Below are positions 1-64,000 of a stretch of DNA of 64,000 nucleotides, one piece after another. The stretch covers positions 1 through 64,000 of the forward strand of contig NZ_FOSW01000003.1 of assembly GCF_900114385.1 (NCBI RefSeq), in the 5' to 3' direction. The DNA is from Geodermatophilus ruber. Its GTDB lineage: Bacteria; Actinomycetota; Actinomycetes; Mycobacteriales; Geodermatophilaceae. The position numbers were made by a program, and so were the translations under genes. Under the pieces are notes generated by a model. It was given only the letters and a program-made list of their open reading frames with translations. It searched no databases and was not told the DNA's origin. The first letter of the stretch is position 1. Each line of letters begins with the position of its first letter.

Positions 1-92
1 CCCCCGCCCAGACCAGCGGGTTGATAGGCCGGAGGTGGAAGCGCCGCGAGGCGTGGAGCTGACCGGTACTAATAGGCCGAGGACTTGACCAC
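1..92 (+). rRNA. 23S rRNA, 3' end only
   Basis: The first ~90 bases are the terminal part of a bacterial large-subunit rRNA. They contain the highly conserved 3'-terminal stretch GGTACTAATAGGCCGAGGAC followed by TTGACC at 65-90. The body of the gene lies upstream of the window. The exact 3' processing point near base 92 is an estimate. A 5S gene follows about 105 bp later, as expected for an rRNA operon. Confidence 0.95.
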
Positions 93-198
93 ACGCCCTA
101 CAGGCAACCCGTCTACGGGCCGGTCAGAAGAGTAATTGTCGCGTCCACTGTGCGGTTCTGAACGCACGAACCGGTCTCCGGTTCGACATGTTCACAGC

Positions 199-316
199 GT
201 TACGGCGGCCATGGCGAGAGGGAAACGCCCGGTCTCATTCCGAACCCGGAAGCTAAGCCTCTCAGCGCCGATGGTACTGCCCCGGAGACGGGGTGGGAGA
301 GTAGGACGCCGCCGGA
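199..316 (+). rRNA. 5S rRNA
   Basis: This is a 5S rRNA of about 118 nt. It opens with GTTACGGCGGCCATGGCGAG and closes with GGACGCCGCC, and these ends pair to form helix I. The internal hallmark CATTCCGAACCCGGAAGCTA lies near 237-256. It follows the 23S end directly and a strong hairpin terminator comes immediately after, so this is the last gene of the rRNA operon. End positions are good to a few bases. Confidence 0.95.
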
Positions 317-325
317 CAACCATTC

Positions 326-366
326 CGAAACGGGGGTCAGAGCCACGCGCTCTGACCCCCGTTTCG
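326..366 (+). terminator. rRNA operon terminator hairpin
   Basis: A perfect 18-bp inverted repeat (326-343 with 349-366) with a 5-nt loop CACGC sits 10 bp after the 5S gene. The stem carries a GGGGGTCAGAG core. There is no downstream T-run, which is common for actinobacterial terminators. Its position closes the rRNA operon. Confidence 0.85.
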
Positions 367-439
367 TGCGTTGAGCACTATTCCCCTTCACCGCGGCTCC
401 TCGTGGGTGCGGCATTCAGCGATGAGGTAAGCAGTAGTC

Positions 440-2335
440 ATGACTTCTCCGCGGCGCGGCGCCGGTGGTTCCGGCGGACAGGGGCCTCGAGGCGGCCGGG
501 GCGGCTCCGGTCAGGGGCGGTCACAAGGCTCGGGCGGCTTCCGCGGGGGCTCTCCCGCGGCCGGTGGGCGCGGCGGGTCCTGGCAGGGGCGCCGCCAGGC
601 CGGCGAGCGGCCCCAGCGGCCGGCCGATCAGGGCTCCGATCGGGACTGGCGGGACCGGCGTCCCGAGTCCGAGGGCCGGCAGGGAGAGCGTCCGCGGTGG
701 CGGGACGGCGCCGAGGGTGCCCGCTCTCCGCGACCGGCATCGGGGGCGGACCGGCGGGACCGTGGCGTCCAGGACCGGCGGGACCGCGGCGCCCAGGGCG
801 AGCGCGGGTCGGACCGGGGCTCCCGGTGGGCCGGTCGTCCCCAGGGTGAACGGCCTCAGCGGAGCGATGCGCCCTCCGGGGGCTGGCAGAACCGATCGGT
901 CGCCGGCGGGCGCCAGCAGCGGCCGGCCACCGGTGGGGAATGGCGCGAGCGTCGTCCGGACGGGGAGCGGCCGCAGTGGCGTGACCGTGCCCCCGGGGGG
1001 CGGCCCCAGCGGCCCGCGGCCGGTGGAGATTGGCGGGACCGCCGTCCCGAGGGGGACCGTTCGCAGCGGGCCGATCGTCCGCAGCGTCCCGCGGCCGGCG
1101 GGGCCTGGCGGGATCGCCGTCCCGAGGGGGAGCGCCCCCAGCGGGGCGACCGCCCGCAGGGGGACCGGTTCCAGCAGCCCCGTGGACCGCGGCAGGAATG
1201 GCAGGAGCGGCGTCCGCCCCGCCAGGGCGGGACCGGCGGCGCGCGCGGTGGCGACTGGCGGGAGCGCCGGCCCGAGGGCGACCGCCCGCAGGGGGACCGC
1301 TTCCAGCAGCCCCGTGGACCGCGGCAGGAATGGCAGGAGCGGCGTCCGCCCCGCCAGGGCGGGACCGGCGGCGCGCGCGGTGGCGACCGGCGGGAGCGCC
1401 GTCCGTCGGACGACCGCCGCGGGCGGCCGGACGGGGGCGCGGGTCCGCGGCCGCACGCGGACCGGACGCCGCCCGCGCCGGTGGGTCCGGAGATCCCCGA
1501 GTGGGCCGATCCCCGCGAACTCGCCCCGGCCGTCCGGCAGGCGCTGCGGGGGCTCGACTCACGCAACGCCGAGCGGGTGGCCGGCCACCTGGTCGCCGCG
1601 GGCACGCTGGTCGACGACCAGCCCGAGGAGGCGCTCGCGCATGCCCGCGCCGCCCGGGACCGGGCGTCCCGGATCGCGGCGGTCCGGGAGGCGGTCGGCG
1701 TCGCGGCGTACCACGCCGGGGACTACGCAGAGGCGGCCCGTGAGCTGCGGGCCTACCGGCGGATGAGCGGTGACCAGGGCTACCGTGCCGTCCTCGCCGA
1801 CTGCGAGCGGGCACTGGGCCGGCCGGAGGTGGCCCTCCGCCTGGTCCGCGAGGCACTGACCGAGGGGCCCGACCCCGAGGAGGCCGTCGAGTTGCGCCTG
1901 GTCGAGGCCGGCACCCGTCAGGACCTCGACGAGCTGCCCGCCGCGCGGCTGGTGCTCGAGGGCGCGCTGGGCGGGCGGCCGCGTCCCGAGGCGGTGGACC
2001 TGAGCGATCCGGGCACCCTGCGCCTGGCGGCCGCCTACGCCGACCTGCTCGCGGCGTCGGGCGAGGACACCCTCGCCGAGGAGTGGCGCGCCGCGGTGGA
2101 CGCCCACACCCCCGAGGACCTCGATGTGGAGTTCTCCGAGGAGGAGATCGACCAGGAGGTGGCCGCCGTCGACGGCGAGGAGCCGGCTGCCGTCCCGGCA
2201 GGTGAGGAGACGCCGGTGCCCGAGGTGGTCCCGGCCGAGCCCGGCGACGAGGACCTCGTGCTCGATGAGGACATCGAGGCCGAGGTGGCCGAGCTGCTCG
2301 GCGAGATCGAGCCGCCGGGCGACGAGGAGCACTGA
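440..2335 (+). CDS. Arg/Gly-rich protein with C-terminal TPR-like domain
   Basis: This 631-residue protein has an ATG start with a GAGG-type ribosome site upstream (423-427). Residues 1 to ~345 are low complexity, very rich in Arg, Gly, Pro, Gln and Asp (GGRGG-like and RDRRPEG-like repeats). Residues ~350-545 form a helical TPR-like domain of the type found in the Rv1691-family actinobacterial protein, and the tail (~545-631) is strongly acidic. Position next to the tlyA/nadK/recN block matches Rv1691. The basic N-terminus suggests RNA or nucleic-acid binding (inference from composition). The N-terminal region contains a recent 132-bp tandem duplication. Large ORFs in other frames are GC-driven shadows. 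Function is unknown. Confidence 0.85.
   Translation: MTSPRRGAGGSGGQGPRGGRGGSGQGRSQGSGGFRGGSPAAGGRGGSWQGRRQAGERPQRPADQGSDRDWRDRRPESEGRQGERPRWRDGAEGARSPRPASGADRRDRGVQDRRDRGAQGERGSDRGSRWAGRPQGERPQRSDAPSGGWQNRSVAGGRQQRPATGGEWRERRPDGERPQWRDRAPGGRPQRPAAGGDWRDRRPEGDRSQRADRPQRPAAGGAWRDRRPEGERPQRGDRPQGDRFQQPRGPRQEWQERRPPRQGGTGGARGGDWRERRPEGDRPQGDRFQQPRGPRQEWQERRPPRQGGTGGARGGDRRERRPSDDRRGRPDGGAGPRPHADRTPPAPVGPEIPEWADPRELAPAVRQALRGLDSRNAERVAGHLVAAGTLVDDQPEEALAHARAARDRASRIAAVREAVGVAAYHAGDYAEAARELRAYRRMSGDQGYRAVLADCERALGRPEVALRLVREALTEGPDPEEAVELRLVEAGTRQDLDELPAARLVLEGALGGRPRPEAVDLSDPGTLRLAAAYADLLAASGEDTLAEEWRAAVDAHTPEDLDVEFSEEEIDQEVAAVDGEEPAAVPAGEETPVPEVVPAEPGDEDLVLDEDIEAEVAELLGEIEPPGDEEH
1146..1396 (+). 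repeat. 132-bp tandem duplication inside the RG-rich gene
   Basis: Two near-identical in-frame copies begin at 1146 and 1278 (unit 132 bp, 44 codons); the second copy is clear to about 1396. Each encodes a block starting GDRPQGDRFQQPRGPRQEWQ. Only scattered substitutions separate the copies, so the duplication is recent or kept uniform by gene conversion. Confidence 0.85.
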
Positions 2336-2434
2336 CCTCTGACGTCCGGCCCGGCCCCGTCCACACCGACCGCCTCGGTCCACAGGCGGGCGCCGGGCCT
2401 GGCCCGGTCCGGAGCCGGCGGCGAGGCTGCCGTC

Positions 2435-2815
2435 ATGAGCGTGGCAGTCATCGACCGGAACACCGTGGTACTCCGCGGGCGGATGTCCGCACCCGCTGAG
2501 CTCACGTCCCTGCCCAGCGGCGACACGCTGGTCAGCTTCCGCATCGTCGTGCGCAGGCCCGAGCCGCGGGCGCGCGGGCAGTCCGTCGACGTTCTCACCT
2601 GCATCACCTACGACCGGGCGCTCCAGCGGCGGGTGGCGGCGTGGGAGGCAGGGGAGGTCATCGAGGTCGAGGGCGCGCTGCAGCGCCGCTTCTGGCGGAC
2701 GCCGGGCGGCACGGCCTCCGTCTGCGAGGTGAACTGCCGCAGGGGCCGGAAGGTGCCGCGCGCGTCGGGCGCCACGAAGGCGCCACGGGCTGAGCGGACC
2801 GGTCAGTCCCGGTGA
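2435..2815 (+). CDS. single-stranded DNA-binding (SSB/OB-fold) family protein
   Basis: This 126-residue protein has an SSB-type OB fold. The start MSVAVIDRNTVVLRGRMSAP, a strand such as LVSFRIVVRR and the later VIEVEGALQRRFWR follow the SSB pattern of N-terminal strand, L-x-FR-x-A-like strand and V-x-GxL strand. It lacks the long Gly-rich tail and acidic DDDIPF-like tip of the main replicative SSB and ends in a basic segment. It is therefore more likely an accessory SSB paralog. It converges with the DUF1015 gene and their 3' ends overlap by 13 bp. Confidence 0.75.
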   Translation: MSVAVIDRNTVVLRGRMSAPAELTSLPSGDTLVSFRIVVRRPEPRARGQSVDVLTCITYDRALQRRVAAWEAGEVIEVEGALQRRFWRTPGGTASVCEVNCRRGRKVPRASGATKAPRAERTGQSR

Positions 2816-4119
2816 GGGCGCAGCACCAGACCCGTGCGCGGCTTGGGCACGAACAGCGTCGACTTCCGCGGCATCCGGGCACCGGCCCGGGCGACGGCGG
2901 CGACGTCGGCCGGCGCGGGCGCCCGGAGCAGCACGGCTACCCCGCGACGGGCCACCGCCCCGGTCAGCGCTTCCTCCAGGTCATGCGCCACCTGGACGGC
3001 GCCCTCCTCGTCGCCGCGGCCCCACAGCGTGCGGAACAGGCCGTGGTGGACCAGCACGACGTCCAGCCCGCGCCAGGCAGCCGGCGCCTCGCGCGGCACC
3101 GCGTCGAGGACCGTCGTCGTCGGGCCGGTCAGCCGCACCAGCCGCCGACCGTCGCTGACCAGCACCCCGGACTGCCCGGGGTCGGCGAGCCAGCGGTGCG
3201 CGAGGGCGAGGAGCTCGGTGGGGTCGCTCGCGGGCGCGGCCAGGTCGGTGATCTCGAACCCGCGCGCGGCGGCGGACAGCGCGGCCTCGAGGGGCAGGTC
3301 GGGCACGACCCGGTGGATGGCGTGCACCTGCAGGCCCGTGGGCCCCATGGGCGTGAGCAGCGCGAGCACCGCCTGCGTACCCGGCTGGCCGGGGTGCAGG
3401 CGGGCGTGGGCCTGCGCCGCGGCGAAGCGGTGGTGCCCGTCGGCGATGACGGCCCCCGTGCGGGCGAACGCGTCGGTCAGCCGGCCGAGCACTCCCGGGT
3501 CGCTCACCCGCCAGAGGCGGTGCCGGACGCCCTCGCCGTCGGCCATCGCCAGAGTGGGCGCACCCTCCCGGGTCGCGGCGATGAGCCCGGGAACGGTGGG
3601 CTCCGGGTCGTGGGCGAGCATGATCGGCTCGAGGTCGGTCCCGGTGGCGGCCAGCAGCGCGCGACGGCCCTCCACGGCGACCGGGTAGGTGTCCTCGTGC
3701 GGCAGCACCGCCGGGGATCCGGGCGCCGGCACGGTCACGGCCGCGAGCCACCCCAGGGTCGCCGGCGAACCGTCCGGTGGCTGCATCTCGTAGAGCCACA
3801 TGGCCGGTTCGCGGTCGCGCCCGAGCACGTCCGCGGCCTGCCAGTCCCGCAGCGTCCGGGCAGCCTGCGCCACCGGGCCGTCGGCGGACGCGGTCGCGCC
3901 GTCGGACGGGAGGACGTGCGGCAGGATCAGGCGGACGATGTTGTGCGGGTCCGCCGCGGCCAGCCGTTCCCGGCCCTCAGGGGTCACCAGGTCGTACGCT
4001 GGCGAGCTGACCCGGGCCAGGTGCCCGGGATCCCCTCGCCGGTAGGTCAGGGCGCGGAAGGGCCGGACCTCGAGCCCCGGTCCTGCGGGGGGTGGGGCAT
4101 CGGCCGGAGGCGGGGGCAC
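2803..4119 (-). CDS. DUF1015 family protein
   Basis: This 438-residue protein belongs to DUF1015. The N-terminal part has the family pattern VRPFRALTYRRGDP with VSSPAYDLVTPEGRE, followed by NIVRLILP. The central hallmark is IADGHHRFAAAQAH. The biochemical role of DUF1015 proteins is not established. The first ~15 residues are Pro/Ala-rich, so a slightly later start is possible. It lies on the opposite strand to its neighbours and overlaps the end of the SSB-like gene tail to tail. Confidence 0.85.
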   Translation of the reverse strand: MPPPPADAPPPAGPGLEVRPFRALTYRRGDPGHLARVSSPAYDLVTPEGRERLAAADPHNIVRLILPHVLPSDGATASADGPVAQAARTLRDWQAADVLGRDREPAMWLYEMQPPDGSPATLGWLAAVTVPAPGSPAVLPHEDTYPVAVEGRRALLAATGTDLEPIMLAHDPEPTVPGLIAATREGAPTLAMADGEGVRHRLWRVSDPGVLGRLTDAFARTGAVIADGHHRFAAAQAHARLHPGQPGTQAVLALLTPMGPTGLQVHAIHRVVPDLPLEAALSAAARGFEITDLAAPASDPTELLALAHRWLADPGQSGVLVSDGRRLVRLTGPTTTVLDAVPREAPAAWRGLDVVLVHHGLFRTLWGRGDEEGAVQVAHDLEEALTGAVARRGVAVLLRAPAPADVAAVARAGARMPRKSTLFVPKPRTGLVLRPHRD

Positions 4120-4220
4120 GGAGAAATCGTAGGAGCGGTGCGCCGGGATCCGGCGTCGCGGCCGGTCCCGGACGGGCCGGCACGGGCGCCGGGGCGACGG
4201 CCGGAACCGAGGGGAAGACA

Positions 4221-4616
4221 GTGACGGATGCGGGGTCCCCCGCGGGCGACGTCTACGACTGGTACCAGCGGGGCCTGCAGCTGCTGACCAACCGCGACCC
4301 CGCCGCTGCGGCGACCCTGCTCACCCGGGCGCTGCAGGCCGAACCCGGATCGCGCAGCCTGCTGGAGGCGCTCGGGCGCGCCCAGTACGACGCCGGCCGC
4401 TTCCGTGAGGCGATCGGCACTTTCAGCGAGCTCGCGTCCTGCAATCCCGCCGACGACTACGCCCAGTTCGGTCTGGGTCTGGCCGCCAGTCGGGCCGGCG
4501 ACCTGGACCTGGCCGCCGAGCACCTCGCCCTGGCCGTGGCGATGCGCCCGGACCGGGCCCACTACGCCCGGGCTCTGCGCGGCGTCCGGGCCCGGCGGAC
4601 GGCGGAGTCGGCGTGA
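4221..4616 (+). CDS. small TPR protein
   Basis: This is a 131-residue tetratricopeptide-repeat protein. The GTG start at 4221 is chosen because GAGGGGAAG lies just upstream (4209-4217) and the sequence before it is low-complexity Gly/Ala/Arg. Three TPR-like helical pairs are visible (YQRGLQLLTNRDPAAAATLL, ALGRAQYDAGRFREAIGTF, FGLGLAASRAGDLDLAAEHL). The stop overlaps the start of the HAD phosphatase gene by 4 bp (GTGA), so the two are probably translationally coupled. It is likely a protein-protein scaffold; partner unknown. Confidence 0.85.
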   Translation: MTDAGSPAGDVYDWYQRGLQLLTNRDPAAAATLLTRALQAEPGSRSLLEALGRAQYDAGRFREAIGTFSELASCNPADDYAQFGLGLAASRAGDLDLAAEHLALAVAMRPDRAHYARALRGVRARRTAESA

Positions 4617-5707
4617 GCGCGCACGCCCTGCCGCCCGTCCCGCTCGCCGCGGGACTGACCGAGCCACCCACCGCCGTGCACGACGTCGCGCTGCTCGACC
4701 TCGACGGGGTGGTCTACGTCGGGCCCGACGCCGTGCCCGGCGTTCCCGAGGCGCTGGCCACCGCCCGCCGGGCCGGCATGCGGCTGGGCTTCGTGACGAA
4801 CAATGCTGCCCGCACCCCGCAGGAGGTGGCCCGCCACCTGACCGAGCTCGGCGTCCCCGCCGGCGCCGACGACGTCATCACCAGCTCCCAGGCCGCGGCG
4901 ACCGTCGTCGCCCAGCGTCTGGGCGCCGGGGCACGGGTGCTGCCGGTCGGCGGCCCGGGCGTCGCCGCGGCCCTGCGCGCGGTCGGCCTGACCGTGGTCG
5001 AGCGCGCCGAGGACGAGCCGGCCGCGGTCGTCCAGGGGTACGGCCGGGACGTCGGCTGGGCTCAGCTGGCCGAGGCGGTCGTCGCCATCCGCAACGGTGC
5101 CCACCACGTGGCCACGAACGGCGACGCGACCATCCCCTCGCCGCGGGGGCCGCTGCCGGGCAACGGCGCGATGGTCGGCGTGGTCAGCGCGGTGACCGGC
5201 CGGGTTCCCCTGATCACCGGCAAGCCGGACCCCGCGATGCACGCGGAGTGCGTCCGGCGCACCGGCGCCCACCGGCCGCTCGTCGTCGGCGACCGCCTGG
5301 ACACCGACGTCGAGGGCGGCCGACGGGCCGGGGCGGCCAGCCTGCTGGTCCTCTCCGGCGTCACCGATCCGGCGACGCTGCTGGCCGCCGGCCCGCACCA
5401 GCGCCCCGACCTGCTCTCGGCCGACGCCTCCGGGCTGCTGGTCCCGCACCCGGCCGTGACCGCCGAGGGCGGCGGCTGGCGGTGCGGGGGCTGGGAAGCC
5501 CGGGCGGTGGGGGAGGGCGGTCCCCTGGAGCTCCGCAGCGCGGGGCCCGGCGGGCACGAGGGCCCCGGCGACGGGCTGGACGGCCTGCGGGCGCTCTGCG
5601 CCGCGCACTGGGCGCAGCATCCCGACGACGAGGTGCCCGCCGTCGTGCGGGCCGCCGACTCCCGGGCCGAGGCCGCTCTGCTGCGGTGGGCGCTCAGGAC
5701 CGGCTGA
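4613..5707 (+). CDS. HAD-superfamily phosphatase (Rv1692-like)
   Basis: This 364-residue HAD hydrolase of the NagD/p-nitrophenyl phosphatase class starts with GTG at 4613. Motif I is LLDLDGVVYVG with nucleophile Asp29 and acid/base Asp31. Motif II is VTNNAARTP, and the lysine/motif III-IV region is ITGKPDPAM with VVGDRLDTDVEGG. The Mycobacterium homologue Rv1692 is described as a glycerol-3-phosphate phosphatase in glycerophospholipid recycling, and the same syntenic position before tlyA supports that assignment. The last ~80 residues are a C-terminal extension beyond the HAD fold. Confidence 0.85.
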   Translation: MSAHALPPVPLAAGLTEPPTAVHDVALLDLDGVVYVGPDAVPGVPEALATARRAGMRLGFVTNNAARTPQEVARHLTELGVPAGADDVITSSQAAATVVAQRLGAGARVLPVGGPGVAAALRAVGLTVVERAEDEPAAVVQGYGRDVGWAQLAEAVVAIRNGAHHVATNGDATIPSPRGPLPGNGAMVGVVSAVTGRVPLITGKPDPAMHAECVRRTGAHRPLVVGDRLDTDVEGGRRAGAASLLVLSGVTDPATLLAAGPHQRPDLLSADASGLLVPHPAVTAEGGGWRCGGWEARAVGEGGPLELRSAGPGGHEGPGDGLDGLRALCAAHWAQHPDDEVPAVVRAADSRAEAALLRWALRTG

Positions 5708-5740
5708 ACCGGCACCGCTGGACGAGGTCCCGGGCGCCGG

Positions 5741-6070
5741 TCAGAGCAGCGCGCGCAGCCGCAGCAGATCCCTCAGGCCGGCCTCCAGCTTCACCCGGCC
5801 CGACGCCCACGCCGGGCCGAACGACAGCCGGCCCTCGGTGAGCGCGACGAGGTCGTCACTGCTCATGGTGAGCCGGATGTCGGCCTTCTCCAGGGACTGC
5901 TCCTCCGGCTCGGCCCGAAGCTCGTGCACGGACCCGCGGGCCAGCCGCCCCCGGACGATCTGCCCCAGATCCGGGAAGCGGCAGGACAGGCTGCGGTCCA
6001 GCCCCTGGGCGGCGGGGTTCGCCGCGAGGTCACCGAGAATGCCCTTGAGGGCGGTCATGCACTGCTCCAT
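5741..6070 (-). CDS. SCP2 sterol-binding-like domain protein
   Basis: This is a 109-residue protein if started at the ATG at 6070 (MEQCMTALKGILGDL); a second ATG follows four codons in. A longer upstream reading frame is compositionally non-coding. The sequence fits a small SCP2-type lipid-binding domain: SLSCRFPDLGQIVRGRL, then IRLTMSSDDLVALTEGRLS and a C-terminal amphipathic helix AWASGRVKLEAGLRDLLRL. Such proteins bind hydrophobic ligands, but no substrate can be inferred. It is encoded opposite to the tlyA operon and is divergent from the small gene at 6244. Confidence 0.7.
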   Translation of the reverse strand: MEQCMTALKGILGDLAANPAAQGLDRSLSCRFPDLGQIVRGRLARGSVHELRAEPEEQSLEKADIRLTMSSDDLVALTEGRLSFGPAWASGRVKLEAGLRDLLRLRALL

Positions 6071-6243
6071 CGTCGCCACGCGGGCATGCCTCCAACGCAC
6101 GAAGGGTCCGGGCCGTCGGAACGCTATCCGTCGGTCGACCCGCCCGTGCCCGTCGCTCCCGGCCGGTAATCTCGCGGGCCAGGACAGCGCATCGCCGGCG
6201 CCGCAGCACGCGCCCGGCGCACCCCCCACCCGAGAGGCGAACC

Positions 6244-6480
6244 ATGACGGAGCCGAGTCGACCGCGACCGGTACCGGGCCCCCCGCGGCCCGGCCCGGGC
6301 CCGTGGAGCGCTCCGGCGACGGTCCCGGGCGCGGCGGTGGAAGCTCAGCCGCCGGCATCAGCGCCGGACGACCCGCCGTTCGGCGACCTGGCGCACCGCC
6401 CGGTCACCGAGCACGTCGCCGTCTTCGAGGCCGAGCACGTCCGGCTGCAGCGCGAGCTCGCCACGATCGACCAGCTCTGA
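6244..6480 (+). CDS. small conserved hypothetical protein upstream of tlyA
   Basis: This 78-residue protein has a good ribosome site (GAGAGGCG at 6232-6239) before the ATG. The first ~50 residues are Pro-rich and variable. The C-terminus (VTEHVAVFEAEHVRLQRELA then TIDQL) forms a predicted amphipathic helix. The stop TGA shares its A with the tlyA ATG, so translation is coupled. A small protein occupies the same place in Mycobacterium (Rv1693), supporting a real gene. Function is unknown. Confidence 0.7.
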   Translation: MTEPSRPRPVPGPPRPGPGPWSAPATVPGAAVEAQPPASAPDDPPFGDLAHRPVTEHVAVFEAEHVRLQRELATIDQL

Positions 6481-7277
6481 TGGTCCGCCGCAGCCGACTG
6501 GACGCGGAGCTCGTGCGGCGGGGACTGGCCCGCTCGCGCGAGCACGCCGTCACGCTGATCACGGAGGGCCGGGTCTCCGTCTCCGGGCGGGCCGCCAGCA
6601 AGCCGGCCACCGGGGTCGATCCGAACACCCCCCTGGTGGTCCGCACCGATCCCGACGCGCCGAGCTGGGTGTCCCGCGGCGCGCACAAGTTGCTCGGCGC
6701 GCTGGAGGCCTTCCCCGTGGCCGTCGAGGGGCGCCGCGCCCTGGACGCCGGCGCCTCCACCGGGGGCTTCACCGAGGTGCTGCTGCGCCGCGGCGCGCGC
6801 GAGGTGGTCGCGGTGGACGTCGGCTACGGCGAGCTGGCCTGGTCCCTGCGCACCGACGAGCGGGTCCGCGTCCTGGAGCGCACGAACGTGCGCACCCTGA
6901 CGCCGGGGCAGGTCGACGGCCCGGTGGACCTCGTCGTCGCCGACCTGTCCTTCATCTCGCTGCGGCTGGTGCTGCCCGCCCTCACCGCCTGCGCGACCCC
7001 CGACGCCGACCTGCTGCCCATGGTCAAGCCGCAGTTCGAGGTCGGCCGGGAGCGCCTGGGCTCCGGAGGCGTGGTGCGGGAGCCCGCGCACCGGCAGGCC
7101 GCCGTGCTGGAGGTCGCCCGGGCCGCCGCGGAGCTCGGCTGGGGGACCGCCGGGGTGACCGCCAGCCCGCTGCCGGGCCCGGCGGGCAACGTGGAGTTCT
7201 TTCTGTGGCTGCGCCGTGACGCCGGCCCGCCGCGGGAGGAGGACGTGCAGCGCGCCGTCGAGGAGGGCCCTCGGTGA
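6480..7277 (+). CDS. tlyA: TlyA family rRNA 2'-O-methyltransferase
   Basis: This 265-residue protein is related to hemolysin A/TlyA. An N-terminal S4 RNA-binding domain (RLDAELVRRGLARSREHA to ~65) is followed by a FtsJ-like Rossmann methyltransferase with SAM motif DAGASTGGFTEVLL (~88-101). Family residues follow in VVADLSFISL (~155) and LPMVKPQFEVG (~180). TlyA methylates 16S C1409 and 23S C1920 riboses in mycobacteria, which affects capreomycin susceptibility. It sits between the small upstream gene (1-bp overlap) and nadK (GTGA overlap). Confidence 0.93.
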   Translation: MVRRSRLDAELVRRGLARSREHAVTLITEGRVSVSGRAASKPATGVDPNTPLVVRTDPDAPSWVSRGAHKLLGALEAFPVAVEGRRALDAGASTGGFTEVLLRRGAREVVAVDVGYGELAWSLRTDERVRVLERTNVRTLTPGQVDGPVDLVVADLSFISLRLVLPALTACATPDADLLPMVKPQFEVGRERLGSGGVVREPAHRQAAVLEVARAAAELGWGTAGVTASPLPGPAGNVEFFLWLRRDAGPPREEDVQRAVEEGPR

Positions 7278-8323
7278 CGGTCGAGGAGGGATCCCCGGTG
7301 ACAGAGGTCGGTACCAGCGCGGGCACGAACCGGCAGGTCCTGCTGGTCGTGCACACCGGGCGGCAGGACATCGTCGAGCTGGCCCGCAGCTGCGCCGCCC
7401 GCCTGGCGCGGGCGGGTATCGGCGTGCGCGTGCTCGAGGAGGAGGCGGGCGCGCTGTGCATCGAGGGCGCCCACGTCGTCCCGGCCGACGCCGAGGCCGC
7501 CGACGGCGCGGAGATCGTCATGGTCTTCGGCGGGGACGGGACGTTCCTGCGCGCCGCCGAGCTGGCCCGCTTCAGCGACGCCGCGCTGATGGGGGTGAAC
7601 CTGGGCCGGGTCGGTTTCCTCGCCGAGACCGAGCCCGAGGCGGTGGAGGAGACGCTGACCGCCATCGAGCGCTGCGAGTACCGGGTGGAGGAGCGGCTGG
7701 CCATCGACGTCGACGTCCTCGACTGCGAGGGCACCGTGGTCGCGGGCACCTGGGCGCTCAACGAGGCCTCGGTGGAGAAGGCCGAGCGCTCCCGGGTCCT
7801 CGACGTGGTCGTCGCCATCGACGGGCGGCCGCTGACCAGTTTCGGCTGCGACGGCGTCCTGTTCTCCACCCCCACCGGCTCCACCGCCTACGCGTTCTCC
7901 GCCGGCGGCCCGGTGGTGTGGCCGGACGTCGAGGCGCTGCTGCTCGTCCCCTCCAACGCGCACGCGCTGTTCTCCCGCCCGCTGGTCACCTCCCCGAACT
8001 CGGTGCTGACCGTCGCCATCCCGGCCGACGGCAACCGGGCGCAGGTCTCCGCCGACGGCCGCCGCGCGCTCGAGGTGCCCGACGGCGGCCGCGTCGACGT
8101 GCGCCGGGCGGCCCGCCCGGTCCGCATCGCCCGGGTCCACGAATCCACCTTCGGTGACCGGCTGGTCGCCAAGTTCGGCCTGCCGGTCCGCGGCTTCCGC
8201 GACTCCCGCACCCACGACCCCGGCCACGAGCTCACGCGCTCCTGCAACGTGCTGACCCGCGGCTTCGTCACCGTGGAACCGAGGGAGGAGGGCTGCGGTG
8301 GCGGCACGGGCGAGCACGCCTGA
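7274..8323 (+). CDS. nadK: NAD kinase
   Basis: This ATP/polyphosphate-dependent NAD kinase makes NADP. The conserved GGDGT motif lies in MVFGGDGTFLRAAEL (~85), NLGRVGFLAE follows, and the diagnostic DGVLFSTPTGSTAYAFSAGG is at ~195-214. The 349-residue length assumes the GTG at 7274 overlapping tlyA. A second GTG at 7298 has a stronger site (GAGGAGGGA at 7283-7291) and would remove 8 residues. The ~40-residue C-terminal extension (from the RGFRDSRTHDP region) is typical for actinobacteria. It overlaps recN by 26 bp. Confidence 0.95.
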   Translation: MTVEEGSPVTEVGTSAGTNRQVLLVVHTGRQDIVELARSCAARLARAGIGVRVLEEEAGALCIEGAHVVPADAEAADGAEIVMVFGGDGTFLRAAELARFSDAALMGVNLGRVGFLAETEPEAVEETLTAIERCEYRVEERLAIDVDVLDCEGTVVAGTWALNEASVEKAERSRVLDVVVAIDGRPLTSFGCDGVLFSTPTGSTAYAFSAGGPVVWPDVEALLLVPSNAHALFSRPLVTSPNSVLTVAIPADGNRAQVSADGRRALEVPDGGRVDVRRAARPVRIARVHESTFGDRLVAKFGLPVRGFRDSRTHDPGHELTRSCNVLTRGFVTVEPREEGCGGGTGEHA

Positions 8324-10073
8324 GCGGGCGGCCGGCGGCCGGCTGGGCCGGCTGACCGAGCTGCGCATCCGCGGTCTCGGCGCGATCGACGACGTCACCC
8401 TCGAGCTGGGTGAGGGGCTCACCGTGGTGACCGGGGAGACCGGCGCCGGCAAGACGATGGTCGTCACCGGGCTCACCCTGCTCTTCGGCGGCCGCGCCGA
8501 CCCGGGCCGGGTCCGGGCCAGCGGGCGGGCCGGGGTGGAGGGGCGCCTGGCCCTGCCCGCGGGCTCCCCGGTCTGGGAGCGGGCGGCCGACGCCGGCGCG
8601 GACGCCGACGACGACGGCACCCTCATCCTCGCCCGCACGGTGAGCGCCGAGGGCCGCTCGCGGGCCCACCTGGGCGGGCGCAGCGTGCCGGTCGGCGTGG
8701 TGGCCGAGCTCGCCGAGGGGCTGCTGGCCGTGCACGGGCAGAGCGACCAGCTGCGGCTGTCCCGCCCGGCCGAGCAGCGCCGGGCCCTGGACCGCTACGC
8801 CGGGCCGACGCACCTGGAGCTGCTCGACCGCTACCGCGCGGCCCACGCCCGCTGGCGGGAGCTGGCCGCCGACCTCGAGCGCCGCCGCGGCCAGGCCCGC
8901 GAGCTGGCCCAGGCCGCCGACGTGCTCCGCCACGGGCTGGCGGAGATCGAGGCGGTCGGCCCGCAGCCGGGCGAGGACGAGGAGCTCGACACCCAGGCAC
9001 GCCGGCTCAGCGACGCCGACGCACTGCGCGCCGCCGCCGACGAGGCCCGGATGGCGCTGGTCGGCGACGTCACCGGCGACCTCGGCGCCGACGACCTGCC
9101 CCAGGACGCCACCGCCGCGCTGGCCATCGCCGAGCGCGCGATGGCCGGCTCCGACGACCCGACGCTGGTGATGCTGGCGCAGGACCTCGCCGACGCCGTC
9201 GCGGTCGTGTCCGACGTCGCCGGCCAGCTGGCGGGGTACGTCGCCGACCTGGACGCCGACCCCGCGCGGCTGGCCGAGGTGCTGGACCGCCGCGCGGCGA
9301 TCACCGCCCTGGTGCGCAAGTTCGCCGACGTGGGGGAGGGGGTCGGCGGCGTGCTGGCCTGGGCCGAGGACGCCCGCCGCCGGCTCGACGAGCTCGACGT
9401 CTCCGACGAGGCCCTCGAGGCGCTGGAGGCCGACCGCGACGCCGCCCGGGCCGAGGTCGACGACCTCGGCGCCCAGGTCTCGTCCGGGCGGCGGGCGGCC
9501 GCCGACGGGTTCGCCGCCGAGGTGGGCCGGGAGCTGGCCGGGCTGGCGATGAAGAGCGCCCGCGTCTCCTTCTCGATCGACAGCGACCCCGGCGCCCCCG
9601 GGCCGGAGGGCATCGACGAGGTGGCGTTGCTCCTGGCCGCCCATCCCGGCGCCCCGCCGCGCCCGGTGCACAAGGGCGCCTCGGGCGGTGAGCTCTCCCG
9701 GGTCATGCTGGCCATCGAGGTGGTCTTCGCGGGGGCCGACCCGGTGCCGGTGATGGTGTTCGACGAGGTCGACGCCGGCGTCGGCGGGCAGGCGGCCGGT
9801 GAGATCGGCCGGCGGCTGGCCCGGCTTGCCCGCGACCACCAGGTCGTCGTCGTCACCCACCTGGCCCAGGTCGCCGCCTTCGCCGACACCCACCTCGTCG
9901 TGGACAAGTCCCCGGACACCCGGGCGGGGGTCACGGCCACCGACATCCGGGCCGTGGACGGTGAGGACCGGGTCCGCGAGCTGGCCCGCATGCTCTCCGG
10001 GCTGGCCGACAGCGACACCGGCCAGGCCCACGCCCGGGAGCTGCTCGCCGTGGCGGCCGACGCACGCGCCTGA
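8298..10073 (+). CDS. recN: DNA repair protein RecN
   Basis: This 591-residue SMC-like ATPase acts in double-strand-break repair. Walker A GETGAGKT is at ~45-52, long coiled-coil helices with many Ala/Glu/Arg are seen at ~170-410, the ABC signature ASGGELSRVMLAIE is near 460 and Walker B VMVFDEVDAGVGG near 485. A switch histidine follows in VVVVTHLAQVAAFAD. The GTG start lies inside the end of nadK. The position after tlyA-nadK is conserved across Actinobacteria. A long ORF on the opposite strand is a composition artefact. Confidence 0.95.
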   Translation: MAARASTPERAAGGRLGRLTELRIRGLGAIDDVTLELGEGLTVVTGETGAGKTMVVTGLTLLFGGRADPGRVRASGRAGVEGRLALPAGSPVWERAADAGADADDDGTLILARTVSAEGRSRAHLGGRSVPVGVVAELAEGLLAVHGQSDQLRLSRPAEQRRALDRYAGPTHLELLDRYRAAHARWRELAADLERRRGQARELAQAADVLRHGLAEIEAVGPQPGEDEELDTQARRLSDADALRAAADEARMALVGDVTGDLGADDLPQDATAALAIAERAMAGSDDPTLVMLAQDLADAVAVVSDVAGQLAGYVADLDADPARLAEVLDRRAAITALVRKFADVGEGVGGVLAWAEDARRRLDELDVSDEALEALEADRDAARAEVDDLGAQVSSGRRAAADGFAAEVGRELAGLAMKSARVSFSIDSDPGAPGPEGIDEVALLLAAHPGAPPRPVHKGASGGELSRVMLAIEVVFAGADPVPVMVFDEVDAGVGGQAAGEIGRRLARLARDHQVVVVTHLAQVAAFADTHLVVDKSPDTRAGVTATDIRAVDGEDRVRELARMLSGLADSDTGQAHARELLAVAADARA

Positions 10074-10136
10074 CCAGCGGGGATCACTGGCGGCGGACCG
10101 GCGTAAGGAGCGCGGTAGGCGGGTAGGGGCGGCCTC

Positions 10137-10853
10137 GTGAGCTGCTTCTCCTCGGCCGACGAGTCGGCGCACTACGGGTTCTCCGTCTGCATGCTGCTCG
10201 CGCAGTACCGCGAGCAGCTGGGCTGGGAACGCGAGGGCGTGCTCGAGCTCGGCACCGGTGACGCCACGGTCATCGCCGACGTCGTCGCCGCACTGCCCGG
10301 GCTGCGGGTGCGCAGCTTCGACATCAGCGCCTCGTCGGTGGAGCGGGCGCGGGCGAACATCGCCGCCCGCGGGGTCGCGGACCGCTACACGGTGGAGCTC
10401 GGTGACTTCTTCGACCGGGCCGACTCCGCCGCGGGCCCGCCGGTGTCGACGGTGATCGCCAACCCGCCGTACATCCCCGCGCCGGACCGCGACATCCTCA
10501 TGCCCGAGCTGTGGGGCGGGGTGCACGGCAACGACCTGGCGCTGCAGCTGCTCAAGGCCGGCCACCCCAACATCGTGATGGCCGTGCCCAGCTACTCCGA
10601 CCCGGTCACCACCGTGGCGACGGCGAGCGACCTCGGCTACCGGGTGGCCAACTTCCTGGCCATGGCGCTGGACTTCGGGCCCTACAGCTCGGAGCCGAAG
10701 GTGCGCGCGCACATCCAGCGGATCTGCGCGGAGGGCCGCGGCTGGGCGGGGGAGGACGAATACATGGTCGCCGTCGCGCTCCTCACCCAGAACCCTGACA
10801 TCCCTGGCGACCGCGCTCCCCACCTGCTGCGCGCGCTCCAGCTGGGGGCCTGA
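10137..10853 (+). CDS. class I SAM-dependent methyltransferase (HemK/PrmC-like motif)
   Basis: This 238-residue protein has a Rossmann-fold methyltransferase core with SAM motif VLELGTGDAT (~35-44), an acidic strand-2 end in RSFDISASSVERARAN, and motif IV NPPY (~108-111). NPPY is typical of N-methyltransferases acting on amide or exocyclic amino groups, such as PrmC/HemK. It lacks the PrmC N-terminal domain, and substrate cannot be assigned. The start is GTG at 10137. It converges with the TetR gene. Confidence 0.75.
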   Translation: MSCFSSADESAHYGFSVCMLLAQYREQLGWEREGVLELGTGDATVIADVVAALPGLRVRSFDISASSVERARANIAARGVADRYTVELGDFFDRADSAAGPPVSTVIANPPYIPAPDRDILMPELWGGVHGNDLALQLLKAGHPNIVMAVPSYSDPVTTVATASDLGYRVANFLAMALDFGPYSSEPKVRAHIQRICAEGRGWAGEDEYMVAVALLTQNPDIPGDRAPHLLRALQLGA

Positions 10854-10872
10854 CCGCGCCGGTATGTGACCG

Positions 10873-11703
10873 TCAGCGCCGCTTGGCGTATCCCGCCAGG
10901 CCGAACTGCAGCAGCGCCAGGCCGCGTTCGCCGCGGGCCCGCAGCTCGGCCGACAGCGCGGGTCCGGTGACGCCGGCCAGCACCCGGTCGCGGGCGAGCT
11001 CCAGCAGGGCGGCGTACAGGCCGAGGACGGAGTTGGCGGCCAGCCAGGGCGCGAGCTCCCCGGGCTCGGGTGCGGTCTCCTCGGCGATCAGCGCGGCCAG
11101 GGCGGCGGTCAGCTCCCCGAGGATCTCCCGCTCGCGGACCTGCAGCGTGTGGCTGCCGCGGATGATCCGCGCCATCTCCGCCACCCCCGCGGCGGCCTCG
11201 GGCGCGCCGAGCCCGCTCATCGCGCGGACGACGAAGGTGCCGGCCGCCGCGGACACCGACTCCCCGGCCGGGCGGGAGCGGACGGCGTCCAGCAGCGCCG
11301 CCCGCATCGGCGGGTCGGCCTCGAAGACCAGCCCCTCCTTGACCGGGAAGTGGTTGAAGACCGTCTTCTCCACCACACCCGCGCGCTGGGCGATCTCGAC
11401 CACGCTGACCGCGTCGAAGCCGCGCTCGGCGAAGAGCTCGGCGGCGGCGTCCACGATGCGGGTGCGGGTCTGCAGCCGGCGGCGCTCGCGCAGCCCGGGC
11501 CCGCGCAGGGCGCGCCGGCTCCGGCGTCCCCGGCCCGGCTCGGCCACCGCGGCGCCGTCCGGGGGCGGGCTGTCCGGCGGGTCGAGGGGGCCGGCGGGGC
11601 CGTCCGGGGCGTCGCCCTCGGGTTCCCCGGCCTCGACCCCGGCGGCATCCGGTTCCAGGTCCCCGTCCGGCGTGCGGCCGGTTGCATGCACCCCTGGAGT
11701 CAC
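10873..11703 (-). CDS. TetR/AcrR family transcriptional regulator
   Basis: This TetR-family repressor has its helix-turn-helix in RTRIVDAAAELFAERGF then VSVVEIAQRAGVVEKTVFNH, followed by FPVKEGLVF. The remaining ~150 residues are an all-helical ligand-binding domain. With the GTG at 11703 the protein is 276 residues, including an ~85-residue Pro/Asp/Gly-rich N-terminal extension that is unusual for TetR proteins. A GTG at 11691 or a later start is possible. A perfect 9-bp inverted repeat lies 13 bp upstream of this start, suggesting autoregulation. The divergent neighbour is steA. Confidence 0.8.
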   Translation of the reverse strand: MTPGVHATGRTPDGDLEPDAAGVEAGEPEGDAPDGPAGPLDPPDSPPPDGAAVAEPGRGRRSRRALRGPGLRERRRLQTRTRIVDAAAELFAERGFDAVSVVEIAQRAGVVEKTVFNHFPVKEGLVFEADPPMRAALLDAVRSRPAGESVSAAAGTFVVRAMSGLGAPEAAAGVAEMARIIRGSHTLQVREREILGELTAALAALIAEETAPEPGELAPWLAANSVLGLYAALLELARDRVLAGVTGPALSAELRARGERGLALLQFGLAGYAKRR

Positions 11704-11716
11704 CTGGTCCACGCTA

Positions 11717-11740
11717 GCCAGCGCGCCCGTTCGCGCTGGC
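11717..11740. promoter_or_regulatory. candidate TetR operator (inverted repeat)
   Basis: A perfect inverted repeat GCCAGCGCG-N6-CGCGCTGGC spans 11717-11740, just upstream of the predicted TetR start and within the intergenic region shared with steA. The size and spacing fit a TetR-dimer operator. A smaller palindrome, GTGTC-G-GACAC, lies nearby. Binding is inferred, not shown. Confidence 0.45.
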
Positions 11741-11868
11741 AGGGCCACCGGTGACGCTCCTCCCGGCGTGTCGGAGGCCCCGTGGTGTCGGACACGCTGG
11801 GTGACCGGGAGGTTGCGCGTGCGCGTCGGACAGGGGCGGCCCCAGGACGCCGTGGGAGCATGCGGGTC

Positions 11869-13056
11869 ATGCGCATCGGCTCCCTCCGTCGCGGCCGGGC
11901 ACAGGAGACGGCACCCGGAGTGACCGGCACCGTGCGGCTGGACCGCCGCACGAAGAACCTGACCAAGCGCCTGCGCCCCGGCGACATCGCCGTCATCGAC
12001 CACGTCGACATCGACCGGGTGAGCGCCGACTCCCTGGTGGCCTGCCGGGTGGCCGCGGTGGTCAACGCCTCGGTCAGCACCTCCGGCCGCTACCCCAACC
12101 TCGGCCCCGAGATCCTCACCAACGCGGGCATCCCACTGGTCGACGGCGTGGGCAAGGACGTCCTGTCCGCGGTCAAGGAGGGCGCGCGGGTCCGCGTCGA
12201 GGGCAACCGCCTCCACCTGGCCGACGGCACGGTCGTCGCCGAGGGGATCGAGCAGACCCCGGAGACGATCGCCGTGGCGATGGCCGAGGCGAAGGCGGGC
12301 CTGTCCACCCAGTTGGAGGCGTTCGCCACCAACACGATGGAGTACATGAAGCGCGAGCGCGCGCTGCTGCTCGACGGCGTCGGCGTGCCCGACGTGACGA
12401 CGCCGATCGAGGGCCGGCACGTGCTGGTCGTCGTCCGCGGGTACGACTACAAGGAGGACCTGCACGCGCTGCGGTCCTACATCCGCGACTACCGGCCGGT
12501 GCTCATCGGCGTCGACGGCGGCGCCGACGCGCTCAAGGAGGCCGGCTACCAGCCGGACATGATCATCGGCGACATGGACTCGGTGAGCGATGACGTCCTG
12601 CGCTCGGGCGCCGAGGTCGTCGTGCACGCCTACGCCGACGGGCGCGCCCCGGGCCTGGCCCGCGTGCAGGACCTGGGCGTGGACGCGATCACCTTCCCCG
12701 CGGCGGCCACCAGCGAGGACATCGCAATGCTGCTGGCCGACGAGAAGGGCGCCACGCTCATCGTCGCCGTCGGCACCCACGCCACCCTCGTCGAGTTCCT
12801 CGACAAGGGCCGCGGCGGGATGGCCTCCACCTTCCTCACCCGGCTGCGCCTGGGCGGCAAGCTGGTCGACGCCAAGGGCGTCAGCCGGCTCTACCGCAGC
12901 CGGATCTCGACCACGGCCCTCGTCGTCCTCGTGCTGGCCGCGTTCATCGCCATCGGCTCGACGCTGGCGGTGTCGGCGGCCGGCCGGGTCTACCTCGACC
13001 TGCTGGTCGACCAGTGGAACAGCTTCGTGTTCTGGTTGGAGAACCTCTTCTCGTGA
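11869..13056 (+). CDS. steA: SteA-like putative cytokinetic ring protein
   Basis: This 395-residue protein is homologous to Corynebacterium SteA / Mycobacterium Rv1697. Near the N-terminus it has GTVRLDRRTKNLTKRLRPGD, and further on a thiamin-pyrophosphokinase-like core with LIGVDGGADALKEAGYQPDM then IIGDMDSVSDD. A C-terminal membrane helix (TTALVVLVLAAFIAIGSTLA) anchors it. SteA acts with SteB in cell separation and septal peptidoglycan hydrolysis control. The ATG at 11869 gives the family-like start MRIGSLRRGRA; another ATG is at 11860. The stop overlaps the next gene (GTGA). Confidence 0.85.
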   Translation: MRIGSLRRGRAQETAPGVTGTVRLDRRTKNLTKRLRPGDIAVIDHVDIDRVSADSLVACRVAAVVNASVSTSGRYPNLGPEILTNAGIPLVDGVGKDVLSAVKEGARVRVEGNRLHLADGTVVAEGIEQTPETIAVAMAEAKAGLSTQLEAFATNTMEYMKRERALLLDGVGVPDVTTPIEGRHVLVVVRGYDYKEDLHALRSYIRDYRPVLIGVDGGADALKEAGYQPDMIIGDMDSVSDDVLRSGAEVVVHAYADGRAPGLARVQDLGVDAITFPAAATSEDIAMLLADEKGATLIVAVGTHATLVEFLDKGRGGMASTFLTRLRLGGKLVDAKGVSRLYRSRISTTALVVLVLAAFIAIGSTLAVSAAGRVYLDLLVDQWNSFVFWLENLFS

Positions 13057-14003
13057 TCGACTTCCGCTACCACCTGGTCTCGCTGATCGCGGTCTTCCTG
13101 GCGGTCGCGCTGGGCATCGTCATCGGCACGACCCAGCTCAACGGCCCCATCCTCGCCGACCTCGAGACCCAGGTCAGCGCGCTGCAGCAGGACAAGCGCG
13201 ACCTGGAGGACCAGACCCGTGACCTGCAGACCCAGCTGGACACCGGGGATGCCTTCGAGGAGGCCGTCGCGCCCGCGCTGGTCGCCGGCAGCCTGGCCGA
13301 GCGGCGCGTCGTGCTGGTCGTGGCCGGCGACGAGGACGCCGACACCGTGGAGGGGGTCAGCGCGCTGATCGGGCAGGCCGGCGGCACCGTGACCGGCACC
13401 CTCCGGCTGCAGCCGGAGTACAGCGACCCGGCCACCGCCTCCAGCCTGCAGAGCTACGTCACCGGGCCGGGCCTGCCGACCGGCGTCACGCTGCCCGAGA
13501 CCGACGACACCGGCCAGCTGGTCGCCGCCCTGCTCGCCCAGACCCTGTTGGTCCCCGCCGACCCGGCCGCACCGGCGCCGGACACCGCGGCGCTGTCCTC
13601 GGTGCTGGCCGGCCTCTCGGCGCTGGACGTGCTCACCCAGGAGTCGGCGTCGGTCACCCCGGCCGACTACGCGGTGCTGCTCACCGCGGGCGCCTTCCCC
13701 GCGGACGAGGCCCAGGAGCGCGCCGACACGCTGGTCGACCTGGCGGTGGCGCTGGACGCGGCCGGCTCCGGCGCCGTGGTCGCCGGCGACGCGGCCTCGG
13801 CCCGGGAGACCGGCCTGGTGGGCTACCTCCGCGCCGACCCCGAGGTCTCGGCCGCGGTCTCCACCGTCGACAACGTCGACTCCGCCGCCGGCCGGATCAG
13901 CGCCGTGCTCGCGCTGGGCCGCGAGGGCGAGGGCACCTCCGGCAAGTACGGCACCGGCGAGGACACCCAGCCGGTGCCGCCGGTCCCCGCCGCCACCCCG
14001 TGA
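13053..14003 (+). CDS. mctB: MctB-like (SteB) membrane-anchored protein
   Basis: This 316-residue protein starts with GTG and carries the family signature IDFRYHLVSLIAVFLAVALG, a membrane segment (~8-26) followed by a coiled coil (~35-65). The rest is an extracytoplasmic domain. The family is annotated as copper transporter MctB (Rv1698) in mycobacteria and as SteB, the partner of SteA, in corynebacteria. Adjacent coupling to steA favours the SteA-SteB cell-division role. The C-terminus ends in a Pro/Gly-rich tail. Confidence 0.8.
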   Translation: MIDFRYHLVSLIAVFLAVALGIVIGTTQLNGPILADLETQVSALQQDKRDLEDQTRDLQTQLDTGDAFEEAVAPALVAGSLAERRVVLVVAGDEDADTVEGVSALIGQAGGTVTGTLRLQPEYSDPATASSLQSYVTGPGLPTGVTLPETDDTGQLVAALLAQTLLVPADPAAPAPDTAALSSVLAGLSALDVLTQESASVTPADYAVLLTAGAFPADEAQERADTLVDLAVALDAAGSGAVVAGDAASARETGLVGYLRADPEVSAAVSTVDNVDSAAGRISAVLALGREGEGTSGKYGTGEDTQPVPPVPAATP

Positions 14004-14845
14004 CCCGCGGTACGGACGGCGGCGCGCGGCGCCGGGCGCTGCTGGCCGTCGGCGGCGCGGCCGCGGCCCGGCTCGGCCTGGCCGGCGCGGCGGCGCTGGC
14101 CGCGCGCCCGGCCGGCGCGCCCTGGCGGCGGACCAACTACGCCGGCCGGCCGGTCACCCTGCTCGGCGGCCCCGCCCTGGCGGCGGCGGCGACGCTGAGC
14201 GCGGGAGCCGGCGCCCCGGGCGGCCTGAAGGCGGCCGTGGCCCTGGTCGGCGGCGTGTCCGGGCTGGTGGGCGGCTATGACGACCTCGTCGGTGCCCGCC
14301 CCGAGCAGGCCCGCGACAAGGGGCTGGCCGGGCACCTGCGCGCACTGCGCGCCGGGCGGGTGTCCGCGGGCGCGGTCAAGGTGGCCGGGATCGGGGCGGT
14401 CGCCGCAGCGGCCGCGGTGCTCACCCGGCGCGAGCGGTCGCTGCTCGACGGCGTCCTGACCACCGGCCTGGTCGCCGGCACCGCGAACCTGGTGAACCTG
14501 CTCGACCTGCGCCCGGGCCGCGCGGGCAAGGCCGGCGCCCTGGCCGCCGCCGCGACCCTGGCCGGCCCGGCCGGCAGCCTGGTCGCCGGCCCGCTGGGCG
14601 CCACCCTGGCCGTCCTCCCCGCCGACCTCGGCGAGCGGGTCATGCTCGGCGACAGCGGCGCCAACGCGCTCGGCGCGCTGCTGGGCCTGCGGCTGGCCGC
14701 CCTGCCCGGCCGGGCGGCCCGGACCGGTCTGCTCGCCGGGATCGTCGCGCTGACGCTGGTCAGCGAGAAGGTCAGCTTCACCCGGGTCATCGAGGCCACC
14801 CCCGGGCTGCGGGAACTGGACCGGCTCGGCCGCCGCCGGGCATGA
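14000..14845 (+). CDS. MraY/WecA-like phosphoglycosyl transferase family membrane protein
   Basis: This is a 281-residue polytopic protein, shorter than typical MraY (~360). Signature elements are retained: an acidic pair in GLVGGYDDLVG (~93), KGLAGHLRAL, the NLLDLRPGRAGK loop (~166) and MLGDSGANALGA (~217). The family transfers sugar-1-phosphate from a UDP-sugar to polyprenyl phosphate. Predicted hydrophobic segments are Ala/Leu/Gly-rich. It is embedded by ATGA overlaps with a MurJ-like flippase and a GT4 glycosyltransferase, suggesting one polymer-assembly operon. The specific product is unknown. Confidence 0.75.
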   Translation: MTRGTDGGARRRALLAVGGAAAARLGLAGAAALAARPAGAPWRRTNYAGRPVTLLGGPALAAAATLSAGAGAPGGLKAAVALVGGVSGLVGGYDDLVGARPEQARDKGLAGHLRALRAGRVSAGAVKVAGIGAVAAAAAVLTRRERSLLDGVLTTGLVAGTANLVNLLDLRPGRAGKAGALAAAATLAGPAGSLVAGPLGATLAVLPADLGERVMLGDSGANALGALLGLRLAALPGRAARTGLLAGIVALTLVSEKVSFTRVIEATPGLRELDRLGRRRA

Positions 14846-16467
14846 GCCGCCGGCGGGTCGTCCAGGGGGTCGCCGGCGCCGCCGCGCTGATCGCCGTCTT
14901 CACGGTGCTCGCCCGGCTGGCCGGCTTCGGCCGGACGCTGGTCTTCACCAACACCGTGGGGGCCGGCAGCACCGGCGACACCTACCTGGCCGCCAACAAC
15001 GTCCCGAACATCGTCTTCGAGGTCGTCGCCGGGGGCGCCCTGGCCGCCCTCGTCGTGCCCATGCTCGCCGGCGGCATCGTCACCGGGGACCGGGAGCAGG
15101 TGCGCCGCACCGCGTCGGCGCTGCTGGGCTGGACCCTGCTGCTGCTCACCCCGCTGGCGGTGCTGGTGGCGGTGCTCGCCGAGCCGATCGCCCGGCTGCT
15201 GCTCGGCCCGGGCGACGCCGCGCAGGTCGACCTCGCCGCCCGGTTCCTGCTGGTGTTCGCCCCGCAGGTGGTGCTCTACGGCATCGGCATCGTGCTGACC
15301 GGCGTCCTGCAGGCGCACCGCCGCTTCGCCGGGCCGGCGCTGGCCCCGCTGCTGTCCAGCGTGGTGGTCGCCGGCGCCTACCTCGCGTTCGCGGCGATCG
15401 GCGGCAGCCCCTCGGCCGACGACCTGTCCACCCCGGCCGAGCTCGTCCTCTCCGTCGGCACGACGCTGGGCGTGGTCGCGCTGACGCTGAGCCTGCTGGT
15501 GCCGGCCCGCCGGCTGCGGCTGGGGCTGCGGCCGGCCCTGCGCTTTCCGGTCGGCGCCGCGCCCCGGGTGCGCCGGTTGGCGCTGGCCGGGGTGCTCACC
15601 CTGGCGGGGCAGCAGCTGGTCGCCGTCGTGGCGATCCGGCTGGCCAACGACGGCGCCCCCGACGGCACCCAGGTCGTGTACGCCGCCGGGCTCACCGTCT
15701 TCCTGGTGCCCTGGGCAGCGCTGGCGGTGCCGCTGGCCACCTCCGCCTACCCGGGCCTGGCCGAGCGGGCCGGGACCGGGGACGAGGCGGGCTACCGCCG
15801 GGCCCTCGCCCCGGCCGCGACCCTGGTGGTGGTGGCCTCGCTGCTGGCCGCGGCGGTCCTGGTGGCGGTGGCGGGGCCCCTGGCGCGGGTCTTCCTGGTG
15901 GACTGGCCGGCGGACACCGTGGAGGCGCTGCGGAACACCATCGTCGCCTTCGCCCCGGGGCTGTTCGGCTACGGCCTGGTCGCGCTGCTCGCCCGCGCGC
16001 TCTACGCCCGCGGGCTGTGGCGGGCGCCGACGGCCTGCGTGGTCGGCGGCTGGCTGCTGGCCGTGACCGCAGACGTCGCCCTGGCGCTGCTGCTGCCCAC
16101 CGCCCACCGCGGCGCGGCGCTGGCCGCCGGGCACAGCCTCGGGGTCACCGTGGCCGGCGTCGCGCTGCTCGCGGTCGTGCTGCGGACGGTCGGCCGAGGC
16201 GGGCTGACCGGCGTGCTGCGCACCGGGCTGCCCGCCGTGGGCGCCGCGGCGCTGGGCGCGGCGGCAGGCCTGGCGGTCGCCGACGCACTGGGCGCCGACC
16301 CGGTGCCCCACGGCGGCCTGCTCGGAGCGGTCGGAACCGGCGTGCTCGCGGCCGGGGCGGCGCTGGTCGTGGCCGCGGCGGTCATCATGGGGACGGCGCG
16401 CGGGCCGCTGCAGGAGGCCGTGCGCGGACTGCGTTCGAGCGATCGGCAGGAGGTGCGCGGTGGCTGA
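14842..16467 (+). CDS. MurJ/MviN-like lipid flippase
   Basis: This 541-residue integral membrane protein has about 14 hydrophobic helices typical of the MOP-superfamily MurJ/MviN group. The N-terminal region VLARLAGFGRTLVFTNTVGA with NNVPNIVFEVVAGGALAA matches the conserved MurJ start. The family flips lipid-linked peptidoglycan precursors or other undecaprenyl-linked sugars. This copy is linked to a MraY/WecA-like enzyme and a GT4 transferase and not to the main mviN locus, so it may serve a different lipid-linked intermediate. ATGA overlap upstream; 8-bp overlap with the next gene. Confidence 0.85.
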   Translation: MSRRRVVQGVAGAAALIAVFTVLARLAGFGRTLVFTNTVGAGSTGDTYLAANNVPNIVFEVVAGGALAALVVPMLAGGIVTGDREQVRRTASALLGWTLLLLTPLAVLVAVLAEPIARLLLGPGDAAQVDLAARFLLVFAPQVVLYGIGIVLTGVLQAHRRFAGPALAPLLSSVVVAGAYLAFAAIGGSPSADDLSTPAELVLSVGTTLGVVALTLSLLVPARRLRLGLRPALRFPVGAAPRVRRLALAGVLTLAGQQLVAVVAIRLANDGAPDGTQVVYAAGLTVFLVPWAALAVPLATSAYPGLAERAGTGDEAGYRRALAPAATLVVVASLLAAAVLVAVAGPLARVFLVDWPADTVEALRNTIVAFAPGLFGYGLVALLARALYARGLWRAPTACVVGGWLLAVTADVALALLLPTAHRGAALAAGHSLGVTVAGVALLAVVLRTVGRGGLTGVLRTGLPAVGAAALGAAAGLAVADALGADPVPHGGLLGAVGTGVLAAGAALVVAAAVIMGTARGPLQEAVRGLRSSDRQEVRGG

Positions 16468-17604
16468 GCCGCTCCCGCTGCAGGGCCGCCGGGTGGTCGA
16501 GGTGCTCGCCACCAGCACCGGTGGCGTGGGCACCCACGTGCGGGCGGTGCTGCCGGCGCTGGTGGCCGCGGGCGCCGAGGTGACCGTCGGCGGCCCGGCG
16601 GCGACCGAGGAGCTGTTCGGGTTCTCCGCCGCCGGGGCGGCCTTCGGTCCCGTGGAGATCGCCGCGGGGCTGTCCCCGGGCGCCGACGCGCGCGCCGTGG
16701 CCCGGTTGCGCCGGCTCGTGGGGTCCGGCGACCTGGTGCACGCCCACGGGCTGCGCGCCGGCCTGGTGGCCGCCGCCGCCCGCCGGCTCGGCGGGCAGAG
16801 CCGGCCCCTGGTCCTCACGCTGCACAACGCGCTGCCCGAGCGCGGCGGCCCGGTGCGGCGGGTGCTGCGCCTGCTGGAGCGGGCCACCATCCGCGGCGCC
16901 GACGTCGTCCTCGCCGCCTCCGGCGACCTCGCCGACAACGCGCGCCGACAGGGCGCCCGCGACGTGCGGGTCGCCCCGGTCTCCGCGCCCCCGCTGCCGC
17001 CGCCGGACCGCAGCCGCGCCGAGGTCCGCGCGCAGCTGGGCCTGGCCGACGGGCGCCCCCTCGTGGTCGCGGTGGGGCGGCTGCACCCGCAGAAGGGCTA
17101 CGACGTCCTCCTCGACGCCGTCGGCCGCTGGGCGGACGACCCCCGGCTGCCGGCCCCGCCCCTGGTGGCGGTGGCCGGCGACGGCCCGCTGCAGGACGAG
17201 CTCGCCGCGCGGATCGCCGCCGAGCGGCTGCCGGTGGTGCTGCTGGGCCGCCGGCCGGACGTCGCCGACCTGCTCGCCGCCGCCGACCTCGCCGTGCTGC
17301 CCTCCCGCTGGGAGGCCCGCTCGCTGACCGCTCAGGAGGCGCTGCGCGCCGGTACCCCGTTGGTCGCCACCCGCACCGGTGGCCTGCCGGAGCTGCTCGG
17401 CGACGGCGCGGAGCTGGTGCCGGTCGGTGATCCCGCCGCCCTGGCCGACGCCGTCGCCGGCCTGCTCACCGACCCCGCCCGCGCCGCCGGCCTGGCCGCC
17501 GCGGGCACCCGCCGGGCGGCCACGTGGCCGGACGAGGCGGCCACCGCCCGGCAGCTCGTGGCGCTCTACCGCGAGCTGCTCGGCCCGCCGGAGGCCGGCG
17601 TCCG

Positions 17605-17608
<4 letters not shown>
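16460..17608 (+). CDS. GT4 family glycosyltransferase
   Basis: This 382-residue GT-B glycosyltransferase starts with GTG at 16460. The N-terminal acceptor domain has STGGVGTHVRAVLPALV. The C-terminal nucleotide-sugar domain has GRLHPQKGYDVLLDA (~205) and the E-x7-E motif in SRWEARSLTAQEALRAGTPL (~283-300), then TRTGGLPELL. It likely adds a sugar to a lipid-linked acceptor made by the upstream MraY/WecA-like enzyme (context inference). Confidence 0.85.
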
Positions 17609-21762
<4,154 letters not shown>

Positions 21763-21763
<1 letters not shown>

Positions 21764-22368
21764 TGGTCTCCGACCAGGAGGCCGCACCGCACGAGTACCG
21801 GGTTCTCGCCAGCGAGACGATCTACCGGGGCCGGGTCATCGAGCTGCGCCGCGACACCGTGGCCATGCCCGGCGGCGGGGAGGGCGCCCGCGAGGTGGTG
21901 CACCACCCCGGCGCGGTCGCCGTCGTCGCGCTCGACGAGGACGAGCGGGTGGTGCTGGTCCGCCAGTACCGGCACCCGGTGGGGCAGTACCTGTGGGAGC
22001 TGCCCGCCGGGCTGCGGGACGCCGACGGCGAGCCGCCCCTGGAGACGGCGAAGCGCGAGCTGGCCGAGGAGGCCCGGCTGGCGGCGCGGCGCTGGTCGCT
22101 GCTGACCACGACCTACAGCTCGCCCGGCTTCTGCGACGAGCTGGTGCTGATCTACCTCGCCGAGGGGCTGGCCGACGCCGACCACCCCGCGGGCTTCGCC
22201 CTCGAGGACGAGGAGCGGGACATGCAGCTGGCGCGGGTGCCGCTCGCCGACGCCGTCCAGCAGGTGTTCGACGGGGAGATCCGCAACGCCGCGGCGGTCA
22301 TCGGCCTGCTCGCGGCCGATCGGGTGCGGGCCGCGGCCCCGCGGCTGCGCCCGGTCGACGCCACCTGA
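21763..22368 (+). CDS. Nudix hydrolase, ADP-ribose pyrophosphatase type
   Basis: This 201-residue Nudix enzyme is syntenic with Rv1700, an ADP-ribose diphosphatase. The Nudix box is GLRDADGEPPLETAKRELAE then EARL. The metal-binding R-E-x2-E-E core is intact, but the usual Gly in EExG is Arg. The residues before it (RQYRHPVGQYLWELPAG) fit the ADPRase subgroup. It probably recycles ADP-ribose. It begins at the last base of the pyrG stop, so it is coupled to it. Confidence 0.88.
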
Positions 22369-22444
22369 GGCGCCTGCAGTCCGAGCGCCGCCTGTCCGGC
22401 TCCGGAACGCACCGGATCACCCGGGAGCCGGCGCCTCCGGTGCC

Positions 22445-22450
22445 TAGACT
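22445..22450 (+). promoter_or_regulatory. candidate -10 box upstream of ald
   Basis: TAGACT at 22445-22450 fits the actinobacterial -10 pattern TANNNT. It lies in the 172-bp gap between the Nudix gene and ald. No convincing -35 hexamer is seen. It would give an ~85-nt leader. Confidence 0.4.
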
Positions 22451-22540
22451 CCCGGCCAGGCCGCCCCGACCGGGCGGCCCACGACGCGGTGGGAGCCCCG
22501 TCATCCTCGGGAGCGCCCCGCCGGGACCAGGAGACGGCAG

Positions 22541-23656
22541 ATGCGGGTCGGCGTTCCCCGAGAGGTCATGAACCGCGAGTACCGGGTGGCGCTCACCCCG
22601 GCCGGGGTGACCGAGCTGGTGCGGGCCGGGCACACGGTGCTGGTGGAGCGAGGGGCGGGGGAGGGTTCCTCCATCCCGGACGAGGACTTCACCGCCGCCG
22701 GCGCGCGGATCGTGCCGTCGGCCGACGACGTGTGGGCCGAGGCCGACCTCCTGCTGAAAGTCAAGGAGCCGGTCGCCGAGGAGTACGGGCGGCTGCGGGC
22801 CGGCCAGACGCTGTTCACCTACCTGCACCTCGCCGCGTCCGAGGAGTGCACCAACGCGCTGGTCACCTCCGGCACGACCGCCATCGCCTACGAGACCGTG
22901 CAGACCGCCGACCACGCGCTGCCGCTGCTGGCGCCGATGTCGGAGATCGCCGGCCGGATGGCGCCGCAGGTGGGCGCGCACAGCCTGGAGCGGGCGCACG
23001 GCGGCCGCGGCGTGCTGCTCGGCGGCGCGCCCGGCGTGTACGCCGCCAAGGTCGTCGTCATCGGCGCCGGGGTCTCCGGGATGAATGCCGCCGCCATCGC
23101 GCTGGGCATGCAGGCGGAGGTGATCGTCCTCGACCGCGACATCGACAAGCTGCGGGCGGCCGACCGGATCTACCGGGGCCACCTGCAGACCGTGGCGTCC
23201 AACGCCTACGAGATCGAGCGGGCGGTGGTCGACGCCGACCTGGTGATCGGGGCGGTGCTGGTCCCCGGGGCCAAGGCCCCCACCCTGGTCAGCAACGACC
23301 TGGTCGCCCGGATGAAGCCCGGGTCGGTGCTCGTCGACATCGCCGTCGACCAGGGCGGCTGTTTCGAGGCCTCGCGGCCGACGACACACGACGAGCCGAC
23401 CTTCCGCGTGCACGAGTCGGTGTTCTACTGCGTGGCGAACATGCCCGGAGCCGTGCCGAACACCTCGACCCACGCGCTGACCAACGTGACGCTGCCCTAC
23501 GTCATGGCCCTGGCCAACGAGGGGACCGCCGCCGCGGTGCGCGCCGACCGCGCCCTGGCGCGCGGGGTGAACATCGCGGCCGGGCAGGTGGTGCTGCCCG
23601 AGGTCGCCCAGGCCCACGGGATGGCCGCCGTCCCGCTCGAGGAGGTCCTCCCCTGA
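22541..23656 (+). CDS. ald: alanine dehydrogenase
   Basis: This 371-residue NAD-dependent L-alanine dehydrogenase interconverts pyruvate/ammonia and alanine. The start [20 protein letters not shown] is characteristic. The catalytic Lys is in [12 protein letters not shown] and His in [10 protein letters not shown]. The NAD-binding motif is [20 protein letters not shown] (~172-191), and [12 protein letters not shown] lies near 270. A ribosome site GGAGA precedes the ATG. The 3' end of the gene appears to supply the Shine-Dalgarno for xerD. Confidence 0.96.
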
Positions 23657-24600
23657 CCGCGTCCACCACCACCGGCGTCGAGCGGGTGGTCACCGGCTAC
23701 CTCGACCACCTGACCGTCGAGCGCGGCCTGGCCGCCAACACGATCTCCTCCTACCGCCGGGACCTGCGCCGCTACACCGAGTTCCTCGACGCCGCCGGGG
23801 TGCGCGGGCTGGCCGAGGTGGCCGAGTCCGACGTGGCCGGGTTCCTCGCCGCCCTGCGCGCGGGGGACGACGCGCATCCGCCGCTGTCGGCGACGTCGGC
23901 GGCCCGCGCGGTGGTCGCCGTCCGCGGGCTGCACCGGTTCGCGCTGCTCGACGGGTTGGTGCCCGACGACGTCGCCCACGAGGTCCGCCCGCCTTCGGCG
24001 GCGCGCCGGCTGCCCAAGGCGATCCCGGTGGAGTCGGTCGTCGGCCTCATCGAGGCCGCAGGGGCGTTGGAAGGCCCCCGCGGGCTGCGCGACCGGGCGC
24101 TGCTGGAGCTGCTCTACGGCACCGGCGCCCGGATCTCGGAGGCCGTCGGGCTGGCCGTCGACGATCTCGACCGCGGCCAGGCGACGGTGCGGCTGGCGGG
24201 CAAGGGCGGCAAGGAGCGGATCGTGCCGGTCGGCTCGTACGCGCTGAAGGCGGTGGAGGACTACCTGGTGCGCGCCCGGCCCGCGCTGGCCGCGACCGGG
24301 CGGACCGGCGTGCGCCGCGGCGCGCTGTTCCTCAATGCCCGCGGCGGCTCGCTGTCGCGGCAGAGCGCCTGGTCCATCCTGCGGACGGCGGCCCAGCGGG
24401 CCGGCCTCACGGCGGAGGTGTCGCCGCACACCCTCCGGCACTCCTTCGCCACCCACCTGCTCGACGGCGGCGCGGACGTCCGCGTGGTCCAGGAGCTGCT
24501 GGGCCACGCCTCGGTCACCACCACGCAGGTCTACACGCTGGTCACCGTCGACCGGCTGCGGGAGGTCTACGCGAGCAGCCACCCGCGTGCGCTGAGCTGA
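23653..24600 (+). CDS. xerD: site-specific tyrosine recombinase XerD
   Basis: XerD-type recombinase for dimer resolution at dif. The N-terminal SAM-like core-binding region includes [20 protein letters not shown]. Catalytic residues are Arg in [11 protein letters not shown] (~160), Lys in [12 protein letters not shown]-x-x-R in [10 protein letters not shown] (~259-262), His in LLGHASV and Tyr in TTTQVYTLV (~293). The start is uncertain. A CTG at 23653 has GAGGAGG 8 nt upstream and makes a 4-bp CTGA overlap with ald (315 residues). The first standard start is GTG at 23686 (304 residues). Confidence 0.93.
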
Positions 24601-24626
24601 CAGCGGGGGGCCATCCGTCTCATAAT
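24597..24626 (+). promoter_or_regulatory. candidate sigma70-type promoter for the parA-scpAB operon
   Basis: CTGACA (24597-24602) and CATAAT (24621-24626) are separated by 18 bp, close to the TTGACA/TATAAT consensus. They sit in an unusually AT-rich spot right after xerD. The next gene, parA, begins ~185 bp downstream, so the transcript would have a long leader. Nothing else is recognised in the 216-bp gap 24601-24816. Confidence 0.5.
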
Positions 24627-24816
24627 CTTCTGCCAGTCATTTCGGCTGAACGTCGAGATGCGATTGGCACTGGTCGCCAAGTCGACACGACCCACGGCGT
24701 GCCTCCTCGGTGAAACGCGTACAGCTCCCTAGCGTTGCGATCACCCGGGCGGTTCAGAGCGGCTGACCGCCTCCGGTGAAGGCCGGGAACGGGCACGAGG
24801 TGGAGGCAACAGACCG

Positions 24817-25725
24817 ATGGCGATGCGAGGGGACGCGGCCGGCCCGGCCGTCGCGCTCCCGACCGACACCGGACCCGAGATGGGCGCCGCCGCCTCGCGG
24901 CTGGACCCGGCCCGTGCGCGCCTGCGCCGCCTGCCGGATCCCAAGCCGCTGACGCAGCACGGTCCCGCTCGGATCATCGCGATGTGCAACCAGAAGGGCG
25001 GCGTCGGCAAGACGACGTCGACCATCAACCTGGGCGCCGCCCTCGTCGAGCACGGCCGCCGGGTGCTGCTCGTCGACCTCGACCCGCAGGGCGCGCTCTC
25101 GGTGGGCCTCGGCGTCCCCGCGCAGCACCTGGACCGGACGATCTACAACGCGCTGATGGAGCGGCAGACCACGGTGGCCGACGTCCGCGTCTCCACCGAC
25201 ATCCCCGGCCTGGACCTGGTCCCGAGCAACATCGACCTGTCGGCCGCCGAGGTGCAGCTGGTCAGCGAGGTCGCGCGCGAGCAGACGCTGCTGCGGGTGC
25301 TCGCCGATGTGCGACACGAGTACGACTACGTGCTCATCGACTGCCAGCCCTCGCTGGGCCTGCTCACCGTCAACGCCCTCACCGCCGCCCAGGGCGTGAT
25401 CATCCCGCTGGAGTGCGAGTTCTTCTCGCTGCGCGGGGTCGCGCTGCTCGTCGACACGATCGAGAAGGTCAAGGAGCGGCTCAACCCCGACCTGGAGATC
25501 TCCGGGATCCTCGCGACGATGTACGACGCGCGGACCGTGCACTGCCGCGAGGTGTTCAGCCGCGTCGTCGAGGCCTTCGGCGACACCGTCTTCCAGACCG
25601 TCATCCAGCGGACCGTCCGCTTCCCGGAGACCACCGTCGCCGGCCAGCCCATCACCACGTGGGCGCCCACTTCCACGGGGGCAGCCGCCTACCGCGACCT
25701 GGCCAAGGAGGTCCTGGCACTGTGA
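24817..25725 (+). CDS. ParA/Soj family ATPase
   Basis: This 302-residue ParA-family P-loop ATPase has a ~45-residue N-terminal extension before IIAMCNQKGGVGKTTSTINL (deviant Walker A ~60-67). VLLVDLDPQGALSVGLG and YVLIDCQPSLGLLTVNAL follow. It is syntenic with Rv1708, which is distinct from the oriC-proximal ParA. It is coupled by GTGA to a ribbon-helix-helix-like protein and is followed by scpA/scpB. A chromosome or macromolecule-positioning role is likely (inference). Confidence 0.9.
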   Translation: MAMRGDAAGPAVALPTDTGPEMGAAASRLDPARARLRRLPDPKPLTQHGPARIIAMCNQKGGVGKTTSTINLGAALVEHGRRVLLVDLDPQGALSVGLGVPAQHLDRTIYNALMERQTTVADVRVSTDIPGLDLVPSNIDLSAAEVQLVSEVAREQTLLRVLADVRHEYDYVLIDCQPSLGLLTVNALTAAQGVIIPLECEFFSLRGVALLVDTIEKVKERLNPDLEISGILATMYDARTVHCREVFSRVVEAFGDTVFQTVIQRTVRFPETTVAGQPITTWAPTSTGAAAYRDLAKEVLAL

Positions 25726-26231
25726 CGCGTCGACCCGTCCTCCCCGGCGCGGCCGAGCTGTTCCGTCGTACCGACACCGTCCCGTCCGTCCCCGAGGTCA
25801 CCGAGCTGCCCAGCATCAGCGCGACCGTGAGCTCCCCGGCGCTGCGCGGCGCCGCGGCGCGTCGCCCCGAGCCGGTCCCGGCGCCGTCCGCGGTCGAGAC
25901 GACCGCGCCGCTGACCCTGGTGCCCGGTGGCGTCGACGACGCCGACCCGCTGGCCGGCTACCGGACCCCGCCCCCGCCGCCGGCCGTGCCGGCCCCCCGG
26001 ACCCGCGGCCGGGCCCAGCGGACCGAGCGCACCAAGCACGACGAGAAGATCACCGTCTACATCTCGGCCGAGGAGCTGCTCGCGCTGGAGAGCGCGCGGC
26101 TGACCCTGCGGGCCCAGCACGGCGTGGCCGCCGACCGCGGGCGGATCGTGCGGGAGGCCATCGCGGTGCTGCTGGCCGACCTCGAGGAGCGGGGCGAGGA
26201 CTCGGTCCTGGTCCGGCGGCTGCGGGGCTGA
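25722..26231 (+). CDS. ParA-coupled protein with ribbon-helix-helix-like C-terminus
   Basis: This 169-residue protein starts with GTG overlapping the parA stop. Residues 1-105 are Pro/Ala-rich and probably disordered. Residues ~108-153 read KITVYISAEELLALESARLT ... GRIVREAIAVLLADL, i.e. a beta strand followed by two helices, the pattern of a ribbon-helix-helix DNA-binding domain. Partners of ParA ATPases in type Ib partition systems are of this kind. Family not formally recognised; the domain call is from secondary-structure pattern. Confidence 0.75.
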   Translation: MTRRPVLPGAAELFRRTDTVPSVPEVTELPSISATVSSPALRGAAARRPEPVPAPSAVETTAPLTLVPGGVDDADPLAGYRTPPPPPAVPAPRTRGRAQRTERTKHDEKITVYISAEELLALESARLTLRAQHGVAADRGRIVREAIAVLLADLEERGEDSVLVRRLRG

Positions 26232-26237
26232 GCTCTC

Positions 26238-26243
26238 TAGGCT
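26238..26243 (+). promoter_or_regulatory. candidate -10 box for leaderless scpA mRNA
   Basis: TAGGCT at 26238-26243 fits TANNNT and ends 6 nt before the scpA GTG at 26250, placing transcription start at or next to the start codon. No Shine-Dalgarno is visible for scpA, consistent with a leaderless message. Confidence 0.45.
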
Positions 26244-26249
26244 GGTCGC

Positions 26250-27053
26250 GTGACCGGGACGCAGGCGGAGTCGCGGTTCACCGTCCGGCTGACCAACTTC
26301 GAGGGCCCGTTCGACCTGCTCCTGCAGCTGATCGGCAAGCACAAGCTCGACGTCACCGAGATCGCGCTGTCGCAGGTCACCGACGAGTTCATCGCCCACC
26401 TGCGGGCCCTCGGCGACGAGCTCGACCTCGACCAGGCCAGCGAGTTCCTCGTCGTGGCGGCGACACTGCTCGACCTCAAGGCCGCGCGGCTGCTGCCGGC
26501 CGCCGACGTGGAGGACGAGGACGACCTCGAGCTGCTCGAGGCCCGCGACCTGCTCTTCGCCCGGCTGTTGCAGTACAAGGCGTACAAGCAGGCCGCGGCG
26601 TTCCTGCGCGAGCGGGAGGCCGGCGCCGTCCGCCGGTTCCCCCGGGACGTCTCGCTCGAGCCGCGCTTCGCCGATCTGCTGCCCGAGGTGCTGCTCGGGG
26701 TGACGGCGGAGCAGTTCGCCGCGCTGGCCGCCCGGGCGCTGACGCCCAGGGCGCCGGCGGTCGTCAGCGTCTCTCACCTGCACGCCCCGCCGGTCAGCGT
26801 CGCCGAGCAGCTGCTCCTGGTGCGCAACCGGCTCATGGCCGCCGGGACGGCGACGTTCCGCGCGCTGACCGCGGACTGCGGGCACACCCTGGAGGTGGTC
26901 GCCCGCTTCCTGGCCCTGCTCGAGCTCTACCGTCAGCAGCGGGTCACCTTCGAGCAGCTCACCCCGCTCGGTGAGCTGCACGTGCGCTGGACCGGGGGGG
27001 CGGCCCCCGACGCGGACGCCGGGGACGCCGGCGCGGACGAGGAGTACGCGTGA
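26250..27053 (+). CDS. scpA: segregation and condensation protein A
   Basis: This 267-residue kleisin subunit of the SMC-ScpAB condensin complex begins FTVRLTNFEGPFDLLLQLIG, the hallmark of ScpA, with ALSQVTDEFIAHL and VAATLLDLKAARLL following. The C-terminal winged-helix region (FRALTADCGHTLEVVARFLA) contacts SMC. The GTG start lies 7 nt after a TANNNT box. It overlaps scpB by 4 bp. Confidence 0.95.
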   Translation: MTGTQAESRFTVRLTNFEGPFDLLLQLIGKHKLDVTEIALSQVTDEFIAHLRALGDELDLDQASEFLVVAATLLDLKAARLLPAADVEDEDDLELLEARDLLFARLLQYKAYKQAAAFLREREAGAVRRFPRDVSLEPRFADLLPEVLLGVTAEQFAALAARALTPRAPAVVSVSHLHAPPVSVAEQLLLVRNRLMAAGTATFRALTADCGHTLEVVARFLALLELYRQQRVTFEQLTPLGELHVRWTGGAAPDADAGDAGADEEYA

Positions 27054-27898
27054 CCGAGGAGCAGCCCGAGCGGCCGGCGATCTCCTGGGACGCGCTCGCC
27101 GCCGAGCTGGCCGCCACCCGGGAGGAGGCGACCGAGCGCGAGGGCCCCGACGGCCCCGACTCGGCGACCTGGGACGCCGTCGCCGCCGAGCTGGCCGCGC
27201 GGGTGGCCGAGCGGGCGGCCCCGGTGGGCGAACCCGAGCCGGTGGTGGAGCCGGCGCCGCTGCCCCCACCGGTCGCCGCTGGGGTACCGCAGCCCGAGCC
27301 GGAGCCCGAGCCGGAGCCCGAGCCGGAGCCGGAACCCGAGCTCGCGGCCGATCCCGGGGTGCTGCGCGGTGGCCTGGAGGCGCTGCTGTTCGTCGTGGAC
27401 AACCCGGTCGACGACGTCACCCTGGCCGGCGCGCTGCGCTGCACCGTGCCGCAGGTCCGCGCCGCGCTGGCCGACCTCGCCGCCGACTACGACCGCCGCG
27501 GCGCGGGGATCACGCTGCGCCGGGTGGGGGAGGGCTGGCGGCTCTACACCCGGGAGGAGCACGCCGGCGTCGTCGAGCGCTACCTCGTCGACGGCCAGCG
27601 CAGCCGGCTCACCCAGGCCGCGCTGGAGACGCTCGCGGTGATCGCCTACCGGCAGCCGGTGACCCGGGCCCGCGTCTCGGCGATCCGCGGGGTCGGGGTG
27701 GACGGCGTCATGCGGACGCTGATCGCCCGCGGGCTGGTGCACGAGGTCGGCAGCGACCCCGACAGCGGTGGTGGCCTGTACGCCACCACGCCGCTGTTCC
27801 TGGAGCGGCTGGGGCTGGCCGGTCTGGAGGAGCTGCCCGAGCTGGGCCCGTTGCTGCCGGAGACCTCCGCCGTGCTCGACGAGCACCCCGACGCCTGA
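27050..27898 (+). CDS. scpB: segregation and condensation protein B
   Basis: This 282-residue protein is the ScpB partner of ScpA. The winged-helix core begins near residue 105 (LRGGLEALLFVVDNPVDDV) and includes LTQAALETLAVIAYRQPVTR and RGVGVDGVMRTLIARGLV. The first ~100 residues are an acidic Pro/Glu-rich extension with a (PE)n run encoded by GAGCCC/GAGCCG repeats at 27291-27341. The GTG start overlaps the scpA stop. Confidence 0.95.
   Translation: MTEEQPERPAISWDALAAELAATREEATEREGPDGPDSATWDAVAAELAARVAERAAPVGEPEPVVEPAPLPPPVAAGVPQPEPEPEPEPEPEPEPELAADPGVLRGGLEALLFVVDNPVDDVTLAGALRCTVPQVRAALADLAADYDRRGAGITLRRVGEGWRLYTREEHAGVVERYLVDGQRSRLTQAALETLAVIAYRQPVTRARVSAIRGVGVDGVMRTLIARGLVHEVGSDPDSGGGLYATTPLFLERLGLAGLEELPELGPLLPETSAVLDEHPDA
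27291..27341 (+). repeat. Pro-Glu-encoding hexanucleotide repeat in scpB
   Basis: GAGCCG/GAGCCC units are tandemly repeated about eight times and encode alternating Glu-Pro. This is a slippage-prone tract within the disordered N-terminal extension of ScpB. Confidence 0.7.
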
Positions 27899-27950
27899 CG
27901 CGGCCGGCGGCGCGTCCGGCCCGGCGCGCGGCGCCGCGACCTGCGGAAAC

Positions 27951-27956
27951 TACGCT
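27951..27956 (+). promoter_or_regulatory. candidate -10 box for leaderless lipoprotein mRNA
   Basis: TACGCT at 27951-27956 fits TANNNT and ends 6 nt before the ATG at 27963. No ribosome-binding site is present, so a leaderless transcript is likely. Confidence 0.45.
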
Positions 27957-27962
27957 CGAGCG

Positions 27963-28382
27963 ATGCGCCGTTCACTCTCCGTCCGCACCGTCGGTCTCCC
28001 GCTCACCCTCACCACCGTCCTCCTCGCCGGATGCGGGGCCTCGGAGGACGAGCAGCGCCAGGAGGCGTTCTGCGAGGAGGTCCCCACCCTCCTGGAGGAC
28101 ATCACCGCCGAGCTGCAGACCGCCACGGGGGACCCGACCCAGGCACCCGGGCTCCTCGACGACGCGGTCTCCCGCCTCGAGGCGGTCGAGCCGCCGTCGG
28201 AGGTGGCCGACGAGTGGCAGGCGCTGGTCGACGCGTGGGCGGGGATGCGGGACCTGGTCTCCGAGGCCGACCTCACCGACCCGTCGGCGAACACCGACCT
28301 GGCCGCCGACGCCCAGCAGCTGCAGGGGGACCTGGTGTCCACCGGCGAGGCCGTCGACGAGTACGGCCAGAACAACTGCTGA
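27963..28382 (+). CDS. small putative lipoprotein
   Basis: This 139-residue protein has a lipoprotein signal peptide: MRRSLSVRTVGLPLTLTTVL then the lipobox LAGC with the acylated Cys at ~24. The mature part is acidic and helical with two further Cys residues (in AFCEEVP and the terminal NNC) that could form a disulfide. No known family was recognised. It is a single-gene unit: a probable leaderless promoter precedes it and a 13-bp-stem terminator follows. Confidence 0.75.
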   Translation: MRRSLSVRTVGLPLTLTTVLLAGCGASEDEQRQEAFCEEVPTLLEDITAELQTATGDPTQAPGLLDDAVSRLEAVEPPSEVADEWQALVDAWAGMRDLVSEADLTDPSANTDLAADAQQLQGDLVSTGEAVDEYGQNNC

Positions 28383-28400
28383 CCCCCGGTGGTGCCCCTC

Positions 28401-28431
28401 CCCGACGGCGCGGGATCGCCGCGCCGTCGGG
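28401..28431 (+). terminator. hairpin terminator after lipoprotein gene
   Basis: A perfect 13-bp stem (28401-28413 with 28419-28431; arm CCCGACGGCGCGG) with a 5-nt loop GATCG lies 19 bp after the lipoprotein stop and 17 bp before the rluB start. There is no T-run. Confidence 0.75.
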
Positions 28432-28447
28432 TGGGACACTGGCGGGG

Positions 28448-29302
28448 ATGAACACCGCCCCGCCCGACATGCCCGACGAGGGCCCCACCACCGACGCCGG
28501 CGAGGGGTGGTCGGAGGACATGGAGCTGGCGCCGGCCCACCCCGGCGACCGCGGTGCCGCCGAGAGCGACGCGGAGCGTCCCGGCGAGCGGCTGCAGAAG
28601 GTGCTGGCCCGGGCCGGCGTCGGCTCGCGGCGCGTGTGCGAGGACATGATCGCGGCCGGCCGGATCAGCGTGAACGGCGAGACGGTGACCGTGCAGGGCC
28701 GCCGGGTCGACCCCAGCCGGGACAAGATCGCCGTCGACGGCGCGCGGCTGGAGCTGCGCGACGACCGCGTCACCTACGCGCTGAACAAGCCCGCGGGCGT
28801 GATCACCGCCATGAGCGACGACCGCAACCGGCCCACCGTGGGGGACATGGTCGGTGACCTGGCGCCCGGCCTGGTGCACGTCGGCCGGCTGGACCAGGAC
28901 ACCGAGGGACTGCTGCTGGTCACCAACGACGGCGAGCTGGCGCACCGGCTGGCCCACCCCTCCTACGAGGTGCGCAAGACCTACCTCGCCCAGGTCTCCG
29001 GCTCCGTGCCGCGGGACCTGGCCCGCCGGCTGCGCGCCGGCGTCGAGCTGGACGACGGCCCGGTGAAGGTCGACTCCTTCCGGGTCACGGACACCCACGC
29101 GGGGCAGTCGGTCGTCGAGGTGGTGCTGCACGAGGGGCGCAAGCACATCGTCCGGCGGCTGCTCGCGCACGTCGGTCTGCCGGTGTCGCGGCTGACCCGC
29201 ACGGCGGTCGGGCCGGTGCGGCTGGACCGGATGCGGGTCGGCTCCATCCGCAAGCTGACCCGCACCGAGCTGGGCGCGCTCGAGGAGCAGGTCGGCCTCT
29301 GA
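28448..29302 (+). CDS. rluB: 23S rRNA pseudouridine synthase (RluB/RsuA family)
   Basis: This is a 284-residue protein with an acidic N-terminal extension (~45 residues). The S4 domain is RLQKVLARAGVGSRRVCEDM and ISVNGETVTVQGRRVDP. The catalytic domain carries the conserved Asp in HVGRLDQDTEGLLLVTNDGE (~149) and EGRKHIVRRLLAHVG. RluB-type enzymes modify U2605 (E. coli numbering) in 23S rRNA. It is syntenic with Rv1711. Its start follows the upstream terminator closely, and a GACACT hexamer at 28435 may be its -10. Confidence 0.92.
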   Translation: MNTAPPDMPDEGPTTDAGEGWSEDMELAPAHPGDRGAAESDAERPGERLQKVLARAGVGSRRVCEDMIAAGRISVNGETVTVQGRRVDPSRDKIAVDGARLELRDDRVTYALNKPAGVITAMSDDRNRPTVGDMVGDLAPGLVHVGRLDQDTEGLLLVTNDGELAHRLAHPSYEVRKTYLAQVSGSVPRDLARRLRAGVELDDGPVKVDSFRVTDTHAGQSVVEVVLHEGRKHIVRRLLAHVGLPVSRLTRTAVGPVRLDRMRVGSIRKLTRTELGALEEQVGL

Positions 29303-29318
29303 CGGGGGTGTTCCCCCG
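29303..29318 (+). terminator. short GC hairpin after rluB
   Basis: CGGGGG-TGTT-CCCCCG forms a 6-bp stem with a tetraloop 1 bp after the rluB stop. It may attenuate read-through into aroH; weak by length. Confidence 0.35.
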
Positions 29319-29356
29319 GCCGTCGGCGCGCGCGGAGGGCGGTGGCGCGGCCTCCC

Positions 29357-29362
29357 TAGACT
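29357..29362 (+). promoter_or_regulatory. candidate -10 box for the aroH-cmk-der operon
   Basis: TAGACT at 29357-29362 is identical to the hexamer upstream of ald and shares the context CCTAGACTC. It lies 52 bp before the aroH start. No clear -35 is seen. Confidence 0.45.
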
Positions 29363-29414
29363 CGACCGAGGGGCACGGCGACCCGTGCCCCTGGATCGAT
29401 CGAGGAGAGTGGTA

Positions 29415-29777
29415 GTGGCCGTTCGAGCCATCCGGGGTGCGACGCAGGTGGACGCCGACAAGCGGGAGCTGGTCCTCGACGCGACCCGCGAGCTGGTCAC
29501 CGAGGTCATGCAGCGCAACCAGCTGCAGCACGACGACGTCATCAGCATCCTGTTCACCGCCACCCCCGATCTCATCTCGGAGTTCCCGGCGCTGGCCGCC
29601 CGCGAGCTGGGGTTCGGGGACGTGCCGCTGATGTGTGCCACCGAGATCGACGTCCCGCACGCGCTGCCGCGGGTGCTGCGGCTGATGGCGCACGTGGAGA
29701 CCGACCGGCCGCGCGCCGAGGTCCAGCACGTGTACCTGCGGGGGGCCGTGGCGCTGCGACGGGACATCGCCCAGTGA
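29415..29777 (+). CDS. aroH: chorismate mutase, AroH class
   Basis: This 120-residue AroH-type (Bacillus-like trimeric) chorismate mutase converts chorismate to prephenate. The conserved elements are [53 protein letters not shown] and [15 protein letters not shown]. They supply the Arg7, Glu78 and Arg90 equivalents of the active site. GAGGAGAG sits directly upstream of the GTG. The stop overlaps the cmk start by 4 bp. Confidence 0.93.
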
Positions 29778-30463
29778 CCCCGGACTTCCGAGGGCAGATC
29801 ACCCTCGACGGGCCGTCGGGGACGGGGAAGTCCAGCGTCGCCCGGGCCGCTGCGACCCGGCTGGGCGCGGCCTACCTCGACACCGGCGCCATGTACCGGG
29901 CTGCCACGGTCGCCGTCCTGGACGCCGGGGCGGACCCGGAGGATGCCGCGGCCGTGGCCACCGTCGTCGCCGCGGCCCGGATCGAGGTGGGGACGGCGGC
30001 CGACACCGAGGTGGTGCGGGTGGACGGCGTCGACGTCGCCGTCCGCATCCGGGGCGCGGAGGTGACCCGCGCGGTCTCCGCCGTCTCCGCGGTGCCCGCG
30101 GTGCGCCGCCGGCTGGTCGATCAGCAACGGGCGCTGGTGGCCGCGGCCGACGCGGTGGTCGTCGAGGGGCGGGACATCGGCACCGTCGTCCTCCCCGACG
30201 CCACGCTGAAGATCTACCTCACCGCCGCGCCGGAGGCCCGCGCCCAGCGCCGGGCCGCCCAGCTGGGCATCAGCGACCCGGCCGAGGTGGCGGCGCTCGC
30301 CGTCGACCTGCGCCGCCGGGACCAGTACGACAGCAGCCGGGCCGACAGCCCGTTGCGCCCGGCCGCCGACGCGGTGATCGTGGACAGCACGGAACTGGAC
30401 CGCGAGGGAGTCGTCGACCGGGTGGTCGAGCTCGCGCGGTCCGCGGTGGGAGCGCGGCCGTGA
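29774..30463 (+). CDS. cmk: cytidylate kinase
   Basis: This 229-residue kinase phosphorylates CMP/dCMP. The P-loop is [16 protein letters not shown] (~10-25), followed by [17 protein letters not shown] and [20 protein letters not shown]. It starts with GTG at 29774 and overlaps aroH and der by 4 bp at each end, giving a tightly coupled aroH-cmk-der operon as in mycobacteria (Rv1712-Rv1713). Confidence 0.95.
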
Positions 30464-31806
30464 GCGAGGGGAACGGCGGGCCGCTGCCGGTCGTGGCGAT
30501 CGTCGGGCGGCCCAACGTGGGCAAGTCGACGCTGGTCAACCGGATCCTGGGCCGCCGCGCCGCGGTCGTCCAGGACGTCCCCGGGGTGACGCGCGACCGG
30601 ATCTCCTACGAGGCGCTGTGGAACGGCAAGCGCTTCACCGTCGTCGACACCGGCGGCTGGGACCCCAAGGCGGCCGGGCTGGGCGCCTCGATCAGCCGGC
30701 AGGCCGAGTACGCGATGCAGACCGCCGACGTCATCGTCCTCGTCGTCGACAGCGCGGTGGGCGCCACCGACACCGACCTGGCCGCCGCGCGCATCCTGCG
30801 CCGCAGCGACCGCCCGGTGATCGTCGTGGCCAACAAGGTCGACGACGAGCGCAGCGAGGCCAACGCCGCCGAGCTGTGGTCACTGGGGCTGGGCGAGCCG
30901 CAGCCGGTCAGCGCGCTGCACGGGCGGGGGAGCGGCGACCTGCTCGACCTCGTCCTCGACGCGCTGCCCGAGGCGCCGCGCGAGCAGCTCGAGGAGGGCG
31001 GCCCGCGCCGGGTGGCCCTGGTCGGCCGCCCGAACGTCGGCAAGTCCAGCCTGCTCAACCGGCTGGCCAAGGACGAGCGGTCGGTCGTCGACTCGGTCGC
31101 GGGCACCACCGTCGACCCGGTGGACTCGATCGTCACCCTCGGCGGCGAGGAGTGGCGGTTCGTCGACACCGCCGGGCTGCGCCGCAAGGTCAACACCGCC
31201 AGCGGCATGGAGTACTACGCCAGCCTGCGCACCGAGGCCGCCATCCAGGCCGCCGAGGTGGCCGTCGTCCTGCTGGCCGCCGACGAGGTGATCAGCGAAC
31301 AGGACCAGCGGGTCATCTCGCAGGTGGTCGACGCCGGGCGGGCGCTGGTGCTGGCGATCAACAAGTGGGACACCCTGGACGAGGACCGGCACGCCCAGCT
31401 GGAGCGGGAGATCGACCGCGACCTGGCCCGGGTGAAGTGGGCCAGCCGGGTGAACATCTCCGCCGCCTCCGGCCGCGGGGTCAACAAGCTGGCCCAGCAC
31501 CTGCGCGAGGCGCTCGCCTCCTGGGAGACCCGGGTGCCGACGGCGGAGCTCAACGCCTACGTGCGCGCCCTGGTCCAGGAGACGCCGCCGCCGGCGCGCG
31601 GCGGCCGGGCCCCGAAGATCAAGTACGTGACGCAGGCCGACGTCCGGCCGCCGCGGTTCGTCGTCTTCTCCACCGGCTTCCTCGAGGCCGGCTACCGCCG
31701 GTTCCTGGAGCGCAAGCTGCGCGAACGGTTCGGCTTCCACGGCACGCCGATCGAGATCTCGGTCAAGGTCCGCGAGGGTCGGGGCACCGACCGGAAGAAG
31801 GGCTGA
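30460..31806 (+). CDS. der: GTPase Der (EngA)
   Basis: This 448-residue tandem-GTPase ribosome-assembly factor has two G domains: [20 protein letters not shown] with VVDTGGW and NKVD in the first, and [20 protein letters not shown] with VDTAGLR and NKWD in the second. The C-terminal KH-like domain includes [19 protein letters not shown]. It acts in 50S subunit maturation. The GTG start overlaps cmk. The gene is followed by tRNA-Pro. Confidence 0.97.
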
Positions 31807-31836
31807 CCAGGGCGCAGGACCCGAGGGGCGGTGCGG

Positions 31837-31842
31837 TAACCT
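31837..31842 (+). promoter_or_regulatory. candidate -10 box for tRNA-Pro
   Basis: TAACCT at 31837-31842 fits TANNNT and lies 41 bp before the mature tRNA 5' end, compatible with a short precursor leader. Confidence 0.4.
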
Positions 31843-31883
31843 CATCCACGCAAGCGTTCGAGCGGTGCGAGCCGCCCGGCGCT

Positions 31884-31960
<77 letters not shown>

Positions 31961-31975
31961 CGGGAAACCGCAGCT

Positions 31976-32011
31976 CAGGGGCCGTTTCGGAGGGATCCGG
32001 AACGGCCCCTG
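31976..32011 (+). terminator. tRNA-Pro terminator
   Basis: A 15-bp stem (31976-31990 with 31997-32011, one G-T wobble) and a 6-nt loop lie 18 bp after the tRNA. The arm is CAGGGGCCGTTTCGG. Confidence 0.8.
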
Positions 32012-32341
32012 ACCGCTTTCCGGGGCAGTGTGACCACCATGTTGACCACCGTTAGGCCACCATCACCGGCGGTCCGCGCTGCTGCTCCGGGTGCCGGGAC
32101 GGACTCTCGGCTGTCGCTGCGGCGGGTCTCCTGGCCCCGTCTTGACACTGGCGGGAGGCGCCGCGGCCCGGCAGATGGCCGAGCCGATGGCTGGACGGGA
32201 CGCCGAAGTGTTCCTTGATGTGCGGTGACGCAGAAGGTGATGCCCCGTGTGCTAAGAATTGCCGGGCGCGTTTGATCCTCCGAGACGCTGCGAGCGGATG
32301 GCGCCAGCGCTCGTGTCGACGCCTGCTGTGAGGAGGCTCGC
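32012..32341. other. gene-free gap between tRNA-Pro terminator and monooxygenase
   Basis: 330 bp with no convincing gene on either strand; the short ORF here lacks coding features. A TTGACA hexamer occurs at 32142-32147 but no matching -10 is seen at the right distance. An AT-rich GCTAAGAATT spot at 32251-32260 may be part of a promoter for the monooxygenase. Confidence 0.5.
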
Positions 32342-34267
32342 GTGCAGTTCTACCTCAACGGCTACCACCCCGGGGACCCGGAGCTGCCCCCGGCGGACCG
32401 GGTCCGTGCCGCGGCGCCGCCGTCCGCGCTGCCGGCGGAGGTCGACGTCCTGATCGTCGGCTCCGGCCCGGCCGGGTCGGTGCTGGGGGCGCAGCTGGCG
32501 GCCTTCCCCGGCATCACCACCCGGATGGTCGAGCGGCGGCCGGGGCCGCTGGAGATGGGCCAAGCCGACGGCCTCGCCTGCCGCTCGGTGGAGATGTTCG
32601 AGGCCTTCGGCTTCAGCGAGCAGCTGCTCAAGGAGGCCTACTGGGTCAACGAGACGGTCTTCTGGCGGCCCGACGCCGCCGACCCGGCCCGGATCGTGCG
32701 CAGCGGCCGGATTCAGGACGTCGAGGACGGGCTGTCCGAGATGCCGCACCTGATCATGAACCAGGCCCGGGTCCAGGAGCACCTGCTCCACGTGATGCGG
32801 CGCTCGCCCGGCCACGTCGTCCCCGACTACGGCCTGGAGGTCATCGGCGTCGAGGTCGGCGACGCGGGGGAGCACCCGGTCGAGGTCCGCCTGCGGCGGA
32901 CCGGCCCGGAGCGGGCGGGGGAGGAACTGACGGTCCGGGCGCGCTACGTGGTGGGCTGCGACGGGGCGCGCAGCACCGTCCGCCGGTCGATCGGCCGGGA
33001 GCTGCGCGGCGACTCGGCCAACCAGGCGTGGGGGGTCATGGACGTCCTGGCCGTCACCGACTTCCCGGACATCCGCTTCAAGGCGGTCATCCAGTCCGGC
33101 GAGGGCAACATCGTGCTCATCCCGCGCGAGGGCGGTTACCTCGTCCGCTTCTACATCGAGCTCGACGACCTGGCTCCGGGTGAGCGCGTGGCCGGCCGGG
33201 GTATCACCGTGGAGACGCTGATCGAAGCGGCCCGCCGGATCCTGCACCCGCACACGCTCGACGTCCGGGACGTCGCGTGGTGGTCGGTGTACGAGATCGG
33301 CCAGCGGCTGACCGACGGGTTCGACGACGTGCCGGCCGACGACGCCGGATCGCGGTCGCCGCGGGTGTTCATCGCCGGCGACGCATGCCACACGCACAGC
33401 CCCAAGGCTGGACAGGGCATGAACACGGGCATGCAGGACGCCTTCAACCTGGGCTGGAAGCTCGCCGCGGTCCTCCAGGGGCGGGCCGCTCCGGCCCTGC
33501 TGGCCACATACTCCGCGGAGCGCCAGCCGGTGGCGCAGCGGCTGATCGACTTCGACCGCGAGTGGGCGGCGATGCACAGCGCCCGGCTCAAGGACGCCGC
33601 AGGCGCCGGTGACCACCCTGACGACGTCCCGGACCTGCAGCGGCTCTACTCCGAGCAGGGCCGGTTCACCGCCGGCGTGGCGACGCACTACCAGCCGTCG
33701 CTGATCACCGCGCAGGCCACCCACCAGGATCTCGCCAAGGGATTCGTCATCGGGGAGCGCTTCCACTCCGCGCCCGTCGTCCGGCTCGCCGACGCCAAGC
33801 CGATGCACCTCGGGCACGTGGCGCGGGCCGACGGCCGGTGGCGGCTCTACGCCTTCGCCGACCCCGCCGATCCCCGCGACCTGTCGTCCCGGCTGCGCGG
33901 GCTCTGCGAGTTCCTCGCCGACTCCGACGCCTCCCCGCTGCGCCGGTTCACCCCGGCCGGGGCCGACGTGGACGCGGCGTTCGACCTGCGGGCGGTGCTG
34001 CAGCAGGGCCACCGCGAGCTGACCGTCGAGGGGCTGCCGCCGCTGCTGCTACCGGGCAAGGGCCGCTTCGGCCTGCTGGACTACGAGAAGGTCTTCTGCC
34101 CTGACCCGAAGGCCGGCGACGTCTTCGACCTGCGCGGTATCGACCGCCAGCAGGGCTGCCTCGTCGTCGTCCGCCCCGACCAGTACGTCGCCGCCGTCCT
34201 GCCGCTGGATGCCCACGATGCTCTCAGCGCGTTCTTCGCTGCCTTCCTGCTCGAGGTCCCGGGCTGA
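32342..34267 (+). CDS. FAD-dependent aromatic monooxygenase (phenol hydroxylase/MobA type)
   Basis: This 641-residue flavoprotein hydroxylase has an FAD-binding motif VLIVGSGPAGSVLGAQ (~36-51), the DG motif in VVGCDGARSTVRRSIG, and GDACHTHSPKAGQGMN followed by TGMQDAFNLGWKLA (~345-375). The C-terminal ~170 residues have the thioredoxin-like fold of phenol 2-monooxygenases (LVVVRPDQYVAAVLPL). Length and layout match phenol 2-monooxygenase or 3-hydroxybenzoate 4-monooxygenase; the exact substrate is unresolved. The GTG start has GAGGAGG 8 nt before it. It is the sole gene within the tRNA-Pro repeat interval. Confidence 0.88.
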   Translation: MQFYLNGYHPGDPELPPADRVRAAAPPSALPAEVDVLIVGSGPAGSVLGAQLAAFPGITTRMVERRPGPLEMGQADGLACRSVEMFEAFGFSEQLLKEAYWVNETVFWRPDAADPARIVRSGRIQDVEDGLSEMPHLIMNQARVQEHLLHVMRRSPGHVVPDYGLEVIGVEVGDAGEHPVEVRLRRTGPERAGEELTVRARYVVGCDGARSTVRRSIGRELRGDSANQAWGVMDVLAVTDFPDIRFKAVIQSGEGNIVLIPREGGYLVRFYIELDDLAPGERVAGRGITVETLIEAARRILHPHTLDVRDVAWWSVYEIGQRLTDGFDDVPADDAGSRSPRVFIAGDACHTHSPKAGQGMNTGMQDAFNLGWKLAAVLQGRAAPALLATYSAERQPVAQRLIDFDREWAAMHSARLKDAAGAGDHPDDVPDLQRLYSEQGRFTAGVATHYQPSLITAQATHQDLAKGFVIGERFHSAPVVRLADAKPMHLGHVARADGRWRLYAFADPADPRDLSSRLRGLCEFLADSDASPLRRFTPAGADVDAAFDLRAVLQQGHRELTVEGLPPLLLPGKGRFGLLDYEKVFCPDPKAGDVFDLRGIDRQQGCLVVVRPDQYVAAVLPLDAHDALSAFFAAFLLEVPG

Positions 34268-34500
34268 GGTCAAGGTCTGGCGACCAACCAGCGCCACTGA
34301 GCTGCTGACGGGGCCCGCCGCCCGCAAGCTGAGGTCTCCTCGCAGCGTCCGGTTCAGTTCGGGTGGAGCAGCCCCGGATCCCCTTGTGACCACCTTTGCA
34401 CCCTGTCCGGGGCGGGTCGCTGCGGTTCGCCGTCGTCCTGTGTGCCGCTTGACCTCGGCAAATGGACTTCGGTGAACGGCCGCGGACCCGCTGCCGTCGG

Positions 34501-34545
34501 CTGGGGGTCAAGGGGTCGCAGGTTCACATCCTGTCAGCCCGACAG
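34501..34545 (+). repeat. att-like direct repeat, right copy (tRNA-Pro 3' remnant)
   Basis: 44 of 45 bases match tRNA-Pro 31916-31960, covering the anticodon loop, T-arm and acceptor 3' strand. The 5' half of the tRNA is absent, so this is not a functional tRNA. A displaced terminator-like hairpin follows at 34561. Confidence 0.75.
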
Positions 34546-34560
34546 TGAAACCGCAGGTCA

Positions 34561-34593
34561 GAGGCGGGTCGGTCGTGAAGGCCGGCCCGCCTC
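34561..34593 (+). terminator. displaced tRNA terminator hairpin
   Basis: A 13-bp stem (34561-34573 with 34581-34593, arm GAGGCGGGTCGGT, two G-T wobbles) with a 7-nt loop lies at the same offset from the tRNA remnant as the hairpin after the intact tRNA. It is probably the original terminator of tRNA-Pro before insertion. Confidence 0.65.
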
Positions 34594-34672
34594 TCGCATG
34601 AGGATCGCGCGGCGAGCCACACGCGGAGATGCATCCCTTTTCCGCCGAGCGCTGGGCATGGCGTCGAGCGCG

Positions 34673-34696
34673 GCGGTCAGGCGGTCAGGCGGTCAG
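34673..34696 (+). repeat. 8-bp tandem triplication
   Basis: GCGGTCAG is repeated three times in a row in non-coding accessory DNA downstream of the right att-like repeat. Confidence 0.7.
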
Positions 34697-34769
34697 GTTC
34701 GATCGCGTCCTCGACCTCGGCAGGTGCGGGCGATGGCCCGTTGGCTTGAGCCGTGTCGACCACGGCCAC

Positions 34770-34880
34770 TCAGGAGCTGACCTTCTGCGCCGCGGCGTCC
34801 GCGTCCTCCCGCGCGAGGATGGCATCGAGGACGGCGTACTCGGCCTCCTCGATCGCGGAGTACGCGACGTCGAACGCCAT
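34770..34880 (-). CDS. short ORF or gene remnant (36 residues)
   Basis: From the ATG at 34880 the frame reads MAFDVAYSAIEEAEYAVLDA then ILAREDADAAAQKVSS. This is a regular amphipathic helix with normal protein composition, unlike the Arg/Pro-rich frame upstream. It may be a very small protein or, more likely given the surroundings, the surviving C-terminus of a lost gene. Function is unknown. Confidence 0.35.
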   Translation of the reverse strand: MAFDVAYSAIEEAEYAVLDAILAREDADAAAQKVSS

Positions 34881-35239
34881 GCCGGTCTGCGCCTGATCGC
34901 TGTCCACGGGATGCCGGCGATCCTGGCCGTGGTGCATCACCCGGAGCGCCGTGCCCGCGGGCCCGCCCAGCATGCGTGGGCCGGGCAGCAACCGCCCGGC
35001 ACCGGGACGACAGGACCCGACATCCGCCGGACGGCCGGTGGGGGGATTCACGGGTTTCGGCGTCCCGGCCGTGGCGGCGATCCTGGGAGTGCTCGGCCGG
35101 CGGCTGGTCGACTTCCGGCTGCCCATCCCCGGCGGAGCGGCCGCGTGCGCGTCCTCCGGTAGCCCCGGGTGGCGACGACGGACGGCCTCCGGCCTGCAGA
35201 CGGCCCGTAGGGAGCGGGCGGGACGAGGAGATGGTTGAC

Positions 35240-35911
35240 ATGGCAACGGATCAGGTGCAGACGCGGATCCCGCCGGCGGAGGAGCGGCTCGCCGGCCGCC
35301 TGGCCGCCCAGCCGGCGCGCCGACCGGTGACGACCCGGAAGACTGCGATCGCCGCGCTGACCGAGCTCGGCCAGATCGACCGTGCGGTCTACCGGGCCGT
35401 CGCCGGAACGCCCACGCCAGTGCTCGACCGCCCGGTGCGCAGGCTGTCGCAGGCTGCCAACTGGTCTCGGCTGTGGATCGGCATCGCCGCCGCGATGGCC
35501 GCGGTGGGCGGCCGGGACAGCCGGCGCGCCGCCGGCGCGGGGCTGGTCGCGCTCGCCGTCGACTCCGCGGTGGTCAACGGGGGCTTCAAGCTCGCCGCGC
35601 GGCGGAGGCGGCCCGACCGCGACTCGGCGCACGTGCCCGCCGGACGGCAGGTGCCGATGCCGCACTCCGCGTCCTTCCCGTCGGGGCACACCGCGTCGGG
35701 CTTCGCGTTCGCCGACGCGGTCGGGCAGACACTGCCCACCGCGGCCGCGCCGCTGCGCCTGCTCGCCGGCGCGGTCGGCTACTCCCGGGTCCACACCGGG
35801 GTGCACTATCCGGGGGACGTCGTCCTCGGCGCCTTGATCGGGTCCAGCGTCGGCGAGCTCGTCGGGTGGGCGCTGCGCCGGGCCGGCCGCCCTGGCACGG
35901 AAGGTCGGTGA
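35240..35911 (+). CDS. PAP2 family phosphatase
   Basis: This 223-residue membrane phosphatase of the PAP2 superfamily shows all three catalytic motifs: K-x6-RP in KLAARRRRPDR, PSGHT in ASFPSGHTASGF, and SR-x5-H-x3-D in YSRVHTGVHYPGDVVLG. Hydrophobic segments flank them. It likely removes phosphate from phosphatidic acid or polyprenyl diphosphate. The ATG at 35240 is preferred because GAGGAG (35225-35230) lies 9 nt upstream. It is coupled by GTGA to a diacylglycerol-kinase-like gene, suggesting opposing lipid reactions. Confidence 0.88.
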   Translation: MATDQVQTRIPPAEERLAGRLAAQPARRPVTTRKTAIAALTELGQIDRAVYRAVAGTPTPVLDRPVRRLSQAANWSRLWIGIAAAMAAVGGRDSRRAAGAGLVALAVDSAVVNGGFKLAARRRRPDRDSAHVPAGRQVPMPHSASFPSGHTASGFAFADAVGQTLPTAAAPLRLLAGAVGYSRVHTGVHYPGDVVLGALIGSSVGELVGWALRRAGRPGTEGR

Positions 35912-37002
35912 GCGCCGTGCCCGGAAGCACACCAGGGGGCCGCGCCCGTGCGCGGCCGGCCGAGCAGCCGCGCGGGCGGGCCGTGCCGGGGGCTGCGCAC
36001 CCGGTGCTGATCGTCAACCCGCGCAGCGGTGACGGGAAGGCCGAGCGCGTCGGCCTGGTCCATGAGTGCCGGGCGCGCGGCATCGAGCCGGCTGTGCTGT
36101 GGCCGGGGGACGACGTGGTGGCCCTGGCCGAGGCCGCGGTCGCGCGCGGGGCCGACGTGCTCGGCATGGCCGGTGGCGACGGATCGATGGCCCTCGTGGC
36201 GAGCGTGGCCGCCCGGCACGGGGTGCCGATGGTCGTCGTCCCTGCCGGGACGCGGAACCACCTGGCGATGGATCTCGGTCTGGACCGGGGGAACGTGGTC
36301 GGCGCGCTCGACGCCTTCGGCGCGGCGCTGGAACACCCGATCGATCTCGGGGAGGTCAGCGGGCGGCCGTTCGTGAACAACGTGTCGCTCGGCCTGTACG
36401 CCCGGATCGTCCGCTCGCCGGAGTACCGCGAGGCCAGGATCGAGACCACGCTGAGCATGCTCCCCGCGCTCCTCGGTCCCGGCAGCCGGCCGTTCGACCT
36501 GCGCTTCACCGGCCCCGCGGGGGAGCGGCACACCCGGGCGCACGTCGTCCAGGTCTCCAACAACGCCTACGGACGTACCGTTCGCACCCTCATCAGCCGC
36601 CCGCGCCTCGACGCCGGCCGCCTCGGGGTGATCGCGGTCGAGCTCCCGGAGGGGCCGCCCGATCGCGTGTTCCTCTCCGCCCTCGCAGCCGGGCAGCCCG
36701 AGCGCTACCCGGGCTTCCTCGCCTGGGAGCCGTCGACGTTCGAGGTGGACTCCGGGGAACTCGTCGATGCCGGGATCGACGGCGAGGCGCTACGACTGTC
36801 ACCTCCGCTGCGGTTCGCCACCAGGCCGGGCGCGCTGCGGATCCGGGTCCCGCAGGAGGCGACCGGACGGTCCCCAGCGGCCCGGGAGCTGCCGAGTCGG
36901 GCGCGTCCTCGCGGCGTGCCCGGACCACGGGTTCCCGGGATACGGACCGACAGCGCCTCCCTGCGCCGTCCGGGGGGAGGCACCGAGTCCCTCGACGGAT
37001 GA
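35908..37002 (+). CDS. diacylglycerol kinase catalytic-domain (lipid kinase) protein
   Basis: This 364-residue protein starts with GTG at 35908. The DAGK/NAD-kinase fold is shown by VLIVNPRSGDGKAERVG (~32-48), GMAGGDGSMALVASVA (~87-102) and VPAGTRNHLAMDLGLD. The typical G-G-D-G motif is intact. Such enzymes phosphorylate diacylglycerol or related lipids. The last ~45 residues are Arg/Pro-rich and poorly ordered. It is translationally coupled to the PAP2 gene. Confidence 0.85.
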   Translation: MSAVPGSTPGGRARARPAEQPRGRAVPGAAHPVLIVNPRSGDGKAERVGLVHECRARGIEPAVLWPGDDVVALAEAAVARGADVLGMAGGDGSMALVASVAARHGVPMVVVPAGTRNHLAMDLGLDRGNVVGALDAFGAALEHPIDLGEVSGRPFVNNVSLGLYARIVRSPEYREARIETTLSMLPALLGPGSRPFDLRFTGPAGERHTRAHVVQVSNNAYGRTVRTLISRPRLDAGRLGVIAVELPEGPPDRVFLSALAAGQPERYPGFLAWEPSTFEVDSGELVDAGIDGEALRLSPPLRFATRPGALRIRVPQEATGRSPAARELPSRARPRGVPGPRVPGIRTDSASLRRPGGGTESLDG

Positions 37003-37472
37003 GTCGCCCGCCGACCTCCGGCGCCGTGGCCTGCCCGCCGTGACCGGCGCCGCCGGCGTGAACCTGGGTGCCTACTTGCTGCTGCGCGAGCCACTGGACG
37101 CCGACCTGCGCCTCGCCCGCCCCCGCGGGCCCTCCAGCAGCTCGACGCGGGGCCGGTGATCGCGGTCACGCCTGCGCCGACGCCCTCGGGGTTGCCCTGG
37201 TCCTCGGCATCGCTCCGGAGGGCGTCGTCGCCGAGGCCGTCGACGTCCACGGGCAGGTCGACGCCGTCGACCCAGATCTCGATCGTGGCCTGGCCGCCGG
37301 GAATCCAGATGTGCGCTCCGCGACGGTCGCCTGCTCCATGACGACCAGCCGGCGCTCTCGCGGGCCGCTGCCCGACCGGGCCTCACCCGGCGCGGACGAT
37401 GCCCGCGCCGCCGTCCGGTGCAAGCGGTGCCGTCCTGTCTCTAGATCCCGACCCGAGAGGGGAGCGGACGGG
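37003..37472. other. 470-bp stretch without recognised gene
   Basis: No intact gene is supported. A minus-strand frame around 37230-37310 encodes a plausible beta-like run (WIPGGQATIEIWVDGVDLPV) but lacks a start and drifts into Arg-rich sequence. A plus-strand frame near 37040-37110 contains AGVNLGAYLLLREPLDADL. Both could be debris of lost genes. The 3' end holds the ribosome site (GAGAGGGGAG) for the next pseudogene. Confidence 0.5.
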
Positions 37473-37913
37473 ATGACCGAGACAGGAACCCCGCGACAGC
37501 AGGACGCCACCGCGTCCGTGCCGGGTCCGCGCGCACCGCGAGCGCAGGCCGCATCCGGCGCGCCGCAGTACGACGAGTACGGCAGGCCGATCACCTCCGG
37601 CTGGGCGAGCTGGGTCGCCTTCGCCGGCGTGATGCTCATCGTGCTCGGCTTCTTCCACGCCATCGAGGGCCTGGTCGCCCTGTTCCAGGACAAGTACTTC
37701 GCGGTCCGTCCCAGCGGCCTCGTGGTCCACGTGAACGACACCGCCTGGGCGGCCCGCGTGGTCGGCGTGATCATCGCCGGGGTCAGCGCGATCGTGGACC
37801 CGGCGTTCATCGCCGCCCAACCCGCGTGATCGGTGATCGTGATCGCGCTCGACGTGATCATCATCTACGCGATCGTCGTGCACGGACGGGAGTTGAAGGG
37901 GCGGACCGGCTGA
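37473..37913 (+). pseudogene. DUF7144-like membrane protein, internally deleted and nonsense-truncated
   Basis: The frame opens with a good ribosome site and ATG. It reads through SGWASWVAFAGVMLIVLGFF, HAIEGLVALFQDKYFAVRPS and then AARVVGVIIAGVSAIVDPAF, and stops at TGA 37827-37829. The same frame then continues SVIVIALDVIIIYAIVVHGR to a second TGA at 37911. In intact DUF7144-type proteins these segments are continuous, with Trp at the stop position (TGG to TGA). About 25-35 residues carrying a membrane helix normally lie between the ~VNDTAW and ARVVG segments and are missing here. Confidence 0.7.
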
Positions 37914-37938
37914 CTGCCGCCAGGAGCCGGGACGGGCG

Positions 37939-38333
37939 TCAGCGGGAGGCCGAGGTCAGACCCACGGCACGCAGCCGACGCTCGGTCTCGGCCACGGCGG
38001 CGCGCACCACCGGCGCCCGGAGGTGATGCACCCGGGCCTGGGGACTGCCCGGCCCGTGTCGCGAGAGCATCTCCGCCAGCGGGTCGTCCACGTCGATCGG
38101 CCGGCCGTCCGGGCCGATCGTCTGGTCCGCCGCCGTCAGTGCGTCGGCCAGTTCACCGGTCCAGAAGCGCGGATCGGCGAAGGCCCAGAGTTCGCGGTCC
38201 AGGCCGCGGGCCGGTCCTCCTCCGGAACGACGGCGGCCAGCCCGCTCCCGCACGCGGCCACACCGCGGGTGTGCTGCCACCGCGCGCCCGTGCTCCCCAG
38301 CAGTTGCTCGGCCAGCGCCCGGGCTTCCCGGAC
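37939..38333 (-). pseudogene. HD-domain phosphohydrolase remnant (deletion plus frameshift)
   Basis: On the minus strand an N-terminal piece (VREARALAEQLLGSTGARWQ then HTRGVAACGSGLAAVVPEED) ends near 38210. A C-terminal piece in another frame continues as ARGLDRELWAFADPRFWTGE ... ALTAADQTIGPDGRPIDVDD ... to the TGA at 37939. In intact HD-domain proteins of this type the two are separated by ~60 residues holding the HD metal motif (usually AAWLHDIGY), which is absent. The gene is therefore fused out of frame and non-functional. Confidence 0.65.
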
Positions 38334-38418
38334 GAGCCCGGGCTCGGGCCGTCGATCGCCCGCTCCCCGTCCCCGCGGGACCACCCCCTGCCCATCGGGC
38401 TCGGCCCGGGTGGTGGCC

Positions 38419-39861
38419 TCAGACGTCCTTCTCCGCCGGAACCCGGCCGGCGGCGACGGCGTCGGCCAGTTCCTGGTGGTCGTGCTCGTTGAGGTCTGCG
38501 TAGGCCTCGGCGAAGTCGGCGATCGCGTGGTCGAACCCCTTCGAGGACCCGAGGTAGCCGGCGATGGCGATGCGGTCACCCGTGCGGGCGTGGGCGCGCG
38601 CCAGGCACCAGGCACACGCCTCGCCGTAGAGCTGCAGCCCCTCCGGTCGCATCTGCCCGGTGTCGAGCGAGCCCTTCCAGTCGAGCAACTGCCGGACGTA
38701 GAAGTCGCGCTGGGCGCCGTCGATCCCGGTGGTGCGCTGCCAGCCGAGGAAGATGTCGCTGGCCTGCTGCATCAGGCGCTGGCCGGTGACCACCCGTTCT
38801 CCCTGGTTGGCGAACCGGCTCCGGCCCAGGAACCGGGCGTGCACCGACTGCTCGGCCTCCTTGATCTGCAGGAGCAGCGGGTCGTCGGCGTCGCGGCCGG
38901 TGAGCAGCACGACCCAGCAGCGGGTGCCGACGCTGCCCACGCCGACGACCTTGCGGGCCATGTCGACGAACCCGTAGCGCTCGAGCAGCAGCCTCCTGTC
39001 GGCCTGCAGGGTGTCCCGGTACTGGCGGATGAGCTGGTGGAACTGCTCGGCGAGGTCGCGACCGGCCACCTCCGGGAGCAGTTCCGCGACGGGTACCAGC
39101 AAGGGAGGCTGGGAGCGGATCACCGTCCGGCCGTCCACCGTCTCGGTCAGCTTGCCGAACGCCTGCTGGCTGTCCCGCGTGCGGGCCTTGTCCAAGGCAC
39201 GAGCGAGGTTCCGGCGCTGCCGGCTGTCCAGCCGGGGGTCGTTCAGGAACGCATCCGTGTCGATGTACGAGTACCAGACGTCGATGTCCCGGGTTTCGGC
39301 GAACTCGGCCATGGCCGTCCGGTAGCGGGCGGCCGCCCCACGGAGGATGCGGCGTCGTTGTTTTCGGGACAGCCCGTTCTCGCGTCCGGCGACCTCGAGG
39401 CTGGCGACCAGCCGCTTGACGTCGAACTCGAAGGGGCCGGGCAGCGTTTCGTCGAAGTCGTTCGTGTCGAAGACCAGCCGCCGCTCCGGGGACCCGAAGA
39501 AGCCGAAGTTGGCGACGTGCGCGTCACCGGACATCTGCACGGTCAACGTGGTGTGCGGTGGGCCGGCGAGGTCGGCCGCCATGACCAGCGCGGCCCCCCG
39601 GTAGTAGCTGAACTGGCTGGCGAGCATCCGCCCGTACCGGATGGGCACCAGGTCGGGCACCCGCGGCGCGGACTGCTGCTCGAGGAGCGCCAGCGCGTCT
39701 CGCGAGGACGTGGGCTTCGGGCACTCGGCGAGTGCGTCCAGGGGGACGTCTGCCCGCACGGTCCGCCCGGCGGCGCGGCGTTCCTCCGCGGGCATCCGGG
39801 TGATGGCCGCACCCTCGGTCGCGACCCTGGGCCGCGGGACGGACTGCGTGGTCACGCTCAT
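38419..39861 (-). CDS. DUF2252 family protein
   Basis: This 480-residue protein belongs to DUF2252, a kinase-like-fold family of unknown activity. Recognisable blocks are VPIRYGRMLASQFSYYRGAA, QMSGDAHVANFGFFGSPERR, VFDTNDFDETLPGPFEFDVK and RKVVGVGSVGTRCWVVLL. The terminal region DFAEAYADLNEHDHQELADA is also typical. The ATG start is at 39861. It is transcribed with the ClC gene upstream in the same direction, 111 bp apart. Confidence 0.9.
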   Translation of the reverse strand: MSVTTQSVPRPRVATEGAAITRMPAEERRAAGRTVRADVPLDALAECPKPTSSRDALALLEQQSAPRVPDLVPIRYGRMLASQFSYYRGAALVMAADLAGPPHTTLTVQMSGDAHVANFGFFGSPERRLVFDTNDFDETLPGPFEFDVKRLVASLEVAGRENGLSRKQRRRILRGAAARYRTAMAEFAETRDIDVWYSYIDTDAFLNDPRLDSRQRRNLARALDKARTRDSQQAFGKLTETVDGRTVIRSQPPLLVPVAELLPEVAGRDLAEQFHQLIRQYRDTLQADRRLLLERYGFVDMARKVVGVGSVGTRCWVVLLTGRDADDPLLLQIKEAEQSVHARFLGRSRFANQGERVVTGQRLMQQASDIFLGWQRTTGIDGAQRDFYVRQLLDWKGSLDTGQMRPEGLQLYGEACAWCLARAHARTGDRIAIAGYLGSSKGFDHAIADFAEAYADLNEHDHQELADAVAAGRVPAEKDV

Positions 39862-39972
39862 GGGCCGACTGTGAGCGGCCGACCCCTGTTCCCGCTTCCC
39901 CCGCTACGGGTGAGGACACCGGCCGTCCGCCGGCCTCCGCCACACTCCCGCCCGTCGCCCTGGGGCACCCGG

Positions 39973-41379
39973 TCACGAGGCGTTCCGCGGGGGCTGCCCC
40001 GTGTCGTGCGGGGCCGGCGGGGTCGCCGTGCGTCGCTTCCGCGCCAGGGCCACGAGCACGCCCGAGCCGGACACGGCGAGATACGCCGTGATGACCGCGA
40101 TGGCCACCGGCGCGAGCTGCAGCGTCCCGATCTGGGTCGTGAGGGCGACCAGGACGATCAGCGAGAAGGGCGCGGCGACGAGAGCCCCGAGGATGGCGGC
40201 GAACATCGTGGCGAACGCGAGCCCGAGAGGGATGCCCGGGATCAGCAGGTGGACGGCCACCCCGGCGGTGCCCCCGATGAACAGCGTCACGAGGATCGGG
40301 CCGCCGATGAACCCGGTCGCCTCGCAGAGCGCGAAGACCAGGATCTTCGCGAACACCACCGCGATGAGCAGTCCGGCCCCGAGCGCGGCCCCGTGGTCGA
40401 GCACGGTCGTGAGCTGGGACGTCCCGGTGAAGAGGGTCAGCGGGAGGGCGACGCCGACCAGGCCGAAGACGATCCCGCCGAGCGTCGAGCGGATGATCGT
40501 CCGCCGGCCGAGCGGCGCGGTGAGCTTGGTGAGCAGCCCGGTCGTCACCGCGATCACCAGCGCGAGCGCTCCGGCGACCAGACCGAGGGGAACAGCCGCG
40601 GCCAGCTGCCAGTCCTCGTACGGGAAGGAGGGCACGCTGTAGATGCCGAGGAACGTGCTCCCTGCGATGGGGAAGTACACCGCGAAGGCCACCGTCGAGG
40701 ACAGCAGGCTCGCGACCAGCGCGGAACCGAGGCGGGCGGACCTGGGACGGGCGATCTCGAGCGTCAAGGACGTCGCCAGGATCGGGGATGACAGCAAGCC
40801 GCCGTACGCCGCGGACATCCCGCTGAGCGTGTTCGTCGCGCTGGTGTCCGCGTCGAGCCTGCGCCGCTCCGAGACCCACGTACCGAGCCCGCCGCCCATC
40901 TTGCCCAGGGCATCCTCGGGCCCGAGGCTCGCACCACCGACCAGCGACACCAGCGAGACGGCCACCGCCTTCAGGACCGTGGACGGCTCGACCCGTTGCT
41001 CCCGGAGTTCCTTCAACGTGCCGGGCAGCGTGGCCGGGACCCGGAGAACGCGGCGCAGCACGCCGACGAGCACCCCGGCGGCTGCCGTCACCGCCACCCA
41101 CCACCAGCGTCCGGAGAGCCAGTCCGGGTTCTTCGGCAGCGTGAACCACAGCTTCGTGCCGCCGGTGACCAGCCCGAGGAACGCCAGCGCTGCGACGGCG
41201 AGCGCGATCCCGAGGACGACCGCGTAGCCGAGGACCGCCCAGAACCCGCGAGATCGGTCCAAGGCTGCGACACCGGGGCCGGACGCCCCCTCGTCGGACG
41301 GGGACCGGGCGCCCGGCTCGGAGCGCGGTTGCGGGACGGGACCGGCCTTCGCCCGCCGGCTTGCTCTCACGAAGGGCAT
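39973..41379 (-). CDS. ClC family chloride channel/transporter-like protein
   Basis: This 468-residue polytopic membrane protein has the ClC architecture. The selectivity-region motif LVGGASLGPEDALGKMGGGL lies near residue 150, and GFIGGPILVTLFIGGTAGVA corresponds to the second conserved loop. About ten hydrophobic helices are seen; the N-terminal ~40 residues are basic and cytosolic, and no CBS domains follow. It may conduct or exchange anions; selectivity cannot be read. It may form an operon with the DUF2252 gene. Confidence 0.88.
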   Translation of the reverse strand: MPFVRASRRAKAGPVPQPRSEPGARSPSDEGASGPGVAALDRSRGFWAVLGYAVVLGIALAVAALAFLGLVTGGTKLWFTLPKNPDWLSGRWWWVAVTAAAGVLVGVLRRVLRVPATLPGTLKELREQRVEPSTVLKAVAVSLVSLVGGASLGPEDALGKMGGGLGTWVSERRRLDADTSATNTLSGMSAAYGGLLSSPILATSLTLEIARPRSARLGSALVASLLSSTVAFAVYFPIAGSTFLGIYSVPSFPYEDWQLAAAVPLGLVAGALALVIAVTTGLLTKLTAPLGRRTIIRSTLGGIVFGLVGVALPLTLFTGTSQLTTVLDHGAALGAGLLIAVVFAKILVFALCEATGFIGGPILVTLFIGGTAGVAVHLLIPGIPLGLAFATMFAAILGALVAAPFSLIVLVALTTQIGTLQLAPVAIAVITAYLAVSGSGVLVALARKRRTATPPAPHDTGQPPRNAS

Positions 41380-41766
41380 ACGGCGTCACACCTCGAGCAG
41401 CGCGTCGTGCTCGGCGCGGTCGACCCGCACCATCAGAGTCTGCGGGCCGTGCGTCGAGCGTCCGGCGAGCGGCCGCCGAGTGACCTCGCCGTCGGCTCAG
41501 CTGCGTGTGGCCCTTGGGGCGTGGCGGCAGGCGTCCCCAGGACCGTTCCAGCCGTGTCGCCGCTCATCGCCTCACCGTCCGAGCGTGCGGGCGCGACGGC
41601 ATCGCCTGATCCGGGTGATTGTGCGAGCGGTCGAGCAGGCGACGGTCTTTGGTCACCATTGCGACAGGCTCCGGCGAGATGCCCGGGGGCTGCCGTCGTT
41701 CCGTAGGGGGAGGATCGTGGGGGAGGACCCAGGCCGGGGACGGGTCCTGGCGCAGGGGCAGGCGGG
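41380..41766. other. 387-bp gap between ClC and PAAR genes
   Basis: No intact gene is seen. Just upstream of the ClC start, a minus-strand frame ending with TGA at 41386 reads GPQTLMVRVDRAEHDALLEV and looks like the C-terminal remnant of a lost protein. The rest (41470-41766) shows only Arg/Pro-rich non-coding frames. It lies between the accessory block and the injection-system locus. Confidence 0.5.
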
Positions 41767-42084
41767 TCACCCCCCGATGACCACGGTGGGACAGCCCGGC
41801 CCCGGGCCGATCGGCGTGCCGTGCATGCTCAGGTCACCGAGCCGTGCTGCCGGAAAGCCGCCGATCAGCACGGTCATGCTGCCCTGGGCAATGCCGTTGG
41901 GGACAGGGGAGACGCAGACGATGCCGCCCGGCACATTGTTCGCGACGGCGGCGGGCGCGCCCCCGATCAGCACGGTCGGAACGGTCGCTGCCGGGGTGAT
42001 CGGGCCACCCCCGTGGGGCTTGGGGCCGTCGGCCAAGGGGCACAGCGCCGAGTCACCGGCACGCAACGCCGGAGCGATGGGCAT
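41767..42084 (-). CDS. PAAR-domain spike-tip protein of the injection system
   Basis: This 105-residue PAAR-like protein is Pro/Gly/Ala-rich with repeated TVLIGG-type strands (VPTVLIGGAPAAVANNVPGG, GSMTVLIGGFPAARLGDLSM, then CPTVVIGG). It has metal-ligand-like Cys/His residues in ALCPL, MHGTP and GPGCP. PAAR proteins cap the VgrG-like spike of contractile injection systems (Afp10/Pvc10 equivalent). It is on the minus strand, divergent from the LuxR-led eCIS operon, whereas PAAR genes usually sit among the baseplate genes. Confidence 0.85.
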   Translation of the reverse strand: MPIAPALRAGDSALCPLADGPKPHGGGPITPAATVPTVLIGGAPAAVANNVPGGIVCVSPVPNGIAQGSMTVLIGGFPAARLGDLSMHGTPIGPGPGCPTVVIGG

Positions 42085-42341
42085 CTATCGCACACCGGAC
42101 CGGTAACGCATCTCGGGCACGGGCGCGATCGTCCTCGCGGGCAGAGGTCCCCACAACCGCCTCGGGGTACAGCCACCCTCACGGGCAGCGGCACGGGCAG
42201 GCTGAGGAGTCCGACCGGGCCCGCCGGAGTGGGGTGGCACGGGGCATGACCTGCCTGTTGAGGCCACGTTGAGTGCCCGTGGAAGCTCGTGAGCACGCTC
42301 AGCCGCCGAGAGGACAGGGGGACGACCGGTCGGAGGTTGTC

Positions 42342-42959
42342 GTGGATCGTGTGCCGATCTGTGTGTCTGCCGATGATCCGGTGTCGCAGGCCGGGCTGAT
42401 GAGTCAGCTCCGGCCGCGGCCCGAGGTCACTGTGCTCGGCTGGGAGGACGAGCGTGTGCGCGTGGCCGTGGTGGTCGCGGACACGGTGGACGAGAAGGTC
42501 CTGCGGACGCTGCGCACCCTGCAGCGCCGCAATTGCCGGGCCCTGCTCGTCGTCACGTCGATCGACGACGCGGCCCTCGCGAACGCCGTCGAGGCGGGCA
42601 TGGCCGGGCTCCTCCGGCGCGCGGATGCGACATCCGAGCGGCTGGCCCACGCGGTCTGTTCGGTCGCGAAGGGGGACGGCACCGTGCCGCCCGACCTGCT
42701 CGGCCGGCTTCTCGCTCAGGTGGGCCGGGTCCAACGGCAGCTCCTCAGCCCCCGGGGGTTCACCCTCACCGGGCTCTCCGAGCGGGAGATCGAGATCCTC
42801 CGGCTCATCGCCGACGGCTTCGACACCGCGGAGATCGCGACCGCGCTGTCCTACTCCGAGCGCACGGTGAAGAACGTCCTGCACGACGTGACCAGCCGGC
42901 TGCAGTTGCGCAACCGGTCGCATGCGGTGGCCTACGCGCTCAAGCAGGGCATGATCTGA
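42342..42959 (+). CDS. LuxR-type response-regulator-like transcription factor of the eCIS locus
   Basis: This 205-residue protein uses the GTG at 42342; GGAGG (42332-42336) lies 5 nt upstream, and the reading frame further upstream is not protein-like. The N-terminal ~120 residues resemble a receiver fold (VPICVSADDPVSQAGLMSQL) but lack a clear phospho-acceptor Asp pattern. The C-terminal LuxR HTH is FTLTGLSEREIEILRLIADG then FDTAEIATALSYSERTVKNV. It heads the gene run that encodes the injection system and is a likely activator of it. Confidence 0.85.
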   Translation: MDRVPICVSADDPVSQAGLMSQLRPRPEVTVLGWEDERVRVAVVVADTVDEKVLRTLRTLQRRNCRALLVVTSIDDAALANAVEAGMAGLLRRADATSERLAHAVCSVAKGDGTVPPDLLGRLLAQVGRVQRQLLSPRGFTLTGLSEREIEILRLIADGFDTAEIATALSYSERTVKNVLHDVTSRLQLRNRSHAVAYALKQGMI

Positions 42960-43015
42960 CCGGACGGGCAGCCCGGCGCGCCCTTTCGGATGCCCTCCAC
43001 CCGGGTCCGCCGGCC

Positions 43016-43666
43016 GTGAACGGTCTCCACACTGCAAGGGTGTTCTACGAGGTCGACGAGGCACTGCGGGCCCTCGTCCGGGCCGAGGTGGCACCCTCCG
43101 CCGACGTCGAGGTCGCCTTCGACGCCCCGACCCGGGAATGGGCCGGCCGCCGGAACGCGCCCACGATCAACCTCTACCTCTACGACATCCGCGAGGACCT
43201 GCGCCGGCGCGAGCGGGGGGTGGTGAACAGCTACGACGACCGCGGGACCGTCGTCGAGCGGCGCCACCCGCCGCGTCACTTCAAGGTCACGTACTTGATC
43301 ACGGCGTGGACGCAGCGCCCGGAGGACGAGCACCGGTTGCTGTCCGCGCTGCTGTATGTCTTCCTCCGCAACGAGACGCTCCCGCCGGAACTGCTCACCG
43401 GCCGGCTGGCCGAGATCGGGTTGCCGGTCGAGGTCTCGGTCGCGCTGCCCCCGCCCGAGGACCGGTCCTTCGCCGACGTCTGGTCGGCCCTGGGCGGGGA
43501 GCTCAAGCCGTCGCTGGACGTCGTCGTCACCGCACCCGTGGACAGCGGCCGGCGCTTCCCGGTCGGGCCGCCGGTCGACGACGGCCTCCGCGTGGGTCTC
43601 AGCGACGGCGTCCGCACCGACCCGCCCCGCCGGCGGCACCGGCCCGCGGCAGGACACGGGTCGTGA
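43016..43666 (+). CDS. DUF4255 (Pvc16/Afp16-like) tail-terminator protein
   Basis: This 216-residue protein starts with GTG at 43016. It matches DUF4255 as found in contractile injection loci: ARVFYEVDEALRALVRAEVA, PTINLYLYDIREDLRRRERG, HFKVTYLITAWTQRPEDEHR and LLSALLYVFLRNETLPPELL. The family includes Afp16/Pvc16, which caps the sheath-tube at the distal end and sets particle length. It is coupled by a GTGA overlap to the AAA+ ATPase, the same pairing as afp15-afp16. Confidence 0.88.
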   Translation: MNGLHTARVFYEVDEALRALVRAEVAPSADVEVAFDAPTREWAGRRNAPTINLYLYDIREDLRRRERGVVNSYDDRGTVVERRHPPRHFKVTYLITAWTQRPEDEHRLLSALLYVFLRNETLPPELLTGRLAEIGLPVEVSVALPPPEDRSFADVWSALGGELKPSLDVVVTAPVDSGRRFPVGPPVDDGLRVGLSDGVRTDPPRRRHRPAAGHGS

Positions 43667-45723
43667 CCACGCCGACCGCACCGGGTCTCCGGCACCTGCT
43701 CGCCCGGCTGGGGCTCGTCGAGGCCCGCGTGCGGCGCGCCGTGGCGGCGGGCCGGGCCGACGACCCGGCGCCGGACGACCCGTTCCGCGGGCTGTACCTG
43801 ACGCCGGAGGCCGTCGACCGGGTGCTGGCGCACGCGCGCGCCCCGCTGGCGCCGGACCCGGTGGAGGAGGACAGCCTGGCGGAGGTCGAGGCGGTCGCGG
43901 ACGCCGCCGCCGACGGCGGTGCGGACCTGCGGCTGCGTCGCGTCGTCCACGCCTTCGGGCTCGAGCCGCTCGACGCCGAGATCCTGCTGATCGCCCTGGC
44001 GCCGGACGTCGACCCCCGGTTCGAGCAGCTGTACGGCTACCTCAACGACGACGTGACCCGACGCCGCGCCACGATCGGCATGGCGCTGTCCTTGTGCGGG
44101 GTCCCCGAGTCCGGGTGGGCCGTGCGCGCCCGTCTCGGTGCCGACGCCCCGCTCGTCGCCGGGGGGCTGCTCGTCGTCGAGGACCCGGAGCGGCCCTTCC
44201 TGTCGCGGGGGCTCCGGGTGCCCGACCGGGTGACCGAGTGGCTGCTCGGCGGCGACGATCCGGACCCCGCACTCACCGAGCTGGTCGAGGACCCGCCGCC
44301 GACCTCCGGCCGGGACGACGATCCGCTGCCGCGGGTCCTGGCCGGCGGCGCCGTCCTGGTGCACCTGCGGGAACAGCTCGGCGGTGGCGGAGCGGTGGCC
44401 GCCGCCGCCGCCGCCCGCCGTGCCGGACGGCGTCCGCTGGTCCTCGACCTCGCCCGCCTGGCCGAGCGGCCCGACGCGGGGGAGCTCGCCCCCGTCGCCG
44501 TCCGGGAGGTGCGGCTGACCGGTGGTGTCCTCATCGGCGCGCCGGCCGAGGCCCTGCAAGCCCGGCCGGGAGTCCTGCGTGCCCTCACCCATCCCGCCGC
44601 GGCGGTCGTGCTCGCCGGCGCCGCCCACTGGGACCCCCGGTGGTCGTCGACCGCTCCGCTCCTGCTGACCGCACCGGCGCCGAGCGCGGCCGACCGGGCC
44701 GCGCTGTGGTCGCTCGGGCTCGACGGCGGGGTCGAGTCCGACCTGGACCCCGTCGCGGCGAGCGCGCAGTTCGCGCTCACCCCCGAGCAGGTCGTCCGGG
44801 CGGCCCGCTCCGCCCGGCTGCGGGCCGGCGCGCGTGGCAGCCCGGTGACCGCCGCGGACCTCGGGCACGGCATCCGCGCCCAGAACGCCATCGGGCTGGG
44901 CCGCCTCGCCCGGCGCATCGAGCCGGCCGTGGGCTGGGACGACCTCGTGCTTCCCGAGCCGACGCGTGCGGCGCTCGCCGAGATCGCGCTCCGAGCGCGC
45001 TACCGCGCGCGGGTGCTCGGTGAGTGGCGGATGCGACCGGGAGGCGGCCGGGGACGCGGCGTCACGGCGCTGTTCGCCGGCGACTCGGGCACGGGCAAGT
45101 CGATGTCCGCGGAGGTCGTGGCCGGGGATCTGGGCATGGAGCTGTACGCGGTGGACCTGTCGAGCGTCGTCGACAAGTACATCGGGGAGACCGAGAAGAA
45201 CCTCGAGCGCATCTTCACCGAGGCGGCCGGGGTCAACGGCGTCCTGCTGTTCGACGAGGCGGACGCGATCTTCGGGAAACGCTCGGAGGTGCGCGACGCC
45301 CACGACCGCTACGCGAACATCGAGAGCGCCTACCTCCTGCAGCGGATGGAGTCCTTCGACGGGCTCGCCGTCCTCGCCACGAACCTCCGCGCCAACCTCG
45401 ATGACGCGCTGACGCGGCGACTGGACGTCGTCGTTGACTTCCCCGTGCCCGACGCCGACCTGCGCCGGCGGCTGTGGGACCGATGCCTCGGCGCTGCGGT
45501 GCCGCGGGACCCCGACCTGGACCTGGGGTTCTGCGCGACCGCCTTCGAGCTGTCCGGGGGCAACATCCGCTCCGCGGTGGTGGCTGCCGCGTACCTCGCC
45601 GCACGGGACGACCGGCCGGTGCGGACCGCGGACCTCGTCACCGGGGTTCACCGCGAGTACCGCAAGCTCGGCCGGCTCACGCTCGAGGCCGAGTTCGGCG
45701 AGTACTACGCGGCGCTGCGGTGA
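43663..45723 (+). CDS. AAA+ ATPase of the eCIS (Afp15/Pvc15-like)
   Basis: This 686-residue ATPase starts with GTG overlapping the DUF4255 gene. Residues 1 to ~450 are a helical, poorly conserved region beginning GLRHLLARLGLVEARVRRAV. The AAA+ module has Walker A LFAGDSGTGKSMSAEVVA (~470-487), Walker B GVLLFDEADAIFGKRSEV (~526) and arginine-rich sensor region DALTRRLDVVVDFPVPDADL. The family is conserved in eCIS loci and is thought to help assembly or cargo loading. It is not a ClpV-type recycler, fitting an eCIS rather than a T6SS. Confidence 0.9.
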   Translation: MTTPTAPGLRHLLARLGLVEARVRRAVAAGRADDPAPDDPFRGLYLTPEAVDRVLAHARAPLAPDPVEEDSLAEVEAVADAAADGGADLRLRRVVHAFGLEPLDAEILLIALAPDVDPRFEQLYGYLNDDVTRRRATIGMALSLCGVPESGWAVRARLGADAPLVAGGLLVVEDPERPFLSRGLRVPDRVTEWLLGGDDPDPALTELVEDPPPTSGRDDDPLPRVLAGGAVLVHLREQLGGGGAVAAAAAARRAGRRPLVLDLARLAERPDAGELAPVAVREVRLTGGVLIGAPAEALQARPGVLRALTHPAAAVVLAGAAHWDPRWSSTAPLLLTAPAPSAADRAALWSLGLDGGVESDLDPVAASAQFALTPEQVVRAARSARLRAGARGSPVTAADLGHGIRAQNAIGLGRLARRIEPAVGWDDLVLPEPTRAALAEIALRARYRARVLGEWRMRPGGGRGRGVTALFAGDSGTGKSMSAEVVAGDLGMELYAVDLSSVVDKYIGETEKNLERIFTEAAGVNGVLLFDEADAIFGKRSEVRDAHDRYANIESAYLLQRMESFDGLAVLATNLRANLDDALTRRLDVVVDFPVPDADLRRRLWDRCLGAAVPRDPDLDLGFCATAFELSGGNIRSAVVAAAYLAARDDRPVRTADLVTGVHREYRKLGRLTLEAEFGEYYAALR

Positions 45724-45834
45724 GCCGCATCCGCTGCTCGATCGAGCAGCGCCTCCCGCGCAAGTCGGTTCACGGGGCGAGGGTCCGACGGCAGGATTTC
45801 CCCACGAGAGTCCTCTCGGAGGGGGGGTGCCCCC

Positions 45835-48021
<2,187 letters not shown>

Positions 48022-48029
48022 GGTGTGCC

Positions 48030-48746
48030 GTGCACGACCACGACTTCGACCAACAGAGCTCCCCGGGCCTGCGGCCCAAGGGCGCACGGATCGCGGAGCC
48101 CGACGACGCCCGGATGCTGCGGGCCGCGGTGTCCGGACGGCTCGACGTCGCCGGGCCGGCGGGCCTGCTCGGCGTGCAGCGCGCGGCCGGGAACAGCGGC
48201 GCCACGGCCCTCGTGGCCGACCGCGACGAGGAGCACGAGTCGCCGGTGCAGGACGTCGTCCGCTCGGCGGGGGCCCCGTTGCCCGACGACGTCCGGACCG
48301 ACATGGAAGGGCGGCTCGGGCACGACTTCGGCGACGTGCGCATCCACACCGACCGCGCCGCGGAGGCGTCCGCGCAGGCGGTCAACGCGCACGCCTACAC
48401 GGTCGGGTCGCACATCTCCTTCCAGCGGTCGGCCTACGACCCGTCCAGCGACAGCGGCCGCCTCACGCTGGCGCACGAGCTGACCCACGTGGTCCAGCAA
48501 CGCAACGGCCCGGTGGACGGGACCGAGGCACCCGGAGGCATCCGCGTCAGCCATCCCTCCGACCGGTTCGAACGCGAGGCGGCCGCCACCGCCGCGCAGG
48601 CCGTCGCCGCGCCGGTCGCGGCATCGCCCGCGCCCGCTCAGGTGCAGCGGGAGGCGGCCGCCGACGAGCCGGAGGAGGAGACCCCGGTGCAGGGCTCCTT
48701 CGTGCAGCGGCAGGAGGAGGAAGCCGAGGAGGAGCCCGCCGGGTAG
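48030..48746 (+). CDS. DUF4157 (eCIS core domain) metallopeptidase-like protein
   Basis: This 238-residue protein starts with GTG at 48030, 8 bp after the PASTA gene. The DUF4157/eCIS-core domain runs ~85-170: LPDDVRTDMEGRLGHDFGDV, RIHTDRAAEASAQAVNAHAY, TVGSHISF and LTLAHELTHVVQQ with an intact HExxH motif (~149-153). The domain is strongly associated with eCIS loci and often with their effectors. The C-terminal ~60 residues are acidic and Ala-rich with three VQR tripeptides, a motif shared with the 931-residue protein further on. Confidence 0.88.
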   Translation: MHDHDFDQQSSPGLRPKGARIAEPDDARMLRAAVSGRLDVAGPAGLLGVQRAAGNSGATALVADRDEEHESPVQDVVRSAGAPLPDDVRTDMEGRLGHDFGDVRIHTDRAAEASAQAVNAHAYTVGSHISFQRSAYDPSSDSGRLTLAHELTHVVQQRNGPVDGTEAPGGIRVSHPSDRFEREAAATAAQAVAAPVAASPAPAQVQREAAADEPEEETPVQGSFVQRQEEEAEEEPAG

Positions 48747-48762
48747 CCGGCGGGGCCTGTCC

Positions 48763-48793
48763 CGAGCGGCCGCGGGAACCCCGCGGCCGCTCG
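48763..48793 (+). terminator. strong hairpin between eCIS front genes and sheath gene
   Basis: A perfect 14-bp stem (48763-48776 with 48780-48793, arm CGAGCGGCCGCGGG) with a 3-nt loop AAC lies 16 bp after the DUF4157 stop and 135 bp before the sheath start. Only a short TT follows. It probably separates two transcription units or tunes expression of the structural genes. Confidence 0.75.
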
Positions 48794-48928
48794 TTCGCGC
48801 GCCCCGACCGGCCGGCGTGCCTGTTCGTGCACCGACGTGTGCCCTGTCGCCCGTCCGGCCGTCCCCTCCCGGCGCGCCCTCAGGACGGCACGCTCGGCGG
48901 CGACCGGCGTGGTCGACGAGGAGGCGTC

Positions 48929-50512
48929 ATGGGGAACTACCTGTCACCGGGGGTGTTCGTCGAGGAGGTCCCGGCGGGCTCCCGGCCGATCGAAGGCGTC
49001 GGCACCGCCGTGGCGAGCTTCGTGGGGTTCGCGCAGTCCGGCCCGTTCAACGAGCCCAGCCTCGTGACCAACTGGAGCCAGTTCACCGATCGGTTCGGCG
49101 GCTTCCTGGACGGTGGGTATCTCGCCCACGCCGTGTACGGCTTCTTCGCCAACGGCGGCGGCTCGGCCTACGTCGTCCGCGTGGGTCAGGACGGCGCCGG
49201 GGACGGCCAGGGCAACGGCGCCCGGGGCAACGACAACCCCGCGGCGATCAGCCCACCGCGCGAGGGCGTGATCGGCCCCTACCGGGTCGTCGAGCTGTCG
49301 AGCGGCGGGAGCACCCCCCGGGGCGACATCACCGTGGAGGTCCAACCGGCGTCGCCGGCCGAGGGCGAGGAACAACCGCCCGAGGACCTGTTCAAGCTCG
49401 TCGTGCGGCGCGGCCCGAAGGTGGAGGAGACGTTCGACCGGGTCAGCACCAAGCGCGGCAAGGACAGCGTGCTGACCCGGGTGTCCCAGGAGTCCAAGCT
49501 GATCACCATCGAGGAGGTCCCGAGCCCGGGCACGGTCGCCCGGCCGGAACCGGCCAGCGTCACGCTCAGCGCCCCGCCGGCCGTGCTCCCGCCCCCACAC
49601 CGCATCACCACCGACGACTACGTGGGCGACGTCGCCGACCGGACCGGCTTCTCCGGCCTGGAGGCGGTCGACCAGGTCACCATGATCGCGGTCCCGGATC
49701 TGATGAGCGCCTACCAGAGCGGCGCGGTGGACCTCGACGCGGTGCAGGCGGTGCAGATCAAGATGATCGAGCACTGCGAGCTCATGGGCGACCGGGTGGC
49801 CATCCTCGACCCGCCGCCGGGCCTGAGCCCCCAACAGGTGGGGGAGTGGCGCATGCAGAAGGCCGGCTACGACTCCAAGTTCGCCGCGATGTACTACCCC
49901 TGGTTCACCGTGCTCGACCCGATCAGCGGCAAGAACCGGGCCGTGCCGCCGAGCGGGCACGTCGCGGGGGTCTGGGCGCGCAACGACGACACCCGCGGGG
50001 TGCACAAGGCGCCCGCCAACGAGGTCATCCGCGGGGCGATCGCCCCCGAGATCCAGCTGACCAAGGGGGAGAACGACCTGCTCAACCCCATGGGGGTCAA
50101 CTGCATCCGGGCGTTCCCCGGCCGGGGCATCCGCATCTGGGGCGCGCGCACCCTGTCCTCCGAGGCGGAGTGGCGCTACCTCAACGTCCGGCGGCTGTTC
50201 AACTACCTCGAGGAGTCGATCCTCAACGGGACCCAGTGGGTCGTCTTCGAACCGAACGACGACGCCCTGTGGGCGCGCATCCGCCGCACGATCAGCGCGT
50301 TCCTGGTCAACGAGTGGCGCAAGGGCGCGCTGTTCGGGCTCACGCCCGACGAGGCGTTCTACGTCAAGTGCGACCGGGAGACCAACCCGGCGGAGGGCAT
50401 CGACGCCGGCCAGGTCGTGTGCGAGGTCGGGGTGGCCCCCGTCAAGCCGGCCGAGTTCGTCATCTTCAGGCTCGCCCAGTTCTCCGGCGGCACGAGCCTC
50501 GTCGCGGAATGA
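48929..50512 (+). CDS. contractile tail sheath protein
   Basis: This 527-residue sheath protein has the canonical start MGNYLSPGVFVEEVPAGSRP with VASFVGFAQSGPFNEPSLVT. Its C-terminal sheath core contains KAPANEVIRGAIAPEIQLTK, PMGVNCIRAFPGRGIRIWGA, RTLSSEAEWRYLNVRRLFNY and LEESILNGTQWVVFEPNDDA. The ATG is preceded by GAGGAGG at 48918-48924. A single sheath gene is present, as in actinobacterial eCIS, versus three in Afp. An insertion-like variable region spans ~90-200. Confidence 0.95.
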   Translation: MGNYLSPGVFVEEVPAGSRPIEGVGTAVASFVGFAQSGPFNEPSLVTNWSQFTDRFGGFLDGGYLAHAVYGFFANGGGSAYVVRVGQDGAGDGQGNGARGNDNPAAISPPREGVIGPYRVVELSSGGSTPRGDITVEVQPASPAEGEEQPPEDLFKLVVRRGPKVEETFDRVSTKRGKDSVLTRVSQESKLITIEEVPSPGTVARPEPASVTLSAPPAVLPPPHRITTDDYVGDVADRTGFSGLEAVDQVTMIAVPDLMSAYQSGAVDLDAVQAVQIKMIEHCELMGDRVAILDPPPGLSPQQVGEWRMQKAGYDSKFAAMYYPWFTVLDPISGKNRAVPPSGHVAGVWARNDDTRGVHKAPANEVIRGAIAPEIQLTKGENDLLNPMGVNCIRAFPGRGIRIWGARTLSSEAEWRYLNVRRLFNYLEESILNGTQWVVFEPNDDALWARIRRTISAFLVNEWRKGALFGLTPDEAFYVKCDRETNPAEGIDAGQVVCEVGVAPVKPAEFVIFRLAQFSGGTSLVAE

Positions 50513-50550
50513 CAGACGCGGCCCGCGTCTGACCAAGGAGGGAAACCGGC

Positions 50551-50997
50551 ATGACACTTCCCGACCTCGACAGCTCGGTCGGCCACTCGTTCGGCATCGA
50601 GATCGACGGCGTCGTGATCAAGCAGATCCAGGAGGTCTCCGGCCTCAAGATCGAGCAGGACGTCATCGAGAGCAAGTCCAACATGGCCGCCGACGGCAAG
50701 TTCGTCATCAAGAAGCTGCCCGGCCGCTTCAAGGCCGGCGAGATCACGCTCACCCGCGGGCTGACCAAGGACAACAGCTTCGAGAAGTGGGTGCAGGACG
50801 CCCGGTTCGGCAAGATGGGCAGCGCGCGCAAGGGCGGCTCGGTCATCGTCTACGACTTCGAGGGCCAGCCGCTCAAGCGGTACAAGCTCACGAACTGCTG
50901 GCCCAAGTCGCTCGAGATCAACACGATGAAGGCCGGCGACACGAGCGTCCTCACCGAGAAGCTGGTCGTCACCTACGAGGCGCTGGACGTCGAGTGA
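50551..50997 (+). CDS. tail tube protein (Afp1-like)
   Basis: This 148-residue protein of the T4 gp19-like tube family contains SVGHSFGIEIDGVVIKQIQE, VSGLKIEQDVIESK and LTRGLTKDNSFEKWVQDARF. The fold stacks as hexamers to make the inner tube. AAGGAGGG lies just upstream of the ATG. The gene follows the sheath by 38 bp, the standard sheath-tube pair. Its stop shares the A of the next ATG. Confidence 0.93.
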   Translation: MTLPDLDSSVGHSFGIEIDGVVIKQIQEVSGLKIEQDVIESKSNMAADGKFVIKKLPGRFKAGEITLTRGLTKDNSFEKWVQDARFGKMGSARKGGSVIVYDFEGQPLKRYKLTNCWPKSLEINTMKAGDTSVLTEKLVVTYEALDVE

Positions 50998-51449
50998 TGA
51001 GGCGGGTCCTGAGCACGGCCGAGGGCCTCGGCCGTCCGGCGCCCGCGGCAGAGCCGGCGCCCATCGCCCCCGGGCCGGTGTTCCGCACGGAGTTCCCGTT
51101 CGTCCTGCCCCGGGGCTACGTCGACGACCGCGGGACGGTGCACCGCACCGGCTCCATGCGGCTGGCGACCGCGCGCGACGAGCTGGTACCCCTGCGGGAC
51201 GACCGGGTCCGGGAGAACCCCCCGTACCTCTCGGTGGTGCTGCTCGCGCGGGTGATCACCCGGCTCGGGACGATCACCGACATCCACGCCGGCCTGGTCG
51301 AGGACCTCTTCGCGTCCGACCTCGCGTTCCTGCAGGACCTCTACCGGCGCGTCAACGCGGAAGGCCACACGCGGGCCGAGGCGACCTGTCCCTCGTGCGG
51401 CCACGAGTTCGCCGTGGACCTCTCGGGTGGGCGCGTGGGGGAATCGTGA
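50997..51449 (+). CDS. eCIS-associated conserved protein with C-terminal CxxC
   Basis: This 150-residue protein lies directly after the tube gene (1-bp overlap). The central part, VFRTEFPFVLPRGYVDDRGT, VHRTGSMRLATARDELVPLR and YLSVVLLARVITRLGTITDI, resembles the small T4-like baseplate/tail-assembly proteins found at this position in phage-tail-like loci. The C-terminus has a CPSCGHEF half zinc-finger. It probably acts as an assembly chaperone or baseplate linker; function not proven. Confidence 0.75.
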   Translation: MRRVLSTAEGLGRPAPAAEPAPIAPGPVFRTEFPFVLPRGYVDDRGTVHRTGSMRLATARDELVPLRDDRVRENPPYLSVVLLARVITRLGTITDIHAGLVEDLFASDLAFLQDLYRRVNAEGHTRAEATCPSCGHEFAVDLSGGRVGES

Positions 51450-51604
51450 CGTACGGGGCGCAGCGCGTGCTCGAGGAGGTCTCGTACGTCGCCTACCACT
51501 TCCACTGGCCTCTCAGCGAGATCCTCGACCTCGAGCACCCGGACCGGCAGCGCTTCGTCGCCGAGATCGGGCGGATCAACGCCTCCTCGGCCGCCCGGCG
51601 GTGA
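51446..51604 (+). CDS. DUF6760-like small eCIS protein
   Basis: This is a 52-residue protein starting with GTG overlapping the previous stop. The sequence RVLEEVSYVAYHFHWPLSEI then LDLEHPDRQRFVAEIGRINA matches the small conserved helix-rich proteins (DUF6760) found after tube genes in eCIS and related tail loci. It ends 6 bp before the large disordered-protein gene. Role unknown, probably assembly. Confidence 0.75.
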   Translation: MTYGAQRVLEEVSYVAYHFHWPLSEILDLEHPDRQRFVAEIGRINASSAARR

Positions 51605-51610
51605 CCCGGC

Positions 51611-54406
51611 ATGCGCCTGCGCGACCTGTTCTCCCGTCGGCCGCCCGCTCCGGGGCCTCCCGACGCGGCGCCGCCCGTTCCAGCGCGGCACGAGTGGCAG
51701 CACCTGCCCCCGGTGCAGCGGGTGCTGACCGGTCCCTTCCTCATCACGGCCCCGGAGGAGTTCAGCCGGCACCTGGGCAGCTGGCGGAACCCTTCGTTCT
51801 TCCATCCGCCGGGTCACCTCCGGTCGCCGGACGCGCCGTCCGGTTCGGTCACCGCACTGTCCGTACCGGCCCGGCCGGCCCGGCAGTGGCCCGCCCTGCC
51901 CGCGGCGGTCCAGCGGGACGCCGGCCCTCTCGATCACCCGATCCCCCCGACGGCTCCTCGGTCGGAGCCCGCAGGCGGGCCCGCTCCGCTCGTCGCGAGC
52001 CCCCTGGTCAGCGCGGTCGGCACGGCGGCGGAGCCGCCCCCGTGCCCGGTTCCGGCCGTGCCGCTCGAACCCGACGCACCATCGGCGCCGGTACCGCACG
52101 ACGCCGCGCCGACGGCGGACGGCGCGGCGGGGGAACCGGTGCAGCGGCTGACCGAGCCGCCGTCGCCGGTGGCGCCGCCCGGGTCGCCGCCGGAGGAAGT
52201 GGCCCCGATCGCCGGCTCCGCCACTCCCGCGACCGCGCTCCTCGCGGAGCCGGCCGGACCTGCGGCTGAGCCCCCGGCGTTCGACCCGGGGACACCCGTG
52301 CCCCCGCCCCGCCGGCGCCTGGGCCTCGGTGCTCCGCTGCCCGCCGGGTACCGGGCGGCCGGCCCCACGGTGTCCCGGTCGACCGGTGCCCCGCCGTCCG
52401 CCGGCGCTCCCGTTCCCGTTCCCGAGCCCGCGCCCCGTGCGACCGTGGCGCCGGCGACCGCTGTTCAGCGGGTCGAGGGCGCGGACCCGGACGTCGGCCC
52501 GGCAGTGGCCACGCCCCCCGACGAGGTGCCCCTGGTCGGCGACGCATCCATGACGACGCCCGTGCCGGCGGAGGCCCCGGCCCCTACGCCCCTCACAGCA
52601 GGCTCGACGTCGGGGGCGCCGGAGGACTCCGGACCGGGGAGCGTGCCGTGGCCGTCTCCCTCCGTGCCGGCAGGCGTGCCGGAGGATCAGCCCCGCCCGG
52701 GGGAGCAACTCGGTGCCCCGGACCCCGCTGGCTCGGACCCCGCTGGCTCGGACCCCGCGCCCGCGCCTGGCCCCGCGCCGGCCGCGGTGCAGCGGGATCC
52801 CGGCGACACCCGCCACGACGAGGGCACCACCGGCCTGCCGGAGCCGGCGAGCCCAGCGGCACCGGCGGACGTGGCGGTGAACGGCGCCGGGGCCGACGAG
52901 GCCCCGCTGGTGGGCGGCGGGTCCCCGCTCGGCGGGCAGTTGCCCGAGCCGGGGGACCGGTCCGGGACGGCGGCTCCGGTGCCGCGGAGCGGACCGACGG
53001 CGCCGCCGCTGACGGTCTCCCGGCTGCCGGACCAGCCCCCGGGGGAGCCACGGCCGCAGCAGGCCGACACCAGGCCGGCCGCGGTGCAGCGGGCCGGCGG
53101 TGACCGCGACGCCAACGCCGGGTCGGCGGCCGAGGCCCCGATGACGGGGGTCGTCGGGGACGGGTCGACGGCCGCGCCCGCGCCGCTGCTCGGCGAGGCG
53201 GCACCGATGGCGTCGGTGGCGATGGAGCCTGCGCACGGCCCCGGCCCTGGGGCGGACGCCGCGCCGCCTCGCGGGGCCCCGCGGGGCACCGGCCTGCAGC
53301 GCGCCGTCGACGCCGCCGCTGCCGGTTCCGCCGGCCTCCCGACGGGCCTGCCGACGCCCGGGCCCGCCGCACTCCAGCGGGCGGCCGTTCTCCCGACCCC
53401 GGCCGGAGGAGGCACCGGTCCGTCCTGGCCCGTAGCTGCACCCGGCCGCGGCGCCGACCCCGTCGTCGGGACCGGCACCGCCGCCGTGGACGAGGCCGGT
53501 CCGATCGGCGACCGGCCGGTCATGCTCCGGAGCGCTTCGACGGAGCCCGGACCGACGGTCGGGCCGGAGGCGCCGACCGCGTCGGTGCCTGCCGTCGGCC
53601 CTGGCTGGTCGACCGACCTCCCCGGCGGGTCGCCCGGTGGAGGGACGGACGCCGGGCCCGCTGCGGCGTCGGCGCTTCCGCCCGGCGGCGGCCCGGGGCC
53701 GGCGGCCGAGGTGGGCCCGCTGGGCGCACGGCCGATCGTGCTCCGCCTGCTGGCCGCACCCGCCCCGGCGGCGCCGCCCGGGGAGGCACGTGTGCCGACG
53801 GCCGACCGTGCCCCCGACGGCGGGCGTCGAGTCTCGGTGCAGTGGGCGGCCCTGCCGCTCCCGGGGACCGCGGCGCCGGGCCCCGTCGAACGGTTTCCGC
53901 CGCACGCGGGCGCGACGGTGCCTGCGCCGGCACGTGGCGCGCCGAGCCCTCTCGTGCAGCGCCACCAGCGACCGCCGGACCAGCTGCTCGCCCCCGCGCT
54001 CCTGGGCGGTGCTTCCGGAGCGGAGCTGTCCGAGAGTCCCGTGGCCGGGGCCCCGCGCGTCTTCGCACCCGGTCCGGCCGTGCCGGACGCCGGCGGCCCC
54101 GCCGTCGCCGGGTCCGTGCCGCCCGGACCGGCGTCGGTCCAGCGGGCGGAGGAGGTCGCTCCCGGGACGGCCTCCGCTCCCGGGACGGCCTCCGCTCCCG
54201 GGACGGCCTCCGCACCCGAGACGGCCTCGGGGCCTGAGACGGCCTCGGGGCCGACGGGGGGTGCGGCCCCGGCCGCCGTGCCGTCGGCCCCGGCCGAACT
54301 CGACGCGCTCGTCCGCCGGCTGCACGACCCCCTCGTCCGACAGCTCAAGGCCGAGCTCCTGCTCGACCGTGAGCGGATCGGCCACGCCCTCGATCTCCGC
54401 TACTGA
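51611..54406 (+). CDS. very long disordered Pro/Ala-rich protein with recurring VQR motifs
   Basis: This is a 931-residue protein. An ordered N-terminal segment (HEWQHLPPVQRVLTGPFLIT, EEFSRHLGSWRNPSFFHP) and an ordered C-terminal helix (LDALVRRLHDPLVRQLKAEL then LLDRERIGHALD) bracket ~850 residues of Pro, Ala, Gly, Ser and Glu. Along this stretch xVQR/xLQR tripeptides recur about ten times (e.g. AAVQRDAG, EPVQRLTE, AVQRVEGA, SVQRAEEV). It sits between tube-associated genes and the second tube gene. It may be a tape-measure-like spacer, a scaffold or a processed cargo carrier; all are inference. The single frame stays open with consistent codon bias. Confidence 0.8.
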   Translation: MRLRDLFSRRPPAPGPPDAAPPVPARHEWQHLPPVQRVLTGPFLITAPEEFSRHLGSWRNPSFFHPPGHLRSPDAPSGSVTALSVPARPARQWPALPAAVQRDAGPLDHPIPPTAPRSEPAGGPAPLVASPLVSAVGTAAEPPPCPVPAVPLEPDAPSAPVPHDAAPTADGAAGEPVQRLTEPPSPVAPPGSPPEEVAPIAGSATPATALLAEPAGPAAEPPAFDPGTPVPPPRRRLGLGAPLPAGYRAAGPTVSRSTGAPPSAGAPVPVPEPAPRATVAPATAVQRVEGADPDVGPAVATPPDEVPLVGDASMTTPVPAEAPAPTPLTAGSTSGAPEDSGPGSVPWPSPSVPAGVPEDQPRPGEQLGAPDPAGSDPAGSDPAPAPGPAPAAVQRDPGDTRHDEGTTGLPEPASPAAPADVAVNGAGADEAPLVGGGSPLGGQLPEPGDRSGTAAPVPRSGPTAPPLTVSRLPDQPPGEPRPQQADTRPAAVQRAGGDRDANAGSAAEAPMTGVVGDGSTAAPAPLLGEAAPMASVAMEPAHGPGPGADAAPPRGAPRGTGLQRAVDAAAAGSAGLPTGLPTPGPAALQRAAVLPTPAGGGTGPSWPVAAPGRGADPVVGTGTAAVDEAGPIGDRPVMLRSASTEPGPTVGPEAPTASVPAVGPGWSTDLPGGSPGGGTDAGPAAASALPPGGGPGPAAEVGPLGARPIVLRLLAAPAPAAPPGEARVPTADRAPDGGRRVSVQWAALPLPGTAAPGPVERFPPHAGATVPAPARGAPSPLVQRHQRPPDQLLAPALLGGASGAELSESPVAGAPRVFAPGPAVPDAGGPAVAGSVPPGPASVQRAEEVAPGTASAPGTASAPGTASAPETASGPETASGPTGGAAPAAVPSAPAELDALVRRLHDPLVRQLKAELLLDRERIGHALDLRY
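54158..54247 (+). repeat. five 18-bp tandem repeats in the disordered-protein gene
   Basis: The unit GCTCCCGGGACGGCCTCC begins at 54158, 54176 and 54194 identically, then at 54212 and 54230 with substitutions. It encodes APGTAS/APETAS/GPETAS. The repeat lies just before the conserved C-terminal helix. Confidence 0.8.
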
Positions 54407-54420
54407 GCAAGGAGCACGCC

Positions 54421-54897
54421 ATGCCGCCCCAGGACCAGGACCCGGCCGTCTCCGTCTGCTTCGTCGTGACCCTCGACAACATGGACCTCGGGGCCTTCAA
54501 CAGCTGCGAGGGCCTCGGCGCCGAGGTCGTCATCGAGCAGCGCGAGGAGGGCGGGAACAACGGCTTCGTCTGGCAGCTGCCGTCCCGGATCAAGTACCCC
54601 AACATCAAGCTCAGCCGACCGCTCACCCGGTCGACCGAGCAGGTCGCGAAGTGGATCGCGCAGGTCACGGCCGGTGGGGCGAAGCGGGCCTCGCTCGACA
54701 AGGCCACGGGGCACATCACGGCGATGACCGGCGACGGGGTGCAGGTGGCGAGCTGGGGTCTCGCGGGCGTCGTCCCGGTCCGCTGGACCGGCCCCTCGCT
54801 GAACCTGGACTCGCCCAAGGTGGCGACGGAGACCCTCGAGATCGCCCATCACGGCTTCCTGCGCGACGACGCGCCCGCGGCCAAGGGCCAGAACTGA
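54421..54897 (+). CDS. second tail tube / tube-initiator protein (Afp5-like)
   Basis: This 158-residue protein of the gp19 tube superfamily contains VCFVVTLDNMDLGAFNSCEG then LGAEVVIEQREEGG, IKYPNIKLSRPLTRSTEQVA and VRWTGPSLNLDSPKVATETL. A second, divergent tube protein that starts the tube on the baseplate is a normal eCIS component. AAGGAG lies upstream of the ATG. It is 14 bp after the disordered-protein gene. Confidence 0.9.
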   Translation: MPPQDQDPAVSVCFVVTLDNMDLGAFNSCEGLGAEVVIEQREEGGNNGFVWQLPSRIKYPNIKLSRPLTRSTEQVAKWIAQVTAGGAKRASLDKATGHITAMTGDGVQVASWGLAGVVPVRWTGPSLNLDSPKVATETLEIAHHGFLRDDAPAAKGQN

Positions 54898-54906
54898 GGA
54901 ACGCCG

Positions 54907-55668
54907 ATGGCCGAGCAGATCGTCCTGTCCGCCACGGCGACCACCACGTCGACCGCGCAGCCGGGCGCCGGCGGGCGCCCGAAGCTGCAGCACGCCTGGC
55001 TCGACCTCCGGGACCCGCCGCCGGCCAAGGGCAGCCTGGACCCCGGCCCGTCGCGAGGCCGGATCGACTTCCAGTTCAACCCCCGCGAGCTGACGGTCAG
55101 CAAGTCGGCCAAGTGGGATCGCGGCTCACAGAAGAACAACGCGAAGAGCGACCCCCCGCAGTTCAAGGGGCCCGACCCCAGCAAGCTGTCCGTGGAGATG
55201 TTCCTCGACGCCAGCGACGTCCAGGACGCCAGCGTGGTGGAGAAGGTCGAGCAGCTGTTCGCATGCTGCGTGCCCACCAAGGAGAGCCTCCGCAAGAAGC
55301 CGGGCAGCCCACCGTGGGTGATCTTCAGCTGGGGCCAGATGAGCGGCTTCCCGTCCTACGTCAGCTCGGTCTCGGTGAAGTACACCCTCTTCACCCCCGA
55401 CGGCCTGCCGATCCGCGCCACGGCGACGGTGGGCATCGAGGAGATCTCCGGCGAGCACTCCGGGCAGAACCCCACCTCCGGTGCGCTGACCGCGCAGACC
55501 GTGCACACCGTCGTCGCCGGGGACTCGCTGCCGTCCATCGCCTGGCGTGAGTACGGCGACCCGACCGTGTGGCGGGTCATCGCCGAACGCAACGGCATCG
55601 ACGACCCGATGCGTCTTCCCGCCGGCACGGCGCTGTTCATCCCCGCCGCCGAGGACCTGGGTGGGTGA
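54907..55668 (+). CDS. LysM-containing baseplate adaptor (Afp7/gp53-like)
   Basis: This 253-residue protein has an N-terminal tail-tube-adaptor domain with IDFQFNPRELTVSKSAKWDR and SKLSVEMFLDASDVQDASVV. A C-terminal LysM domain follows at ~198-247 (VHTVVAGDSLPSIAWREYGD, RVIAERNGIDDP, LPAGTALFIP). In tail machines this LysM protein joins tube and spike hub; wall binding is not required. It lies between the second tube and the VgrG-like gene, the conserved order. Confidence 0.92.
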   Translation: MAEQIVLSATATTTSTAQPGAGGRPKLQHAWLDLRDPPPAKGSLDPGPSRGRIDFQFNPRELTVSKSAKWDRGSQKNNAKSDPPQFKGPDPSKLSVEMFLDASDVQDASVVEKVEQLFACCVPTKESLRKKPGSPPWVIFSWGQMSGFPSYVSSVSVKYTLFTPDGLPIRATATVGIEEISGEHSGQNPTSGALTAQTVHTVVAGDSLPSIAWREYGDPTVWRVIAERNGIDDPMRLPAGTALFIPAAEDLGG

Positions 55669-55674
55669 GCCGGC

Positions 55675-57402
55675 ATGCCCGCGCAGGACTTCACCAACGA
55701 ACTGCTCGTGACCGTCGACGACCGGCCGCTGGCCGACGACGTGCGCCCGCTGCTGGTCCGCAGCGTGGTGGACGACAGCCGGGCCATGCCGGACCTGTTC
55801 GTGCTGCGCTTCCGCGACGGCGAGAACGTGGTGCTGGAGAAGTCGGGCCTCCGGATCGGCAGCGCGGTGTCCCTGTCGGTCGCGTCCAACGAGGTCGTCC
55901 CGCGGGGGCCGCTGCTCGTCGGGGAGGTGACCGCGCTGGAGAAGGAGCACGACGGCACGGGAACCTTCACCGTGGTGCGGGGTCTCGACCGGGCGCACCG
56001 GCTGACCCGGGGGCGCCGCGTCGTCGGCTTCCGGGAGATGACCGTGTCCGACGTCGCGACGAAGATCGCACGCGGTGCGGGGCTGCAGGTGGGGCAGGTC
56101 GACGCGACGACGACGGTGCACCAGCAGCTGTCGCAGGGCAACGTCAGCGACTGGGACTTCCTGCACCGGCTGGCCGCCGAGGTCGGCGCGGAGGTCGCCG
56201 TCCGGGACGGCAAGCTCGAGTTCCGGCGGCCCACCCGGGCCAGCAGGGCACCGGCCGGGACGAAGGCCGTCGAGGACCCGCTCGTGCTCGAGCTCGGGCG
56301 CAACCTGCTGCAGCTCCGGGCGGTCGTCACCTCGGGGGAACAGGTGCCGGAGGTCGAGGTGCGCGGCTGGGACGCCGCTGCGAAGCGCGCGGTGGTCGGG
56401 ACGGCGAAGGCGGCCACCCAGTCGGCCCAGACCGGGGCGAGACCCGCCGACCTGGCCGGCGAGTTCGGGGCGCCGCTGCTCGTCGCCGGCACGTCCTGTG
56501 CCGCGCAGTCCGAGGTCGAGGAGGCGGCCGCGGCGCTGGCCGAGCAGGTCAGCGGGGGCTTCGCCGCGCTGGAGGGGGTCATCCGCGGCAACCCCGCGGT
56601 GCGGGCCGGCACCGCGATCACCCTGGCGGGCGCCGGCGCGCCCTTCGACGGCAAGTACGTGGTGACCGCCAGCCGGCACGTCTTCGAGCAGCAGACCGGC
56701 TACACGACCTGGGTCACCGTGACCGGGGCCCAGGACCGCAGCCTCTGGGGCGTGGTCGAGGGCGGCGGCTCGGGCGCGGCGGACGCCGGCGGCCACGGCG
56801 TGGTCATCGCCCAGGTCTCCGACAACCGCGATCCCGAGGAACGGGCCCGTGTCCGGCTGACCTTCCCCTGGCTGTCCGAGGACTTCGTCAGCGACTGGGC
56901 CCGCACCGTCCAGCCGGGCGCCGGGGCCGGCCGGGGTGCCGTCGTCGTGCCGGAGGTGGGTGACGAGGTCCTGGTCGCCTTCGAGCAGGGCAGCTTCGAC
57001 CGCCCCTACGTCCTCGGCGGGCTGTACAACGGGATCGACGAGCCCGACCCCGGCGACGTGACGCTCATCGACGGCAACTCCGGCGCGGTGAACCGGCGTG
57101 CGTTCGTCTCCCGCACCGGGCACCGGCTGGAGATGGTGGAGAGCGCCGCCGGCGCGCAGGGCATCGTGCTGCGCACCGGCGACGGCAAGCTGACGCTCGG
57201 CCTCGACCAGCAGAAGACGCAGGTCACCGTGCACAGCGACGGCACGGTCACCATCGAGTCCCGGGGCGACGTCAGCGTGAAGGCGACGACGGGCACGCTG
57301 ACGCTCGAGGGCCAGAACGTGCAGATCAAGGGCCGGACCGGGGTCACGGTCGACGGCGGCGCGAGCTGCAGCATCAGCGCACTGCAGGTCAAGATCAACT
57401 GA
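55675..57402 (+). CDS. VgrG-like baseplate spike protein (Afp8-like)
   Basis: This 575-residue spike/hub protein has a gp27-like hub N-terminus (LRFRDGENVVLEKSGLRIGS, VSDWDFLHRLAAEVGAEVAV). A gp5 OB-fold domain (VVIAQVSDNRDPEERARVRL, VPEVGDEVLVAFEQGSFDRP) and a C-terminal beta-helix-like stretch (VTIESRGDVSVKATTGTLTL) follow. It forms the central membrane-piercing trimer tipped by the PAAR protein. The start has an upstream GGTGGGTGAG. No extra effector domain is fused. Confidence 0.93.
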   Translation: MPAQDFTNELLVTVDDRPLADDVRPLLVRSVVDDSRAMPDLFVLRFRDGENVVLEKSGLRIGSAVSLSVASNEVVPRGPLLVGEVTALEKEHDGTGTFTVVRGLDRAHRLTRGRRVVGFREMTVSDVATKIARGAGLQVGQVDATTTVHQQLSQGNVSDWDFLHRLAAEVGAEVAVRDGKLEFRRPTRASRAPAGTKAVEDPLVLELGRNLLQLRAVVTSGEQVPEVEVRGWDAAAKRAVVGTAKAATQSAQTGARPADLAGEFGAPLLVAGTSCAAQSEVEEAAAALAEQVSGGFAALEGVIRGNPAVRAGTAITLAGAGAPFDGKYVVTASRHVFEQQTGYTTWVTVTGAQDRSLWGVVEGGGSGAADAGGHGVVIAQVSDNRDPEERARVRLTFPWLSEDFVSDWARTVQPGAGAGRGAVVVPEVGDEVLVAFEQGSFDRPYVLGGLYNGIDEPDPGDVTLIDGNSGAVNRRAFVSRTGHRLEMVESAAGAQGIVLRTGDGKLTLGLDQQKTQVTVHSDGTVTIESRGDVSVKATTGTLTLEGQNVQIKGRTGVTVDGGASCSISALQVKIN

Positions 57403-57416
57403 TCCGGGGGTGGGCC

Positions 57417-57860
57417 ATGGCGGCGGACTTCGTCGGCGCCGGGTGGGGGTTCTTCCCCCTGCGCACCGACGTGACCGGGCGGATCGTGCTGGTCACCGAC
57501 GAGCAGGAGGTCGAGGAGAGCATCCGCCTCATCCTGGCCACGTCGCCGGGGGAGCGGCCGATGCGACCGGAGTTCGGCTGCGCCATCCACGACTTCGTCT
57601 TCGCACCCGCCGACGCCGCCACGGCCGGCCAGATCGCGTTCGAGGTCCGCGCGGCTCTCGGCCGCTGGGAGCCGCGGATCGACGTCCTGGACGTCCGGGC
57701 GGACTTCTCGATGGCCGACGAGGGGACGTTGCACATCGAGATCGGCTACCGCATCCGGGGGACGAACGACCCGCGCAACCTCGTCTTCCCGTTCTACGTG
57801 ATCCCCACCCACGAGGCGATCCCCGGGTACGAGACGACCGAGCCGGAAGGTGCGCTGTGA
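57417..57860 (+). CDS. gp25/GPW baseplate wedge protein (Afp9-like)
   Basis: This 147-residue gp25-like protein contains ESIRLILATSPGERPMRPEF then GCAIHDFVFAP, and EPRIDVLDVRADFSMADEGT. The EPR triad in WEPRIDVL is the conserved gp25 motif that seeds the sheath. It is coupled to the next gene by a GTGA overlap. Confidence 0.94.
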   Translation: MAADFVGAGWGFFPLRTDVTGRIVLVTDEQEVEESIRLILATSPGERPMRPEFGCAIHDFVFAPADAATAGQIAFEVRAALGRWEPRIDVLDVRADFSMADEGTLHIEIGYRIRGTNDPRNLVFPFYVIPTHEAIPGYETTEPEGAL

Positions 57861-59806
57861 CGCTGCCCGCCCCCAACCTGGACGACCGGCGCTTCCAGGA
57901 CCTCGTCGACGACGCCAAGCGGTACGTGCAGGTCCACTGCCCCCAGTGGACCGACCACAACGTCTCCGATCCCGGCGTGACGCTCATCGAGACGTTCGCG
58001 ATGGTGACCGACCAGCTCTTCTACCGACTCAACCGCGTGCCCGACCGGCTCTACGTGCGCTTCCTCGAGCTGCTCGGCCTCACCTTCGTGCGGCCGACCC
58101 CGGCGACCACCGAGGTCACCTTCTGGCTGTCGGCACCGCAGGAGGAGGTCGTCCGGGTGCCGGCGGGCACCGAGGTCGCGACACGGCGGACCACCGTCGA
58201 CGAGGCGATCACCTTCGAGACCACCGGAGACCTGCCGATCGTCCCCTGCGCCATGGCCGCGCTGGCGGTGAAGACCGAGGACGCCGGGGAAGTCACCGAC
58301 CGCACCGACGACTGGCGGGTCGGCACGGCGGTGCCGGCGTTCTCGGCCGTGCCGGTGCAGGGCGACGCGCTCCTGGTGGGGCTGTCCGACGCCGTCCCGC
58401 GCTGCGCGGTCACGCTCCGCCTGGAGTGCGACGCCAGCGGCGCCGGCATCCGCCCCGACGACCCGCCGTGGCTGTGGGAGGCCTGGAACGGCGGGTACTG
58501 GGAGGCCTGCGAGCTCGAGGAGGGTGCGGACGGGACCGGCGGGTTCAACCAGCCCGGCGACATCGTCCTGCACGTGCCGCCCAGCCACCGGACCTCGCTC
58601 GTCGCCGGGCACCGGGCCGGCTGGCTGCGGTGCCGCGTCGTCCAGCGGCACGAGCGGCAGCGGCTCTACGAGGAGCCCCCGCTGATCCACCGGATCTCGG
58701 CCTTCACCATCGGCGGCACGATCCCGGCCGTTCACCAGGAGACGGTCCGCCAGGAGGTCGTGGGGCTCTCGTCCGGGGTGCCGGGGCAGCGCTTCGGCCT
58801 CGCCCGCGGGCCGGTGCTCGACGGCCCCGTGGTGGTCGAGGTGGCCGGGCCGGACGGCTGGCGCGCCTGGACCGAGGCACCGGCGTTCGACCTCGGCGCC
58901 GCCGACGCCGAGCACTTCGTCCTCGACGTCGCCTCCGGGCAGATCGTCTTCGCGCCCGCCGTGCGGGACGTCGGCGGCCGCATCCGGCGCCTCGGCGCGG
59001 TGCCCCCGGCTGCCGCGCCGATCCGGGTGACCTACCGGGTCGGCGGGGGCGCCGATGGCAACGTGCTCCGGGGCGCCATCCGGACCCTGCGCAGCCAGGT
59101 GCCGGTCGTGACGCGGGTGGAGAACCGCCGGGCCGCCGCCGGCGGGGTCAACGGCGAGGACCTCGACAGCGCCCGATCACGTGCACCGGCGTTCCTGCGG
59201 ACCCGCGACCGGGCGGTGACCAGGGCCGACTACGAGTACCTGGCCCGCGACGCCGACCCGCGGGTCGCACGCGTCCGGGCGCTCACCGGCCGGGACGACG
59301 AGCCGGCGGTGATCCGCGTCGTCCTCGTCCCCGCGCTGGCCGGTGACGCGGCCCGGCCCCCCATGCCGGGGGACTTCGCCCCGAGCAAGGAACTGCTCGC
59401 GCGCGTGGCCGCCCACCTCGACGAACGCCGGGTGCTCGGGACGCGGCTGATCGTGTCTCCGCCGCACTTCCAGTGGATCTCGGTCGAGGTCTCCCTCCGC
59501 GTCCCGCCGACCGCGGACGCCGGCCGGGTCCGGCGGGACGCCCTGGCGACGGTCCACCGGTGCCTGCACCCCCTGCGCGGTGGACCGGAGGGCACCGGCT
59601 GGCCGTTCGGGCGCAGCGTCACGTCCGGCGAGCTGCTCGCCGCCCTGCAGCGGGTCCTGGGCGTCGAGGCACCCGAGGCGGTGCGCCTCTTCCGGGTCGA
59701 TACCGCCACGCGGACCCGGTCGACCGGCTGGACCAACAAGGTGGAACTGGGGCCCGGCGTGCTGCCGTTCTCCTTCGACCCCAGCGTGGTGGAGGCGGCG
59801 ACGTGA
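57857..59806 (+). CDS. baseplate J/gp6-like wedge protein (Afp11-like)
   Basis: This 649-residue putative baseplate assembly protein starts with GTG. Its opening LDDRRFQDLVDDAKRYVQVH and DPGVTLIETFAMVTDQLFYR are typical of eCIS and related baseplate proteins. The C-terminal gp6/J-like region has RAVTRADYEYLARDADPRVA and VAAHLDERRVLGTRLIVSPP. It forms the wedge ring around the spike with gp25. Coupled on both sides by 4-bp overlaps. Confidence 0.93.
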   Translation: MTLPAPNLDDRRFQDLVDDAKRYVQVHCPQWTDHNVSDPGVTLIETFAMVTDQLFYRLNRVPDRLYVRFLELLGLTFVRPTPATTEVTFWLSAPQEEVVRVPAGTEVATRRTTVDEAITFETTGDLPIVPCAMAALAVKTEDAGEVTDRTDDWRVGTAVPAFSAVPVQGDALLVGLSDAVPRCAVTLRLECDASGAGIRPDDPPWLWEAWNGGYWEACELEEGADGTGGFNQPGDIVLHVPPSHRTSLVAGHRAGWLRCRVVQRHERQRLYEEPPLIHRISAFTIGGTIPAVHQETVRQEVVGLSSGVPGQRFGLARGPVLDGPVVVEVAGPDGWRAWTEAPAFDLGAADAEHFVLDVASGQIVFAPAVRDVGGRIRRLGAVPPAAAPIRVTYRVGGGADGNVLRGAIRTLRSQVPVVTRVENRRAAAGGVNGEDLDSARSRAPAFLRTRDRAVTRADYEYLARDADPRVARVRALTGRDDEPAVIRVVLVPALAGDAARPPMPGDFAPSKELLARVAAHLDERRVLGTRLIVSPPHFQWISVEVSLRVPPTADAGRVRRDALATVHRCLHPLRGGPEGTGWPFGRSVTSGELLAALQRVLGVEAPEAVRLFRVDTATRTRSTGWTNKVELGPGVLPFSFDPSVVEAAT

Positions 59807-60381
59807 CCGGCGGGACCGTGGAACGCGGCACCGTCGACGGACTTCCCTCGGCGCATCCGCTGGCCGACCTGCTGCCCGGCGTGTATCTCGAGGACGAGCT
59901 GACCCGAGGCCTCACCCGGGGCCTGGACACCGTGCTCGCGCCGGTCTTCCTCACTCTCGACTGCCTCGACGCCTACGTGGACCCGGCGCTCACGCCCGAG
60001 GACTTCCTGCCGTGGCTGGCGTCGTGGGTGGGGGTCTCCCTGATCGAGAGCTGGCCGGCCGAGCGCAAGCGCCGGATCGTCGCCACGGCTGTGGCCCGGC
60101 ACCGGGACAGGGGGACCCGGGACGGGTTGCGTACCCACCTGGAGCTCGTGACCGGCGGGCAGGTCGAGGTCCACGACAGCGGCGGCACGGTCTGGTCCGA
60201 CGACCCCGACGTCGAGCCGCCCGGTGACCCGGTCCCCGGCCTGCGGCTGACCGTGCGCGTGCCGATCCCGGCGTCGGTGGACGTGGAGCGGCTCACCGCG
60301 ATCGTGCGTGAGGCCCGTCCGGCGCACCTGCCGTTCACCGTCGAGGTCGCGCAGCGGACCACCGCGGAGGCCGCACCCTGA
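59803..60381 (+). CDS. tail protein I / gp7-like baseplate protein (Afp12-like)
   Basis: This 192-residue protein starts with GTG overlapping the J-like gene. The region HPLADLLPGVYLEDELTRGL, DALTPEDFLPWLASWVG-like and RHRDRGTRDGLRTHLELVTG fits phage tail protein I/eCIS Afp12. It is shorter than Afp12, as usual in actinobacterial loci. It is the last plus-strand structural gene in the window and converges with the regulator gene, with only 4 bp between the stops. Confidence 0.85.
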   Translation: MTGGTVERGTVDGLPSAHPLADLLPGVYLEDELTRGLTRGLDTVLAPVFLTLDCLDAYVDPALTPEDFLPWLASWVGVSLIESWPAERKRRIVATAVARHRDRGTRDGLRTHLELVTGGQVEVHDSGGTVWSDDPDVEPPGDPVPGLRLTVRVPIPASVDVERLTAIVREARPAHLPFTVEVAQRTTAEAAP

Positions 60382-60385
60382 GCCG

Positions 60386-63361
60386 TCACACGGCGGGGGA
60401 GGGGCTCGCACGCGCGGCGGGGACGCCCAGGTCGTCCAGCACCTCCGCGTACTCGCGGCGGGCCCGGGCGGCGGCCGCGCTGTCGCCGTGCCGGTCGTAG
60501 GCGGAGATCAGCAGCCGCCAGGACTCGTCGGCGAAGGGGTCGATCTCGACTCCCCGGCGGGCCGCGGTGACCCCTGCCGCCAGCTCCCCGGCGGCCAGGT
60601 GCAACCCGGCGAGCCGCGCGCAGGCCCGCGCGGCCCGGACCCGCATCCGGTCCCGTTCCCGGACCACCCACTCGGCCGCGCCCTCCTCGGGGAGCAGCTC
60701 CCCGCGGTACTGGGCCACGGCTCGGCGCAGCGCGGCGACCTCCTCCGGCCTCCGTCGGCCGGCGCGGGCCCGTTCGGCCTCGGACAGCGCGGTGTCGAAG
60801 GCCACGACGTCCACCGTGCTGCCCGGCGGGAGCACGAGGGCGTAGCCCTCTCCTCTCCGCTCGACCAGCCGGGAGGCGCCGCGCGGCCCGTCGGGGGCCA
60901 GGAGGGACCGCACGCTGGAGACGGCGACCTGGAGGCTGTGGGTCGCCTGCTCACCGGCCCGGCCGGGCCACAGCTGCAGCAGCGTGTCCCGGTGCACGGT
61001 GCGCGGGGTGTGCAGCGCCAGCAGCCGGAAGGCACTCGCCGCACGGGGCCGGACCCCGCTCCAGTCGACGACCCGGCCCGCCACCGACAGCTCGAAGCTG
61101 CCGAGGCAGCGCAGCTCCACCGGAGCGGTACGGCCGTGCTCCGTGCCGTCCCGCTGCCGGACCGCCGCGGTTGCGACGGCCGGGGAACCGCCGGCACCGA
61201 CGTGCCCCGCCACGCGCGCGGCCAGCCACTCCGGCCAGGGGATGCCCAGCCGCACCGCGGCCGCGCGCGCCTCCGCGACCGCCCGGCCGGGATCGCGCTC
61301 GGTACCGGCCCCGGCCAGCGCGACCAGGGCCTGGGCGCCCCGGACCCCGGCGGCGCGGCTGGCCGCGTCCGCCCGCCGGACCGCCGCCGCGGCGTCCGCC
61401 GCCCCGTGCGCGGCCGCGCCGAGCGCGGCCAGCGTCAGGATCCAGGCCCGCAGCGTTCCGGCGCCGCGCTCGTCGCACCGCCCGGCAAGCTCCTCGAACA
61501 GCCCGGGCGGCGACCAGCCGTGGGTCAACCCGGCCACCGCCCCGGCCCCGTCGGCGAGCAGCCCGCCCCAGTCGTCCCCCACGGCCCGGCACTCCGCGCC
61601 GATCCGGGTCAACTGGTCCCGGTCGCGCGACTGCAGCCCCCGCAGGACCCGCGCCTGGCGCACGAACCACGTCGCGCCGAGACGCTCGGCGTCCGCGGCG
61701 ATGCGATCGACCTCGACGTCGACCGACGCCCCTGCGGCCACGGCGACGAGGGCGTGCAGCAGCCGGGCCCCGAGGTGCACCAGACCCTGCCCCGACGAGG
61801 CCGGTCCGGGACCGTCGTCCCAGGCCTCGGAGAGGACCTCCTGCAGCGGTCCGCCGGCCGCGGCCAGGTCGCCGCGCAGGAGCGCCGTCATCGCCGCGGC
61901 CAGCCGGTCGCCCGGTCCGCGGCCCGGAACGGCCGGGGAGGCCCCGGGGGACCGGGCCACCGCGTCACGCACCCGGTCGAGCCAGTGGAGGTGCGGCTGC
62001 GGCCGGCCGTCGGTCCACAGCTCCACCAGCCGCCGTTCCCGGGAGGTCCGCTGCCGGTCCACCGGGTCGGGGAAGAGCTGCTCGGCCCGCCGGTACCGGC
62101 CGGCCGCGGCCTGCAGCCGGCCGCTGACGGCGAGCCGCCGGGCCACCGCCGTGCTCAGCCACGGGTCCTCGTCGACGAGCTCGGCCGGCAGCACGTCGTC
62201 CCACCGCGGTCCGGCCTCGGTGTCGATCACCTGACGCCCCGCCCGGCGCAGCAGCTGGGTCGCCCGGTCCCACCGCCCGGCCCGCAGGCAGGCGCGGACC
62301 GCCTCGCCCGACGCCCCCTCCGCCTCCAGGACCTCCGCCGCACGGCCGTACCAGCAGTCGGCCTCCTCGGCCCCGAGCCGCTCCCGCAGAGCGCTCTCGA
62401 GGTGGCGGCGCAGCACCTCGTGGTAGCGGAAGGTCCGGCCGTCGTCGTCGGACGACGTGAGGGCCCCGAGGTGCTCGAGCTGGTCGAGGTCCGCCTGGGA
62501 CCCCGTGGTGCCGAGGAGCTGGTCGCAGCGGGCGGCCGTGACCACCTCGAACACGCTGGTGCGGGCCAGGAAGTCCCGTAGGTGCGCGGGCAGCTCGTCG
62601 AGCACGGTACGGGCGAGGTAGGTGCGCGCCAGCCGCGCCCCGCCGGCCAGGGCCGCGACGGCGCGCCGGCGCTCGACCAGCGGGCGGGACAGGGTGGAGA
62701 GGTGGAACAGCTGCAGGCAGGCGGCCCAGCCGTCGGTGCGACGGGTCAGGGCCGCGATGTCGTCGGGCGGCAGCGGCTCGCCGTAGAAGTCGCGGAACAG
62801 CTCCTCGACCTCCCACGACCGGAACCGCAGGTGGTCGCCGCTGACGACGACCGGCTGCCCCAGCTCGGCCCGGCACAGGTTCAGCGCCGGCATGCGGCGG
62901 GAGGCGAGGACGGCGCTGAACGACGGCGGGCCCCCCGTGAGCAGGCGTTCCAGCTCGGCCTCCCCGGGTGAGCCGATGATCAGCTGGGTGTCGTCCACGA
63001 CGAGGGTGAGCTGCTCCGGCGTCCGTTCCAGGCCCCGCAGCAGGTCTTCCCGGTCCCCGGTCCGCCCGATCGGCGTGCCGGTGCGCAGCAGGGCGTCGGA
63101 GAGCGAGTGCAGCAGGTGCCCGGGATCGGTGTCCTCGTGGGTGACCCGGAGCCAGGCGACTCCGGTCCGCCGGACCGCCGCGAGCTGGGTGAGCAGGGTC
63201 GTCTTGCCGTAGCCGGCCGGCGCGACGACCAGGACCAGGCGGGCGGGCCGCTGCAGGAGGTCGAGCAGCCGGCCGCGCCGGAGGCCCGCCTCCGTCGGCC
63301 ACGGCGGCCGGGGACCCGGCCCGCTCCGCGGTTGCGGCACGGCGGCGGCCACGGCGGTCAC
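60386..63361 (-). CDS. large NTPase regulator with C-terminal BTAD domain
   Basis: This 991-residue signal-transduction protein of MalT/AfsR-like design starts with GTG at 63361. A STAND-type NTPase is near the N-terminus: LVLVVAPAGYGKTTLLTQLA (Walker A ~49-56) and LTLVVDDTQLIIGSPGEAEL (Walker B). A long helical/TPR-like middle follows. From ~735 there is an OmpR/SARP-like winged-helix (ELRCLGSFELSVAGRVVDWS, RPRAASAFRLLALHTPRTVH) and a BTAD (VVAFDTALSEAERARAG and VEIDPFADESWRLLISAYDR). It adjoins the eCIS genes tail to tail and is a candidate regulator. Confidence 0.88.
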   Translation of the reverse strand: MTAVAAAVPQPRSGPGPRPPWPTEAGLRRGRLLDLLQRPARLVLVVAPAGYGKTTLLTQLAAVRRTGVAWLRVTHEDTDPGHLLHSLSDALLRTGTPIGRTGDREDLLRGLERTPEQLTLVVDDTQLIIGSPGEAELERLLTGGPPSFSAVLASRRMPALNLCRAELGQPVVVSGDHLRFRSWEVEELFRDFYGEPLPPDDIAALTRRTDGWAACLQLFHLSTLSRPLVERRRAVAALAGGARLARTYLARTVLDELPAHLRDFLARTSVFEVVTAARCDQLLGTTGSQADLDQLEHLGALTSSDDDGRTFRYHEVLRRHLESALRERLGAEEADCWYGRAAEVLEAEGASGEAVRACLRAGRWDRATQLLRRAGRQVIDTEAGPRWDDVLPAELVDEDPWLSTAVARRLAVSGRLQAAAGRYRRAEQLFPDPVDRQRTSRERRLVELWTDGRPQPHLHWLDRVRDAVARSPGASPAVPGRGPGDRLAAAMTALLRGDLAAAGGPLQEVLSEAWDDGPGPASSGQGLVHLGARLLHALVAVAAGASVDVEVDRIAADAERLGATWFVRQARVLRGLQSRDRDQLTRIGAECRAVGDDWGGLLADGAGAVAGLTHGWSPPGLFEELAGRCDERGAGTLRAWILTLAALGAAAHGAADAAAAVRRADAASRAAGVRGAQALVALAGAGTERDPGRAVAEARAAAVRLGIPWPEWLAARVAGHVGAGGSPAVATAAVRQRDGTEHGRTAPVELRCLGSFELSVAGRVVDWSGVRPRAASAFRLLALHTPRTVHRDTLLQLWPGRAGEQATHSLQVAVSSVRSLLAPDGPRGASRLVERRGEGYALVLPPGSTVDVVAFDTALSEAERARAGRRRPEEVAALRRAVAQYRGELLPEEGAAEWVVRERDRMRVRAARACARLAGLHLAAGELAAGVTAARRGVEIDPFADESWRLLISAYDRHGDSAAAARARREYAEVLDDLGVPAARASPSPAV

Positions 63362-64000
63362 CTCTCCTGCGCCGGTTCGTCGGCGGCTGCCGGCGGGGCC
63401 CCGGCCCAGCGCGCCGGATCGGACACCTGCGCCGCGGCGGAGTGCACGGCCGCCGGTGCGGCGGCGGCCCGGGCCCGGTTCCCGAGCAGGACCAGTGCGG
63501 CGAGGACGGCGACCGCGAGGAGGCAGACCACCACGGCGGTCCGTCGGCCACGGCGCCGGTCACCGGTGTGCCGGACCTGGAGCGGTTCGTCCCGGGCCGC
63601 GAGCACGGGTGCCCACCGCTGCGGGTCGGGATCGGTCGCCACCGGCGCGTCGACGGCGGCGGTGATCCCGGTCTGCGCCAGGTCGATGTCCACCATGACC
63701 GACGCCGGCGGGGGGACGTCGGTCTCCGGGTCGGCGACGTCGACGGCGACCCGGCCGGGCGCCCACTCGAGGTCGCGCTCCGTCTCCGGCTCGGGCCACC
63801 CGGACGCGTCCGGTCCGCCCGGGACCGGGGACGGCTCCGGGACCGGCGGCGGCTCGGGGACCGGCGGCGGCTCGGGGACCGGCGGGGGCTCGGGAAACGG
63901 CGGGGGCTCGGGAACCGGCGGCGGTGGAGCTGGGGTGGAGCCGGTCTCCAGCCGGGCGCCGGCGGCGATCGCGGCGCCGAGGCACACCGCGTACTTGGGG
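63358..64000 (-). CDS. Hsp70-like protein, C-terminal part (gene continues beyond window)
   Basis: The frame is open to the window edge. The first visible residues, PKYAVCLGAAIAAGARLE, resemble the end of an Hsp70 ATPase domain (D-P-x-x-A-V-x-x-G-A-A). A long Pro-Glu repeat linker (PVPEPPPVPEPP-like, ~40 residues), an acidic stretch and a single membrane helix (VVVCLLAVAVLAALVLLG) follow, then ~45 exported residues. A GTG at 63987 exists but would split the Hsp70-like motif, so the gene most likely starts upstream of the window edge on this strand. Its stop overlaps the regulator start (GTGA). Confidence 0.7.
   Translation of the reverse strand, partial: PKYAVCLGAAIAAGARLETGSTPAPPPPVPEPPPFPEPPPVPEPPPVPEPPPVPEPSPVPGGPDASGWPEPETERDLEWAPGRVAVDVADPETDVPPPASVMVDIDLAQTGITAAVDAPVATDPDPQRWAPVLAARDEPLQVRHTGDRRRGRRTAVVVCLLAVAVLAALVLLGNRARAAAAPAAVHSAAAQVSDPARWAGAPPAAADEPAQER
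63833..63927 (-). repeat. 18-bp repeats encoding Pro-Val-Pro-Glu linker
   Basis: About five tandem copies of an 18-bp unit like GGCTCGGGGACCGGCGGC (plus-strand sense) encode the repeated PVPEPP linker between the Hsp70-like domain and the membrane helix. Confidence 0.7.

Follow-up and report, generated by a model that had tools for sequence, protein, structure and literature searches.

A type IId contractile injection system locus of Geodermatophilus ruber and a disordered candidate for its tape measure

The contractile injection systems (CISs) of Streptomyces coelicolor and S. lividans (CISSc and SLP) are cytosolic and belong to type IId. The sheath operon of S. coelicolor has been placed under the control of a LuxR regulator (PMC2000904), and extended particles are described as identical in length, with 60 tube layers (PMC12237407). 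In published accounts, type IId clusters are said to have no tape-measure gene (PMC10066040; PMC12237407; PMC10286715).

Here, we describe a type IId CIS locus in a window of 64,000 nucleotides from Geodermatophilus ruber (contig NZ_FOSW01000003.1, positions 1 to 64,000). From its observed gene set, kinship, synteny, motifs and lengths, we infer cytosolic assembly, loading, firing and the action of a ruler. The whole reading, in which a complete and likely cytosolic type IId CIS is discharged under stress against the membrane of its own cell and the product of 51611..54406 (hereafter the slot protein) is the length ruler, stands in our judgement at an even balance. A conserved candidate in the right position makes length control directly testable and, if the reading is true, a ruler need not be helical.

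Gene content and class of the locus

The preliminary description had placed a set of extracellular CIS genes in one region headed by a LuxR regulator. Pfam profiles match all of the named parts within 41767-60381, and the regulator does stand at the cluster head, so both statements hold. Its part list is amended in that the PAAR gene lies on the opposite strand and four genes had been omitted (the membrane effector at 45835-48021, the zinc-ribbon gene at 50997-51449, the DUF6760 gene at 51446-51604 and the ORF at 51611-54406); the term 'near-complete' was too cautious, as the locus has every core part of the IId clusters published so far. The features are as follows.

41767..42084, minus strand: PAAR spike-tip protein, 105 aa (PF05488, 1.2e-15)
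42273..42959, plus strand: LuxR-family regulator, cluster head (PF00196, GerE, 7.5e-14)
43040..43666, plus strand: cap or tail terminator, DUF4255, Pvc16_N (Cis16; PF14065, 6.2e-47)
43663..45723, plus strand: AAA+ ATPase with winged-helix domain (Cis15; PF22977, WHD, 2.4e-30; PF00004, AAA, 2.1e-22)
45835..48021, plus strand: Sco4256-type bitopic effector, 728 aa (PASTA Pfam, 3.7e-35)
48030..48746, plus strand: eCIS_core (DUF4157) protein, Sle2-like cargo adaptor (PF13699, 2.3e-32)
48929..50512, plus strand: sheath (Cis2; PF04984 and PF17482, 6.4e-23 and 5.9e-20)
50551..50997, plus strand: inner tube (Cis1a; PF06841, T4_gp19, 1.2e-30)
50997..51449, plus strand: zinc-ribbon (Znr) protein related to tail assembly chaperones of phages (phrog_508 of PHROG, 'tail assembly chaperone', 3e-05)
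51446..51604, plus strand: DUF6760 small protein (PF20546, 3.4e-10)
51611..54406, plus strand: disordered slot protein, 931 aa, candidate tape measure (open reading frame)
54421..54897, plus strand: tube initiator, second tube (Cis1b; PF06841, 4.8e-31)
54907..55668, plus strand: LysM hub adaptor (Cis7; PF19266, CIS_tube, 7.8e-26; LysM, 2e-05)
55675..57402, plus strand: VgrG-like spike (Cis8; PF04717 and PF05954, 2.2e-26)
57417..57860, plus strand: gp25-like baseplate wedge (Cis9; PF04965, 2.7e-28)
57857..59806, plus strand: Baseplate J-like wedge (Cis11; PF04865, 2.9e-17)
59803..60381, plus strand: tail protein I wedge (Cis12, Tail_P2_I; PF09684, 1.8e-17)
60386..63361, minus strand: SARP/BTAD-type regulator (PF03704, 7.4e-12)
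63358..63999, minus strand: 3' part of an Hsp70-like gene that runs past the window end, with a C-terminal TM stretch recognised by eye

Several of these have counterparts in a related locus, G029: the PAAR protein is 87% identical, the LuxR regulator is 61% identical to a LuxR gene of the G029 island, and a 37% relative of the SARP regulator likewise comes after the wedge genes. The full Hsp70-like gene, in L133, matches PF00012 (9e-46). The sheath C-terminal family has one copy in the whole genome by profile search, and no tail fibre or ClpV was recognised by Pfam among the genes of 41.7-60.4 kb. The accessory island runs on for about 20 kb past the window end, as far as about 84.5 kb on the contig; it includes a gene for a Sle1-type effector, about 20.5 kb 3' of the wedge genes, and one for a 162-aa zinc-ribbon and TM protein without a discoidin domain (contig position about 78.2 kb). 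PADLOC matches are at the domain level only (AAA, PASTA, dynamin).

Type IId membership is indicated by the presence in one cluster of Pfam matches for the sheath, two tubes, LysM hub, VgrG, gp25, J, I, DUF4255 cap and AAA, and by a TM effector of the Sco4256 type close to the AAA gene. The window sheath matches the sheaths of PDB entries 8bky and 9gtp (5e-214 for 8bky); the 8bky chain, which is taken to be the S. coelicolor sheath, is 99.6% identical to that of S. tendae. In a tree of 41 sheaths, with three same-family sheaths left out and no non-IId outgroup, the window sheath falls among actinobacterial sheaths of the Streptomyces/Roseiflexus IId type; the fork uniting it with its nearest 16 rows has a support of 91/94, below the strict mark, and a first tree, which had lost 13 rows, gave it no settled place. 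Kinship to the cytosolic Streptomyces particle is supported by the PDB match and the tree, and the functional, possibly cytosolic particle proposed in the preliminary description is supported as far as this kinship reaches, function and location being read from homology. A CisA-type discoidin protein (NADase_discoid, NF047619) has no match in the window's genome and is present in G029 and in G364, a genome of the S. coelicolor group. Since 79% of the Streptomyces that carry a CIS are reported to have a homologue of Sco4242 (CisA) (PMC10066040), such a protein is not strictly defining for type IId.

The membrane effector, counted from a GTG start picked to take in the zinc ribbon, comprises this ribbon, two Ig-like domains, a TM helix (309-328), three PASTA stretches and a C-terminal beta region. 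AlphaFold predicts the Ig pair at a pLDDT of about 97 and the helix at 309-328, with low confidence for the PASTA part; a structure search with this model returned generic ASH/Ig matches of low TM-score. Its N-terminal part shares homology (27%, about 1e-9) with RICIN-TM proteins of the S. coelicolor group, and a PASTA ending occurs in one of the 42 relatives scanned. PASTA is a module that binds peptidoglycan, and the effector brings it into a family whose known ends are lectins.

The slot protein and its conservation

The slot protein has a conserved N-terminal block, ten [VLI]QR motifs and a C-terminal helix (894-922), the last being the one long helix in a structure prediction that leaves 738 of the 931 residues at pLDDT < 50. 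Pfam and NCBIfam gave no match, PHROG gave a weak one to a family of unknown function (phrog_30296, 0.028), and no enzymatic or TM domain was recognised by Pfam, NCBIfam or the predicted structure. Codon bias in the ORF is weak, at 0.27; 14 reference genes score 0.38-0.75 and its antisense frame 0.25. A codon-based gene caller took only the 3' 539 codons, at a low score; codon bias alone was uninformative as a test of 51611-54406.

Relatives were surveyed in 122 loci, 27 of which lack a full slot and were set aside: 25, most of them truncated at contig ends, gave no tube2 match, and two had no sheath. One locus, L098, has no tube2 match in the 8.9 kb after DUF6760. Of the 95 loci that span the slot, 90 have a single ORF covering at least 85% of it, and the five exceptions all contain Ns. 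These proteins are 532-1486 aa long among the surveyed loci; the C-terminal helix was matched by a regular expression in 76 of the 90. In 13 of the remaining 14 a variant could be aligned by eye, and L100 has none. In a relative of 48% GC (L073, 882 aa), the disorder-type composition and motifs are retained, and the log10 chance of an open frame is -19. By counting genes, the S. coelicolor slot gene would be SCO4249. The surrounding order is also conserved: sheath, tube1 and Znr are adjacent in all 80 of the named loci that the sheath search recovered, 57 of these continue through tube2-LysM-VgrG, and 36 keep the order all the way from the cap and AAA genes to gp25-J, many of the remainder ending early at contig or flank ends. 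This order is not due to chance.

The [VLI]QR motif is 35-fold enriched in slot proteins (1005 observed vs 28.7 expected) and depleted in the sheath (3 vs 18.6), tube1 (0 vs 4.1) and VgrG (8 vs 17.5); LuxR (3.4-fold), I (2.7-fold) and J (2.1-fold) also exceed expectation. The motifs show no sharp period matching tube layers (median spacing 62, quartiles 38-90, n = 879).

Length control and alternative roles

The ORF at 51611-54406 is a candidate length-control gene, a kind reported as absent from these clusters, and its product probably acts as the ruler. The order of sheath, tube, tail-chaperone relative, DUF6760, slot, tube initiator and hub resembles that around phage tape measures: the chaperone relative (phrog_508, 3e-05) lies two genes upstream, and the slot ORF, at 931 aa, is the longest from sheath to wedge, followed by J at 649 aa. 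Known tape measures are mostly alpha-helical and usually span about 1.5 Å per residue. The slot protein differs in being predicted disordered apart from its one long helix, and shows no sequence similarity to known tape measures in Pfam, NCBIfam or PHROG; as a ruler, it would be hidden by its disorder and its lack of any profile.

Lengths in the S. coelicolor group are near the usual value. Four genomes with 98-100% identical sheaths encode slot proteins of 1378, 1305, 1357 and 1300 aa, and a tube of 60 layers x 38.5 Å, or 231 nm, gives 1.68-1.78 Å per residue, although reported lengths of the S. coelicolor particle differ (268 nm in PMC12237407, about 230 nm in vitro for a non-contractile mutant and 295 nm by TEM). 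A poly-Pro chain (3.1 Å per residue) was rejected, as 231 nm would then need about 745 aa vs the 1300-1378 found. Particles of Roseiflexus castenholzii, C. chliarophilus and Deinococcus aquatilis measure 217, 238 and 365 nm. Four Roseiflexus relatives (872-975 aa) and four Deinococcus (1506-1973 aa; about 1770-1780 aa in D. actinosclerus) were set beside the R. castenholzii and D. aquatilis particles, which are from different species. With three groups, two of them species-mismatched, the rank order is kept and absolute values only roughly: all four Roseiflexus values fall below the 978-1169 aa expected from the S. coelicolor ratio, as does one Deinococcus (1506 aa) below 1724-2189 aa. The same ratio predicts 1074 (978-1169), 1199 (1116-1283) and 1957 (1724-2189) aa for R. 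castenholzii, C. chliarophilus and D. aquatilis; for the window's host, a tube of about 156 nm (about 40 layers) and a particle of about 193 nm are predicted. The Chloroflexota comprised 20 stretches, with L206, L209, L214, L221 and L222 left out and no slot ORF within L207 and L208; five Deinococcus loci were read, and D. grandis among them was excluded because its slot ORF reads as fused to the tube gene.

In the mechanism that we propose, the zinc-ribbon and DUF6760 proteins would chaperone the slot protein, its C-terminal helix would dock at the tube initiator or hub, and tube and sheath would polymerise along the extended chain until its N-terminal end is reached and the cap closes the particle. 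The VQR motifs would make lumen or cargo contacts, and luminal cargo, such as the DUF4157 adaptor, the Sle1-type effector and the PASTA-TM effector, may be held on the chain as well. The particle would lie free in the cytosol and, as in S. coelicolor, would fire at the membrane of its own cell when that cell is under stress. We tentatively generalise, with confidence slightly short of even, that IId CISs from Actinomycetota to Chloroflexota and Deinococcota use a disordered, Pro/Ala-rich, VQR-studded ruler without coiled coils that also serves as a luminal cargo rail. After deletion of Sco4256-4258, particles are reported to form with a mostly empty-looking lumen (about 85%) (PMC10066040), which counts against a ruler because a bulky one should remain visible.

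A disordered cargo scaffold or loading adaptor, not a ruler, is the strongest alternative, which we consider rather unlikely. Its VQR motifs would tether effectors and DUF4157 adaptors, either within the lumen or at the AAA ATPase, with particle length set otherwise, for example by cap timing. Such a role would fit the sharing of VQR-type motifs with DUF4157 proteins (16-fold enriched, 129 observed vs 7.9 expected, in 41 of 41; three in the window's own), their presence at least once in 27 of 43 Sco4256-type effectors, often directly before the TM helix, the DUF4157 domain inside the slot proteins of L054 and Deinococcus, and the reported binding of Sle2 (DUF4157) to the tube initiator and Sle1 (PMC13277306). 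However, Sle1-position proteins show little motif enrichment (1.5-fold), and coincidence would have to account both for the 1.68-1.78 Å per residue and for the place of the gene behind a tail-chaperone relative.

A translocated disordered effector or toxin related to Tme of S. davawensis is improbable. Tme is described as about 70% disordered, with a DUF4157 domain and a gene immediately upstream of the baseplate genes (PMC11126660), but the slot protein has no recognised enzymatic or TM domain, is conserved at both ends and does not have a swapped C-terminus. The Sle1-type protein was rejected as first choice for the ruler, as particles lacking sle1/2 are reported without apparent structural defects (PMC13277306) and its 914 aa in G364 give about 137 nm at 1.5 Å per residue vs the 231-nm tube. 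A decayed prophage tail as the origin of the entire locus is extremely improbable. Its tail genes are of phage origin, but a search of the genome for a portal (PF04860) and a capsid (PF05065) gave no portal and a sole capsid match, which lies on a different contig (C22). On these two markers the phage kinship named in the preliminary description as its refutation did not appear, and a remnant was rejected; the cap, AAA, DUF4157 and LysM genes are CIS features, and the structural ORFs are uninterrupted.

Comparison with known systems

The window agrees with CISSc and SLP in its core genes and their order, and in the LuxR regulator, Sco4256-type TM effectors, DUF4157 adaptor, Sle1-type effector and slot ORF. 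The clusters of CISSc and SLP have no fibre or ClpV gene, and none was recognised among the window's genes of 41.7-60.4 kb. The window differs in that it has a PAAR gene, its effector ends in PASTA rather than RICIN, its slot protein has 931 aa vs 1300-1378 aa in the S. coelicolor group, its genome has no NADase_discoid (CisA-type) match, and its Sle1-type gene lies about 20.5 kb downstream of the wedge genes. The same-family locus G029 shares the PAAR gene, the structural operon with a slot ORF (981 aa), the SARP and Hsp70 genes, Ig-TM proteins, a dynamin pair and an NlpC-type protein; its gene blocks are rearranged and a discoidin CisA-type protein is present. The two Sle1-type effectors are 80% identical over residues 3-820 and differ at the C-terminus, which in G029 has a weak deaminase-like match (0.04-0.09).

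Tme, from another CIS clade, has TM helices, a coiled coil, DUF4157 and a nuclease domain, unlike the slot protein, and resembles it in being large, mostly disordered and encoded immediately upstream of baseplate genes, as far as its description goes (PMC11126660). Compared with the phage and eCIS tape measures lambda gpH and Afp14, the slot protein is disordered and Pro/Ala-rich instead of helical, with no sequence similarity found, but all share the position after tail chaperones and the rank of longest structural gene, and the length per residue would be similar, going by the S. coelicolor group.

Gene content and kinship of the injection system

All twelve contractile injection system (CIS) parts named in the preliminary description, together with the LuxR regulator, were recovered by a Pfam search of the window. 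Four further genes accompany them:

45835-48021 (+), membrane effector, absent from the preliminary list
50997-51449, tail-assembly-chaperone relative (phrog_508, 3e-05)
51446-51604, DUF6760 protein
51611-54406 (+), 931-aa ORF without a Pfam or NCBIfam match

The sheath C-terminal family has one match in the whole genome by profile search. Kinship of the tail proteins with a temperate phage, its capsid and terminase genes beside the window, had been put forward as evidence that would speak against a CIS; this did not arise in searches for portal and capsid: no PF04860 portal was found across the genome, and the sole PF05065 capsid match lies on another contig. That HK97-type match (G000:C22:298548-299363, in the G. 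ruber genome) may represent a divergent prophage gene or an encapsulin-like one.

The best solved-structure match of the window sheath is PDB 8bky/9gtp (5e-214); the match output names no organism, and we take this chain to be the S. coelicolor sheath, given its 99.6% identity to that of S. tendae. The sheath phylogeny suggested earlier was carried out: in a tree of 41 rows the window sheath sits with those of actinobacteria, its neighbours being Streptomyces, Micromonospora and Pseudonocardiaceae rows (support 91/94, under the strict mark); a separate group is made up of Roseiflexus, Deinococcus and part of the Chloroflexota. An initial tree had not resolved the place of the window sheath. 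Among the best 80 loci kept from a scan of named genomes (Streptomyces, Micromonospora, Cellulomonas, Kribbella, Saccharothrix, Chloroflexota and others), sheath, inner tube and the zinc-ribbon chaperone relative (Znr) are adjacent in 80/80, the run continues through tube initiator, LysM and VgrG in 57/80, and cap and AAA through gp25 and J are present in 36/80. Within Streptomyces, a sheath match at E<=0.001 was obtained in 198 of 295 genomes, a count that takes in other CIS types; in Streptomyces sp. sk2.1, two sheath-tube-Znr-DUF6760 sets stand in tandem. The system is patchy in the host's own family, since a sheath match occurs in 20 of 112 genomes (its own counted) and only one, G029, is close to the window sheath (67%). 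The locus is a complete-looking member of a widespread CIS kind, carrying a new effector ectodomain.

Membrane effector and accessory island

PASTA domains are known to bind peptidoglycan. Among 42 effector-family members scanned, PASTA was found in one, the window's protein; the other ectodomain models were ricin (13-15), ChW (9), PG_binding_1 (2), fn3 (2) and SPOR (1). In the AlphaFold model of the window effector, a zinc ribbon, a pair of confidently modelled Ig domains and a TM helix can be made out; confidence is low elsewhere. The N-terminal part of the protein can be aligned to two RICIN-TM proteins from the S. coelicolor group (27%, ~1e-9). It is therefore a known effector family with a new ectodomain. 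Casu et al. (PMC10066040) describe Sco4256-4258 as single-TM proteins with similar N-termini, two with a RICIN C-terminus, and report that their triple deletion left ~85% of particles with an empty lumen, versus ~97% filled in the wild type.

The accessory island continues on the contig beyond the window and is larger than first reported. Its genes include those for an Hsp70-like protein that bears a TM stretch at its C-terminus, a relative of the membrane effector with Ig-Ig-TM architecture, a TgpA-type transglutaminase, a Dynamin_N GTPase accompanied by another dynamin-like gene, an M23 peptidase and a PG_binding_1 protein. Inspection by eye added genes for MoxR, for DUF58, for a wall hydrolase of SLT/NlpC type and for a protein combining a zinc ribbon and TM. 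The island of G029 shares the Hsp70, the Ig-TM proteins, the dynamin-like pair, an NlpC-type protein and a Sle1-type gene; MoxR, DUF58 and transglutaminase were not seen in the G029 stretches examined. Beside the CIS of two genera (G000:C17 ~63.4-77.3 kb, stretch L133; and L052) lie an Hsp70-like protein carrying a TM stretch, Ig-TM proteins, a pair of dynamin-like GTPases and a wall hydrolase of NlpC type. The Sle1-type protein (1194 aa, 80.9-84.5 kb of the contig) matches its G029 counterpart at 80% identity across residues 3-820 and differs at the C-terminus; a conserved carrier with a swapped C-terminus fits the Sle1 modular-effector concept as outlined in PMC13277306. On the same contig at ~78.2 kb (L239 2239-2727), a 162-aa zinc-ribbon and TM protein is similar to the beginning of CisA-type proteins, without a discoidin match.

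A conserved disordered protein ahead of the tube initiator

The 931-aa ORF fills the slot between DUF6760 and the tube initiator. Of 122 loci examined, 95 span this slot, and a single ORF occupies at least 85% of it in 90; all five exceptions contain Ns. The proteins are 532-1486 aa long (median 938) and, over 90 of them, rich in A (18.8%), P (17.8%), G (10.5%), S (9.3%), R (8.1%) and T (8.0%). In the AlphaFold model of the window protein, 738 of the 931 residues score pLDDT < 50 and a single long helix spans 894-922; an N-terminal block (W..LPP.QR) and the C-terminal helix are conserved in a 21-protein alignment. Of the window ORF, a simple gene caller relying on codon usage predicted just the 3' 539 codons, and because the codon bias of the ORF is weak, its reality rests on conservation. 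A 48%-GC relative (L073) retains 11 motifs in a frame of 882 aa (log10 chance -19 for the frame), so GC does not account for these features.

In Streptomyces phaeoluteigriseus (L098), no tube initiator match follows DUF6760 although 8.9 kb is available, and split matches lie on another stretch of the genome; this cluster is rearranged or broken. Three loci of another CIS type in the family of the window's host (L040, L042, L043) have a 319-334-aa DUF4157 protein after Znr-DUF6760, not a long disordered one.

A possible role in length control or as a cargo scaffold

These CIS clusters are said, in the accounts of PMC10066040, PMC10286715 and PMC12237407, to have no tape measure gene, and no discussion of the slot ORF as a ruler was found in searches of full-text, largely open-access literature. 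The phage tape measure is described as coated by chaperones ahead of tube assembly (PMC9022992); the slot lies two genes downstream of a chaperone relative. In four genomes with sheaths 98-100% identical to 8bky, the slot proteins have 1378, 1305, 1357 and 1300 aa. With the 60 tube layers given for the S. coelicolor type (PMC12237407) and a 38.5 Å rise, the 231 nm tube corresponds to 1.68-1.78 Å per residue; 1.5 Å is cited as the usual assumption for tape measures (PMC9024508). Published S. coelicolor particle lengths differ (268 nm; ~230 nm, mutant in vitro; 295 nm by TEM).

Downstream of the second tube gene, Chloroflexia-like and Deinococcus loci retain a protein whose C-terminal helix is similar; it has 975, 872, 904 and 909 aa in Roseiflexus relatives and 1838, 1973, 1770 and 1506 aa in Deinococcus. 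Published particles measure 217±16 nm (R. castenholzii), 251±26 nm (Roseiflexus-like mat cells) and 365±39 nm (D. aquatilis). Rank order agrees across the three groups; all four Roseiflexus lengths and one Deinococcus length fall under the S. coelicolor-predicted range, and in two of the groups gene and particle are of different species. Resting on three groups, this scaling is suggestive of a ruler, no more. In D. psychrotolerans (L224 14973-15149), a 58-aa protein ends in a helix-like stretch, LAEKVYRLLLADISIQKRR, which resembles by eye the C-terminal helix of the long protein; in a D. grandis plasmid record (L223 15675-19454), the tube gene reads on without a break into the slot protein's C-terminal portion, a deletion or an assembly collapse.

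Against a ruler stand the protein's non-helical character, its lack of a match to any tape-measure profile, and the mostly empty-looking lumen in effector mutants. The alternative is a cargo scaffold, which accounts equally well for the shared VQR motif. VQR occurs 753 times in slot proteins versus 13.3 in composition shuffles (56-fold), and [VLI]QR is enriched 35-fold there (95/95 proteins) and 16-fold in DUF4157 proteins (41/41). The window protein has ten [VLI]QR against 0.19 expected (2000 shuffles never exceeded three). Enrichment is lower in AAA (5.3), TM effectors (4.3), LuxR (3.4), the wedge proteins I (2.7) and J (2.1), tube initiator (1.6) and Sle1-position proteins (1.5), and the motif is rarer than expected in sheath, inner tube, Znr, gp25, VgrG, cap, LysM and DUF6760.

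The ruler and scaffold roles could coexist. The conserved disordered protein is the main point of interest here, offering a concrete gene to test for the length-control question; it is not to be classed among the known tape-measure families, and it may act like a tape measure.
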